The position numbers and the translations under genes were made by a program. The notes below the pieces were generated by a model. That model was given only the letters and a program-made list of their open reading frames with translations. It searched no databases and was not told the origin of the DNA. A stretch of DNA of 64,000 bases from Anadara kagoshimensis (taxonomy: Eukaryota; Mollusca; Bivalvia; Arcoida; Arcidae), in NCBI GenBank assembly GCA_021292105.1, contig CM037870.1, positions 21,607,424-21,671,423 on the forward strand. Direction: 5' to 3'. Of the stretch, positions 1 to 64,000 are shown piece by piece; positions within the stretch are counted from its first letter, which is position 1, and each line of letters opens with the position of its first letter.

Positions 1-1624
1 GTCTGTGGATAGATGTGGTCACTATAACAGGTTTACTTATAAACATGTGGTCTGTATATAGATCTGGTCACTATAACAGGTTTACTTATAAACATGTGGT
101 CTGTATATAGATGTGGTCACTATAGAAGGTTTATTTATAGACATGTAGTCTGTATATAGAGGTGGTCACTATAGAAGGTTTATTTATAGACAGGTGGTCT
201 GTATATAGAGGTGGTCACTATAGCAGGTTTGCTTATAGACATGTGGTCTGTATATAGATGTGGTCATTATAACAGGTTTATTTAGACATATGGTCTGTAT
301 ATAGAGGTGGTCACTATAACAGGTTTATTTATAGACAAGTGGTATATAGATGTGGTCACTATAGCAGGTTTTTATAGACAGGTGATCTGTATATAGATGT
401 GGTCACTATAGAAGATTTATTTATAGACATGTAGTCTGTATATAGAGGTGGTCACTATAGAAGGTTTATTTATAGACAGGTGGTCTGTATATAGAGGTGG
501 TCACTATAGCAGGTTTATTAATAGACAAGTGGTATATAGATATGGTCACTATAGCAGGTTTATTTGTAGACAGGTGGTTTGTATATAGAGGTGGTCACTA
601 TAGCAGGTTTTTTTATAGACAGGTGGTCTGTATATAGAGGTGGTCACTATAGCAGGTTTTTTTTAAACATGTGGTCTGTATATAGATTTGGTCACTATAA
701 CAGGTTTATTTATAGACAGGTGGTATGTATATAGTGGTGGTCACTATAACAGGTTTATAAATAGACAAGTGATATATAGATGTGGTCACTATAGCACGTT
801 TATAAATAGACAGGTGGTCTGTTTTTAGAGGTGGTCACTATAGCAGGTTTATATATAGACAGGTGGTCTGTATATAGATGTGGTCACTATAGCAGGTTTA
901 TTTATAGACAAGTGGTATATAGATGTGGTCACTTTAGCAGGTTTTTATAGACAGGTGGTCTTTATATAGAGGTGGTCACTATAGTAGGATTATTATAGAC
1001 AGGTGGTCTTTATGCAGAGGTGGTCACTATAGAGGGTTTATTTATAGACATGTGGTCTGTGCATAGATCTGGTCACTATAGCAGGTTTATTTATAGACAT
1101 GTGGTCTGAATATAGATGTGGTCATTATAGCAGGTTTATTTATAGACAGGTGGTCTGAATATAGATGTGGTCACTATAACATGTTTATTTATAGACAGGT
1201 GGTCTGTATATAGAGGTGGTCACTATAGAAGGTTTATTTATAGACAGGTGGTCTGAATATAGATGTGGTCACTATAACATGTTTATTTATAGACAGGTGG
1301 TCTGTATATAGAGGTGGTCACTATAGGAGGTTTATTTGTAGACATGTGGTCTGAATATAGATGTGGTCACTATAACATGTTTATTTATAGACATGTCGTC
1401 TGTATATAGAGGTGGTCACTATAGAAGGTTTATTTATAAACAGGTGGTCTGTATATAGATGTGGTCACTATAGCAGGTTTATTTATAGACACGTGGTCTG
1501 AATATAGATGTGGTCACTATAACATGTTTATTTATAGACAGGTGGTCTGTATATAGAGGTGGTCACTATAACATGTTTATTTATAGACAGGTGGTCTGTA
1601 TATAGAGGTGGTCACTATAGCAGT
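1..1624. repeat. 49-bp minisatellite, about 33 copies
   Basis: A direct repeat with a 49-bp period runs from the left edge, so it may continue outside the window. Each unit reads roughly GTCTGTATATAGAGGTGG, then TCACTATAGCAGG, then TTTATTTATAGACAGGTG. Copies differ by scattered substitutions (AGATGTGG or AGAGGTGG; CAGG, AAGG or CATG) and some carry short deletions, for example near 330-345 and 530. The array stops abruptly at about 1624, where ordinary AT-rich sequence begins. The core matches a motif scattered elsewhere in the window (about 25481, 26139, 39829, 44283 and 56391). Confidence 0.97.
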
Positions 1625-2689
1625 TTTTTTGGTAATTTTACAGGATGGACATCTTTAAACTCATCTGTTAGTTTCTTGCAGACATAAGAATTCTGCTGGC
1701 ACAATTATACTGCTCTCTTTGTTTGCCAGAAATAAAAACTTATTATTACATGTATCTCATTTCATTTCTTAACACCATTTAAACTGAACCAAAAACTGTT
1801 ATGTTTTCTTACACATTATTTTGCTATTAATCAAAATTTTCAGTGAATTTTAATATTGCAAGCATTAATTTGTTGATTTTACTTCTAATCTTGGTTACTT
1901 GGCATTCAATATGTTTCATATTAACGACTTTTCTATATGCCCTAATTATGTGAAATGATTTTCAATTATTTTTCTGTAAGGTAAAATTGTTTGATTTCTC
2001 ATTATCAAACATCCTCTTGTTGTTATTTTTGCTGAGTAAAGTTATAAAAACCTGTCATTGTTTTATCTTCATTCTTGATTGGACATGTCGGTTAAAAGTG
2101 GATATATTGACCTTGATTGACCTTTGGTATTGTTACTCAGTAGGTGTTCTTTAGTTCACTTGTCTTAATGTGTCAAGGGAAATAATTCTATATTGCTTCC
2201 AAAAATAGTGATATTTTTGTGTTGTGTGTCTGGCGGACTTGGGCGGACCTACTACCTGTCAAAAGACCTACTGTATAAATGATGAAGCACTTTTTTGACA
2301 AATTAGGTCTGCAATTATAATGGATTGAGTAACATTCTATATATATATGCAAAATATTTATTAGAATTCAACTTGTGTTTGTATTTGATCTGCACTTTAG
2401 AATCGATTATTATCACTTTCAACACAATCATTTAAAAAAACAAAAAAACGTCAAATTAAAAAAAAATATGTTGAAATAGTCTCGCATCATGAATAGTCTG
2501 ATGACCTTGACATTTTATTATTATGACATTTAAAAGTGTGACATCATTATGACATCATAATTCAATACAAAATAACTATTACTCTTGCTATAAAGTCAAA
2601 CTTTATCTGAATTTACTGAAAACTGGCCTTAAAACTGAAATAATTTTGGGTTCATAAATAAATATGTTTATTTGAAGAAATTTCTCGCA
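1625..2689. other. AT-rich upstream flank of the putative gene
   Basis: No coding signal is visible. The stretch is low-GC with oligo-A and oligo-T runs and a short TA run near 2338-2350. One site stands out: two TGACCT half-sites spaced by four bases at 2108-2123, described separately. Confidence 0.6.
2108..2123 (-). promoter_or_regulatory. DR4-type nuclear receptor half-site pair
   Basis: The sequence TGACCT TGAT TGACCT is, on the minus strand, AGGTCA ATCA AGGTCA. This is a perfect direct repeat with a four-base spacer, the layout bound by several RXR heterodimers. It lies about 700 bp upstream of the candidate start codon at 2823. Function is inferred from the motif only. Related AGGTCA motifs occur in repeats elsewhere in the window, so chance or repeat origin is possible. 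Confidence 0.3.
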
Positions 2690-2822
2690 TATTGATTGGT
2701 TAACTTGCCGGGGTACATAGAACTATGTTCGGAAATCTGCCGGGGTACATGAACGCATGCGATGGTTAGTGATAAAACGAAGTAACTCGCACATCTCTGA
2801 CGTCTAGTTACGGTAAACAAAC
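2690..2822 (+). promoter_or_regulatory. CpG-bearing promoter / 5' UTR candidate
   Basis: About a dozen CpG dinucleotides fall within roughly 150 bp, in a window that is otherwise CpG-poor. An inverted CCAAT box (GATTGGT, 2694-2700) and a CRE-like TGACGTCT (2798-2805) are present. The motif GCCGGGGTACAT occurs twice as a direct repeat (2707-2718 and 2739-2750). The segment leads straight into ACAAACATGGCG, a strong translation-start context. No TATA box is evident at a suitable distance. This fits the promoter and short 5' UTR of the gene starting at 2823. The transcription start itself cannot be placed. Confidence 0.5.
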
Positions 2823-2833
2823 ATGGCGACAAG
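2823..2833 (+). CDS. Candidate first coding exon of unidentified gene
   Basis: ATG GCG ACA AG is followed at once by GTACGTAAGT, a near-perfect 5' splice site (AAG|GTACGTAAGT). The start context ACAAACATGGCG has A at -3 and G at +4. The exon encodes Met-Ala-Thr plus two bases of a split codon, so it leaves in phase 2. The candidate exons at 7530 and 61004 both enter in that phase: joining to the first makes codon 4 AGA (Arg), and skipping to the second makes AGC (Ser). An 11-base coding part is short but common for a first exon. No function is assigned. An overlapping 60-codon open frame on the minus strand (2668-2850) has no supporting signal. Confidence 0.5.
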
Positions 2834-2908
2834 GTACGTAAGTCACACAAAATAGGAAATGGAAGTTAAAAAGATCCAACTGGAAACGCTTTGAAGGGTG
2901 ACAAAAAT

Positions 2909-3045
2909 GTTATACAGGGCTTTGGCAGGTTACATGGCCCCATGTACTCCGTCAAGGATGAATGTACCCTTTGCCTGCGGCTCAGGGTAAATAAATCTTT
3001 GACGGGGTACATGGGGCTGTGTAACCTGCCAAAGCCCTGTATAAC
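2909..3045. repeat. Foldback hairpin, about 47-bp arms (MITE-like)
   Basis: The left arm (2909-2955) begins GTTATACAGGGCTTTGGCAG. The right arm (2999-3045) ends CTGCCAAAGCCCTGTATAAC, its reverse complement. Arms match over about 47 bp with few mismatches, around a 43-bp loop that itself contains a TACCCT...AGGGTA inverted pair. The right arm carries ACGGGGTACAT, close to the GCCGGGGTACAT motifs in the promoter-like segment just upstream. The structure fits a miniature inverted-repeat element or a transcribed hairpin in intron 1. An open frame across it (2891-3130) is a by-product. Confidence 0.85.
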
Positions 3046-3084
3046 TTATAATATACCAAAACCTTTCAAATCTCAACAAAATCA

Positions 3085-3525
3085 TTTTGGTTTGGTACTC
3101 AGAAAGAATTGTTCCTACAATAAAGAGTAGTTTAACATTGTACTATTTAACTGGTCTGATGGTTTTGGTTTGGTACTCAGAATAGTTCCTACAATAAAGA
3201 GTAGTTCAACATTGTATCACTAAACTGGTCTGATGGTTTTAGTTTGGTACTCAGATAGAATAGTTCCTACAATAAAGAGTAGTTCAACATTGTATCACTA
3301 AACTGGTCTGATGGTTTTAGTTTGGTACTCAGATAGAATAGTTCCTACAATAAAGAGTAGTTCAACATTGTATCACTAAACTGGTCTGATGGTTTTAGTT
3401 TGGTACTCAGATAGAATAGTTCCTACAATAAAGAGTAGTTCAACATTGTATTACTAAACTAGCCCGCTAGTTTTGGTTTGATATTCACATAGAATAGCTC
3501 CTACAAAAAAGAGTAGTTCAACTCC
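3085..3525. repeat. 78-bp tandem repeat, about 5.5 copies
   Basis: TTTGGTACTCAG recurs at about 3091, 3169, 3243, 3321 and 3399, with a diverged last copy at 3477, giving a 74-78 bp period. Units contain TTCCTACAATAAAGAGTAG and ACTGGTCTGATGGTTTT. The two middle copies are almost identical, which suggests recent homogenisation. The array begins 40 bp after the hairpin at 2909-3045. Confidence 0.95.
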
Positions 3526-4390
3526 AATTCTGCCAGTATGACATTGCAAAGTCAAGGAAATATCAAATATTTTCCAACTTCTTTGTCAAGTATGGCCAGT
3601 TATAAGTAAAAACGGAAAAAAATAACTTGAGGTACATTGGTGGCCTACACATATTACCCATAAAACACCAGATAAATAGTAAAAAAGTTGATTTCCTAGA
3701 CATACTACATAGATCATGTGACCTTACCAGACCCATACTTGTCTGTTTTATAAGTTATTAAGTTGTGAGGAGTAAAATCACTTGTAATTATATGACCTTT
3801 GACTCCCAAACATCCCCTGTGGTCACCTGGTGTCATAGATGATCTGATGGATGTCATCAGGTACAAATTAAGATTTACTCCTCCTCCATGTTGGAGGATA
3901 GATATTATGATTGATATTCACATACAATGTCAGTCCTACAGCTATAGACAACAAACCATAATCACAAATCGTTATCATATTATCAATGCAGGTATTAACA
4001 ATGGTCTGTTTTCATATTGTGTATTGTTGCCTCTTGCTTTTAGAATCTTGGCTTGGGTGTAAAGGAACCATTTATCTGATCCCCCTCACTCTCTTGTTGA
4101 GGTTTTCTTTTTAAGTATATTGCAGCACTTTTCATTATTTCTTACATGTAATGAGTTGTTTTAAAGAAAAGCAAGATGTTGTTATCTGGTAACCATTTTC
4201 TCTTATCCCACTTTTTTGGAGTATGACATTGGATAATTAATATTCTTTGCAGGATGTTTGGTTTATCTTTCAATGGAATTAGTTGCAGGTATGAATATTC
4301 AGCTTGCCATTTTCAATATTCTTTCTTTTTGGATTGAAGTGGAGTGGAGTAAAAGGGTTTAAACTTTAGCCAATGTCTTTCATTTATATT
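3526..4390. other. Intron-like sequence, no feature seen
   Basis: AT-rich sequence with several short open frames, none with splice-site, composition or similarity support. Confidence 0.5.
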
Positions 4391-4465
4391 GCGTAGGTTT
4401 AATTCTGTGATGTTGGAGGAAACTAGAGTGCCCAGATAAAACTGGCTAAAGAACTTTGATCATTA
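4391..4465 (-). mobile_element. SINE tail fragment, minus strand
   Basis: On the minus strand this reads GGGCACTCTAGTTTCCTCCA with a following AACATCACAGAA. That resembles the tail of the intact-looking SINE at 54951-55165 (ACTCCAGTTTCCTCCACTCT). A related fragment is at 17316-17392. No tRNA-like head is visible, so this is a truncated or decayed copy. Confidence 0.45.
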
Positions 4466-5694
4466 CAAAAGCATGGGTTCACATGGGATTTTAACTTATG
4501 CTAAGAGAGTCTAATGTGTGCTGTGTAAGCTTCACAGATTGTCCCCTTGTAAACAACTTCCCACATGAAGTAAAATCTGAAACAAAATCGTATTTCACCA
4601 TTAAGGTTGAGAAAATACTCAATTGAGTTTTTGGCTTTGACAAAATGTCAACTTGGTCATGCAAGAAAATATTCTTTTTATATATCATACATAACTGTGA
4701 AATTGATATGACGTAAAACAAATACATCACACATAGCTATGAAATTGTTGATTTTATGTTAACCAAATTCATCACCAAAAGCATGGAAATGGCTGAATTT
4801 GATGAACTGGTACAACCCCTAGATTTCAAGGTTGATATTTTTAGTTATGATATTTGTTTTTTTTTTTTTTTTTTTTTGTCCGTCAAAAATAATTTGCAAT
4901 ATCGGTAAGAGTCAATTTCGAAATAAGTTCAAAATTGCAGATAGGATTTGACTTTAAGAAACCTGGCAGTAAATATAAGTTCTAACTAGAACAAAGGAGA
5001 TCTAGTGTTATGCAGTCACAATGTATACTCATATTACTGAAAACCTATCTACAGAATTGTCATCCGAAGATTTCAGATTCTTCATGTTTTTGTATCAAAG
5101 AAAGATGAAAATAACACGTGCTGGTTTTCACATTACCTTGGTTACATAACTGAAATTAATTGTTGATACATTAGGTGATCGTTTTTGGTTCACATTACAA
5201 ATTTTATAACTTGTTCATATTAAACATGTAATATAACCTGCTAATATCAGTAAACATATTCCTGTTTGCAGGGATAACCCTAGTACACAGAAGCAGCTAG
5301 CATTCTGACATATGCTTTTATCATAAAAGTGTATGAAAGTTCTTTGAAAAACAATTTTTAAAATGAAGTTCCTGTAAAATCCACCGTACTTGTTCACGAG
5401 TAGGAGTGTTAAACATGCCAATCAAAAGTAATTTAACCACACTGCTGGATGTTATTTCTTCTTTATATCTGGTGACAGTCCAAAGTTGTAAGTTTGATAA
5501 TCGGTAGTCACAATATGTGATTATCTGGTCTTCTTTCATTCCTAAATTGTTCTTTTATGTTCTTGATTGTATTGACTATATCCAAGTATATGTTTTGAAG
5601 CTATTAATTGCTTTCTCCCAACAAGAATCTATAGTACATAACATGAAAATAGTGGTCATTTGTCAAAGTTTAAATTTATATGGTCCAAGTAGGG
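4466..5694. other. Intron-like AT-rich sequence with a poly-T tract
   Basis: No gene is supported. A homopolymer of about 21 T lies near 4857-4877. Overlapping short frames at 5215-5699 are AT-biased and lack splice support. Confidence 0.5.
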
Positions 5695-5830
5695 TTTAGG
5701 GTGTGCTTGGTGTCCAAGTGTTCTACAGTGATGGCTAATAGTTGACATTGACTCTTACCCAGTTCAAACAGATCCTAGTGTAAGAAGGTTTGTCATTTTA
5801 CTTTCCATTAACCTGGTAATTGTGTTTCTA
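5695..5830 (+). mobile_element. Decayed SINE copy
   Basis: The segment contains GTGTCCAAGTGTTCTACAGT (head-like), CAGTTCAAACAGATCCTAGT and GTAAGAAGGTTTGTCATTTT. The GATCCTAGTGT(N)AGAAA(N)GTTTGTC block is the body signature shared with the copies at 13818, 20269, 51211 and 54951. The tail is degraded. Confidence 0.55.
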
Positions 5831-7529
5831 TAAGTGGAAGGATTGGAAATGTGCATTGTAATGTTTCACACAGGAAAACTAGACAATGTATTAAAAATGT
5901 ATTGGAATTAATCATACCCTTATAGTAGAGAGGGGTAATGGTGTTTTTTATCCTAGCAAGATTCTTTCACTTATTTTGAAGTGGTCCTTTCTTGGATGGA
6001 TTATTCTCCTAGCTATCTAGTGAGGATGTGTCAAAGTATGATTTAAATCCGTGTTGTTGAGAGGCACTGTCATATCTAAGCTTAATTCGGAACAGAGATA
6101 TATTAGCTAGTTTATGCATTAATTGATAATTTCAGAAAAAAATTCTTTAATATTGCATTATTTTTTTAAAACTTTATCAATGTGTATACTGATGTGTTTG
6201 TGCTTGCTTGTTTTTTTCAAATAGATTTCACCTAAAACCACTAAAATCACTATCCTGAGGATTAAGGCTTTATCGTTTATCAAGATCGACTTACCTGTGA
6301 GTCGTTAACAGGATCTTATATTTTTAATTGGTTAATGACAAATATTTTGACATTCTCAGGATAATAATATTTGCAGTCAAATAAATGTAGTGATAAATTT
6401 TCAACTAATGGATATGACAATTTGAAGTTTGGGATACATTTTTTATCTGGTTGACACCTATGGACAATGTTACATACATTTTAAATAAAGATCGCATTTC
6501 CTTTGTCAGTCTATGTAAATTACGTCGTTTATTTTGAAGAATACCGCTATTTTTCTGAACATCAACACAAATCTGACATTTCATTTTGTTTGTGTACGTA
6601 AATGTAATTTTGAATTCTTTTCACAATTTTCTGTTTTATAATACTTGATAGATCAGCTCTCCTGCATGCTGATTTATATAACATTTCATAATACTTGACT
6701 ATCTTATTCCTATCATAAATTTTCATAAGAGAATTTTATTGTGATTTTTCAATTTTCAATTTTGATTATTAATCTTGATTTGTTAAAAAATAAGTATTAT
6801 CATTATATTTAAAATGTGGACAAATCTGTAATGATAATAATTGTCAAAATGTTCATTGTGATCAGGGCATTAAATAGATGATACTGTATTGACGGCTAGT
6901 TTATAATTTGTAACTAGCACCAGTGAATTATTATCGTAGTAAAATAGAATAAGAAAATTTGAAGTGTTAGGTAGATTAAATACATTGATATGATTCAATG
7001 ATTTTGATATATCTTTCAGGCGTTACCTTACCCCTAAGTGGATCGAGTGGTAACATATGTCTTAAAACTTCTCCCAAATACTATAACTAACTATAATAGC
7101 TAAAATACATGTTAACAACAACAAGTGTATATACATGTATATGTATTTTATACATGTGCACACATTAATACAGTTATATATATATATATTATACATATAT
7201 ATGTTTTAGTAGGTAACAGTACTGTGGTTGGTAGAATGTCTAGAGAACCTGCCCACTACTGCTAACTGTCTCTTAGAGAAAACTCACAGACTTACAATGT
7301 AATATAAGTCACTTCACGTGGTCTTATAAGACTCAGATGATGATTAAACTAGCGTAACATGGCCTGGTCGATTCAGGACATTCTAAATATAAATAATATT
7401 ACGATATAATAATTAATACAAGCAGTAGGATCGGGCAAGGTGGATCATTAGTACTTAATTGTTTAAACATTTTTGGAAGTTTTTTTTAAAAAAAAAAATC
7501 TTTATATCTCGGCTTACAAATCAAAACAG
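5831..7529. other. Intron-like AT-rich sequence
   Basis: No gene is supported. Low-complexity TA/TG tracts occur near 7120-7205. The far end carries oligo-T/oligo-A runs (7480-7500) that precede the candidate acceptor at 7529. Confidence 0.5.
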
Positions 7530-7610
7530 AACCCTGGACACTTTAACAAAGATGTATAATGATACGTTTGGTGGCTGGTCCGCTGCGTCGCAGGCTCCAA
7601 GATGGTTAAG
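7530..7610 (+). CDS. Candidate second coding exon (81-nt cassette)
   Basis: The segment is bounded by AAAACAG| and |GTAAGAGT and is richer in GC and CpG than its surroundings. Read in phase 2 (one base completing the codon left by exon 1) it is open for 26 codons, starting TLDTLTKMYNDTFGGW and ending SAASQAPRWL, then leaves two bases (AG). The other upstream frame meets TAA after nine codons. Both boundaries are phase 2 and the length is a multiple of three, so skipping it would keep the frame. The acceptor is the weak point: its pyrimidine tract (TCTTTATATCTCGGCTTAC) is separated from AG by an A-rich stretch. Met12, with A at -3, could be an internal start. The protein family is not recognised. 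Confidence 0.5.
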
Positions 7611-9532
7611 GTAAGAGTTTTTTTAATTAAAAAAAAAATTAAATAAAAAAAATTTGACACAAAAAAAGCAGGAAATACAAAAATATATAAGAGAACAAAA
7701 TTTAATTTGTTTTATTGTTTTTGCATCATGAAGTAGGTAAAAAAAAAAACAATTTAAGAAGAACCTTTAAGATGTAGGAAACATGATCCCGCTTAACTTT
7801 GATTGACAGTTAAGAAGTAGAAGAAATAGTTTTCTGCTTGAATTGTACCAAAGATGAAAATAATGGATCTACTCATTTGTTTTAGCTTTTCAGTCCCCCT
7901 TTTTTGTGAAAACCCATCTTTATAACACTTTATTGCTATATTAGAATGGTTAAGTTTTCTGATTTATTTAGTTATTTCTTTGAAGTTTTAACCATGTTTT
8001 GTTTTATATTTCCATTTATTTATTTATTTATTTTAAAGTAAAACAACAGATAATTTTAGTCTTTTGTACACAGATTGTAAAGATTATTATCTTTGAAAAA
8101 AATCAAATAAGTATACAAGATATGTAAGCTAGTATTTTTGATAGTTTTATTCAAGTTTAATGCCAAGCTATCAGGAGATAATTTGAAAAAAAATTTGTTT
8201 TCAAAAACCTTTTATTTTCAAAAATTCAGTTGAGTAATTTCCCTATAAAAATCTTTAAATTGGTATGAATTAAACATTACATTTTAATTCAGATTAATCC
8301 TATTTTTTTTATCACTGGTATATTTTTAGCCATCATGATTTTGTAATATTGCTGCAAAAAGTTGAAATTTTGTATGAGAATGAGTCTTGATAATGTAACA
8401 GATGTGGAAACAAAGTCTCCTCAAATCATTAAAAATATCCTATATCACAAAGACTTCTGCATTTTAATTTAACTTTAGGGTATTTGATTAAAATTTGTAA
8501 GTCAATTTGTTTTATGTGGAAATTTGACACCCTTTTATATTATTATATTATTTTTGATTTGATGAAAAAATATCTCTTATTCAATGTTTTAATAAATTCT
8601 TTTTGTGTTTTAATTTTTTAAAACATTTTTTATATATATTGTGTTCAAAGTAGATGTACATATAGCACTGTTTAAGAGTTTAGTGCATTTTGTCTTTTTT
8701 GTGTCAACTGCAATACACAATTTAATTGTATTCTGCAGATATCAGTATATGCCTTCAACTTTGAATTACCGGTATTTCAATATATACTTTGATTTCAAAG
8801 AAAGATGTTTCAAAGAAAATACAGATATGTCATTTTTGATGATGATAAATAAGACCAATTCTTAAAGATACCAGGACAATACTGAATCTATACAGTGCCT
8901 TTAAAATATTAAATTTACTTTTTCCCTTCATAATTTTTACTTAACTAATTATTCTGGAAACATTTATTTTCCCTGATATTAACGCGTTAGAAATGAGAGA
9001 TAATATTTATTTCATTGTCTAATTATATAGGAGTTACATAAGATGAAATCTACCTTCAACATTTGAAATTTATATGTGAAATGTACATGCATCTACTGTA
9101 TCTATATTAATTTTGTTTGTTCTAGTTAGTCATATTTCAAAAAATTTTAATAAATTTTAACTTTGTGAGATTCTCTTACAAGAAATGAATTTCATCGTTT
9201 ATGTCATAGTCATATACATGAATATAGAGTCATGGAAAAATGACACATCTATTTGGTGTGTATGTGTGTGTACATGTGTAATATATTTAGTCAAAAGCTG
9301 TACAATTTTAAACTACAAAAATGCCCCCTTTTATTTGAACCATTATAAACACAGTAAAACACTTTGATTTTGTGGCTATAATTCTAACATAGCATTTTCA
9401 CAATATCTAATTATATATAACATGATGCATGTAATAATTCTGCTATTTGCCCTTAATGAGGTATGATTTTCTGTTAAGCATGAGATCACAAATTTTGCCC
9501 AAATATTTCTTGCTTGCAAAATAAGCAAGTTT
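7611..9532. other. Intron-like AT-rich sequence
   Basis: Start of the putative 53-kb intron 2. Homopolymer runs of A occur at 7620-7650 and 7740-7750. Short open frames (8641-8865, 9185-9367) have AT-driven composition and no splice support. Confidence 0.5.
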
Positions 9533-9533
9533 T

Positions 9534-9589
<56 letters not shown>

Positions 9590-9592
9590 TAA

Positions 9593-9639
<47 letters not shown>

Positions 9640-9643
9640 ATGA
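9533..9643. repeat. Compound tetranucleotide microsatellite (GTAA)n(ATAA)n
   Basis: About 13 GTAA units are followed directly by about 14 ATAA units. One G-to-A change per unit separates the two blocks, so one block probably arose from the other. The translated Leu-Thr-Tyr/Ile-Tyr runs on the minus strand are artefacts. Confidence 0.98.
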
Positions 9644-12133
9644 AATTAAATAAAAGATAATTTACAGTACATGTATTGCATGCAATAAATTTCTGTACAA
9701 AAAAAGAAAAAACGATTGACATGGTACAAGAGTGTATCCTTTTTTTTATCTGGGCATAACAAAAAACTCATTTAACCAGTTAATTCATTTAATTGGAAAA
9801 GATAGCTAAAATCATGCTGATAGGATGCAAAACGATTTACAACATCTTTTCACAATTATTCTGTATCTTTTAAATTCTCTGATAAGTTCCTCCCTTATAC
9901 TCTTTCTTCCACTCTTATTTTCTTAACATACATGTACATGTAAAATTTCATATCATTGCCTCCTTAAAAATATTGTCATTTTACTTTTGGTTTTTAAATT
10001 TTAGAAGATTATAGGCATTTTCAATGAAAACTCCCAAACAATAACAATTTGGAAAAAACAGTTACAATTTTGGTACAATATTCATAATACTGGTAACTTT
10101 TTATTTTTAATCCGCTAATTTTAAGTGTATAAGATATCATTTAAAATCAAATTAAATGTTAATAAGCATTAAGTAATATACATGTACCAACCATATATAA
10201 ACAGGAAAGACACAACAAATTTACCAAGATTTTCCTTAACATAGAAAAAGTGAATTTGAAATTGGAATAATTCTTTTGCTTTCATAATATACTGAAATAT
10301 AAGATGTTATTTTGAAGGTCGCTTTATTCTAATCTGTTGATCAAGTTAAAACATATGTAAGAGTGATGATGCAAAGTAAAACATCATATAAACAATTAGA
10401 TCTTAAATTTACCAGTAAGACAAAGTGAACTATAAGTAAATACCACATTATACAGGACACATGATTATGTCTAATTATGTGTTATTATAGTGTACAAACA
10501 CAGCTTCAACGGCTGCCATTCTGACTTATTTTTTTTTACCAACATGGCCATCATTTCTGATATCAAAAAATATTTTTTTTCTTAAAAATGTAAATTCCCA
10601 AATTCATACCTTTAAATTTACTACATGTACTACAACATCAATTTTTCTAGGAAAAAATAAGAGGCGGGATTAAACAATCATCATATTTGCAATTTCTTGG
10701 AACCCAACATGAAATTGACTTGCCATTTCTCCAGAACACATTTTAATTCCAATGTTTGCTTTATTTTCATGTTATGATAATACAATGTATGTGCATTGTT
10801 TTATTTCCGTTGTCTAGGATTTAGACAGTAATACTTACTTATTTTGTCATATGACCATATGCCATTTCGGGTTTTATTTTCCTGTTAGTATTATTTCTAT
10901 TTTTAGTTTTTCAAAAATGTTTACATTTATTTTCAATCATAATAAATAAAAATAGAAAAATGAAGTTAATATTAAATTAATATTAAGTTATCTATTAGAT
11001 CCAGAAATAGTTTTACCCTAAATATACAACACTAAATGATTTCATTGTAGTGTGATACTCTAAAATGTTTGTCCTGGACAATTGCTAAGGAAACCATAAT
11101 ATTGCAGACTAGTCTTTCTGAAATATATGATCAACAATTTGATGGGAGGGGGACATCAAGCTATCCATTTCTATAGTTGTTGAAAATAAAAGTTCCATGG
11201 AGATTGCCAATTGCCAAAATCTGTAATAGAACTAGTAAGATGGCTTCAGATCATGTTTATTTCTGTTTAGTTTTGGTCTCTTTATAATTATTTTTCTATT
11301 GTTTTTCCAAGCATGAAACCTATCAAATTCTTTCTAAATATTTCAGGCAAACTTGGTACTACCAAATGTATTGACTCTGTCAACTTACGTTTTGACAATC
11401 ATGTTGTCAAATTTCATATTTTTTCTAAAATATTTGAAATTACCGGTAAAAATAGCTAAAAAGGCTTAATTTGATTATGAAAATAATATTATTTTTAAGA
11501 AATTATTCTTATTTAAATTTACAAAGGACATGCAATTATCTTAAATACATTTTCAATATTGTTTATTTCATCAAAATTATTAGAATATTAAAATTCAAAA
11601 GTATTTTTTACCTCACTCATTATTTTATACTGGTATAGCTGTAATGTTTTTATTTTTATTGTCAGCCTTATCAATCCTTTTAAGCCGTTTTTGCTGTATC
11701 ATTAATATTGGGAAGCATCCTTTTGTGCCAATTACATATTTTTAGAGGTATAATTTCTGCCACTAATTTAAATTTCTGGTGTTTTAATTCCACCAGAATC
11801 TGGAGGTCTTTTGCGCCTGTTTTCCTGTACAGGTAATTCCTGTTATAAATGTTAATAGGCAAGTGTTTCAAATATTTATGTTCTCTGTTCAAAATAACTT
11901 GCAAAACAAAAAGAAAATAAGCAAGTAAAGTCACATGATAGAGATACATGTAAATTCATAAAAATTACTCGAATGAAATATAAATCGGTTTTCATTTTGA
12001 AAGAAATCTTACAGCATGAATCTTTGAATTAAGATATTGGAATATACTGTATGTTGTTTACCCTATTTCAGATAAAGGAACAATGCAAATATTTCACGGA
12101 TTTTAAATGGCACAGTTAAAAAATCAGTTATCA
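9644..12133. other. Intron-like AT-rich sequence, no clear feature
   Basis: No gene is supported over about 2.5 kb. On the minus strand ATGGCAGCCGTTGAAGC near 10524 has a fair start context but runs into a stop without a credible donor. An 89-codon minus frame (11680-11949) is unsupported. Confidence 0.45.
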
Positions 12134-12327
12134 TTTACTTACATGAGCCAAGTCGTTGCTAAAAATTTAAATTTTAGTCTAATCCATAAATTATAACTCA
12201 TTTAGTAAAAACATTTACCATTGTAAACACCCAGCCAAGTTATATTTTGTCGCATAAAAGGATAAATAAAGTAAGGATGGAGCCAAAAACAAGGGTTTTT
12301 AGTAACAACTTGGCTCATGTAAGTAAA
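12134..12327. mobile_element. MITE-like element with about 32-bp terminal inverted repeats
   Basis: The left end (12134-12166) reads TTTACTTACATGAGCCAAGT and continues CGTTGCTAAAAA. The right end (12296-12327) is TTTTTAGTAACAACTTGGCT followed by CATGTAAGTAAA, its reverse complement with about two mismatches. The 194-bp length, AT-rich interior and absence of an open frame fit a non-autonomous DNA transposon. No clean target-site duplication can be read. Confidence 0.7.
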
Positions 12328-13110
12328 AGAATTATGAAATCTATAAAATATTCATGTTCTTGCTTTCTCTAAAAAAAACCTAAACAAACAGTAACAGGAA
12401 AACCAGTATTCATAATAGAAGAACTTCGCCAAGCATTTGTACCATATTGACGCAAAAGTACTAAGGGTTTTTACAAAGTAGATGGCGGAAATGATATACT
12501 GACGCAAATAGGTTGTGTCGGAAAAGGACGCTAAAATGGTGCAAACGGATTTCATCTTGAGTATTACACTGTAAAATCTATAAAGTAATCACTAATTTTC
12601 TTAAATTAATTTTATATCAATAATTGAATCTAAATTCACATCTTGACTTATAAAATATATAAGAATCCCGGTTCAAGTTAAAAAATTAAAAACCTGGATC
12701 ACCTGAAAAAATGCATGTGAAGCTTATATTTGTGTACTCATTTAAGAGACCTACAACTAAATACAAGATGTTTTTCTAACACAAATTATTATTCTCCCAC
12801 ATTCATAACATGTTGATGTCAGTATTTTGACTGAGGGAGACCAGTTATTTGAGATGCAACTTCCTTTTTCAGACCCCATCTGGCAGGCAGCGGGGTAGCT
12901 CAACTTGGAAGATATCATTTGCATTTTATTTCTGTTAAAACCACACATAACTGGTGTTTTAATTCCGGCTACATAACTCTTACATAGTTAAGACAAATTC
13001 CAAAGTTAATTTTTGCCGATTTCGAAATTAACAATAAAATCACATTATTGACAAGAGAACTTTTTCTAAAATGGTAGCTAATGTAATTAAATGAGTTTTT
13101 CTATTATAGT
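12328..13110. other. Intron-like sequence with a CpG-bearing patch
   Basis: The 12440-12560 patch has more CpG than its flanks and contains two GACGCAAA words (near 12447 and 12502) plus ATGGCGG near 12482. A 67-codon minus frame (12352-12555) spans it, starting at an ATG, but its residues give no recognisable domain. It may be a dispersed-repeat fragment associated with the adjacent MITE. Confidence 0.35.
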
Positions 13111-13232
13111 TTTTTGATATGTGTGTGATTTTTATAAGTGACTGTAACATTTTTTGATATGTGGGTGATTTTTATAAGTGACTGTAACATTTTTTGATAT
13201 GTGGGTGATTTTTATAAGTGACTGTAACATTT
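13111..13232. repeat. 40-bp tandem repeat, 3 copies
   Basis: TTTTTGATATG recurs at 13111, 13151 and 13191, each followed by GGTGATTTTTATAAGTGACT and GTAACAT. The copies are almost identical, differing by one TGTG/TGGG change in the first unit. Confidence 0.96.
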
Positions 13233-13817
13233 CTTTGACAGAGTATTAAAATTTATTAAATATAAATTAAACAAATAATATAAAGTGGGACCAGTGTGAA
13301 ATGAACACTTAATAAACCATAAAACATGTCTAAACTAAATCAGTATTTAGGCCAATATCATTGATATTGCTGTTAAACTGCAATACCTGAACACATCTGT
13401 CTTTATTTTCCCATAAGTTTTGACAGGTTTCACTGTATACAAAATTATGTCATTTTTCTTAATTTTGAAACTGTAACAAAATTATAAAAATAGGCTTGAT
13501 ATTTGGTGAACACCTTATAACTACACATTATTTCTACTACATTTTTATGTTTGCTTAAGAAACTTTGATTTAATCAAGTTTATTAGTTTCAACCATACAG
13601 GTTTGAATAAGTATAAAATTAAAAACAATTTTTTATTTAGTGTTTTCTATTATTCATAAAAAAATTTCAATTTTCATAAATGTTTGAGAAAAGGTTTTAT
13701 TATTTAAAAAAAAAAATTAAAAGTTATAGAATAAGTTTTTTGTTTTTTTGTTTTTCATAATTATTTAGCTAAGGGGTTTCAAATTTAAATTCATATTATG
13801 TGATAAAAACTTATTTT
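13233..13817. other. Intron-like AT-rich sequence
   Basis: No feature is seen beyond poly-A and poly-T runs near 13700-13760. Confidence 0.5.
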
Positions 13818-13992
13818 TGGTCTAGCTTGCAGATCACAGTGCCTAGCACTGCCTTGATTTTGAATCCAACCTTGGCAGATCCTAGTGTGAGAAAGTTTAT
13901 CTGTCCACTTGCCTACAGTTAGTGGTTTTCTCTTTTGGCACACCAGTTTCCTTCACCGTCCTTGAACAGATGGCCTCAATATAAGAGAAAAA
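13818..13992 (+). mobile_element. tRNA-derived SINE copy (head truncated)
   Basis: TGGTCTAGCTTGCAGATCACA corresponds to the head-body junction of the copy at 20269. TTTTGAATCCAAC (B-box-like), CAGATCCTAGTGTGAGAAAG, a GTGGTTTTCTC block and ACACCAGTTTCCTTCACCGT follow in the same order as the copy at 54951-55165. The 5' A-box part is shortened. Confidence 0.65.
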
Positions 13993-14044
13993 ATGTCTTC
14001 ATTTTTATCTGCATGAGGAAAACTTTACATGCTGTATAGTGTCT

Positions 14045-14285
14045 GTATAAGTCTGCTTCCACTGTCTGAACAGATCTTTTATGAATGTCTTATGGAACTA
14101 TCTGTACAAGTCCTCTCTTGCTGGCTGAACACGCCGTTTATGACTGGCTGAACTTGCCTTTTTGACTCTCTGAGCTAGTCTTCTAAAGGAGTTAATTGAC
14201 TGGCTAAACAGGGTTTCTTTGATTGGTGGAACTTGTATTTTTTGTGGAACTAGTATTTCATTGACTCTCTGACTCTGAATGCCGG
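14045..14285. repeat. Degenerate tandem repeat (CTGGCTGAAC-type)
   Basis: Loosely repeated words occur about every 28-40 bp: CTGTCTGAACAG, CTGGCTGAACACG, CTGGCTGAACTTG, CTCTCTGAGCTAG, CTGGCTAAACAGG. They are separated by T-rich spacers. This looks like an old, eroded minisatellite starting just after the SINE copy. Confidence 0.5.
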
Positions 14286-15294
14286 TCTTTATTTACTTGC
14301 TTTCTTTTATTAGCTGAGTGAGGTCATTGGCTCAACATAGCTATCTTCATAAAAAGGCTAAATTATTGGTAAGCAAATGACCAGCTGTTATGTTGGATTG
14401 TGACCTTTGGTGATAATATTAAATTAAACCTGTATCCATCCATACTTTAGTTTCACATCAGTTGAAATCGCTTTTAAATTTTAATGTAGTTTTTTAACAA
14501 GAAAATTTTTTTTTAAATGAAGATAAAAAACAAAAAAAGTAGCAAAAATCAGAGGAATTTTAATTTCTTTTGAAGCATTGTGCCCTTTATTTGATAAAGA
14601 ACAAATAAAATTGATTTGTATTTTTGTGGTAGACTGAAAATAAAGACATTGAGTGCAATTACCATTATAGGACAAAAAAGTTAAGTCTATGGTGACTAAG
14701 TTAAGATTCGTTTTAAAGAATTGGTTTACACTCAATAAATCATTCAGTACTTTTTGTTGAATAGATTCACGTTTTCACATTTCCATTTAATAAAAAACCA
14801 GTTCATCAAATTTATCAATCAAAATGTTTATAATTTTACACATTGTACTTAATGTCTTAACAGTTCCAAGTGTCATAATCAGACAAGAACTTCATAACTT
14901 TTATTTTGATATTTTTCAAATTGAATATTGATGTTATGAAGTAATTTTTAACTTAAATGAAATGAAAAGTATCTACTAAGACAAAGCCAATGTAACCAAG
15001 ATAACAACAAACAAAAGGAAATAGTCAAGCTAGTCCACTGATTATAAATCTCCATTAAAAAACCATTGTAATCAATATCATTTGTGTGGAACATCTAAGA
15101 AAATGTTTATGTCACACATTTCTGGAAGAAAAATATCAGATTCTATATGGGAAAACATCAAGTGATACCATATTTATTAGAAGTAATAGTTTTCCAACAT
15201 TGTTTTATAGTATCACATTGTTTGCTACTGAACCCCTTTGCCTTTAATCACCATTTACAGGATATGAGAGAATCTTACACATTCAGTCGCCTCA
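14286..15294. other. Intron-like AT-rich sequence
   Basis: No feature is supported. An 84-codon minus frame (14481-14735) has AT-driven composition only. Confidence 0.5.
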
Positions 15295-15972
15295 TAAAAA
15301 TCAGGATATCCACAAGCAGTCTGATAAGTCTTACTAGGCAAAAATCAGGATATCTACCAGCAGTCTGATAAGTCTTACTAGGCAAAAAATCAGGATATCT
15401 ACCAGCAGTCTGATGAGTCTTACTAGGCAAAAATCAGGATATCTACCAGCAGTCTGATGAGTCTTACTAGGCAAAAAATCAGGATATCTACCAGCAGTCT
15501 GATGAGTCTTACTAGGCAAAAATCAGGATATCTACCAGCAGTCTGATGAGTCTTACTAGGCAAAAATCAGGATATCTACCAGCAGTCTGATGAGTCTTAC
15601 TAGGCAAAAAATCAGAATATCTACCAGCAGTCTGATGAGTCTTACTAGGCAAAAAATCAGGATATCTACCAGCAGTCTGACGAGTCTTACTAGGCAAAAA
15701 ATCAGGATATCTACCAGCAGTCTGATGAGTCTTACTAGGCAAAAAATCAGGATATCTGCCAGCAGTCTGATGAGTCTTACTAGGCAAAAAATCAGGATAT
15801 CTACCAGCAGTCTGATGAGTCTTACTAGGCAAAAAATCAGGATATCTACCAGCAGTCTGATGAGTCTTACTAGGCAAAAAATCAGGATATCCACCAGCAG
15901 TCTGATGAGTCTTACTAGGCAAAAAATCAGGATATCTACCAGCAGTCTGATGAGTCTTACTAGGCAAAAAAT
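15295..15972. repeat. 44/45-bp minisatellite, about 15 copies
   Basis: The unit is ATCAGGATATCTACCAGCAG followed by TCTGATGAGTCTTACTAGGC and four to five A residues. The A-run sets the period at 44 or 45 bp; most later copies are 45 bp. Because 45 is a multiple of three and the unit lacks stops in several frames, open frames of 150-170 codons appear on both strands. They are repeats of 15 residues and are not evidence of a protein. Confidence 0.98.
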
Positions 15973-16928
15973 TTTATCTAAAGAATGGAGAAATTGTGGC
16001 AATACTATACACAGTGCTTTAAATTGGAATGAAACAAAAATAAAATTTAGGAAAAAACCCTTGATTGGACATTTCATTTTAATAGTTTTTAATTATTAAT
16101 TAATTATAAATATAATATTTAATTAACCAAGGGTTATAAATTAAGAGAAGGATGATTGATATAATATGGTTAAATAGACAAATACTTTGATTACCAAACT
16201 TTTTGTTTCAAAAAGTAATTACTTTAGAATAAAACGATTTGAATTTCACAGAATTTTCCAAAAATGGAGCAAATTAAATTATAATTACTTATGCATTACA
16301 TGTTGTATATTTATATCCCAATATATCAAATTTTTATCCTCATTAATCAGGTTTTATTCATTAAATTGGACATTACTTGTATGATGTTACTTCAAAATAT
16401 TTTATTAAATGCGAGAAGTTTATAAATTGACAATTATCTTAATTTTCAGACAAGAAAAAAATAATGACAGTATTCTGTGACCTTGAAAATGTAAACTTTG
16501 TAGCTCAAACCTTTTGTAAAAAGCACTCAAGACTGTGGCACAAACCTTATAAGAAGACTTTAAATGGACTGCCAGTTAAAAACCCCTAAGCTTTATAACA
16601 TTGAGCATAAAAGCAATGCTTTAAATGAAAGCAAAATGATTCCAAATACATTTCAACTTTCTGTACAATAATATTCTATATCATACATTATTGAAAAATA
16701 TAAGATTTGTTGAGACACAATAATCACATGGTATTTGAGGAGAAGTTTGTATTATAATATCAGAGATTATACTGTATGTCTGAGATTTTGTCAATTGTTT
16801 TACCTGTGTTATGATAATGCTATTTCTTCTTCTTTTTTTTTTATTTCATCAGTATATTGAATGTCTTCTACAATGTATAAAATACATTGAGTTTGTAACA
16901 ATGAAATATGCAAACTCTGTTGAAATGC
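15973..16928. other. Intron-like AT-rich sequence
   Basis: No supported feature. GC is very low around 16080-16300. Confidence 0.5.
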
Positions 16929-17060
16929 TTAAATTGCAGATAAATTATATTCCTTCAGGTCATGGTCAACCATTTTCACAAACCTTGGTAAGGCTGCATG
17001 CCCTGATACTTCTTTGTATCTTTGAAGATCAAGGTCAATCAACTTATAAAAACTAAATAG
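16929..17060 (-). pseudogene. Possible coding relic or exon, minus strand
   Basis: The minus strand is open from about 17060 down to a TAA at 16929. It reads LIDLDLQRYKEVSGHAALPR and then FVKMVDHDLKEYNLSAI, a more protein-like composition than typical AT-rich noise. An AG acceptor candidate (TTTTTATAAG|TTGATTG) lies at its 5' edge. The paired GACCTTGATCTTCAAAG wording also resembles dispersed bivalve repeats that carry TCAAGGTCA. It could be a decayed element or a terminal exon of a minus-strand gene. No family is recognised. Confidence 0.22.
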
Positions 17061-17315
17061 AAAAACATCTTCAATAAAACCAGAGATTTGAATAATGGAT
17101 ACTGTCCAGGAGATGTCTAGAAGAAAAAGTGATGGTATAATCTTGACTAGCATCCCAGTATCCATACAATGCATTTGGAATATGTTTGCATAAATTTTGA
17201 TTAAAACTTATTTAGGAGTCAAGTTTTCCAACTTAAAAACAACAACTTTGGATCAGATATTGATTTTGAGTTTAGTGAAATATTATAATACACTCCAGTC
17301 AAGATTCATTCATTT

Positions 17316-17392
17316 GGTAAGATCTGGTTTGGTGGAGGAAACTGGGGTGCCTAAAGAAAATCACAGAACTTTGGAAAAAGAAAATTATTGGA
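17316..17392 (-). mobile_element. SINE tail fragment, minus strand
   Basis: The minus strand reads GGCACCCCAGTTTCCTCCAC and CAAACCAGATC, matching the CCAGTTTCCTCCAC tail of the SINE at 54951 and resembling the fragment at 4391-4465. The head is absent. Confidence 0.45.
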
Positions 17393-18229
17393 ACCTAGAT
17401 CATGTACTATTTGGTTGACATTATTGGCTAACTATAGTTAATATTTGTTTATTATTTAAACATTTAAATAAGAAATTTGAATGTTGGTGGCCAGTTTATT
17501 TCTATATCTTTATGATTGTATATATTATACTTAATTGTTTGTGATTAATACAGAGAAAACTCACACACAGATTATAATATGTCTTAACATAGATTTTTTT
17601 GAATGGCTACCGATATACTGTAAAAATGTTTTAAATTAATTTTATTTTTCAAAACAGCAGATTTATTTCGACATTATTGTGTACGCCTTCTCAGATTTGT
17701 GCAGCCTTTGTATATACTATTACTGCATAAATATGAAAGAAAACTGCATTTTGTGGCCTTAGTTGGGTTTTATTACTTGCCATTAAATGGTGATGATCAT
17801 CTGGTCTTATATTACATTGCAGTAACAGGCTATCACTTATAATTTATTGGGTATTGAATATCACTGGTTAGAATAGTATCAGAATTACTGATTATATAAC
17901 ACTTAAAATCCCTGCCAGTTTTAACTTAACTTTATTATTATTATAAGAATCAGTCGGGAACTTTTTGACATGTTGGTATAATATTTTTTAAAATTAAACG
18001 GAAATGTGTGAAAGTTTACTGACATAAATAGTTGACAGCAGCCTTGGGTAGCTGTATAAATCCTTATCAAGGATATACAATATTCTAGAATAAGTAAAGA
18101 TATTTTTATTAAAATTCTGATAGTTTAATTTAATATTTCTATACCATGCTTACATAATATGAAATGATCTCAAAATCTATACCAGTTTCATATATCTTTT
18201 TATAATGAAAATTACAGTGAAACCTTTAT
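17393..18229. other. Intron-like AT-rich sequence
   Basis: No supported feature. Confidence 0.5.
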
Positions 18230-18309
18230 ATGTTGACAGTGGGAGCTTGTGGCACATTTGCCTCAACTCCTTTGGATGACATACCTAATGCATACTTATG
18301 TAGTTGTCT

Positions 18310-18610
18310 GGGTAACATATTTGGTATTGGTAGAGCATTTGTCTGTAGTGTGGTAAAGGTTGATCTCCAGTCTTGTATTTCTTTTCTAAATATCCAAACT
18401 GTAAAACAGAAGAGGAAAGTAACTACATGTATCTTAGTAGTTCATTAGTAGAGCACTAAAACATTCCTATATGTGTGGGAGGAGCTTGAGGTCCCAGGTT
18501 TATAACTCTGTCGCCTGAGCTCCCTGGTTTTTAACTCTGTTGGTATGATCCTGTGTTTTTCCTCCTCCCTGTTACATATATCCCTATCTTTCCCTGTAAA
18601 TTAAAAGATT
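18310..18610 (+). mobile_element. Two tRNA-like SINE head fragments
   Basis: The first, near 18330-18375, has TTGGTAGAGCATTTGTCTGT and then GGTAAAGGTTGATCTCC. The second, near 18440-18515, has TTAGTAGAGCACTAAAACAT and then CCCAGGTTTATAACTC. Both follow the A-box (GGTAGAGCA) to B-box (GGTTNGATNCC) spacing of a tRNA. A ATGATCCTGTGTTTTTCCTC tail continues to about 18590. Arm pairing is too eroded for a functional tRNA, so these are SINE remnants. Confidence 0.5.
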
Positions 18611-20268
18611 ATGGAAATTATTAAAAAGAAAATGATTGTATTACATCGTCATCTGAATAAACATGTAACATATTGAATTTTGGTATATTACATTTATCGT
18701 TTACCATTAGACATGAAATTTTAGAAAACGGAAAATGAAATTTTAACGACAATTCCTCTCAATTTCATAAAAACAGACATTTTTGCAGGTGATGTTTCAT
18801 GCTGCACATGTATAGGTGAATGTTACTCATCACCTTTTGTCATACCTGAGTATTTACCTGCAAGGTCACAATAGAACATTGATTAGAAAAATAAAAATTA
18901 AATTACCAGTTTAATATTGTGCAATAGGTTTTAATCAGGTAACATTTCCACATGTCGCACATATATGAGATATAGAAAACTATGGTTATGCTAGCTTGTA
19001 AGTTAAATTTGATAAACAATAATACTTTTCATAGGAATATATTTATAAAAATTGCCTTGAAATCTGCATTATATATAACACCTTTTATAAAAACAGCATT
19101 TAAAAAACTGAAAATATATCTTCATTTTGAAAAATTAATTTGATGTTTCCTTCATAAAATAATTTTTATATCAGTATACATGTTTGAAACTGAGATTTGT
19201 AAGAAAATAATACTATTAATACTGTAATCTGAATAGATTTCAATCTGCTCAATTTTTTAAGCCAAAAATGTTCGGTTTTATTTTAACATTCTGATATATT
19301 TCACCTTACAACACTTATTCTGGTGTTATAAAACCACATTATAAAGCCCCCAGATTTCTTCCGATAAGTATGAGAAACTTGCTTGTTACTTATCACTTTA
19401 ATTATAAATTAAAGATAAAACCCCCAATCCCTTGCTTATCTCCCTTACTTATTATTTTAGTTGGTATGTACATCTCAGCTAGTATTATGTAAAATAAAAC
19501 CAAGTTACAATTGCTTATTGTTAAGTGTATGCTGTATATGCTGCATTAACCCTCAGCATTTTAGTATTTAATTCTGAATAGAACTATTCAAGAGGGACTT
19601 TATATTAGGTTTCTGCACATCTGTTTTGACACTGTGTAAATTACCCTATTTTATTCTCCTATAATTATCAGTTTTAAGTATACTGGCCACATTTTTATCA
19701 AATTTTATGACAATCCTCTATTATGATTGTCTTGGTTAACAACTGTTAGTCGCTGGAGATGGGTATATTACACCAACATTTAATATTTACACTTTTGTAT
19801 GCATTTGAATCTTATTAAATTATATACCTTATGTGCTAATTTAAATATTTAAAATTCAGACTTCAATTCAATTTGACATTATTCAGGAACTTTTTTCTCT
19901 ATATCCTTGTATTCTCTATATCCTTGTTGTCTACTTTTATTTACTGTATTATGAACTGTTACAATCAAATCTAGTAACTTTTCTCTACGGTTCAGTCTTT
20001 TAATGGATGTAATTTTAAATCATTAATTGATCAAAGCATGTATTCTTTTAAAGCACAGGATTTATATAAACAAAAGTAAACTATAATTGTATCAGAAATA
20101 CAGCATCCTATAATAGTATCAGCAGTATATTGTCACTTATATTTTATGTTAAAGAGTGATAAGTCAAAACATTTTACACCGTAGTGACTTTTTTCAAAAT
20201 AACATAAATTTTTTTATCAAACTGTTCATATTTGCTCTGTGCACTTGGGAGCTAATTGGGAACTTTGT
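18611..20268. other. Intron-like AT-rich sequence
   Basis: No feature is supported over about 1.65 kb, apart from a short duplicated CTCTATATCCTTGT at about 19897 and 19914. Confidence 0.5.
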
Positions 20269-20298
20269 TGGCTGAGTGGTCTAAAGTGCATGCTTGTA
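20269..20298 (+). mobile_element. SINE head (5' part of an expanded copy)
   Basis: TGGCTGAGTGGTCTAAAGTG and CATGCTTGTA form a tRNA Leu/Ser-like A-box and anticodon-arm segment. The same order is seen at 54961 (TGGCTAAGTGGTCTAAC). The array that follows starts where the SINE body should continue. Confidence 0.7.
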
Positions 20299-23200
20299 GA
20301 TCACAGGTCCTCCCTCTTATGTACAAATCACACTCCAGCAGATCCTAGTGTCAGAAAGCTTGTCAGATCACAGGTCCTCCCTCTTATGTACAAATCACAC
20401 TCCAGCAGATCCTAGTGTCAGAAAGCTTGTCAGATCACAGGTCCTCCCTCTTATGTACAAATCACACTCCAGCAGATCCTAGTGTCAGAAAGCTTGTCAG
20501 ATCACAGGGCCTCCCTCTTATGTACAAATCACACTCCAGCAGATCCTAGTGTAGGCTTGTCAGATCACAGGGCCTCCCTCTTATGTACAAATCACACTCC
20601 AGCAGATCCTAGTGTCAGAAAGCTTGTCAGATCACAGGGCCTCCCTCTTATGTACAAATCACACTCCAGCAGATCCTAGTGTCAGAAAGCTTGTCAGATC
20701 ACAGGGCCTCCCTCTTATGTACAAATCACACTCCAGCAGATCTTAGTGTAGGAGCTTGTCAGATCACAGGGCCTCCCTCTTATGTACAAATCACACTCCA
20801 GCAGATCCTAGTGTAGGAGCTTGTCAGATCACAGGGCCTCCCTCTTATGTACAAATCACACTCCAGCAGATCCTAGTGTCAGAAAGCTTGTCAGATCACA
20901 GGGCCTCCCTCTTATGTACAAATCACACTCCAGCAGATCTTAGTGTAGGAGCTTGTCAGATCACAGGGCCTCCCTCTTATGTACAAATCACACTCCAGCA
21001 GATCCTAGTGTAGGAGCTTGTCAGATCACAGGGCCTCCCTCTTATGTACAAATCACACTCCAGCAGATCCTAGTGTCAGAAAGCTTGTCAGATCACAGGG
21101 CCTCCCTCTTATGTACAAATCACACTCCAGCAGATCTTAGTGTAGGAGCTTGTCAGATCACAGGGCCTCCCTCTTATGTACAAATCACACTCCAGCAGAT
21201 CCTAGTGTAGGAGCTTGTCAGATCACAGGGCCTCCCTCTTATGTACAAATCACACTCCAGCAGATCCTAGTGTCAGAAAGCTTGTCAGATCACAGGGCCT
21301 CCCTCTTATGTACAAATCACACTCCAGCAGATCTTAGTGTCAGAAAGCTTGTCAGATCACAGGTCCTCCCTCTTATGTACAAATCACACTCCAGCAGATC
21401 CTAGTGTCAGAAAGCTTGTCAGATCACAGGGCCTCCCTCTTATGTACAAATCACACTCCAGCAGATCCTAGTGTCAGAAAGCTTGTCAGATCACAGGGCC
21501 TCCCTCTTATGTACAAATCACACTCCAGCAGATCTTAGTGTCAGAAAGCTTGTCAGATCACAGGTCCTCCCTCTTATGTACAAATCACACTCCAGCAGAT
21601 CCTAGTGTCAGAAAGCTTGTCAGATCACAGGTCCTCCCTCTTATGTACAAATCACACTCCAGCAGATCCTAGTGTCAGAAAGCTTGTCAGATCACAGGGC
21701 CTCCCTCTTATGTACAAATCACACTCCAGCAGATCTTAGTGTAGGAGCTTGTCAGATCACAGGGCCTCCCTCTTATGTACAAATCACACTCCAGCAGATC
21801 CTAGTGTAGGAGCTTGTCAGATCACAGGGCCTCCCTCTTATGTACAAATCACACTCCAGCAGATCCTAGTGTCAGAAAGCTTGTCAGATCACAGGGCCTC
21901 CCTCTTATGTACAAATCACACTCCAGCAGATCTTAGTGTAGGAGCTTGTCAGATCACAGGGCCTCCCTCTTATGTACAAATCACACTCCAGCAGATCCTA
22001 GTGTAGGAGCTTGTCAGATCACAGGGCCTCCCTCTTATGTACAAATCACACTCCAGCAGATCCTAGTGTCAGAAAGCTTGTCAGATCACAGGGCCTCCCT
22101 CTTATATACAAATCACACTCCAGCAGATCTTAGTGTCAGAAAGCTTGTCAGATCACAGGTCCTCCCTCTTATGTACAAATCACACTCCAGCAGATCCTAG
22201 TGTCAGAAAGCTTGTCAGATCACAGGGCCTCCCTCTTATGTACAAATCACACTCCAGCAGATCCTAGTGTCAGAAAGCTTGTCAGATCACAGGGCCTCCC
22301 TCTTATGTACAAATCACACTCCAGCAGATCTTAGTGTCAGAAAGCTTGTCAGATCACAGGTCCTCCCTCTTATGTACAAATCACACTCCAGCAGATCCTA
22401 GTGTCAGAAAGCTTGTCAGATCACAGGTCCTCCCTCTTATGTACAAATCACACTCCAGCAGATCCTAGTGTCAGAAAGCTTGTCAGATCACAGGGCCTCC
22501 CTCTTATGTACAAATCACACTCCAGCAGATCCTAGTGTAGGAGCTTGTCAGATCACAGGGCCTCCCTCTTATGCACAAATCACACTCCAGCAGATCCTAG
22601 TGTCAGAAATCTTGTCAGATCACAGGGCCTCCCTCTTATGTACAAATCACACTCCAGCAGATCCTAGTGTAGGAGCTTGTCAGATCACAGGTCCTCCCTC
22701 TTATGTACAAATCACACTCCAGCAGATCCTAGTGTAGGAGCTTGTCAGATCACAGGGCCTCCCTCTTATGTACAAATCACACTCCAGCAGATCTTAGTGT
22801 CAGAAAGCTTGTCAGATCACAGGGCCTCCCTCTTATGTACAAATCACACTCCAGCAGATCCTAGTGTCAGAAAGCTTGTCAGATCACAGGGCCTCCCTCT
22901 TATGTACAAATCACACTCCAGCAGATCCTAGTGTCAGAAAGCTTGTCAGATCACAGGTCCTCCCTCTTATGTACAAATCACACTCCAGCAGATCTTAGTG
23001 TCAGAAAGCTTGTCAGATCACAGGTCCTCCCTCTTATGTACAAATCACACTCCAGCAGATCCTAGTGTCAGAAAGCTTGTCAGATCACAGGGCCTCCCTC
23101 TTATGTACAAATCACACTCTAGCAGATCCTAGTGTCAGAAAGCTTGTCAGATCACAGGTCCTCCCTCTTATGTACAAATCACACTCCAGCAGATCTTAGT

Positions 23201-23604
23201 GTCAGAAAGCTTGTCAGATCACAGGTCCTCCCTCTTATGTACAAATCACACTCCAGCAGATCCTAGTGTCAGAAAGCTTGTCAGATCACAGGTCCTCCCT
23301 CTTATGTACAAATCACACTCCAGCAGATCCTAGTGTCAGAAAGCTTGTCAGATCACAGGGCCTCCCTCTTATGTACAAATCACACTCTAGCAGATCCTAG
23401 TGTCAGAAAGCTTGTCAGATCACAGGGCCTCCCTCTTATGTACAAATCACACTCCAGCAGATCCTAGTGTCAGAAAGCTTGTCAGATCACAGGACCTCCC
23501 TCTTATGTACAAATCACACTCCAGCAGATCCTAGTGTCAGAATGCTTGTCAGATCACAAGGCCTCCCTCTTATGTACAAATCACACTCCTAGTGTCAGAA
23601 AGCT
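20299..23604. repeat. 65/67-bp minisatellite inside a SINE, about 50 copies
   Basis: The long unit is GATCACAGGGCCTCCCTCTT, ATGTACAAATCACACTCCAG, CAGATCCTAGTGTCAGAAAG, CTTGTCA (67 bp). A short form has TGTAGGAGCTTGTCA (65 bp), and one copy near 20553 is shorter still. Long and short units occur in a 67+65+65 pattern (197 bp) at 20756, 20953 and 21150 and again from 21749. The block around 20953-21400 is repeated about 796 bp downstream. Copies are almost identical (GGGCC or GGTCC; ATCCTAG or ATCTTAG), so the array is young or actively homogenised. CAGATCCTAGTGT(N)AGAAAGNTTGTCA is the SINE body signature. Open frames of 65-89 codons within it are artefacts. Confidence 0.97.
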
Positions 23605-23697
23605 TGTCAGTTCACTTGCTAATAGGCCTGGTCACTCTGATTTTCTTCACTATCCCAGAACTGACTTGATATAAGTGAAAAAATCTTGACTGGAAAC
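23605..23697 (+). mobile_element. SINE tail (3' part of the expanded copy)
   Basis: TTGTCAGTTCACTTGCTAAT, GATTTTCTTCACTATCCCAG and AACTGACTTGATATAAGTG match the tail order of the SINE at 54951 (TTCATTTGC, TTTTCTC, CCAGAACTGACTG). With the head at 20269 this shows that the array lies inside one SINE copy. Confidence 0.65.
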
Positions 23698-23803
23698 AGA
23701 ATCTTACATTGGTAACAGTGTGAGCTAGAGATGTCAAACAAGGATGAATATTTTCCTGTACAGAACCAGCTTTAGTGAGTTTTTGACAATAATTATCCCA
23801 GTT
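23698..23803. mobile_element. Fragment of a dispersed foldback element
   Basis: AGAATCTTACATTGGTAACA, GTGTGAGCTAGAGATGTC and AAGGATGAATATTTTCCTGT, then CAGCTTTAGTGAGTTTTTGA, correspond block for block to 60446-60573 and, in reverse complement, to the right arm at 31961-32093. Only one arm is preserved. Confidence 0.6.
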
Positions 23804-23812
23804 TTAGTTACC

Positions 23813-24672
23813 TTTATCTCACACTTTTACCAGTGAAGGTTTCTTTTTTTTTATCTCACACATTTACAAGTGAAGGTTTCTTTTTTTTCTTTATCTCACA
23901 CTTTTCCAAGTGAAGGTTTCTTTTTTTCTTTATCTCACACTTTTACAAGTGAAGGTTTCTTTTTTTCTTTATCTCACACTTTTACAAGTGAAGGTTTCTT
24001 TTTTTTCTTTATCTCACACTTTTACAAGTGAAGGTTTCTTTTTTTTTCTTTATCTCACACTTTTACAAGTGAAGGTTTCTTTTTTTTCTTTATCTCGCAC
24101 TTTTACAAGTGAAGGTTTCTATTTTTTCTTTATCTCACACTTTTACCAGTGAATGTTTCTTTTTTTCTTTATCTCACACTTTTACAAGTGAAGGTTTCTT
24201 TTTTTTCTTTATCTCACACTTTTACAAGTGAAGGTTTCTATTTTTCCTTTATCTCACACTTTTACAAGTGAAGGTTTCCTTTTTTCTTTATCTCACACTT
24301 TTACAAGTGAAGGTTTCTTTTTTTCTTTATCTCACACTTTTACCAGTGAAGGTTTCTTTTTTTTTCTTTATCTCACACTTTTACAAGTGAAGGTTTCTTT
24401 TTTTTTTTTATCTCACACTTTTACAAGTGAAGGTTTCTTTTTTTTTTCTTTATCTCACATTTTTCCAAGTGAAGGTTTCTTTTTTTCTTTATCTCACACT
24501 TTTACAAGTGAAGGTTTCTTTTTTTTCTTTATCTCACACTTTTACAAGTGAAGGTTTCTTTTTTTCTTTATCTCACACTTTTACAAGTGAAGGTTTCTTT
24601 TTTTTCTTTATCTCACACTTTTACAAGTGAAGGTTTCTTTTTTTTCTTTATCTCACACTTTTACCAGTGGAG
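23813..24672. repeat. 40-bp pyrimidine-rich minisatellite, about 21 copies
   Basis: The unit is TTTATCTCACACTTTTACAA followed by GTGAAGGTTTC and T7-T10 C. Period varies from about 37 to 41 bp with the length of the T-run. The plus strand is strongly T-rich, so transcripts of the putative gene would carry a polypyrimidine array. Phe/Ser-rich frames (80-107 codons) are artefacts. Confidence 0.97.
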
Positions 24673-24936
24673 GTTGTCTTTGTATGGTTAAATAAGAGTA
24701 GGTTAAAAGTGGTCACTTGATGATATTTATTGCAATGCCTTCCATAGTGTTTTTTTGTCAAACTTTGAATACCATTGACCCATCTCTTCATAATGATATG
24801 CACATTAAATAGCTTGATAAGTTTGTATAGATGGGATAATGGTGATATAGGAACTCGTTAATAGGGACATTTATTCACAAATATTTTCTTTATTTGTTGT
24901 TTTGTTGTGTTTATCTTTCCTTATTTCCACCCCCAG
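24673..24936. other. Spacer without recognised feature
   Basis: AT-rich sequence ending in a long pyrimidine tract (24900-24936) just before the candidate acceptor at 24937. Confidence 0.5.
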
Positions 24937-25063
24937 ATTGTATGCTCTTGGAACAAGTCAAAGACCTATCTGACTGGCTATATCAACAATATTGTCTGGC
25001 TTACTTACATTAATGTACTGTAGTGATTGTCATAATACTTAGTTGTCTTCTATCAAAATAAAA
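24937..25063 (+). other. Possible terminal exon with polyadenylation signal
   Basis: CTTTCCTTATTTCCACCCCCAG| is the strongest-looking 3' splice site in the intron. What follows is open for 22-28 codons in two frames, one reading CMLLEQVKDLSDWLYQQY. Stops follow near 24972-25022, depending on frame. AATAAA occurs at about 25058. It could be the last exon of a short alternative transcript or of a nested gene. Spliced to exon 1 or exon 2 it would give a third frame that stops after 11 codons. No donor is seen. Chance cannot be excluded in such AT-rich DNA. Confidence 0.25.
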
Positions 25064-25480
25064 AGCCTGTTGACATTTATGTATTAATTATGACTATTAC
25101 ATGTACTAATTAATAGTACTATGCAAAAGCTATATAAACAAGACATAAAACTGACAGATTACGATCTCTAAGACAGGTATATATTGGGTCAACATTCTCG
25201 TGCCCAAATGATGAACTATCATGACTAAATTTGTCGTCCACTAGGCGATGACATTTATACATGGAAAGGGTTTTCCGACAAGGAATTTTGGATATTCTTC
25301 AATAATTTTCTACGACTTGATGGCAACAAAATTTCCTGTTGTCAGATTTTTGGGGTTTTTCTTTTTTTTAATTTTTTTTTTGTTTAAATATAGAGGTGTG
25401 GACATGAGAAGGTGGTCATATTTATGTCGAGTTGCCCAATCATTAAAAAGCATTATTTGCCACAAAATTTAATCTTTTTA

Positions 25481-25540
25481 CAGTAACACTTGATATAGCT
25501 CCCACCTTTATATAGAGACCATCTCCCCTGTAAGTGTTTT
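25481..25540. repeat. Dispersed GGTCACTATA/TATAGAG-type repeat fragment
   Basis: CAGTAACACTTGATATAGCT, CCCACC and TTTATATAGAGACCATCTCC form a diverged single copy of the motif tandemised at 1-1624. Confidence 0.45.
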
Positions 25541-26296
25541 AAGATCCCTTACTACAAAGAAGAACCTAAGAAAGAACCTATGAAGTCTATATTCCTAAGG
25601 TCCTGTGGGTGGTGTGTATTATAGAATTATATATTTGTGTGTGTCTGTGTGTGGGTGGGGGGATTATATACCTTATATAGTGTAGATTCCAATTTAAAAG
25701 TCTTCATTTTCTAAATTTAAAATAATTCTTAGTCTTAAGACTCTATACAGGTTTTGAATTCTACTAAACCTTCATCAGCTTGCTAAGTTATGTAAATTTA
25801 TATTTGTCCAGATACATGTAATGCTTTAAGCAGTCTGTTCATAAAAAATTGTCACATAATGAGATATCATACAAGAACAAACTTTGCAAGATGTTCCCTG
25901 GCTGTGTGTTGTTAAAATTAAATTAATTTTCTGTTTTAATTTAAATCTATATATATATAGTATTTTGTCTATTATAATATTGAAATTTTTGTGTCTGGAA
26001 AAGTACAAAATGCTGGTTGGATTTATTTTCATAGCTAACATGCATATATTCATGTATATGCAGAGGAACTTGTTACCATTGGATAATGGTATTTTCCAAA
26101 TACATTTTCTGACAACATGTACATATTTTCAATACTAAAGCCAAACCTGTCTATAAAGACCATATAATGGAACAGAAAAAGTCACTTTCATGAGCAGTTG
26201 GTTATAGTTATGAAATGGCTTATTGTTTTAAAACATACATTTTTAAGATATTTTGTAGGCAAACAGACTTGAGAATGTTGCACCCTCTAGCATATA
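25541..26296. other. Intron-like sequence with one repeat fragment
   Basis: A TGTGTGTCTGTGTGTGGGTG stretch lies near 25640-25660. AACCTGTCTATAAAGACCAT at 26145-26164 is another copy of the dispersed motif related to the 49-bp array. No gene is supported; overlapping frames at 25826-26138 are AT-driven. Confidence 0.45.
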
Positions 26297-26462
26297 CTTG
26301 TGAAGCATAGCTTGACTCGCAGTCTGACCAATTGTAAACTTGTGAAGCATAGCTTGACTCGCTTTCTAACCAATTGTAAACTTGTGAAGCACAGCTTGAC
26401 TCGATTTCTAACAAATTGTAAACTTGTGAAGCATAGCTTGACTTGCTATTTATCCAATTGTG
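26297..26462. repeat. 42-bp tandem repeat, 4 copies
   Basis: CTTGTGAAGCATAGCTTGAC followed by TCGCTTTCTAACCAATTGTA AA repeats every 42 bp from 26297. Because 42 is a multiple of three, parallel open frames appear on both strands; they are repeat artefacts. Confidence 0.96.
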
Positions 26463-28263
26463 ACATAGTGGCATGTACATCCAAAACAACTTGTAACATA
26501 AATATCTGCCATTAATGCATTACATAAATCTATGAGTTTTCTATTTGCAATCAATTTGGTGAAGATACGAGTTTATATTATATAGTGACATTTGAAGAAG
26601 TTTTCTGAAATTTCCACAATATATTTATAAACGAGACAGCTATATCTCTACTGCAAGTACCAGTATGTCTAGGTATATTAAATGGATGCATGGTGAAGTT
26701 CCATTTATAAAATTTTATCTTTTGAAATATTATTAAGGATTGTATTAAATCATTCAGTGAAAAATTTAGTTGTACTTAAACCACATCATTATGATATAAC
26801 ATGTTCTTTTCATACATGAATACCCAAACTACAAGTAGGTCCCTTCTTATGATTTTTTTTATCTTTTTTTTTTTGATGAATATGTGTATATTAATTTTGC
26901 TTTAAAAATGGTGACAAAAAATATAAATTTTACACTTTTTGGACTCAAGTATTATGTCAATAGTTGAGGTACATGGGTTTCTAGATGGGAGGCATCGCAT
27001 GTTTTTTTTACACTTTTTTCATACAGTTTTATATGATATTATAGAGTACCCTAATGTGTATAAAGTGTTAAATTTGTTTAGACCATTCAGTCAGACATAA
27101 CATTACAAGTACTCCTCCTCTAGTTAAATAAATTTAAGCTATTTAAGACTGTTCTGTTTGAAGTGGGAACAGTTTTTTTTCTCGTATTTTTTTTATAAAA
27201 CCACTACCGATTGAAATGGAAGGCACTTATTGAATACTGGGTTGTTATTAGTTTACCTGTAAATTGGACTGAGTTGTAATCTATCCTGACAATTATTTTG
27301 TATCAAGACCTTAATTTTTATATTTGCAAAAAATATTATTATTATTATAATATTGAAAATTAAGCTATTTTCTACAGATTTTATGATCTGTTTTCTGAAA
27401 TTCCACATGCTGTCTTGTCCTATGACACGGATCTTTGTAAAAATCTTAACGTCTTGATGCCAGATATTTTCTTTTTAAGCTTTAAATGAATTTTGGTGGA
27501 CATGCATACTTTATTCAGCATACTTTGATATTTCACAAACAATATACATTTCATAAACCTGAAGGGCTTTTAAATTTTTGAACAATAAAATGTTTATGTT
27601 TTCCACAAAAATGACACAGTGTAAAAAGTCCAAATTGTCACTTTCATATTACTATATTAAGTAAACTGTCCAATTTTGATATTCAAAAAGCAAAATCCAG
27701 TGTGTATGTTTTGGCATTCCATTAAACCACCTACACAGTTTGACATTCCAACTGAAATCAGCATTTTCCATACAATATTTTAAGAATTATATTGGATGTT
27801 TGAATAAAGTTGATACAATTTTTAAGGAAAAATTATTTTGTAAAGTTAAAGCACAACCAAAATTTCTGTTAATGTATCTATTCATTTGTAATATCAGCAG
27901 CGTGGGTTTAGAGCAATGTAGATTTTAAGGTGGTGGTCAGACATGAACTACAGAGTCTGATTGGGGGTTTTGAGTCCTGAATGGACAAGTACAAGTACTG
28001 ATATAACCAGTTGTTGATACAATAGTACTGATGATCTATCCAGACATGATTAGAGGAAGATAAAAAAACAATGATGGATAAGGAATGCTACCTAATAAAT
28101 TTATATTGGTTTGTCATAAAGATGTTTATACACAGGTAATTGTTGTCATGCTCAATCAACAGCTCATTATTGCCATCATGACCTCAATTAACCTATGACC
28201 TTAGTTGACAGAGTTTCTCCAAAGGTCACACTGCAAAAAGACCACTTGGATTGTTGGAACCTG
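26463..28263. other. Intron-like sequence, possible conserved patch at its end
   Basis: No gene is supported. The stretch 28130-28230 is less AT-rich and packed with homeodomain-like and nuclear-receptor-like words (GGTAATTG, CTCAATCA, CATTATTG, TGACCTCAATTA, ATGACCTT). It may be a regulatory element, but this is motif reading only. Confidence 0.35.
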
Positions 28264-28390
28264 TTGCACCAGGTGATCATTGATGGTTAGCAGTAGTTTG
28301 AAATGGTTTATCCAGTGCATTTCCTAAGGTCTATGATTTTCTCTGTATTTCTTGCACTATTCCAGAACTGACACAAAACAATTTTTCTAG
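28264..28390 (+). mobile_element. Decayed SINE tail
   Basis: GGTCTATGATTTTCTCTGTA, then TTCTTGCACTATTCCAGAAC TGACAC, resembles the TTTTCTC...ACTATCCCAGAACTGAC tail at 23605-23697. The upstream part is too eroded to align by eye. Confidence 0.4.
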
Positions 28391-28812
28391 CTAGCCCACT
28401 ATCTGAAGATTTACAAATTTTACAAATTTGAAGTTGAATTTTATAAACAAGAACTGCAGCAAAATGGCATAAAAGATGTTTAAATCTGTAATGGCAGAAG
28501 TATAGTTGGCAGTATGACCAGTGTGAAATCTTTGTCATTACTTGTTAGGTTAAACCCTGGCCAATCATAAGACAGATAAATACTACAGCCATGTGGAGAT
28601 CCAAACATCCCCAGATCCAATACTAATTACTTAAACTGTTTAGGAAAGAAAGTTTCCATTGACATAACAATATTGGTACATTGTTCAATGTTGTCATGGA
28701 TTTGTGTGGTGCATTGTGAAACAAAATGATCAGTATTTACTTATTTTCTGTTTCTTACTTCAGAAAATAGAACATATCATTTGATTCATCATGTTGAATT
28801 AACAGTTAGATA
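28391..28812. other. Intron-like AT-rich sequence
   Basis: No feature seen. Confidence 0.5.
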
Positions 28813-29848
28813 CAGTGATATGTTCCTCCAACAGGGCTTGTATATCCTGGTTTAAATGTGTTCACAGCTCAATCAGCATAACCTGGTAGTGATATGTTCC
28901 TCCAACAGGGCTGATATATCCTGGTTTAAATGTGTTCACAGCTCAATCAACATAACCTGGTAGTGATATGTTCCTCCAACAGGGCTGATATATCCTGGTT
29001 TAAATGTGTTCACAGCTCAATCAACATAACCTGGTAGTGATATGTTCCTCCAACAGGGCTTGTATATCCTGGTTTAAATGTGTTCACAGCTCAATCAACA
29101 TAACCTGGTAGTGATATGTTCCTCCAACAGGGCTGATATATCCTGGTTTAAATGTGTTCACAGCTCAATCAGCATAACCTGGTAGTGATATGTTCCTCCA
29201 ACAGGGCTTGTATATCCTGGTTTAAATGTGTTCACAGCTCAATCAGCATAACCTGGTAGTGATATGTTCCTCCAACAGGGCTTGTATATCCTGGTTTAAA
29301 TGTGTTCACAGCTCAATCAACATAACCTGGTAGTGATATGTTCCTCCAACAGGGCTTGTATATCCTGGTTTAAATGTGTTCACAGCTCAATCAGCATAAC
29401 CTGGTAGTGATATGTTCCTCCAACAGGGCTTGTATATCCTGGTTTAAATGTGTTCACAGCTCAATCAGCATAACCTGGTAGTGATATGTTCCTCCAACAG
29501 GGCTTGTATATCCTGGTTTAAATGTGTTCACAGCTCAATCAGCATAACCTGGTAGTGATATGTTCCTCCAACAGGGCTTGTATATCCTGTTTAAATGTGT
29601 TCACAGCTCAATCAGCATAACCTGGTAGTGATATGTTCCTCCAACAGGGCTTGTATATCCTGGTTTAAATGTGTTCACAGCTCAATCAGCATAACTTGGT
29701 AGTGATATGTTCCTCCAACAGGGCTGATATATCCTGGTTTAAATGTGTTCACAGCTCAATCAGCATAACCTGGTAGTGATATGTTCCTCCAACAGGGCTT
29801 GTATATCCTGGTTTAAAGTTGTTCACAGCTCAATCAGCATAACCTGGT
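28813..29848. repeat. 74-bp minisatellite, 14 copies
   Basis: The unit is GTGATATGTTCCTCCAACAG, GGCTTGTATATCCTGGTTTA, AATGTGTTCACAGCTCAATC, AGCATAACCTGGTA. Two variants alternate irregularly: GGCTTGTATATCC and GGCTGATATATCC, the latter in copies 2, 3, 5 and 13. A further AATCAGC/AATCAAC change marks subgroups. Identity is otherwise almost complete. One copy near 29590 lacks a single G. Confidence 0.98.
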
Positions 29849-30162
29849 TCTCAGTTAAACTACTGAACAATACCTAAAAGTAATGCTTCACTGTGTTGAA
29901 AGATTGAGAAAATAGGAAAATAGTACCAAGAAAATACTGTACATGTATATGTGCTTGTGAGTGGGAAAATGATTGAACATTAAAAAGTTGAGATATTTAA
30001 AAACAATGATAAAATGATAAAATATATATATTTAACAAATAGAATGTGTTCATAAAATCAAACACTAGAAAGAACCAAGAATGAATTGGACTTAAGATTT
30101 ACTAGGTTAAATTCCTTGTCAGTCAACTTACTGAACTTAGATGATGGTATCATGAAATATGA
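29849..30162. other. Intron-like AT-rich sequence
   Basis: No feature seen. Confidence 0.5.
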
Positions 30163-30440
30163 TTATATCAAAAATATCTGATTTATATCATAATATGTCT
30201 TATTTGTAATCAAACTGGGGACTTTGTACCAATAATGAGTAAGGATAAGGACTAGCTGCCAGCATGTCGGGGTCGTTTGAGGCCACGAGCCACAATATGT
30301 GTTAAGACTTTTGTTGGTACTACATTTGTCCCTGAGGGCAGCTATAATTGTCAAGTTGGCCACATCAATGAGTCCCATTGATTTTGTTCCCACACTGTTA
30401 TACAGGTAATGTTAATTCTGGGGGCGGAGTCATTTTAACG
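30163..30440. other. GC-elevated patch: possible exon or conserved element
   Basis: Between about 30220 and 30400 the GC content rises well above the surroundings without any repeat. The minus strand is open over the whole patch, including MGLIDVANLTIIAALRDKCS followed by TNKSLNTYCGSWPQTT, starting near 30393 and ending in an AT-rich tail. On the plus strand, CTGCCAG| near 30270 and TATACAG|GTAATG near 30406 resemble splice sites, but the frame that is open for about 36 codons stops before the donor. GGGGGCGGAGTCA and several TAATTA-like words follow. It may be an exon of a minus-strand gene, a relic, or a conserved non-coding element. Confidence 0.3.
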
Positions 30441-31267
30441 GGTAATTATTTGTTTTTTATCCCGAGACAATTAAATAGGTGAAGTGTAATTGTGTTGTTT
30501 TATGAAGTGGATCCATTACTGAATTGTTTGGCTTAAAGGGAACTATTTACATAAATACGGTAGTAGATATCACTACAGCCTTATTATAAATACCGGATAT
30601 TAATTATTCATATTTTTACCTCTCGGTCTACAGGTATTCCCAGAAGAATGGCAAAGTTGATTACAAAATTAGCAGCATGCCAATAACCTTCCTCTATGTG
30701 TGACTAATTATACATTAAACTGAATTTTCAGACTCTTTATTAAGTTATTTTGTTGAAAAGCCTAGACTTTATTATTAATAACTATGTAGCATAATACAGT
30801 TTATTTAAGGGTATACCATGGCCATTTTATACTTAAACATTTATAAATTCATGGTCAATAAATTATTTTCAATTTTAAAAATATTTTTAAAAAAGTTTTG
30901 TAAACTTATGAATGGAAATATCATTAAATGAATATGGTCCATTGAAGGGAAAGATGATGGATAGTATAATGTTTAAACAAGGTTACGGATTCTCACCTGG
31001 AAAAGAACAGGAGGAAAATTTAGTTTAATGGTGTATTGTTTTGACTGAATTAAAATCCTGTTAAATTACTGTCAAGGTGGTCTACACATAAAGTGTACTG
31101 ATGTATATAAATATATATGCCAACTTGTTGATTTTTCTGTCACCAAAGACTATGACAAGAAAAGTACAAATCCTGACAGTGTGTATAAGGCAGTGATTTG
31201 TATTTTCAATTTATGAGAAATTACCAGTAGACACTTTATTTCAAGTGCCAAAAAATCACTAAAAAAT
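30441..31267. other. Intron-like AT-rich sequence
   Basis: No supported feature. Confidence 0.5.
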
Positions 31268-31415
31268 ACAGTAGAACTTTGGTTATTTGAACTTTGATTT
31301 TTCGAATACCTTAGGTTATTGGAAGTTCTTTGCAGGTCTCAACCCACTTGCACTATAAAAAAACTTCTTTTATTCTACTTTGTCTTTCGAATACTGTTGA
31401 TTATTTGAATCTAGT
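31268..31415. mobile_element. Possible DNA-transposon end (CAGTAGAAC...TTCGAATA type)
   Basis: CAGTAGAACTTTGGTTATTT followed by GAACTTTGATTTTTCGAATA and later CTTTCGAATACTGTTGATTA TTTGAA resembles repeats recalled from many invertebrate genomes that begin CAGTAGAACC. These are often ends of pogo/Tigger-like elements. No transposase frame and no matching opposite end were found. Confidence 0.35.
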
Positions 31416-31604
31416 TTTAAGTCTGTAGTTATAGTTTTCAGTAAACTAAACCCCCAAAAATTCGAAGTTGACATTTTTATTTAGTAAACTCCCCCATGAC
31501 CTTAGCGAGTATAGCTTCACCTTCGAATTCACCTTAAATTTAACAGTTTTAAGGTAGACATGGGGACGCTGTTGTCATGTCAGTAAGAAGCCATGTTTTT
31601 CTAG

Positions 31605-32095
31605 TATTCAGAGAAAAATTATTCTCACACCTGTGACATGGAAATCCTGCGTTTTTACCCATGTGGGATTTCCTTGTCTCACCCTAGGGTCTAGACAGGC
31701 TACACGCTGAATTTTCCGCGTACTTATACCCGCTCTGGATTTATCGTTGGGAGGACTTAATAAGTTGAGAAAAGTTCTGAGAGAACCAACAATTTCTCAA
31801 CGCCACATGCTTAATGACATCATAATCATTTTATGTGATAATGTCAACAAAAATTGATTACGTCATTGTCAGCAGGCACATGGTGGTGACATGAAATCTG
31901 AGCATTTGATGCAATGTTTTGTTTACAAATCATGTTTTATGTTGCAAATGTGTGAGAAAAAGAATCCTACACCAGTAACATATCTCAAACTCGGATGAAT
32001 AATTTCAATGTCCAGAACTCGTTAAAGCTTGTTCTGGACAGGAAAATATCCATCCTCATTGGAGATATCTCTGTCTTACCCTTGTAAGATTCTAT
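31605..32095. mobile_element. Composite non-autonomous element ending in a 133-bp palindrome
   Basis: The block contains GACATGGAAATCCTGCG, GTGGGATTTCCTTGTCTCAC, TAATGACATCATAATCATTT and a palindrome at 31961-32093. The palindrome arms begin AGAATCCTACACCAGTAACA and AGAATCTTACAAGGGTAAGA and meet around CGTTAAAGCTTG. The same blocks occur in reverse order and orientation at 60446-60795, which indicates a repeated element of about 0.35-0.5 kb. No open frame is present. Confidence 0.65.
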
Positions 32096-33172
32096 AAATC
32101 CTAATTAATCTTAATTAGTCCGTACAAGCAGTAGTCATAATCTCAGGTGTAACAGAAACTAAAATAAAAGGAAGTACACATGTACTGCAACACGTGAAGT
32201 AACCAGTAAAAAATTATGTTGACCATCTATCCATTATTAGAGACAATTTATAATTGATATAATATTTTTGATACAGTTACAAAATTCCCATGTAATAAAC
32301 TTTATTTGCGATAAAGAATGACTTTTGTTTTGTCCACATTTCCATTTTGGAAATTATGTGAACTTCTGTCATTCCCGTTTCATTTATCATAAGAACGTCT
32401 ATTGCACATGGATAAAGTCAGGGTGTATTGCCACTCAGTGGATTTTATTTGTTGATCAGTGTTACGGGTTTCGGCGATGTAACCAAAAAATCAGGATATT
32501 GTATGTACTACCATGTATATTATGATTTTGTATCCGATGACTTAACGGTGACGTCCTATTGCTCTTAATGCACTTGTCCCTTTTTTATTTTAATAAAATA
32601 TTAAAATGACAGTATTTTGTTAAATAATTTCCATTTATGATACATATAAATGATATTATGCATTATAAACAGACATCGCTACAATGCTTGCTTTGTGTAA
32701 TGCCACCATTGTCTCCTTACATAACATAAGCAAGTTCCAAGTTCCATACTTAGCTTATTTGAGCTTTGAAGAACCAAAGAAAACAACAGACTGTACTATA
32801 TGTGTGATTTTCTGTTTCATTAAGCAAACATTACCATGGAAACATGATAAACAGTAAATATGTTAATTACAGAGTGATTAATATGTGTATTAATACCTTT
32901 GTGAACAAATTAAGTGTTTTAAGACACATCAGTATTATGTTGCAGTTATGATTAGAATAATAAAAATTGGTTAGGAAAAACTGTAGAAGAGCTAGAGCTT
33001 CTAGCTTTACAATTAAATTTTGGAGATAATAGATATAGTATTTCAAGAAGAAGGGGGCAATAGTCTTTTTATATATATATTAAAATATTAAATAATGTCA
33101 TCAGTGTACATATGGAATAAACTTTGGATAATACTCACACCGTCACAGATAAACATCAAACACCTATAACTA
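32096..33172. other. Intron-like sequence
   Basis: No gene is supported. The 32390-32480 segment (TTGCACATGGATAAAGTCAG, GGGTTTCGGCGATGTAACC) has locally higher CpG and could be a repeat fragment. Confidence 0.4.
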
Positions 33173-33300
33173 AAAAAAAAAAAAAAAAAAAGGAAAAAAA
33201 CCTCCTTTCTCACTCGCAGTCAATATTGGGACTGAACTCAAAGTGAGAGACACCTTGGGTTTGAAGGATAATGCCTTAGCCATTTGGTTACTATAACACA
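33173..33300 (-). mobile_element. tRNA-like SINE head, minus strand, beside poly-A
   Basis: The minus strand reads AACCAAATGGCTAAGGCATT, then ATCCTTCAAACCCAAGG and TTTGAGTTCAGTCCCAATAT. This follows an A-box (TGGCTAAGGC) and B-box (GAGTTCAGTCCC) layout. About 20 A residues on the plus strand adjoin it at 33173-33192. A 78-codon minus frame across the region is a by-product. Confidence 0.5.
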
Positions 33301-33735
33301 ATATTGAGTATTTGATGGGGGACTGTCTGTGAATAACAGGATGTACCACAATCAGTCTGTATTTTACATTAAATGATATACAAGTAATTTTGTTGTATAT
33401 TGTCATTATTTCAGTTGTTAGTGATAAATCAGTACGGTTATAGAGAGGATAGATGTTTTATCAGTCTCACTTTTTCTAAGGGAGATGATTTTATTGAGTT
33501 TTTTGTTGTGTTAATCTCTTGTATACACTGTGAATCTCTTAAATTTTTCTTATCTGACGGTAACGCTTGTCAGAATGGTATAATATGCTTGTCAGATTAA
33601 GATTCAGGGTTTGTCTACTGGTTATAAAAATCTGACATGTATTACCTTTTTGTCATATCCCAAAAATCTTAATTTAAGATGAAATTCAAGATTTTTCCCC
33701 AAAGAATACATACCCCCCTCTTCTTTTTTCATTTG
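33301..33735. other. Intron-like sequence
   Basis: No supported feature; pyrimidine-rich toward the array that follows. Confidence 0.5.
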
Positions 33736-36700
33736 TTTGATTTTTCTTTACCTTCCTATTTCATTGTTCATGATTGTTTTGGTTATCCTTGTTTCATTGT
33801 TCATGATTATTTTTGGTTATTCTTGTTTCATTGTTCATGATTATTTTTGGTTATTTTTGTTTCATTGTTCATGATTGTTTTTGGTTATTCTTGTTCTATT
33901 TTTCATGATTTTTTTGGTTATCCTTGTTTCATTTTTCATGATTGTTTTTGGTCATCCTTGTTTCATTTTTCATGATTGTTTTGGTTATTATTGTTTCATT
34001 GTTCATGATTATTTTGGTTATTCTTGTTTCATTGTTCATGATTATTTTTGGTTATTCTTGTTTCATTTTCATGATTGTTTTTGGTTATTTTGTTTCATTG
34101 TTCATGATTGTTTTGGTTATCCTTGTTTCATTGTTTATGATTATTTTTGTTATTCTTGTTTCATTGTTCATGATTATTTTGGTTATTTTGTTTCATTTTC
34201 ATGATTTTTTGGTTATCTTGTTTCATTGTTTATGATTGTTTTTGTTATTCTTGTTTCATTTTTGATTGTTTTGGTTATCCTTGTTTCATTGTTCATGATT
34301 TTTTTGGTTATCCTTGTTTCATTTTTCATGATTGTTTTTGTTATTCTTGTTTCATTGTTCATGATTATTTTTGGTTATCCTTGTTTCATTTTTCTTGATT
34401 GTTTTTGGTTATTCTTGTTTCATTAATTATGATTGTTTTTGGTTATCCTTGTTTCATTGTTCATGATTGTTTTGGTTATCCTTGTTTCATTTTTCATGAT
34501 TGTTTTTGTTTATTCTTGTTTCATTGTTCATGATTATTTTTGGTTATTCTTGATTCATTGTTCATGATTGTTTTTGGTTATTTTTGTTTCATTGTTCATG
34601 ATTGTGTTTGGTTATTTTTGTTTCATTGTTCATGATTGTTTTTGATTATTTTTGTTTCATTTTTCATGATTGTTTTTGGTCATCCTTGTTTCATTGTTCA
34701 TGATTGTTTTGGTTATCCTTGTTTCATTTTTCATGATTGTTTTTGTTTATTCTTGTTTCATTGTTCATGATTATTTTTGGTTATCCTTGTTTCATTTTTC
34801 TTGATTGTTTTTGGTTATTCTTGTTTCATTAATTATGATTGTTTTTGGTTATCCTTGTTTCATTGTTCATGATTGTTTTGGTTATCCTTGTTTCATTTTT
34901 CATGATTGTTTTTGTTTATTCTTGTTTCATTGTTCATGATTATTTTTGGTTATTCTTGATTCATTGTTCATGATTGTTTTTGGTTATTTTGTTTCATTGT
35001 TCATGATTGTGTTTGGTTATTTTTGTTTCATTGTTCATGATTGTTTTTGATTTTTTGTTTTATTTTTCATGATTGTTTTTGGTCATCCTTGTTTCATTTT
35101 TCATGATTGTTTTTAGTTATTCTTGTTTCATTGTTCATGATTGTTTTTTGTTTTCCTTGTTTCATTGTTCATGATTGTTTTTGGTTATTCTTGTTTCATT
35201 GTTCTTGATTATTTTTGGTTATTCTTGTTTCATTGTTCATGATTGTTTTTGGTTTTCCTTGTTTCATTGTTCATGATTGTTTTTGGTTATTTTTGTTTCA
35301 TTGTTCATGATTGTTTTTGGTTTTCCTTGTTTCATTGTTCATGATTGTTTTGGTTATTCTTGTTTCATTGTTCATGATTGTTTTTGGTTTTCCTTGTTTC
35401 ATTGTTCATAATTGTTTTTGGTTATTTTTGTTTCATTGTTCATGATTGTTTTTGGTTTTCCTTGTTTCATTAATTATGATTGTTTTGGTTATCCTTGTTT
35501 CATTGTTCATGATTGTTTTTAGTTATTCTTGTTTCATTTTTCATGATTGTTTTTGGTTTTCCTTGTTTCATTGTTCGTGATTGTTTTTGATTATTTTTGT
35601 TTCATTTTTCATGATTGTTTTGGTCATCCTTGTTTCATTGTTCATGATTGTTTTTAGTTATTCTTGTTTCATTTTTCATGATTGTTTTGGTCATCCTTGT
35701 TTCATTGTTCATGATTGTTTTTAGTTATCCTTGTTTCATTGTTCATGATTGTTTTGGTTATCCTTGTTTCATTGTTCATGATTGTTTTAAGTTATTTTTG
35801 TTTCATTGTTCATGATTGTTTTTGGTTATCCTTGTTTCATTGTTCATGATTGTTTTTAGTTATTCTTGTTTCATTTTTCATGATTGTTTTGGTTATCCTT
35901 GTTTCATTGTTCATAATTGTTTTTGGTTATTTTTGTTTCATTGTTCATGATTGTTTTTGGTTATTCTTGTTTCATTTTTCATGATTGTTTTGGTTATCCT
36001 TGTTTCATTGTTCATGATTGTTTTTAGTTATTCTTGTTTCATTTTTCATGATTGTTTTTGGTTTTCTTTGTTTCATTGTTCGTGATTGTTTTTGATTATT
36101 TTGTTTAATTTTTCATGATTGTTTTGGTCATCCTTGTTTCATTGTTCATGATTGTTTTTAGTTATTCTTGTTTCATTTTTCATGATTGTTTTGGTTATCC
36201 TTGTTTCATTGTTCATGATTGTTTTTGATTATTTTTGTTTCATTTTCATGATTGTTTTGGTTATCTTGTTCTTTTTTTCATGATTTTTTTGGTTATTCTT
36301 GTTTCATTGTTCATGATTGTTTTTGGTCATCCTTGTTTCATTGTTAATGATTTTTTGGTTATTCTTGTTCTATTTTTCATGATTTTTTTGGTTATTCTTG
36401 TTTCATTGTTCATGATTGTTTTTGGTCATCCTTGTTTCATTGTTAATGATTTTTTTGGTTATTCTTGTTCTATTTTTCATGATTTTTTTGGTTATTCTTG
36501 TTTCATTGTTCATGATTGTTTTTGGTTTTCCTTGTTTCATTTTTCATGATTATTTTTGGTTATCCTTGTTTCATTGTTCATGATTGTTTTTGGTCATCCT
36601 TGTTTCATTGTTAATGATTTTTTTGGTTATTCTTGTTCTATTTTTCATGATTTTTTTGGTTATTCTTGTTTCATTGTTCATGATTGTTTTTGGTTTTCCT

Positions 36701-36955
36701 TGTTTCATTTTTCATGATTATTTTTGGTTATCCTTATTTCATTGTTCATGATTGTTTTGGTTATTTTTGTTTCATTGTTCATGATTATTTTTGGTTTTCC
36801 TTGTTTCATTGTTCATGATTATTTTTGGTTATTTTTGTTTCATTTTTCATGATTGTTTTGGTTATTCTTGTTCTATTTTTCATGATTTTTTTGGTTATTC
36901 TTGTTTCATTTTTTCATGATTGTTTTTAATACTTGTTGCATTGTTCATGATTGTT
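33736..36955. repeat. 34-bp minisatellite, about 95 copies, with higher-order structure
   Basis: The unit is GATTGTTTTTGGTTATCCTT followed by GTTTCATTGTTCAT. Unit length varies (about 30-35 bp) with T-run length and small deletions. Variants include TTATT/TTATCC/TCATCC/TTTTCC, CATTGTTCAT/CATTTTTCAT and the rarer CATTAATTAT and CTTGATT. Rare variants recur about 406 bp apart (for example 34395 and 34801; 34551 and 34957), marking a 12-unit higher-order copy. A second, shorter mosaic with TTGTTCTATTTTTCATG recurs at 36361, 36461 and 36629. The plus strand is strongly T-rich. Phe/Ile/Val-rich frames up to 109 codons are artefacts. Confidence 0.97.
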
Positions 36956-37798
36956 TTTGAAAATTGATATATCATATTCAGACTTGTGAAAAATTCAGTT
37001 AAGTTTCCTGTTCTGATTCTAAAATTATTTTATTTTCCAAGAAATTTGTATAATAATTACATATGCGTACTTAATGTTGATAAATAAATTTTAAATGTTT
37101 AGATAAACCATAACACCCCCCCCCCCCCCCCACATTAAACAGAAAATGTCACTGTTAATAAGCTCTCTTGATTTTAGGAGAAGGGGTAGCTTATTTAGGA
37201 GTTGTTAGGATTTAACATTTAAGTAGCAACTTGAAGTTTTTAAGAATGATGAGGATGTCTTCTAATCCTTCTTTGTTGGGATTTTTAAACTGATAAATAA
37301 ATGAGATTTTCAGTTTCAGCTGTTGAGTTTCACACTTTGAAATAAAAATTGTTTTATTTTATAGAATCTTTAATATGTATAAAAAGTATAAATTTTAACC
37401 GATGTCCACGTGGCCAAGGGGACTCATTTGTTACAACACTTTCCACAAATCAAAATTTTTACCACTTACTAGTATCATGTTTCTCATTGTTAAACAGATA
37501 AATGAGTTCTTTATTTCAGCTGTCTTATTCTGTATTTTTTATTTAAATAATTTATGATTTTACTGCAAAATAATCATAAAGTTGGATGTCCTTACTCATA
37601 AGCTTTATTTTTAATTACTTTTTTCATATATGTGTGTGTGGGGGGGGGGGCAACTAGCTGAGTATTGAGTACTTAAGTTGGAAACTATATTTGATTTTGT
37701 AACTTAATTTGTAAAAAAAATTGTTATATTCATATCTAAAGCTCTTTGTATATATCTGTTTCAAGAAGTTGAACTTATTATGGTAAGGTGGTTGCCCA
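36956..37798. other. Intron-like sequence with C16 and G11 homopolymers
   Basis: A run of 16 C at 37116-37131 and a TG repeat ending in 11 G at 37640-37650 are unusual in this AT-rich setting. No gene is supported. Confidence 0.7.
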
Positions 37799-38893
37799 TC
37801 AGTCTGTCTGTCTGTTTGTCCATCCACAATAGTTTGTACAGTGTACCCCTCCTACACGGCTAAACAGAACAGGTCATATTATGACTAGAGACTTAGATTT
37901 TGCTTCCTGTTCAGCTTCCTGTTCACAGTCTGTCTGTTTGTCCATCCACAACAGTTTGTACAGTGTACCCCTCCTACACGGTTAAACAAAACAGGTCATA
38001 TTATGACTAGAGCTTTAGATTTTGCTTCCTGTTCAGCTTCCTGTTCACAGTCTGTCTGTTTGTCCATCCACAACAGTTTGTACAGTGTACCCCTCCTACA
38101 CTGCTGAACACAACAGGTCATATTATGACTAGAGCTTTAGATTTTGCTTCTTGTTCAGCTTCCTGTTCACAGTCTGTCTGTTTGTCCATCCACAATAGTT
38201 TGTACAGTGTACCCCTCCTACACCGCTGAACAGAACAGGTCATATTGTGACTAGAGCTTTAGATTTTTCTTCCTGTTTAGCTTCCTGTTCACAGTCTGTC
38301 TGTTTGTCCATTCACAATAGTTTGTACAGTGTACCCCTCCTACACTGCTGAACAGAACAGGTCATATTATGACTAGAGACTTAGATTTTGCTTCCTGTTC
38401 ACAGTCTGTCTGTTTGTCCATCCACAACAGTTTGTACAGTGTACCCCTCCTACACCGCTGAACAGAACAGGTCATATTGTGACTAGAGCTTTAGATTTTG
38501 CTTCCTGTTCAGCTTCCTGTTCACAGTCTGTCTGTTTGTCCATCGACAATAGTTTGTACAGTGTACCCCTCCTACACCGCTGAAGAGAACAGGTCATATT
38601 GTGACTAGAGCTTTAGATTTTGCTTCCTGTTCAGCTTCCTGTTTACAGTCTGTCTGTTTGTCCATCCACAACAGTTTGTACAGTGTACCCCTCCTACATC
38701 ACTGAACAGAACAGGTCATATTATGACTAGAGACTTAGATTTTGCTTCCTGTTCAGCTTCCTGTTCACAGTCTGTCTGTTTGTCCATCCACAACAGTTTG
38801 TACAGTGTACCCCTCCTACACCGCTGAACAGAACAGGTCATATTGTGACTAGAGCTTTAGATTTTGCTTCCTGTTCAGCTTCCTGTTTACATG
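37799..38893. repeat. 122-bp tandem repeat, 9 copies
   Basis: CAGTCTGTCTGTTTGTCCAT recurs at 37926, 38048, 38170, 38292, 38402, 38524, 38646 and 38768, giving a 122-bp period with one 110-bp unit that lacks 12 bp. Units contain GTACAGTGTACCCCTCCTAC, GAACAGGTCATATTATGACT and GCTTCCTGTTCAGCTTCCTG. The CTGTCTGTTTGTCCATCCAC wording is typical of dispersed bivalve repeats, so the array probably grew from part of such an element. Confidence 0.97.
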
Positions 38894-39828
38894 ATACTAC
38901 TTATGTATTTTATGTCCCTTTGTACTTTGCCATCATTAAGGTCTTTTCCAACAGTTTATCTTGCTTCATCTAGCCATGTTCTTGTTTGCTTTTTAAAAAT
39001 GAAAAAAATTATAGTTTAGTGTTTCACTTGTCTTAAGTAATTGTAGTGTCAGGTTAGATCTACCATGATTTACAAAGCGTACTGCCTGCATGCAGTATTA
39101 TCATTGTAATAATTCATGAAAATGGCAATAATTTGGTTTCTCATTCAATTTCATTTATAATGTGCCAATGAAGACTTGTAAATATGAGTTGCAAAGAAAA
39201 CTATTTGACTTGAGACTACATTTACGACTTGCTATACACACAGTAACACATTAAAAGTTTTCTTACTCCTTTTTCTCTATGTGATAATGATCTTTAGCGA
39301 TCACTGACAGGTCTTATGGATTTCTGTTTTTTTGGAGAAATGGCACACATTTGCTTGATAATAGGAGATTTGTTTACAGCATTTTCATCAAGTGGGTTAC
39401 ATACAGTTGTCAAACATTTGATGGGCCTGCAACAACTGCAGCAGGGAGGCTGAAGGGATGGTGAGAGATGTTAAATCTGCATCAATAATGTTGTAGGCAT
39501 GTTGGAAAATCAAGACTTGACTAATAAGCAATATGCAGCATAAATTCATGCCTAATTTTTGTAGTCCAATTGTCATAAGCAATATTTAAGTATAAACTTT
39601 GACTAAACTAAGGTTTTCCTAAAGCTGGTGAAATGTCAATATAAGGAAAGTGATTATAACTGATATTTAAAATCCCATTCATTTACTCACTTTATTTTGC
39701 AATTAAAATAAATTCTTTATCTTAACATGATAATTTGGATGAAGTGTGTACATGTTGTTAACATCTAACATACTATTTAGATACAGTTTTACTACTGAGT
39801 TACCATATATATATATATATAGTAAAAC
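38894..39828. other. Intron-like sequence
   Basis: No gene is supported; a (TA) run of about 16 bp lies near 39807-39822. Confidence 0.5.
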
Positions 39829-39905
39829 CTGTTAAAGTGATCACCTCTATAATGAGACTACATGTCCAGTAGGACCACTGTTTTATAGTCTAATTGCTTT
39901 ATATT
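39829..39905. repeat. Dispersed repeat copy related to the 49-bp array
   Basis: TAAAACCTGTTAAAGTGATC, ACCTCTATAATGAGACTACA and TGTCCAGTAGGACCACTGTT correspond, in reverse complement, to the motif tandemised at 1-1624. A sister copy lies at 44283-44350. It sits directly upstream of the 29-bp array. Confidence 0.55.
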
Positions 39906-39959
39906 GAAACTAAAAAATAACCTCTTCAATAAAAATCCAGTTGTGTATATTTGTTGGTC

Positions 39960-40368
39960 CCCATGGATGAACTTTATATACATTTTTACATGGGCTGGGC
40001 TTTATATACAGGTTTTACATGGGCTGGGCTTTATATACAGGTTTTACATGGGCTGGGCTTTATATACAGGTTTTACATGGGCTGGGCTTTATATACAGGT
40101 TTTACATGGGCTGGGCTTTATATACAGGTTTTACATGTGATGGACTTTATATACAGGTTTTACATGGGCTGGGCTTTATATATAGGTTTTACATGGGCTG
40201 GGCTTTATATACAGGTTTTACATGGGCTGGGCTTTATATACAGGTTTTACATGGGCTGGGCTTTATATACAGGTTTTACATGGGCTGGGCTTTATATACA
40301 GGTTTTACATGTGATGGACTTTATATACAGGTTTCACATGGGCTGGGCTTTACATACAGGTTTTACTG
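39960..40368. repeat. 29-bp minisatellite, about 14 copies
   Basis: ACATGGGCTGGGCTTTATAT followed by ACAGGTTTT repeats every 29 bp from 39988. Two copies read ATGTGATGGACTTTA, about 180 bp apart, suggesting a six-unit block duplication. The TATATACAGGTTTTA core also ends the dispersed repeat at 56391-56520. All three forward frames are open, giving Gly/Tyr/Phe-rich open frames of up to 169 codons that are artefacts. Confidence 0.97.
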
Positions 40369-41145
40369 TAAAGTATCTGCACTTCATTCAAACTTCTGCC
40401 ATGATCTATGATCTAGTCCTAGCATACAAACATGTTGATGATAATATGTCTGTGGTTTAGTTTTTTATTTTATTTGCCTGATTTTCTTCAGTGCCATTTT
40501 CCTTGAATCATTATTTTATGATATTAATTCATTGCCAGCTCATGGCAAATTGTAGAAATATGTTTTGATAATGTTATAAACTGCTTGCAATAATTTGCAG
40601 TGTTATCATGACCTACTCAGGCAGATGGTTTAGCTGAGTGCAAGAAATCTTGTCAGCTTGCTTTCCAAAAGTCAAATGCAACCTACAATCCATTATGCCT
40701 ACCTTGATAGGCTTCAAACTGTCATGTGATAGACCTTTTACTTCTTGATTCTAAATGTAAGTCATTTATAAATTTTCGGTCAAAGTTTGTGGGGAGATAA
40801 AACTGATTATCTTACAGGTACAGTTAAAGCAGATACTGTACCCAAACCTCTACCTGAAATATAATGTAATTCACTGCAGGTAAATATGATCAAACTTGAG
40901 ATAAGTTATAGAATAATTATCACAACACTATAGTAACAGACTATTTGTTAATGAAATACCATTATTTATTTGTCTATTTGTCAAAGTTGCTGAAATAAGA
41001 AGAAAATAATATATAATAATATATATAATGTTTCTTTTCCTTTTTAATATGTGGTGTAATTTCTGAGGGAATTTACTGTACTTTACAAGCATGCTATTGT
41101 TTATTACTTGGCTGTACTAGTACAGTACACTTTGACATTTCACGG
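40369..41145. other. Intron-like AT-rich sequence
   Basis: No supported feature. Confidence 0.5.
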
Positions 41146-41934
41146 AATACGAGTACCCCGCCTCCACAATAAACCTATTCCGCCTCCACAATAAACCGTA
41201 AGTCAAATACGAGTACCCTGCATCCACAATAAACCGTAAGTCAAATTCGAGTTCCCCGCCTCCACAATAAACCGTAAGTCAAATACAAGTACCCTGCCTC
41301 CACAATAAACCGTAAGTCAAATACGAGTGCCCCGCCTCCACAATAAACCGTAAGTCAAATACAAGTGCCCCGCCTCCACAATAAACCGAAAGTCAAATAC
41401 GAGTACCCCGCCTCCACAATAAACCGTAAGTCAAATACAAGTGCCCCGCCTCCACAATAAACCGTAAGTCAAATACGAGTACCCCGCCTCCACAATAAAC
41501 CGTAAGTCAAATTCGAGTTCCCCGCCTCCACAATAAACCGTAAGTCAAATACAAGTACCCTGCCTCCACAATAAACCGTAAGTCAAATACGAGTACCCCG
41601 CCTCCAAAATAAACCCTAAGTCAAATACGAGTGCCCCGCCTCCACAATAAACCGAAAGTCAAATACGAGTACCCCGCCTCCAAAATAAACCCTAAGTCAA
41701 ATACGAGTGCCCCGCCTCCACAATAAACCGTAAGTCAAATACGAGTACCCCGCCTCCACAATAAAACATAAGTCAAATACGAGTGCCCCGCCTCCACAAT
41801 AAACCGTAAGTCAAATACGAGTACCCCGCCTCCACAATAAACCGAAAGTCAAATACGAGTACCCCGCCTCCACAATAAACCGTAAGTCAAATACGAGTAC
41901 CCCGCCTCCACAATAAAACATAAGTCAAGAGGTT
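41146..41934. repeat. 38-bp CpG-bearing minisatellite, about 20 copies
   Basis: The unit is CGAGTACCCCGCCTCCACAA followed by TAAACCGTAAGTCAAATA. Most units carry three CpGs, making this the densest CpG stretch in the window. Variants (GTGCCCC, GTACCCT, ACCGAAAG, AAACATAAG) recur in blocks of several units, for example near 41230 and 41500, indicating higher-order copying. Confidence 0.97.
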
Positions 41935-42474
41935 TGTAAACTTTTTACTGTGTTATTAATCTCAAAGACAGGAAATAAACTGAATTTGAACATTTCCGTT
42001 ATAAGTAATATTGTAGAAATTTTTCATAGAACGGAATGGGTGGAGTTTCAGGAATTTTATAAGAACAATTTATCACATATGGCAACTTCTGAGAATTTGA
42101 TTGAATTTTTTAAATAATTTGATTAGTTCTTTGCAATGAACTAAGTTTATTTATTTCTTTTTTTTATAAATATTTTTAGTTCTTATTCTAGACAATGAAC
42201 GTAAAAATACAAGCACCAGGTTCATATTGTTATGAATTATCTATCTATGATGTGATGGGAATGTACACCTACTTCTTATATTATTACATTGCTTACAAAA
42301 TTTGTCAAATCCTGGGATTTTACAATAAAAACACAGAATTCTGAGTTTTCATCTCAGCAGATTCTTTTGAATCACTGAAATCAAGAAATTAAAAGTATCT
42401 ACACATATATACATGATGAATAAAATTTTTTGAAGCAATTCTATCAAAAACAAACATACTAATCCATGTCCGAA
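41935..42474. other. Intron-like AT-rich sequence
   Basis: No supported feature. Confidence 0.5.
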
Positions 42475-42620
42475 TCACAATCCAGAAGCAAAGTAAAAAC
42501 TTTGGAACTGACAAGTTAGGTTAGACACGTGAACTTCCACCAGGGAAGTGAGGCCAGGTGCCCAGAAGGGTAAGCACCTCCTGTTTAGCTAGCTACACCC
42601 GCCACGTGTGTATTTAAAAT
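42475..42620. repeat. Dispersed repeat fragment, GC-elevated
   Basis: GACACGTGAACTTCCACCAG, GAGGCCAGGTGCCCAGAAGG, GTAAGCACCTCCTGTTTAGC and TACACCCGCCACGTGTG form a GC-richer block. The wording (CAGAAGGGTAAGCACCTCCTG, ACACCCGCC) resembles repeats I recall from bivalve genomes. CACGTG occurs near both ends. The class is not determined. Confidence 0.4.
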
Positions 42621-44282
42621 TGTGTGAAAGGAACATGAAATAAGCTAGTTTTTGATTTAGTAATTTTTACACAGGATTTTATTTTTGAAGAGGTATTCTT
42701 GTAACCTCCATTAAACATAAACTTAATATGATGATATTGAACTGTGAAAAAAAATATATACTAAAGTCACAGCTATTGTTTATCTTTAATGTTTGTAGAG
42801 ACAATCATTTTTGTAAATAACTTTTATACCTTTTACATTTTTGAGACCTGATATTAATTTTTTTAATATAAAAAGTGCATCAAATAATATTTTGTAGGTT
42901 TGTCTTTATTTTTTCCGTTATTCTCTTATGTAGGAAAAAAATTATATTTTTACAAAACCATGTCTCATTTGTGACCCAATATGCATATATTAAAAGGTTC
43001 AACTAAGGTCAACAATTGAAATGAAAATCACTTTTATCACCCTTTTTATTGAAATTGATTTAGACAAAACATAGAAAAAAAATAACTATTCTAGGTGAAA
43101 TGAATTGTGTAGTTTAAAAGAAAAAGGGTCACCTTATTTGAACATGGATATACTGATTAAGTCTATGATACAGGCATGATTCAGGTGTGAATATCAAAAT
43201 TTTTAACTGGTGTTTTAGTCCTTGGACAACTGCCGATATTTGTAAATTTGCGGATTTTGTCTGTATATACAGAAATCAATGCAATTATTTGAATTTTTGA
43301 TCTATTTTTCCTTGTAAGTATTTTTGTTTTTAAACACACATATTGTGGTTATTTTATGCGAAAATAAATGATAACATTGTATTTTTGGTAAATGACTGTC
43401 TCTAAGTATAAAGGACAAACAATAGTATTCTGTACAAGTGATAGGATATTGTCCTTCATTAATTCATTCACCAGTAATATTAACAATCCCATAAAATCTT
43501 GTCCACAGCTTTTTTTGTTAAGGATTAGATGGAAGTGTAATTTGACAGCCATGCTACACTGCTAAGTTGATCTTGAGAGTTTTTACCATTCCAATGATGA
43601 TCACCTCTACAAAAACTTTTTATTTTCAAATTTGTTGGATAAATCTTTAGCTTATGTAACACCATTATATATTATTGCATATGCCAGGCTACTTTTATCA
43701 GCTCCAATACACTTACTTGAAGATAAAATTCTACATTCTTAACAAACACTAATTTGAGGGAGGGGGTATGTTATGTAAATCAAAATGTTAGATTGTATAG
43801 CATTAGTATGAGGAATGATCCAACATCAACATACTGATCGAGTCGACTACAACTAGCTTTCATATGATAAATGTAGTTTTAACTTGCAAGAAAATCCAAT
43901 ATTATCTTCATGGATTCAAAATTTTTTTTTTACATCTTAGAAAATCCTATTTTCTATTTTTTTAAAAATTTGTTTCAGAATTCAAAATGTATAATATTTT
44001 GTTGAATAAATCCATGTTGGTTGACATGTGGGTTCTCTTTAAAATCTAGCCTTGATTAGTCAATTTTGACAAATTTTATAAACATATCTGGAGATAGATG
44101 GAAAAAAGAAACATAAAACTTGTGTGTTCTTTCTTAATTTTCTGATATGACTAGAGACATGTATTAGTTTGGGTGAAAAGTTTGAATAATGGAGCATGTC
44201 TTATGTGGAATCATGATACCATTTTAATTTATTTACTTAATGAATAAGTATATTTATCAAATCAAATCATGTTCTTTATTAC
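42621..44282. other. Intron-like AT-rich sequence
   Basis: No supported feature over about 1.6 kb. Confidence 0.5.
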
Positions 44283-44400
44283 TGTTGAAACCTGCTAAAG
44301 TAACCACTTATATATATAGACTACATGTCCATTAAGACCAGTGTTATAAGGCCCTTCAACTGAAAAAAAAACTTTATAAAAACCCACCTGTCTATTATGT
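44283..44400. repeat. Dispersed repeat copy related to the 49-bp array
   Basis: GAAACCTGCTAAAGTAACCA, TATAGACTACATGTCCATTA and AGACCAGTGTTATAAGG parallel 39829-39905. ACCCACCTGTCTATTATG follows. Confidence 0.5.
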
Positions 44401-44424
44401 GTTTAAAGGTCTTAATTTACTCCA

Positions 44425-45925
44425 GGTTTGAATTGGATTCATTTTTCGGTTTACTCTTGGATTGGAATGGATCAGTGTTTTTGGTTTACTCCAGGTTTGG
44501 ATAGGATAAGTTTTATTTTAAATTTATTCCTGGTTTGAATTGGATCAGTTTTGGTTTACTCCTGGTTTGGATTGGATCAGTTTTTGGTTTACTCCTGGTT
44601 TGGATTGGATCAGTTTTTGGTTTGGGTGGGCCAGTGTTTTTGGTTTACTCTAGGTTTCGATGGGATCAGTGTTTTTGATCTACTCCTGGTTTGGATTGGA
44701 TCAGTGTTTTTATTTACTCCTGGTTTGGATTGGATCAGTGTTTTTTGTTTATTCCTGGTTTGGGTGGAATCAGTGTTTTTGGTTTACTCCTGGTTTGGAT
44801 CGGATCAGTGTTTTTGGTTTACTCCAGGTATGGATTGAATCAGTTTTTGGTTTACTCCAGGCTTGGTTGGATCAGTTTTTGGTTTACTTCAGGTTTGGGT
44901 GGATCAGTTTTTGGTTTACTCCTGGTTTGAATTGGATCGGTGTTTTTGGTTTACTCCTGGTTTGGAATGGATCAGTGTTTTGGGTTTATTCCTGGTTTGG
45001 ATTGGATCAGTGTTTTTGGTTTATTCCTGGTTTGGGTGGTTTAGTTTTTGGTTTACTCCAGGTTTGGATTGGATCAGTGTGTTTAGTTTACTCCAGGTTT
45101 GGGTGGATCAGTTTTTGGTTTACTCCTGGTTTGAATTGGATCGGTGTTTTTAGTTTACTCCAGGTTTGGATTGGATCAGTGTTTTTGGTTTATTCCTGGT
45201 TTGGATTGGATCAGTGTTTTTGGTTTATTCCTGTTTTGGGTGGTTTAGTTTTTGGTTTACTCCTGGTTTGGATTGGTCAGTTTTTGGTTTACTCCAGGTT
45301 TGGATTGGATCAGTTTTTGGTTTACTCCAGGTATGGATTGGATAAGTTTTTTTTAATTTACTCCTGGTTTGGATTGAATCAATTTTTTATTTATATATAT
45401 ATATATATTATGTTAAATCCTGGTTAGGAATGGGTCAGGTTTTAGTTTAATTCAGGCTTGGATTGGATATAGTTTTCTAATTTTTAATTATTGCCTTGTT
45501 TGGAGTTGATTGTTTTTTTTTAAATTTGCTTCTAGTTTCGATTGAATCAGTTTTTTTGGTTTACTCTAAGTTTGGATTGAATCAGTTTTTTGGTTTACTT
45601 CTGATATGGGTGGGATCAGTTGTTATTAATTTTCTTCAGGTTTGGATTGGATAATTTTTTAAAAATTTCCTCCTGGTTTGGGTGGGACCAGTTTTTTTAA
45701 AATTTATTCTAGATTTATATGGGATCAATTTTTTTATAATTTACTCCAGGTTTGGATGGGATCAGTTTGTTTTAATTTACTCCAAATTTAGATGGGATCA
45801 GTTTTTTTTAATTTACTCCAAATTTAGATGGGATCAGTTTTTTTTAATTTACTCCAAATTTAGATGGGATCAGTTTTTTTTAATTTACTCCAGATTTAGA
45901 TGGGATCAGGTTTTTTTTACATTAT
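44425..45925. repeat. 35-bp minisatellite, about 43 copies in two subfamilies
   Basis: The first subfamily (to about 45360) is GGTTTACTCCTGGTTTGGAT followed by TGGATCAGTGTTTTT. The second (from about 45690) is AATTTACTCCAAATTTAGAT GGGATCAGTTTTTTT. The middle, around 45390-45680, is eroded and contains a (TA)n run at 45392-45412. The G/T-rich unit yields a 255-codon frame of Leu/Val/Trp/Phe repeats on the plus strand, which is not a credible protein. Confidence 0.96.
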
Positions 45926-46679
45926 TCGCATATAAAATTCTTATTACAGTTACTTAATATCTACTGGATTTTATTTGAAAAAAAAAATATCCCAAAAAAA
46001 CATAAAAATAATAAATTAAATTAAAATGTCAGAATTATATTTTGTTGAATCATTTGTAATAAATATGTATTATTTATTTGTTCATATATGGCATATTAGG
46101 AAAATGATATAAAATGAAATTGAATGTAATAAAGAGAAAAGATACAGAGTATGAATGTTTTTTTGTGGGAATGATTAAATCGAAAACATTGCAATAAATG
46201 AAAGTATGCTAAAGTTACAATACAAAATATTGATATAAAATAGTTAATTTAAAATTATATTGTTGAGTTATTATAAATATCATTGTGTTGTTTTGTAATT
46301 TATACCAATTTATAATATTTGATTATCTATCAAAAGAAGAAACCTAAGACTTATCCACAAATTTAATTTTCTGTAGGTATAAATGACACATTATTCTCTT
46401 TGCTGCCATTATGTATTTTAATTGTTTTAAAAATTATGCTTTATTTATGCAAGTTTTTACTGATTTCAAAAATAATAATTCTCTTTGTTGACTTGGTTTT
46501 CATACTCTTGTATATCACATGATTTGACATTTTATTTCAATTCTCTGATCTTTTACTGAATCACTAATTATATATAACATTATTAGCTAGTGCTCTCACA
46601 TTTCCAAAATAAAAACTAAAAGTGTAAAAGATTAAATTCAAAATTGAAACTTAAATAATCCATTTCCATATATATGTAC
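45926..46679. other. Intron-like AT-rich sequence
   Basis: No supported feature. Confidence 0.5.
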
Positions 46680-47055
46680 ATGAAAGCATTTCTGTATGTA
46701 AATGTACATGTATGTGTAGTGGAAAGCATTTCTATATGTAAATGTACATGTATGTGTAGTGGAAAGAATTTCTATATGTAAATGTACATGTATGTGTAGT
46801 GGAAAGCATTTATATATGTAAATGTACATGTATGTGTAGTGGAAAGCATTTCTATATGTAAATGTACATGTATGTGTAGTGGAAAGCATTTCTATATGTA
46901 AATGTACATGTATGTGTAGTGGAAAGCATTTCTATATGTAAATGTACATGTATGTGTAGTGGAAAGAATTTCTATATGTAAATGTACATGTATGTGTAGT
47001 GGAAAGCATTTCTATATGTAAATGTACATGTATGTGTAGTGGAAAGCATTTCTAT
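46680..47055. repeat. 40-bp minisatellite, about 9.5 copies
   Basis: GTGGAAAGCATTTCTATATG followed by TAAATGTACATGTATGTGTA repeats every 40 bp with almost no variation (GCATT/GAATT; one TTATATATG). Each unit contains the self-complementary word TGTACA/ACATGT, so single strands could form small hairpins. The array ends 30 bp before the hairpin at 47086. Confidence 0.97.
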
Positions 47056-47085
47056 GGTAAATATTCCTTAAAATCATATTATACA

Positions 47086-47192
47086 TTTATTGCCTTTAAG
47101 TGAGGGAGATATGAACATTTGTTCACCCACAACAAGTCATATATTCAGAGGGCGAACAAATGTTCATATCTCCCTCACTCAAAGGCAATAAA
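47086..47192. repeat. Near-perfect hairpin, 42-bp arms
   Basis: The left arm is TTTATTGCCTTTAAGTGAGG followed by GAGATATGAACATTTGTTCA CC. The right arm (47151-47192) is its reverse complement with two mismatches. The loop is about 23 bases. The length and structure fit a MITE or a transcribed precursor-like hairpin. Some weaker complementarity continues outside the arms. Confidence 0.9.
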
Positions 47193-48143
47193 CTGTTTAT
47201 TATACTAAAAGATTACCATGATAATAAAAAAGACAGACGAAAAGAAAAAAATATTTTTAAAAATACAGCCTGGAAGGTTAAAACATCAGTCCTTCATTGA
47301 TTTTTCTCCTATCGGAACTCATCAGAGGCAAACGCTAGAACGTCATTTTCGATTTTTCCATCAATGACGTCATATCATTGTGACCTCATGGTGTGTTCCA
47401 AAGTTGTGGTATATGATGTTTTCAGAGAGATACACAATGTTTTCACCACCCTGATCACATGATCCAACAAGCCAATCAAATTACAGATCGTATCATATTT
47501 TTCTAATGAGGTATAATAATATATGTTACACACCTTGAGGTAAAACATGTTATATCACAGAGGTGTATAATGTAACTTTCAATGCCTTTAGCTGTTACAC
47601 AACACCTTACCTTAAAAAATAGTCATAGACTGCAATAACAAATTCTTATTACTTCTTGGGGGTTAAGCAATTCAAAACTGATGGATTAGAATTTTCATTT
47701 GTAAAAACGATAAATTTAAAATTGTCATGGAATCATATTTATAAAGAAATTAGAATTTTTGTACATATCATGAGATTAGATTGTTGATTTTTACAATGGA
47801 TTCACAGATTGTGTGCATGTTTCACCTGAAAAAACTGTTGCAGTAACATCTTTTGTGCAATATTATTGTCTGTATATATATATATATACTGGTGATTTGA
47901 TCAATTGTGACTACAACTATACGACTGCAGCTCTGTCTCATAATTTTCATGTAAGACCAAAATCTGCATCAGCAGGTGTGTAAAAGCAAATTAGAAAATT
48001 ATGAAATTGTTGTAAACATAATTTTCTATCAAGCATGTACTTTAAATGGGGTTCAGCAAGATATCATGTGATCAATATTCTTTAATTTTTGTGCAGAAAA
48101 AATTTAAAAATCATTTTTGTTGCAGATTTCTAAAATAATATTG
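47193..48143. other. Intron-like sequence, possible repeat content
   Basis: The 47270-47480 part has higher GC and CpG (CTATCGGAACTCATCAGAGG, ATCAATGACGTCATATCATT). TGACGTCA there is a consensus CRE octamer. A (TA)n run lies at 47873-47888. No gene is supported. Confidence 0.4.
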
Positions 48144-48430
48144 TTATACCCTCTGCAAACTAGTTTGAGGGGGTATATAGAAATCACTCTGTCTGTCCAT
48201 GTAAAATCTTGTCCAGGCCATATCTCATAATTGCTTTGGACAACTGTCAAAAAACTTTACATGAATAAACTTTACGGTCCAAAGGTGTATCATAACCTTG
48301 AACCAAGGATATATTGGAAAGGTCAAAGTCACAGGGAAAACGTTAAATGGATTTCGCTTTCTAGAAATTTACAGAAAACTGTAAACTCACACCATTTCAT
48401 ATTCAATGGGAAGAAATGTATCACATAAAT
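48144..48430. mobile_element. Bivalve-type repeat fragment (TATACCCTC...GAGGGGGTATA)
   Basis: TATACCCTCTGCAAACTAGT TTGAGGGGGTATA is a short palindrome. CTCTGTCTGTCCATGTAAAA, GTCCAGGCCATATCTCATAA and a CCTTGAACC...GGTCAAAGTCAC block follow. This order is one I recall from dispersed repeats in bivalves. The copy appears to be 3' truncated near 48430. Confidence 0.5.
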
Positions 48431-49133
48431 GTTGTGGGGTATGTATCATGTGGTAAGGTAGTGGACAGGAGCTTAGAAATATATCATATCTGTTACAAAT
48501 TTGTAAATCAAATTAAAACCATTTTATATTGTAAAATTATTTGATGATAAAACAACAAATGTCGTAATAACGGTCACCTTAAGGATAGTGAATATGCTTA
48601 AACTTTAACTTGAATTACTTGTATTACAGAAGAGTTCCTCATCAACTTATCAAGTTTCTTTATTTATAATAATAGTAAAATTTTACCAAAATGAAGGGGT
48701 ATCAGACCAGAAATCCTTAGACAAATCAATAAAAAAGTTTTAATCTGCCTAGTAGCCTTAAGAATTGTTATAAATGTGTGTTGTATTGTAAATCATGACA
48801 TTTTTCCACTTATGTTATTTTTAATGCACCCATTCAGTGATTTTGTTTGCCTAAAATTACTACCGAATAAAGGTAGTTTCCCCTGGGGTAAAATGTCTAA
48901 AAAATTCCTAATTTGACCACTAAAATTTCCAAAACAACAGTGATATACTAGCAAATTAAATCTAGTTGTTCTTGCCCACAAAATGTTAGATAGTCCTTTG
49001 CAATGAGGATCCTAAGCTATTGTAAGCATGTCATTTTGCAATTTGTTGTATTTCAGAACTTCAAATTTTCCCAATTTTAAAGGTAGAAGGTAGTTTTAAA
49101 AAATGCAACAGAATCACTGGTATTATATGTCTG
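48431..49133. other. Intron-like AT-rich sequence
   Basis: A 62-codon minus frame (48793-48981) is unsupported. No other feature. Confidence 0.45.
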
Positions 49134-50090
49134 TGTAACAGGACGTATTATGGTATGGTGTTGTCCGTCTGTCAGTCCGTACGTTAACATTGTCCGTCTG
49201 TCTGTCCGTACGTTAACATTTTTCTTGTCTGGGCTATATCTTTTGACTTGATGAGGATATCAAGATGAAACTTGTACCAAACATGTATTATGGGGAGGCG
49301 GTTGTGTCGTGTATAAAATTTAGGTCTGAGTATTGAAGGTCAAGGTCACAGGTTGAGTTCAAAGGTCAAATAAGGACATAATGTAAAAAAAATGTTAAAA
49401 AAAACTTTTTTTTTTATTTTTCATTTAATTCCTTTCATATTTAGTATGGATTTACAACAAGTAATAGTGTTTAACATATAGAACGGGTTTTTGTGTTGCA
49501 TTTCAAGTTTTGGCAGAATTGGAGTTATGGTTCTTTGTATCTAGTTTCTGGTATCTTGTGCTTTATTTTCTTGTGGGTGCAACTTGTCCCATAGTTTTTG
49601 ACTGATAATTTTGAAATTTGGCAGGTGCTATTGGGGTCATATGAAGATGCCCATATTGTAAAATGAAGATGCTTCATGAAGTTTTTCAGGAGTTATGGCC
49701 CTTTTAGTGCCAAAAAAGGACGTAATTTAAAAAATACAATAACTTTTATATTTTTCATTTAATTACTTTTAAATTGGGTATGGTTTCACAAGAAGTATTG
49801 ATGTGTAACAAATTAAACAGGTTTTTGTGTCGCATTTCAACTTTTTGCAAAATTGTAGTTATTATTCTTTGCATTTATTTTCTCATCTCTTGTTCAATTT
49901 TCTTGTGGATGTAACTGGTCCCAATTTTCAACTGATTGCTGTTTAAATTGGCATGTGTCATGGGGTCACATGAAGATGTGTATATCATAAAATAAATGTT
50001 CTGCATGAAATTTTACCAACTCTTATTATTCCTGTTTACTTTATAGACATTGGCGGGTGTATATTGGCATGCTCAGTGGTGCTTTTATTA
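49134..50090. mobile_element. Dispersed repeat with CCGTCTGTCAGTCCGTACG head
   Basis: The segment begins GTAACAGGACGTATTATGGT, followed by a duplicated TGTCCGTCTGTC(A/T)GTCCGTACG block and GAAGGTCAAGGTCACAGG. Inside are two diverged direct copies about 330 bp apart, each containing CAGG/CGGGTTTTTGTG, CGCATTTCAA and TTTTCTTGTGG(G/A)TG. It ends with GGCGGGTGTATATTGGCATG. The overall plan matches repeats recalled from bivalve genomes. No protein frame is present. Confidence 0.6.
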
Positions 50091-51210
50091 GAAATATTTG
50101 TTTTATTATAATTGACTTAAGTTCACCAGAATGGATTACAATATTACTTTCTCATAAAAATCAACTGAAGCAAAGGATTTCAGATTTATAATATTCTGTC
50201 TGTTGGTACAACTCAAGTAAATATGAAACAAAGCTTATAAACAGACTAAAAATCCCAGCATCAATGATTAAAATTTTGTTGAGACGGTTTTCTTGACAGA
50301 ACAAACTAATTCACCTCTGCAGGTTGGTCAGCCATGTTTATAAAAATCCTGCCATATGTGGGAGTTCCAACTGAATTAATTAAATCTTATTTGAATCCAT
50401 TCATTGTAACAATAGTAATTTCTGTCAAGTTAGTTAATTTAGTTAGATATATATTTTAGTTCTGTCTGTCTCGTAAAAGTTTCTGGGTAAATATTTTCCA
50501 TAAGATCTACTATTATCAAATTGGGTGTCAGGTGAGCTACAAGGTCTTCTGACATATAAAAATTAATCCTTTCCTTTTGAGCCATGGGTTGATGCTAACA
50601 TATACAATAATGTCTATATTTCATTTTATTGGTTTGAACAATCCTTCACTTATGAATTTGATTGTGTTGATTTGGCCTCAATTTGTTTAAGTATATGTAT
50701 CCATTTATTGGTTTGGCCTTCTACTGTAGTATGTGTTAATTGACATTGCTCAATGCTTCCTTGTCTATCATTCAGGCTGTGTTTTGGCAATATATCATTG
50801 CCCTCCCTGACCCAATGTTTTCTGGCATATGTTGTAGAGGTTTATAGCCTGGTTCTGTCTTACCTCATCACAGCTGGGCAAAGTTTTAATCTGCCGTATG
50901 TAATTATTACTAATGTTTAGCAAATCGGTGTCATCTATGTTCTTTATATTTCCAAAATTTGCCAAAATAAATGTTGCAATTTTTAAAACTTCATTCTTTT
51001 TTGGGGGGTTTTATTGAAATTAATCATGCAAAGTTTATTTACACTGGATGGAAGTAAAAGAAATTATTTTCAAGGGATTTCTGAATCAATCATTAATAAT
51101 CTATATGATAAATGGTCTATCTACCAAATACATTTGAGTGCATACTTCAAACTTAATTTGTTACTTCCATCTCAAAAGGTTGTTTGTTTCATTGTCTATC
51201 ACCATCTATG
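50091..51210. other. Intron-like sequence
   Basis: No supported gene. The 50720-50880 part is somewhat less AT-rich (ATTGCCCTCCCTGACCCAAT) without recognisable features. Confidence 0.45.
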
Positions 51211-51372
51211 TGGTGTTTGTGGTTCTGTAGTAGCCTTACTAATCACAATATACCTAGGTCCCACTCAAACAGATCCTACATGTGATAAAGTTTGTCAATT
51301 CAATTTCTGAAGGCAAGTGGTTGTCTCTGACACTATGGTTTTCTCTACCATCCCTTGACTTACTGCCCCAAT
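51211..51372 (+). mobile_element. Decayed SINE copy
   Basis: AGGTCCCACTCAAACAGATC, CTACATGTGATAAAGTTTGT, CAAGTGGTTGTCTCTGACAC and GTTTTCTCTACCATCCCTTG keep the order of the SINE body and tail seen at 54951. Head signals are weak. A 98-codon frame (51014-51310) ends inside it. Confidence 0.5.
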
Positions 51373-52017
51373 ATATTAGTAAAAGAATTGGGACTAGTGC
51401 ATAAATTTCAATTACTCCACCCACTCCTGTCCATTTCTGTATACACTGTTTCTTTTTGGTTTAAAAATTCTTTCAATAAGTTTAAAGTAAAATTAAAGTG
51501 AAATATGAACATTTCTGGTTGTTTGGTCCCAATTGATTGTTCTGGCCTGTTGTAATTCAAAGTCAAGGTCATATCTCAAAGGTCAATGGTTTAAGGTCAC
51601 ACAGTATATATATGAAATACCTTTTACATATAGATTATGGTTTCTTTTTCTTCCTTATAAAAATACAGTATATAAGACAAAACTGTATATCCTAAATGAA
51701 TTATTTCAACACTTGAACCCAGAATTAGTTGATAATAAAATTGTGATAATTCACAGTGACACCAATATCAAATTCTGAACATGAGCCAAATTTTAAATTT
51801 GAATATATATAAGTGGTTCTGAATGTTGTCAGACTTATCTACACAGTATGCATTAATTAAATTGATAATGAAGAAATTCATTATCACATAATATTAGGTA
51901 ACTGATAGGCCAACTGGCTTTTTAAAACAAAATTAAATTTAAAAAATATAGAGATGCTATTATAGTGAAATTTTAAAACTGTCTAGATTGCAAATCCTCA
52001 GGTTTTACTTATGTAAT
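51373..52017. other. Intron-like AT-rich sequence
   Basis: No supported feature. Confidence 0.5.
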
Positions 52018-52775
52018 CAGGAGTTGTTTGTCAAACTGGTTAAGACGGCAGACTATCAAGGAGTTGTTTGTCAAACTGGTTAAGACGGCAGACTAATAAG
52101 GAGTTGTTTGTCAAACTGGTTAAGACGGCAGACTAACAGGGAGTTGTTTTAAGACGGCAGACTAATAAGGAGTTGTTTGTCAAACTCAGGTTAAGACGGC
52201 AGACTACTAAGGAGTTGTGTGTCAAACTGGTTAAGACGGGAGACTAATAAGGAGTTGATTGTCAAACTGGTTAAGACGGCAGACTAACAGGGAGTTGTTT
52301 GTCAAAATGGTTTAGACGGCAGACTAATAAGGAGTTGTTTGTCAAACTGGTTAAGACGGCAGACTAATAGGGAGTTGTTTTAAGACGGCAGACTAATAAG
52401 GAGTTGTTTGTCAAACTCAGGTTAAGACGGCAGACTAATAAGGAATTGTTTGTCAAACTGGTTAAGACGGCAGACTAATAAGGAGTTGTTTGTCAAACTG
52501 GTTAAGACAGCAGACTAATAGGGAGTTGTTTTAAGACGGCAGACTAATAAGGAGTTGTTTGTCAAACTCAGGTTAAGACGGCAGACTAATAAGGAATTGT
52601 TTGTCAAACTGGTTAAGACGGCAGACTAATAAGGAGTTGTTTGTCAAACTGGTTAAGACGGCAGACTGATAAGGAGTTGTTTGTCAAACTGGTTAAGATG
52701 GGAGACTAATATGGAGTTGTGTGTCAAACTGGTTAAGACGGCAGACTTAAAAGGAGTTGTTTGTCAAAATGGTTT
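52018..52775. repeat. 40-bp tRNA-like minisatellite, about 19 copies
   Basis: The unit is GGAGTTGTTTGTCAAACTGG followed by TTAAGACGGCAGACTAATAA. Variants include a shortened form GGAGTTGTTTTAAGACGGCA (29 bp) and a form with CAAACTCAGGTTAAG (42 bp). Short and long forms recur together near 52140, 52370 and 52520, defining higher-order blocks. CTGGTTAAGACGGCAGACTA resembles the D-arm and anticodon-arm of a Leu/Ser-type tRNA, so the unit probably derives from a SINE head. Confidence 0.95.
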
Positions 52776-54950
52776 AGAGAGGTAGTTCTACATTAGAAAC
52801 ATTGAGGAACACAAAATTAATGTAAATCCAAAAGTAGAATTACCTTTTGTGTTATTTCATCAAAAGATTTTTTTAAACGTGTTTGTTGGTCAACAATCCT
52901 GATTCAATGTGCAGTACACATCATAGAACACCATCTTGTGTGTAAAGTACACAACTCTCATCTGTATTTCCCTAAGTTAGAAGTTCATCATTATGCTATA
53001 CCCAATTAATGAGAAATTTCATCAATCCGCAAAATGAAATAAAAATTATATGATTTTTTGTAATCCTAGTTGTTTATCAGGAAAAATAGATCTTGGAAAC
53101 TAATAAATTGTGGTCACTAATTAACAAAACAAAATACCGGTAGTTTAAAATGCATTATTTTGAGTTACATAACAAATACATTTTAATATCTGGTAATTTC
53201 ATTGGCCACAGAATTTTCCAGCCCTAACCTTGAATCACCCTTCTGAATATGCACAATTTTAAAAACAAACATACATTTAGAATGAAATGAAAAATAATCT
53301 TAAGAGTGTAGGTTTCTAAGTGTTATTCAAATGTTTATGGTCTCTAGATCTATTGGGGATTTTTGTCTTAAATTAAGCATTTGCCTACACTTTGCCAAGT
53401 ACGTAATCATTGAAGTAAAGCAGAATAAAAATTGTAAGATATGCAGTAACACAAGAGGATGTCCTTATTGCACACTTGTCAACTTATTGAAGTATTTTGT
53501 GAACCTTTGGCAGTTGACGCCAATCTGAACTAATACTAGTTGTACCTTAATGTTCAGCTGTGTCCATCTTATATATTTATAAAAAAACCACACAATGGAT
53601 GGCACCATTTTTTGCCATCAGAACTGCCTATTGTCTTGATTTAACAAATGGTCTATGATACATTTTTTTATCAGCAACAATGTGTATTGTCTGATTTAAC
53701 AGGTGGTTGATGACACAGTTTTTATAGTTCTTCTGTGTATTGTCCACTGTAATAAATGGTCAGAAGTAAAACACATCTACCAATTAGTTATAATATACAT
53801 ATATTTATGATATATATGTAGAAGTATTGTCATATAAATATTGTTCTTTTTATAACAGAATTCTACTGTCAACATTTTTTAATCACTGATTATACCAGTT
53901 TATTGCTTGATATTTCTGCAACATGTCAATTTCTTTTGTGCAATGCATGTGTAAGAAATGGTTAGTATTTTTGTTTTAACTTGTATAATGAATTTTGTAA
54001 TATTCAGGGAAAAATGTATCATTTTTTTATATTTTGTGAATACTATTACATTACTATTTTAGTTGGTTAGATTATTATTATTATTGGTTTTTTTTTTGAA
54101 AACATTGCTTTTGTTGAAATTTCATATTTTTAATATACAAGTGAATCTGAGAGTTTTTCATAAAATATTTTTTTTGTTAGATATGTTAGTTTATCTGGTC
54201 TTATATTTAATTTTTATCTTTTTAGGATTTAATAATGGTATATAATTTTAGATAATAAACAATAATCTAATTTTTTTATGTTTGTAAAAAAAAACAGAAA
54301 ATACAATTATTAATTTTTTTTTCTTGAAATATTAAGATTTCATTACATATTGAAGAGATTTGTAGATATTTTACAGTTTGAAGTGAGAAATAATAGTTAC
54401 CTTACCAGTGTGTATGTGTGTCTATATTTAGTTTTCATTTTCGTTTTATTTAATTTATTTCACAATTTGTTTAGGAAATATTTTACGGGACCTTAATTTG
54501 TTATGCTGATATTGATACATATATGTATAAAAATAACTGGTTAAAATTGATCAGGAGTTAGAAGACAAATAGAATCAAATAATCAAAAATCTCATTTTAA
54601 ATTTGTTTTAAATTTGTCTTGATTTTAGAATGTCTGTGGCCAGCCAGGATAATTTCCATAAATATACTAAAATTTAAAAAAATGTAAATTATTTAAAAAC
54701 AATATAGTTCACATAGTACTATGTTCACAAATGAAATGTAAAGATTTTATTTTAAAAATTTGAGAAGTTTGTTTTATGATAATTCAGATAGAAGTGGAAG
54801 TCAGTTGACTGCTACTTGTAAGTGACAATCTTGTCAGCTTTCATTTTATACTGGCACAAGTTTTCTGTCAGATTTTTTACACTTATGAATTTTAAGATAG
54901 TTTGTAAATAGATCAGAAAACACTAATGTCTTTACTTTCATCTACAACCT
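52776..54950. other. Intron-like AT-rich sequence
   Basis: No gene is supported over about 2.2 kb. Near 54629, TTGATTTTAG|AATGTCTGTGG has an acceptor-like edge and a short open frame (MSVASQDNFHKYTKI, then stop), but there is no donor or polyadenylation context. Confidence 0.45.
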
Positions 54951-55165
54951 GTGGCCTCAGTGGCTAAGTGGTCTAACAACAATCCTCAGCTTGCTGATTA
55001 CACACGGTCTCTCACTGCCTAGCTAGGTTTGAATAAACTCCAGGTAGATCCTAATGTGAGAAAATTTGCTAGTTCATTTGCAGAAGAGGTGGGTTTTCTC
55101 TAGATACTCCAGTTTCCTCCACTCTACCAGAACTGACTGCCAGGCCTAAAGTCATTACTGCTTTG
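54951..55165 (+). mobile_element. tRNA-derived SINE, best-preserved copy
   Basis: The head has an A-box (TGGCTAAGTGG, 54961-54971) and a B-box-like GGTTTGAATAA at 55026-55036, with Leu/Ser-like spacing. The body has CAGGTAGATCCTAATGTGAG, and the tail has GGTGGGTTTTCTCTAGATAC, TCCAGTTTCCTCCACTCTAC and CAGAACTGACTGCCAGGCC. The same body and tail order is seen at 5695, 13818, 20269-23697 and 51211. Pol III promotion is expected from the box A/box B layout. The 65-nt spacing and mismatches argue against a functional tRNA gene. Confidence 0.75.
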
Positions 55166-55975
55166 ACAGAAAAAATTCAGTGTAACATTTTGCCGCTATT
55201 TATAAAGTCATCCTTTTATAATTTATCTTGCTATATATGTAGATTTTATTTAAGTTTTAACTTCTACTGCATTATATTATATTATATATACCGGTATATA
55301 TATATTGTTTTGCTTTTGAAATTCTCAAATATGTTATTTATTTTAAAATATTTGAAGGCTATATAGCAAAGAATTTATATCCAATGAAGAGAGAATCGGA
55401 AAATATTTATCCTGTAATATAAAGTAAATTATCATTTTAAATTAATTTTATTTATCATGTTTTTAAAGTATACTATAAATTATAAATACTATTGTTTGGT
55501 TAAAGCATTTTTTATAATTGATGAAAACATATTTTAAAATCTCTGGCATATGTTACTTTGTGCAACTGTTACAAATTCATACAATAAATAATTTTAAAAA
55601 AACCCAATTGTTTGTCTGTGTGTAAAACTGATATTGTCGATGCATTAATCAAAGTGCGGGCTAATTAAATCTAGATAGCAGTAAGTGCTCAATGTAATGC
55701 ATCATCTTTATATTGATTTCTTTATCTCTTAAAATTTGTTTTTTCTTAATTTGAAAAAAACTTTTAATTCTTAAATCAGGTTACACAACACAACACAGTA
55801 TTTGCTTGATTATCTGCAGAAGAATAAATAAGTAGCTGTTCTTTCAAAATGAAATGATTTTATTTTAAATTTGAAAATTTTAGCTTTTTGAACAAAGATT
55901 GTGTATGAACATGGTCAAAGAATTTATTTACCCCTATTACTCTCAGATTTAATTTTTAAATGTTTTAAATGGCCA

Positions 55976-56044
<69 letters not shown>

Positions 56045-56390
56045 ATACATATACTGGTACATACATACATACATTTACCGATATTGAACATAACTTAGAA
56101 TTTGATATTTTGGATATTCATTTAGTTGAAATAGGGCCATTTTATGATGCAATATACTTGCACACACATTTTCATAAAAAATCTAGCTAAATCTGAATAT
56201 CACTTTCCTAATATTGTTAAACTTGTTTTTAAAAAAATCATGAAATATTTTAAAGACATTTTAGAGTGAAAGAAATAAAATAATATTTACTGCAGTATGT
56301 TGTACAAGTGACTATGTTATACATCTCAGTTAGGCATTGCAGTCATTCTTAAACCTTCCATGAAACAACTCAAATAAGTTCAATCAGTAT
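55166..56390. other. Intron-like sequence with (TA)n microsatellites
   Basis: TA runs at about 55270-55305 and a long interrupted (TA)n at 55981-56047, followed by (ACAT)n near 56063-56075. Ile/Tyr frames across them are artefacts. Confidence 0.85.
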
Positions 56391-56520
56391 TTCTATATAA
56401 GGACCACCTGTCTATAAAGACAAGTGTTTCAAGGTTTTCAAGCAAGATCTCTATATAAAGACCACAAGTCAATATTTCTCTGTGCCCCATGGGTTATCTC
56501 TATATACAGGTTTTACTTTA
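56391..56520. repeat. Dispersed repeat, fuller copy related to 49-bp and 29-bp arrays
   Basis: TTCTATATAAGGACCACCTG, TCTATAAAGACAAGTGTTTC, CTCTATATAAAGACCACAAG and CTCTATATACAGGTTTTACT occur in succession. The copy joins the GACCACCTGTCTATAAA motif of the 1-1624 array with the ATATACAGGTTTTA core of the 39960 array. It looks like an ancestral-type unit. Confidence 0.55.
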
Positions 56521-58580
56521 ATAACTTTATATAATTTAGCCAAAATATAAATTCACGCCTTAGCCTTTATTTTCTTGGTAAAATACTCTTTATTTATAAG
56601 ACACCTAGTAGAAATAAATTATTGTTGGAAAAGTACAGTTTACCATTTTTTGACCATGCAGTCTTTATAATCAGAGTCTACCAGCAATATTTAAAAAAAT
56701 ATTAACATGAATATTTAGATAATTCACCACAGTATTTTGAGGTCCCAAAATCTATTTTTCTATATTTTTGCTATGAGTCTCTCTCTATTTTATCAACAAA
56801 TTCCTTCATAATGCCAAAATCTGACTACTAAAATAATGACAAAAGTATAGTATAAATGAAATTAAATGAAATAAAATAATGTGAATACAGGAAAATCATT
56901 GTAATGTTCCTTGGTTATTCAATATTTTGCATGAAAACTAATAATTGTTGATAATGGCCAGTTTTTCCACATGCTCATATTCTATTTTTCTATACATAAA
57001 TCCCCACTTTAAAACACTTCTTGTACTGTAAAATACTGAAGAATGTACCTTTAAAGGGTTGATGATATAACATGTTTTACTGTTGTAGGATTCAGATTCT
57101 GTATAAACATTCTTCTCATCAGGATTTTTATTTTTAACTGAGATGACAAAATAAAAATAAATTTTTATGACAATTTAAGGTCATATATAAAATTATACTA
57201 GGTCTGTAAAATGTGAAATATAAAGAAAATTGTGGAAATTAAATTTTGAGTTAATTCTGACTAATTTTGAAAATAACAGTAGCAGGAGTTATCTTGTTGT
57301 CTATCTAGAAGTCGAGAGGAGACGTTTTTAGAACAGCTGGTTTTGGGTCGGAGTTATGCAATTTAATGGTGTTTGCTTGTGTTTTGGCGGAGATGTTTTT
57401 TGTCAGAACAGATATGCTGACAGCTATATAGAAGCTGTGTTCATTAAAACGGAAAATTTTAAGATAATGCGTACCATGACCTAACCATCAACAGGGAGAG
57501 TAAAACAGAGAGTTGATAATCAAACCTGGATAAGATATAGCTTAACAGTTATTTAATGATATTTAAAATTCATACAGAGTTAGAGATCTATTTCAAGCTT
57601 GCACATTAACCTTTTAATGAATCAAAATGCATTTGAAGGAGTTTGTGGATAAAATATAAGCTTTTTATTGCATTACTTTGTCGGAGGGAAAATTTGAGGT
57701 TTTCAGTATATATATATGTATATGTTTTATGTTGGGGAAATAAGGAAAATCTCTTTATCTGTAATAGAGAAATAAAAGGTTTTTATGTAATAATATAAAA
57801 TGAACATTTACGAGGATACACTTAGAAATTATGTCAGAAAAATATATTTTATTCAAATAAAAGTTGTCATAAATTAACTACAGTCTTGGTTATGCATCAT
57901 AAAAGACTGATATGTAAAAATTTATGTAAGCAAAAGATTCTAGATTACCCTAGAAACTACAAGTTTATATATATATATAAAACCATACAATTTTTATGTG
58001 AATTAAACGTTATAAAAATGAATATATTTCTAGATACTTCATAAGCAAACCTCCATGAATTTGATGGCAGACATATCTTGATGAGTGAGGGTTTTCACAG
58101 AAATTTGAGATTGTTATCTGTAACAGATTTATCCCCTTAATCCTCAGTTTTTGAGGGGAATCATTGTCCAAGTTCTGTTTTGTAGGACTGATACAATCAA
58201 AAACTATTCTTTTCTCAGTATTTTGTGCATATGTGTGTATCTTGTGTAGTTGTTTCAGAGAGGTGGTCACATAACAAAGGAGGAAACTATAGAGGGATCA
58301 ACCTACACATGCTATGACCAATTCGACCATGTTATCATCCTTTGAAATATAATTGTGTACTTACAGCTTAAAATATGAAAATACATGTATTTCACTTGAA
58401 ATGATGTTTTTTTCCCCACTCAATATTCTTTCATGCATATTGTTCTAGAATAGTAAAGAAATCAAGGGTGCCTTCTGCAACAATGACCTATAAACTTATA
58501 GTACAATGAGGTATGGTACACCAAACTTTTACAGCTCTGTAATGTGAACAAGAGACTAAAAACACCACTGAAAAGCTATA
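56521..58580. other. Intron-like sequence with one possibly conserved patch
   Basis: Most is AT-rich without features. The 57290-57440 part (GAAGTCGAGAGGAGACG, GCTGGTTTTGGGTCGGAGTT, TTTTGGCGGAGATG) has more GC and CpG than its flanks and no repeat structure. It could be a conserved non-coding element. TA runs lie near 57707-57726 and 57965-57980. Confidence 0.4.
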
Positions 58581-58735
58581 TCTGGTCCAGAGTGAGGTTT
58601 GAACCCACAACACATAACATAGAAAGCCAGCGACATTACTGCTTGGTCATGTTGTCTCACATCAACTGAATTAACATAGATTTTTGGGTTTTTTATGTTC
58701 GCCAGTTTTCTCCTAGAACTGACCACTTTGATATT
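58581..58735 (-). mobile_element. tRNA-like SINE head (minus) joined to an inverted tail
   Basis: On the minus strand, CATGACCAAGCAGTAATGTC, GCTGGCTTTCTATG and GTTGTGGGTTCAAACCTCAC give a box A (ACCAAGCAGT) and an excellent box B (GGGTTCAAACC) with tRNA-like spacing. Immediately to the right, plus-strand TTCGCCAGTTTTCTCCTAGA ACTGACCAC is a SINE tail in the opposite orientation. This is a rearranged or nested copy. Confidence 0.55.
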
Positions 58736-59633
58736 TAAGAGAAAGAGAAAATATACTCTACTCCTAAAAAACAGGAGTCTGAAGCAGGTATATGACTTAA
58801 GCTTTCATCTTGGTTTCATTTAGTTTTCAGTGTTTAAAAATTTTGAATTTATTTGTTTAATAAAACCAGGAAGCGTTTCATAATTTCATGATAAACGGGC
58901 CATTTTATTTTATGATTGTTAAAAGTTTTAGGTGTGAAATTAAACTTCAAAAGTAAAAATATGTTTCTATTTCAAATGAATGATTTTATGGAATTTTCTT
59001 TAAATGAAATAATTCTGATCAGGTATACACTTAATGCATATAAACCATTAGGAAATATGTTTGCCTTTCATATAAAAGGCACACACTTAATTAGAATTCT
59101 ATACATATGATTTTAATGTTTAATAATAGCTATATGTGGTGATTCTTTATAGATCTATTTGAATTACAAATGTGTTATGATATGGTATTATAATGTCTGC
59201 AGGATTTAGATGCATGTACATACAGTTTTGTGATGATATAATAGGTATATCAAGATGATGAAGTAGGTATTAAAAAACAGATTTTTATCTCATACTTCAT
59301 AATGTAAATATGCAAATCCATTAAAATTTCAATTTTTAATTCTTATTGCATGCATTCTGTAATTTTAAATATTTTAATTAGAGATGTTTTGTAATTTTGA
59401 TAATTTTGATTAAATTCATTTTTTCATATTTTCAGTGTATTTGATAAATTTAATATTTTGAGATTAAAAGTAAAAATCAATTCAGTCAATTTGAACTTGT
59501 ACAACTAGCTTGACAATAATAATAATAGCTTGGTTAGAATTTAAATTTAGGAATGTTGAGAGTCATGGGTTGTATCACGGATTTAATTGTGATCCCATGT
59601 GGTTATTTATTTACCCATACTAAGTATCTGCTA
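58736..59633. other. Intron-like AT-rich sequence
   Basis: No supported feature. Confidence 0.5.
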
Positions 59634-59942
59634 TTATGCTTCTGTCAATAGGAAGCTACAGTTATGTAGTATCCTTACAACTTTTGCTACTTCATCCCAT
59701 ACCTTCTCATCCCCTTTAACACTTTTTGAAAGTCCATGTTTTCTTCTACCATCCCTGTACAGATGAAAACTAATCTTACAAGGGTGCAGACCAGAACACA
59801 CCATCTTGTTAAATTCACTCTCCATGTGCAGGTTTCTTCTCCATGTCACAATCTCTATGTTGTCTTTTCTTCTGTCCTCATATTTTGATAAAGACTTTAC
59901 AATAGGGTCATGCTGTGACAAATATCCTTGTTTTGTTAACAA
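59634..59942 (-). pseudogene. Possible coding relic or exon, minus strand
   Basis: The minus strand is open for about 100 codons with a polar, protein-like composition: SLSKYEDRRKDNIEIVTWRR, then NLHMESEFNKMVCSGLHPCK, then ISFHLYRDGRRKHGLSKSVK, then GDEKVWDEVAKVVRILHNCS, ending SFLLTEA and two stops. Local GC is above that of the flanks. There is no upstream ATG in a good context; the first Met lies about 40 residues in. TTTGTCACAG|CATGACC near 59908 could be a 3' splice site, making this a terminal exon. Alternatively it is a fragment of a transposon or retroposed gene. No family is recognised. Confidence 0.35.
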
Positions 59943-60445
59943 TTCTCAGCATTTATTTACTGATATAAGTGGATATTTCTAACTCCACATATAACTTATT
60001 CCAACCTTGGATTTTTGTTTGTATAATTAAATTGAAACAAGGTAACAATACACTGCAAATCTGTTGTGTGTATATATGCACTTTATTTTTTCTATATTTC
60101 TTTAAACAGTTCCAAATCTCAAATTTTATTGTCTTTTATAAAGTTACAAAATATTACAGATCCAACTAAAAAGTTTATAGGTCAAAATGAAAAGTTGTTG
60201 TTCTGGGGTAGGTAGACTTAGACTCTGAATATGGATACCTGGATACTTATAGTGAACTTATAAATGATCAGAGTACAACAAATGAACAGTTTATAATGAA
60301 ATAGATCACTGCAACATCACAAAGGTTTAAAGCTATGAAATGTCACAAAATCACAATAAAATAAATTTTTTCAGTGATTTTTTTACTTTAAAATATACAG
60401 TGCAAAGTTTGTAATTTTGCTACATACATGGTATGTGAGACTAAT
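59943..60445. other. Intron-like AT-rich sequence
   Basis: No supported feature. Confidence 0.5.
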
Positions 60446-60795
60446 AGAATGTTACACCAGTAACAGCGTAAGACTGAGATATCTCAAATGAGGATGAATA
60501 TTTTCCTGTACATAATGAGCTTTAGCGAGTTCTGGACATTGAAAATATTTACCCGCGTTTAAGATATCTCTGAAGGAAAAAAACAATGATTATGACATCA
60601 TCAATTTAGTGTCCGTAAGTGATCATGTCTTATTCAGAATGCTCCTATTTTTTATAGAATCGGATTAAAAAGTCAGAGAAATCCTATTAATGCTGAAGAT
60701 TGTTCATGTGATCTGTCTCAGCCAGGGAGACAGGGAAATCTAGCACCGGTAAAATAGCTGGATTCCCTTGTCACAGTATGTAGACACCTGGGGTG
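60446..60795. mobile_element. Second copy of the composite foldback element (reverse orientation)
   Basis: AGAATGTTACACCAGTAACA, GAGATATCTCAAATGAGGAT, GCTTTAGCGAGTTCTGGACA, then CAATGATTATGACATCATCA, then GTCTCAGCCAGGGAGACAGG and ATTCCCTTGTCACA. These are the blocks of 31605-32095 in the opposite order and orientation. The palindrome's far arm is incomplete. It lies only about 200 bp upstream of the exon at 61004. Confidence 0.6.
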
Positions 60796-61003
60796 TGTGA
60801 GCTAATGCAGGTTCTTTCATTTTGTGATCTGTACCATTGGTTTTCAAAAAAAATATTCATGTGTCAAAAAAAACCCCTGTGTTTTATGTGAATCAAAAAA
60901 GTTGTGAAATTGAATTTAAATACAATACCAGTTTTTGCTATTTTAAAAATATTTTATCATTTTAATTTTAGTGTTTTATTTTATTTTATTTTTTTTATTA
61001 CAG

Positions 61004-61082
61004 CCCTGCTGACTGCTATGCTGGATTGAACATGAGCGACAGACAACACCGTGATGACTTCAGTCTTTGGACAGGTGTTCAG
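61004..61082 (+). CDS. Candidate third coding exon of unidentified gene
   Basis: A long T-rich tract and TTATTACAG| precede the exon, and GTTCAG|GTATTC follows. The 79 nt are open in only one frame: one base (C) completes a split codon, then 26 codons begin PADCYAGLNMSDRQHR and end DDFSLWTGVQ, leaving in phase 0. The entry phase matches the exit phase of both upstream candidates (2823-2833 and 7530-7610), making codon 31 AGC (Ser) after exon 2. GC, CpG and codon content contrast with the AT-rich flanks. An internal ATG (residue 41 of the model) could start a shorter isoform. No domain is identifiable in 57 residues. The gene must continue past the right edge, since no stop follows before the donor. 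Confidence 0.65.
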
Positions 61083-61745
61083 GTATTCATTAACTCAATA
61101 TACATCTATTTTGAGCACCTGAAGTACTTTAACAATAGAGTAAAACTCCTGTCAAGGAAATAAATTTGTATGAAATTAATAATCTCTCTAGAACTAGACC
61201 CAAAAGTAAAAGTCAACGTGAGAAATACTGCTTATTGTCCACCATATCAGTATACATTATCTAAGAAAAAATTAATGAAGAAAAACTGACAAATAACCAG
61301 GAAACTTATGTCTGGGCATTTATCTTTTACTTTATATTAATTCTTTAATTTTTTAACAGTTTTAAAGTTTTTGCTGTTTATTGGCCATCATAAGCTAGAT
61401 AAGCATTGATCAATCTTTTTAAATGGATGCATAGAAATTTTAATGTTTATCACTATCTCAAAATGATTTTCACTTTTTAGTGTTTTTGGATTATTTTTGG
61501 CATTTTCTTTTAAGGAAATTTTTCAAAACTTTTTCTGTTTTATTTTTGAATAGAAGCCAAATATTTGACACTAAGTAGGGGAATATTCTGTGAAGTTTTT
61601 CAGGATATTCTGAAGACCAACTCTGGATTCCAATAAATAGATCTGCAAAACTTGTTTTAAAAGAATTTTCAAACTGAATTGTTTTGAGAAGTTAAAATTG
61701 TGACCAAATATTATTTGCAATATTAAGTGTATTTTGTTGCTATGA
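61083..61745. other. Start of intron 3, no feature
   Basis: AT-rich sequence following the donor at 61083; nothing recognisable. Confidence 0.5.
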
Positions 61746-63303
61746 GGTTTTTAGCTATTGAGCTATTGCAATCTATCACCGTGCGTCGTCCGTCGTGCGT
61801 CGTCCGTCGTGCATCGTGTGTAAACTTTACATTTTAATCTTCTCCTCCAAAACTACTGGGGCAAATTTGATGAAACTTGGGGATTATCATGCCTGGGTAA
61901 CAGCCTTTAAAAATTGTGTTCGGGGTTTGGCCACGCCCAACAAGATGGCCGCCATTACTAAAAATAGCAAAAAGACAAAAAAATCTTCTTCTCTAAAACC
62001 AAAAGGTGCAGGCAAATTTTGATTAGATATTTAGATTCAGCATACCTGGGGACATTAAAATTGTGTTTTTCATGAAAATTGAACGAAAAATAGGTTACAC
62101 GTTTTTTGCGTAAAATTATGTAATTTTGAAAATAAGACAGTTTTAGTTATAACTCAATAACGGCTGAAGATAATTGTATGGAGTTTTCACTGTTGATCTT
62201 GTCTTGCTATTTTCTTCCAAAAGATGTCAAGGTCAAAGGTCAAGGTCATGTCCCTGTTTTTGACCTTTGATAAAAAATGCTATTTTTTAAACATTTCAGG
62301 TGATAATGGCATGGGATTTTCAGTTAATTGTAGGTATTGACATGACGATCATTTTGATACATAGATCAAGGTCATGAGTTCAAAGGTCAAGGTCAAGGAT
62401 GCATAACTATTTCTGTTATAGTTGATTATCTGCAAAACTATTAACTTTTTGTATAGGCATATATATTAGAATATTGTAGGTAATGGCACAATGGTCATTT
62501 TGATATATAAATAAAGGTCATGGGTTCAAAGGTCAAGGTCACAGATGTAAAACAATACCGAAATGGTTAATTATCTAGAAAACTATAAACTTTTTGTATA
62601 GACATGTATATTACAATATTGAAGGAATTGATTTAACGATCATTTTAATATATAGATAAAGGTCATGGGTTCAAAGGTCAAGGTCACAGATGCGAAAGTG
62701 TACCAAAATGGTTAATTATCTCGAAAACTATTAACTTTTTGTATAGACATGTATATTTGAATATTGTAGATTTTGATTTAACGATCATTTTGATATATAG
62801 TTTAATGTCATGGGTTCAAAGGTCAAGGTCACAAATGCGAAAGAATACTGAAATGGTTAATTATCTCAAAAACTATAAACCTTTTGTATAAACATGTATA
62901 TTAGAATATTGTAGGTTTTGACTTAACGATCATTTTGATATATAGATTAATGTCATGCGTTCAAAGGTCAAGGTCACAGATGCGAAAAAATACTGAAATG
63001 GTTAATTATCTTAAAACCTATAAGCTTTTTGTATAGACATGTATAATACAATGTTGTAGGAATTGATTTAATGATCATTTTGATATATAGATTAAGGTCA
63101 TGGATTCAAAGGTCAAGGTCACAGATGGGAAAGGATACTGAAATGGTTAATTATCTCGAAAACTATTAACTTTTTGTATAGGCATGTATATTCGAATATT
63201 GTAGGTAATGGCCTAACAATCATTTTGATATATAGATGAAGGTCATAGTTTCATACTTTTGTTTTTACTTTTTTAGCTGTTTATAAATAATGTATTGTAG
63301 CTA

Positions 63304-63348
<45 letters not shown>

Positions 63349-63545
63349 TTAATATATTATACATATATTATATGTAGCAATCTCGGGACAAGGTATGATT
63401 AATCTGCAAAAATCCTTGCATTTAATTCTGCCTGACTGCTGAAAATTAGGAGTTCTCTTTAATAAATGTTATTGACCATTGAACCTCTGCATGAGATATG
63501 TACTTAGCCTCAGGTGAGCGTTAAGGCCCATGGGCCTCTTGTTAA
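61746..63545 (+). mobile_element. 1.8-kb bivalve dispersed repeat with internal 145-bp array
   Basis: The head is GAGCTATTGCAATCTATCAC followed by CGTGCGTCGTCCGTCGTGCG repeats, and the tail is CCTCAGGTGAGCGTTAAGGC CCATGGGCCTCTTGTT. This head and tail pairing is one I recall as abundant in bivalve genomes. After a spacer with AACTACTGGGGCAAATTTGA and CCACGCCCAACAAGATGGCC comes the 145-bp array (62340-63260) and a (TA)n run at 63306-63342. A 75-codon frame over the head (61795-62022) is unlikely to be translated. No transposase or reverse transcriptase is present, so the element is non-autonomous. It would lie in intron 3. Confidence 0.65.
62340..63260. repeat. 145-bp tandem repeat, about 7 copies, with TCAAAGGTCAAGGTCAC
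   Basis: The GGTCATGGGTTCAAAGGTCA word (TGTCATG in two copies) recurs at 62370, 62516, 62661, 62806, 62951, 63096 and 63241. The last copy breaks off inside the unit. Each full unit contains TCAAAGGTCAAGGTCAC, AAATGGTTAATTATCTCGAA, AACTATTAACTTTTTGTATA, GACATGTATATT and GATCATTTTGATATATAGAT. Copies are about 85-95 percent alike by eye. Confidence 0.95.
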
Positions 63546-64000
63546 TTTTAAACATGAATACCCAGCAGCATATGGCAGATACGAAAAAATGTATCTTTAA
63601 AATTATTGTTGTTACAATTTTAAATTATTTTGGAAAATAATTAATCTAGTCAATTCAAGTATAAATTCTAATTGACTGATGCAGGTCCTGCCTAGGGGTT
63701 CAATTCAACAGGTGTAAATGGAATTATATATCTGTAAATAGACAACACATTATATTTTGGTTCTCCTAAATATAGTGGTATTATAATATGACAGGAAGAA
63801 GAGGTTCTGATAAAATAAGTATAGCACAAAGAACATATCAAAATCACAAATCAAAGTCTTTCTCATCTCCATTTTCATTGGAAAGTTCATCTAGACACTG
63901 ATGATGAAGTCTTCAATATACAGATACAATGTACCCATCATGACAGGTAACTAGACACCCCCTTGCACTGCAGTAATATTATAAAGGATAAAATAACATT
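63546..64000. other. Intron-like sequence at right edge
   Basis: No exon is supported. CATGACAG|GTAACT near 63946 resembles a donor, but no open frame in a suitable phase leads to it from a credible acceptor. Confidence 0.45.

Follow-up and report, generated by a model that had tools for sequence, protein, structure and literature searches.

The question raised by this locus is whether three short segments, lying far apart in repeat-bearing DNA of the bivalve Anadara kagoshimensis, together make up the beginning of one protein gene. The window (the whole stretch of DNA analysed, 64,000 nt) is the + strand of contig C14:21607424-21671423, and in it an initial annotation had joined 2823-2833, 7530-7610 and 61004-61082 into a three-exon gene start. 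Reading of the letters confirmed that all three segments are present at these positions, with AG/GT borders.

Sequence analysis

The analysis covered the window together with the next 100 kb downstream, 164 kb in all, and copies were sought in the species' own genome (1.115 Gb, 36 contigs) by DNA searches that, according to the tool's own warning, skip very common words. Splice sites were scored with animal-average matrices without calibration on the A. kagoshimensis genome. Coding potential was scored with a 4th-order phased model whose 11,574 training codons came from the longest ORFs at 23 kinase-profile loci, one of which begins in repeat-like sequence; scores were compared with those of 3269 open noncoding 81-mers and of coding 81-mers whose genes had been withheld from training one at a time. 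The cut-offs for the chain counts and the GC ranking described below were taken from the observed segments' own values. Within the 64-kb window there was no Rfam match at gathering scores, and no tRNAs were found.

The segment at 2823-2833 lies in a dispersed repeat

The proposed first exon, ATGGCGACAAG|gtacgt on the + strand at 2823-2833, is part of a high-copy dispersed repeat, recognised by a search of the genome and by alignment with five of its copies. The query was the 381 bases at 2680-3060, coordinates which are those of the search and not necessarily the true ends of the repeat, and to which no strand is assigned. There were 3213 first-look candidates, 40 were scored, and 88 rows were listed. 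Among these listed matches, at least 40 rows besides the window match at least 371 of the 381 bases at 92-94%, on at least 15 contigs; three others span positions 46 to 371-375 at 85-92%, and 44 are shorter palindrome matches in the orientation opposite to that of the long match, one of these being the query matched to itself; the last row is the query's own place. With 3213 first-look candidates, 40 of them scored, the repeat may have thousands of copies. The window copy carries a 67-nt inverted repeat whose arms (2909-2975 and 2979-3045) are 87% complementary and 3 nt apart.

The ATG of the proposed exon is common to all five of the other copies aligned. At the place of the donor, these five copies read AAC|GTACGC and the window copy reads AAG|GTACGT (9.7 bits with the animal matrix); a change private to this decayed repeat copy thus probably made the donor. 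The window copy also departs from the five at several CpG sites, which fits an old copy. The initial annotation had described this segment, like the other two, as richer in GC and CpG than its flanks, which did not hold up: GC is about 0.45 in the downstream flank as compared to 0.444 in the sequence leading up to and including the segment (2690-2833), and since the segment lies inside a CpG-rich repeat, the GC and CpG richness around it is a property of that repeat.

Because its proposed first exon sits in a high-copy dispersed repeat, the three-exon model is rejected. As judged from the genome search and the aligned copies, it fails at this first exon, and 2823-2833 is refuted as a gene-specific start, being neither unique nor matched by a donor in its siblings. 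What looked like a gene start would be a decayed repeat copy in which a start-like ATG and a chance-made donor mimic one. We consider it very improbable that the three-exon model is true after all, with the repeat copy recruited as a first exon through its private donor and all three segments spliced together. Mobile elements can supply first exons, so such an origin is possible in general, and both the score of the donor and the fit of the phases agree with it. It is opposed by the high copy number of the repeat, by the missing donor in all the copies aligned, by the poor acceptor of the second segment, and by the frequency of similar start-plus-donor sites, of which Markov-resampled windows contain a mean of 1.87 each. 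We attach as little belief to the proposal that the decayed copy, with its substitution-made private donor, would serve the gene as an alternative first exon and contribute an in-frame 'MAT', the other early exons lying 5 and 58 kb off across minisatellite-bearing DNA.

A putative first coding exon at 7552-7610

No second copy of the second segment was found, the stretch 7200-7900 matching itself alone in the genome. With the animal matrices, its donor (AAG|GTAAGA) scores 10.3 bits and its acceptor at 7529 scores -3.35 bits, a value from a matrix uncalibrated for this species, and no pyrimidine tract stands beside the AG directly 5' of 7530. An internal exon at 7530-7610 would thus lack an acceptor with a pyrimidine tract, while a first coding exon at 7552-7610 would have both an ATG and a frame that stays open up to a strong donor. 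Since the acceptor is so poor, we read the segment as a first exon with its start at 7552, and the combination of a poor acceptor with a strong donor points to a first exon over an internal one. The putative first coding exon, 7552-7610 on the + strand, begins with the ATG and comprises 19 codons plus 2 nt, for an exit phase of 2; a 5′ untranslated part from about 7530 is possible. Another start, the ATG at 7602, was discarded because, joined to 61004, it runs into a stop after five codons. A weak TTTATA occurs at 7501, 51 bases 5′ of the ATG at 7552.

GC in the second segment is 0.481 vs 0.295 and 0.220 in its 200-bp flanks. Its CpG observed/expected ratio of 0.87 lies between those of the flanks (1.17 and 0.44), so here the reported CpG richness is not borne out. 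The in-frame coding score of 7530-7610 is +0.4 bits, which is reached by 7.1% of the 3269 open noncoding 81-mers, and 25% of the held-out coding 81-mers score no higher. Its other frames score -20 and -22 and contain stops.

A putative internal coding exon at 61004-61082

The third segment, on the + strand at 61004-61082, has the features of an internal coding exon: a classical acceptor (8.6 bits), a moderate donor (5.1 bits, both with the animal matrices), an open frame and a coding-like composition, with entry phase 2 and exit phase 0. An alternative donor is present at 61074. A search with 60950-61150 recovered, from the whole genome, only the query's own place and a single match of 35 bases, which falls in the T-rich left part of the query. 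GC is 0.506 vs 0.215 and 0.285 in the 200-bp flanks and, as the initial annotation had it, CpG observed/expected (0.40, from 2 CpG) is above that of both flanks (0 and 0.25). The in-frame coding score is +3.6 bits, a value attained by 2.4% of the 3269 open noncoding 81-mers and not exceeded by 42% of the held-out coding ones; the other frames, with stops, score -10 and -11. When splice and coding scores were summed, this segment came seventh among the non-overlapping + strand segments of the 164 kb and was outscored by seven on the - strand, so its signal alone is not exceptional. The second segment is missing from that list because it falls below the acceptor cut-off used there.

Phase agreement and base composition

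The statement that the three phases fit, giving a 57-residue join without a stop, was borne out when the full join was read from the letters; the shorter joins were translated by program. When the genome was searched with the 57-residue model, residues 3-31 and residues 29-57 each matched at the expected place and, at E up to 10, nowhere else, so that no paralogue was found in the species' own genome. Joining the exon that starts at ATG 7552 to that at 61004 gives a translation of 46 residues.

The agreement of phase between the second and third segments has a one-in-three probability by chance, and its weight was gauged by counting chains of a start, a second and a third piece in phase, the run at observed strength having an acceptor cut-off of -3.4 and no coding filter. 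At these observed-strength cut-offs there are 2 chains on the + strand of the window and 0 on its - strand, and 1, 0, 0 and 0 in four other, partly overlapping stretch-strands. With loose cut-offs, the window holds 37,831 in-phase chains on the + strand and 10,427 on the - strand, and the other four stretch-strands hold 580 to 5,303. Of 30 Markov-resampled windows, 13 contained at least one chain on signals alone, and a single one did once a coding filter was applied. By the same procedure the real window has 4 other chains on signals and 0 with the coding filter, its own chain being uncounted because the acceptor cut-off of -3.35 evidently excluded the second segment by rounding. The phases therefore agree as the initial annotation described but, since chance in-phase chains are so many, the argument from their agreement is weak.

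Base composition sets the second and third segments apart more sharply, and for these two the claim of GC richness clearly stands. From both strands of the 164 kb we took and ranked all AG..GT segments 60 to 160 bases long that were open in some frame and mostly unmasked, with a donor of at least 5 bits and an acceptor of at least -3.4 bits, the latter value having been chosen to admit the second segment. Among the 669 segments so defined, 61004-61082 ranks first (0.25) and 7530-7610 second (0.21) by GC minus that of the richer 100-bp flank; rank 3 is the shorter form of the third segment ending at 61074, and rank 4 (2918-2986) lies inside the repeat. Both top segments are on the + strand, and each is open solely in the one frame that fits. 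This rank is not independent support, because the initial annotation had already cited their richness in its favour.

These same properties, the shared strand, the agreement in phase and the top GC contrast, speak against the possibility that 61004-61082 is a real exon whose true preceding exon lies elsewhere, 7530-7610 belonging to another transcript or being untranscribed. Any phase-2 donor would fit the third segment, and its classical acceptor together with the poor one of the second agrees with such an arrangement, which we regard as improbable.

Homologues and downstream sequence

Comparison with known proteins gave little for the 57-residue model. Pfam returned one sub-threshold match (Zn_Ribbon_Topo, E 0.02, 15.1 bits vs a cut-off of 25), and PDB returned no match up to E 10. 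We take the peptide of 61004-61082 to have a faint likeness to the beginnings of tektins. The Tektin profile (PF03148) itself has no match in the model, and none of its 45 matches genome-wide is on the contig that carries the window, so that membership of the tektin family is rejected. In the 100 kb downstream there is no convincing next exon, the best phase-0 candidates being short or weakly coding. Past 61083, 539 + strand ORFs lie mostly outside tandem arrays; four of them are among ten better ORFs (4 in the window and 6 at downstream loci) for which a Pfam search at E values up to 1 found nothing.

These results bear on whether either segment is an exon at all. Both could be GC-rich islands that happen to be open, set in intergenic or intronic sequence that is AT-rich, an explanation that we consider unlikely, though by some way the most serious rival. 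The 164 kb hold 27 GC-rich islands, signals of this strength arise by chance in resampled windows and in the chain counts, and neither a homologue in Pfam, PDB or the genome itself nor a downstream exon within 100 kb was identified. The two segments are, however, among the sharpest of these islands and are bounded by AG and GT; they are in phase with each other and have scores in the coding range.

A plausible two-exon gene start

Since the second and third segments, for which no second copy was found, are distinct in GC, have a single open frame each and are in phase, a gene start that spans an intron of 53 kb is plausible. Our preferred reading, held tentatively and at a little under an even chance, is that the segment at 2823-2833 is repeat and that the other two are the first two coding exons of a + strand protein gene with a 53.4-kb intron. 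Transcription would start near 7500-7530 on the + strand and translation at 7552; the intron would be spliced out, joining 7610 to 61004 in a 46-residue beginning, and the gene would continue beyond 61082 through a phase 0 (codon-boundary) junction. That both segments are exons, that they are joined to each other and that 7552-7610 comes first are what we infer from the features described above.

The proposed intron (7611-61003, + strand, 53,393 bases), for whose join the evidence is the agreement in phase, had been described as made largely of minisatellites. That description was not borne out: by TRF, tandem repeats cover 27.6% of it, and 62.6% of the 100 kb after the window. In the 164 kb, arrays about 100 bp long or longer occupy 34 loci, which total 79.5 kb, one of them spanning 21.4 kb.

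If the two-exon join is true, the gene start is of an ordinary kind, though hard to annotate, its two tiny exons being separated by 53 kb of DNA that carries repeats. The main lesson of the locus is methodological, in that start context, donor strength and phase made a dispersed repeat pass for a convincing exon, which a single copy-number search exposed.

Comparison with known elements and genes

Non-autonomous dispersed repeats with palindromes occur in bivalves, an example being the Helentron-type Cg_HINE (PMC7492417). The repeat at 2680-3060 is like Cg_HINE in its high copy number and its palindrome; we place it in no family. Another repeat, seen in passing at about 61741-63542, 3′ of the third segment, contains a CGTGCGTCGTCCGT array (61780-61817), 145-bp units (62327-63253) and AGGCCCATGGGCCT (63524-63537). 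It thereby has the left-flank microsatellite, central tandem repeats and right-flank palindrome of a Helentron-type HINE, and its likeness rests on these three features, the definition also including subTIRs with a complementary IR and dispersed copies.

The start proposed here, 7552-7610 joined to 61004-61082, is ordinary and plausible, if unproven. It differs from ordinary protein genes of animals in which the first intron is long by having no homologue in Pfam, PDB or its own genome and no downstream exon named within 100 kb. It is like such genes in its ATG, its strong donor, its long repeat-bearing intron and the classical acceptor of its second exon.

Other features of the window and of the genome

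Elsewhere in the organism's own genome, a cluster of protein-kinase-domain ORFs lies on contig C2 (G000:C2:37381613-37464622), where 19 rows share an identical E-value (1.3e-70), many members are spaced at about 1.85 kb and broken copies are also present. Pairs with equal or near-equal scores were common among the family matches on C4, C5, C6, C8, C14 and C19, their partners lying on the same contig and separated by about 0.03 to 2 Mb; these paired matches may be haplotype duplicates that have been retained, or else the products of recent duplication.

Minisatellites with many differing units are very dense across the window (1-64000) and the 100 kb downstream of it (L003-L012). Tandem arrays make up 79.5 kb of this 164 kb (34 array loci, each at least about 100 bp), and a single array of 44-bp units is 21.4 kb long.

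On the minus strand, the top-scoring exon-like segment (59679-59754, score 28.4) falls within an open frame of 103 codons (59637-59945), for which Pfam gave no match and a PDB search gave weak matches only (best E 0.019).

Just past the third piece, the probable coding exon at 61004-61082, the sequence at about 61741-63542 contains a microsatellite and 145-bp central repeats, with a perfect palindrome, AGGCCCATGGGCCT, close to its right end. Judged by this layout, the candidate looks like a Helentron-type non-autonomous element, comparable with those described in PMC7492417.
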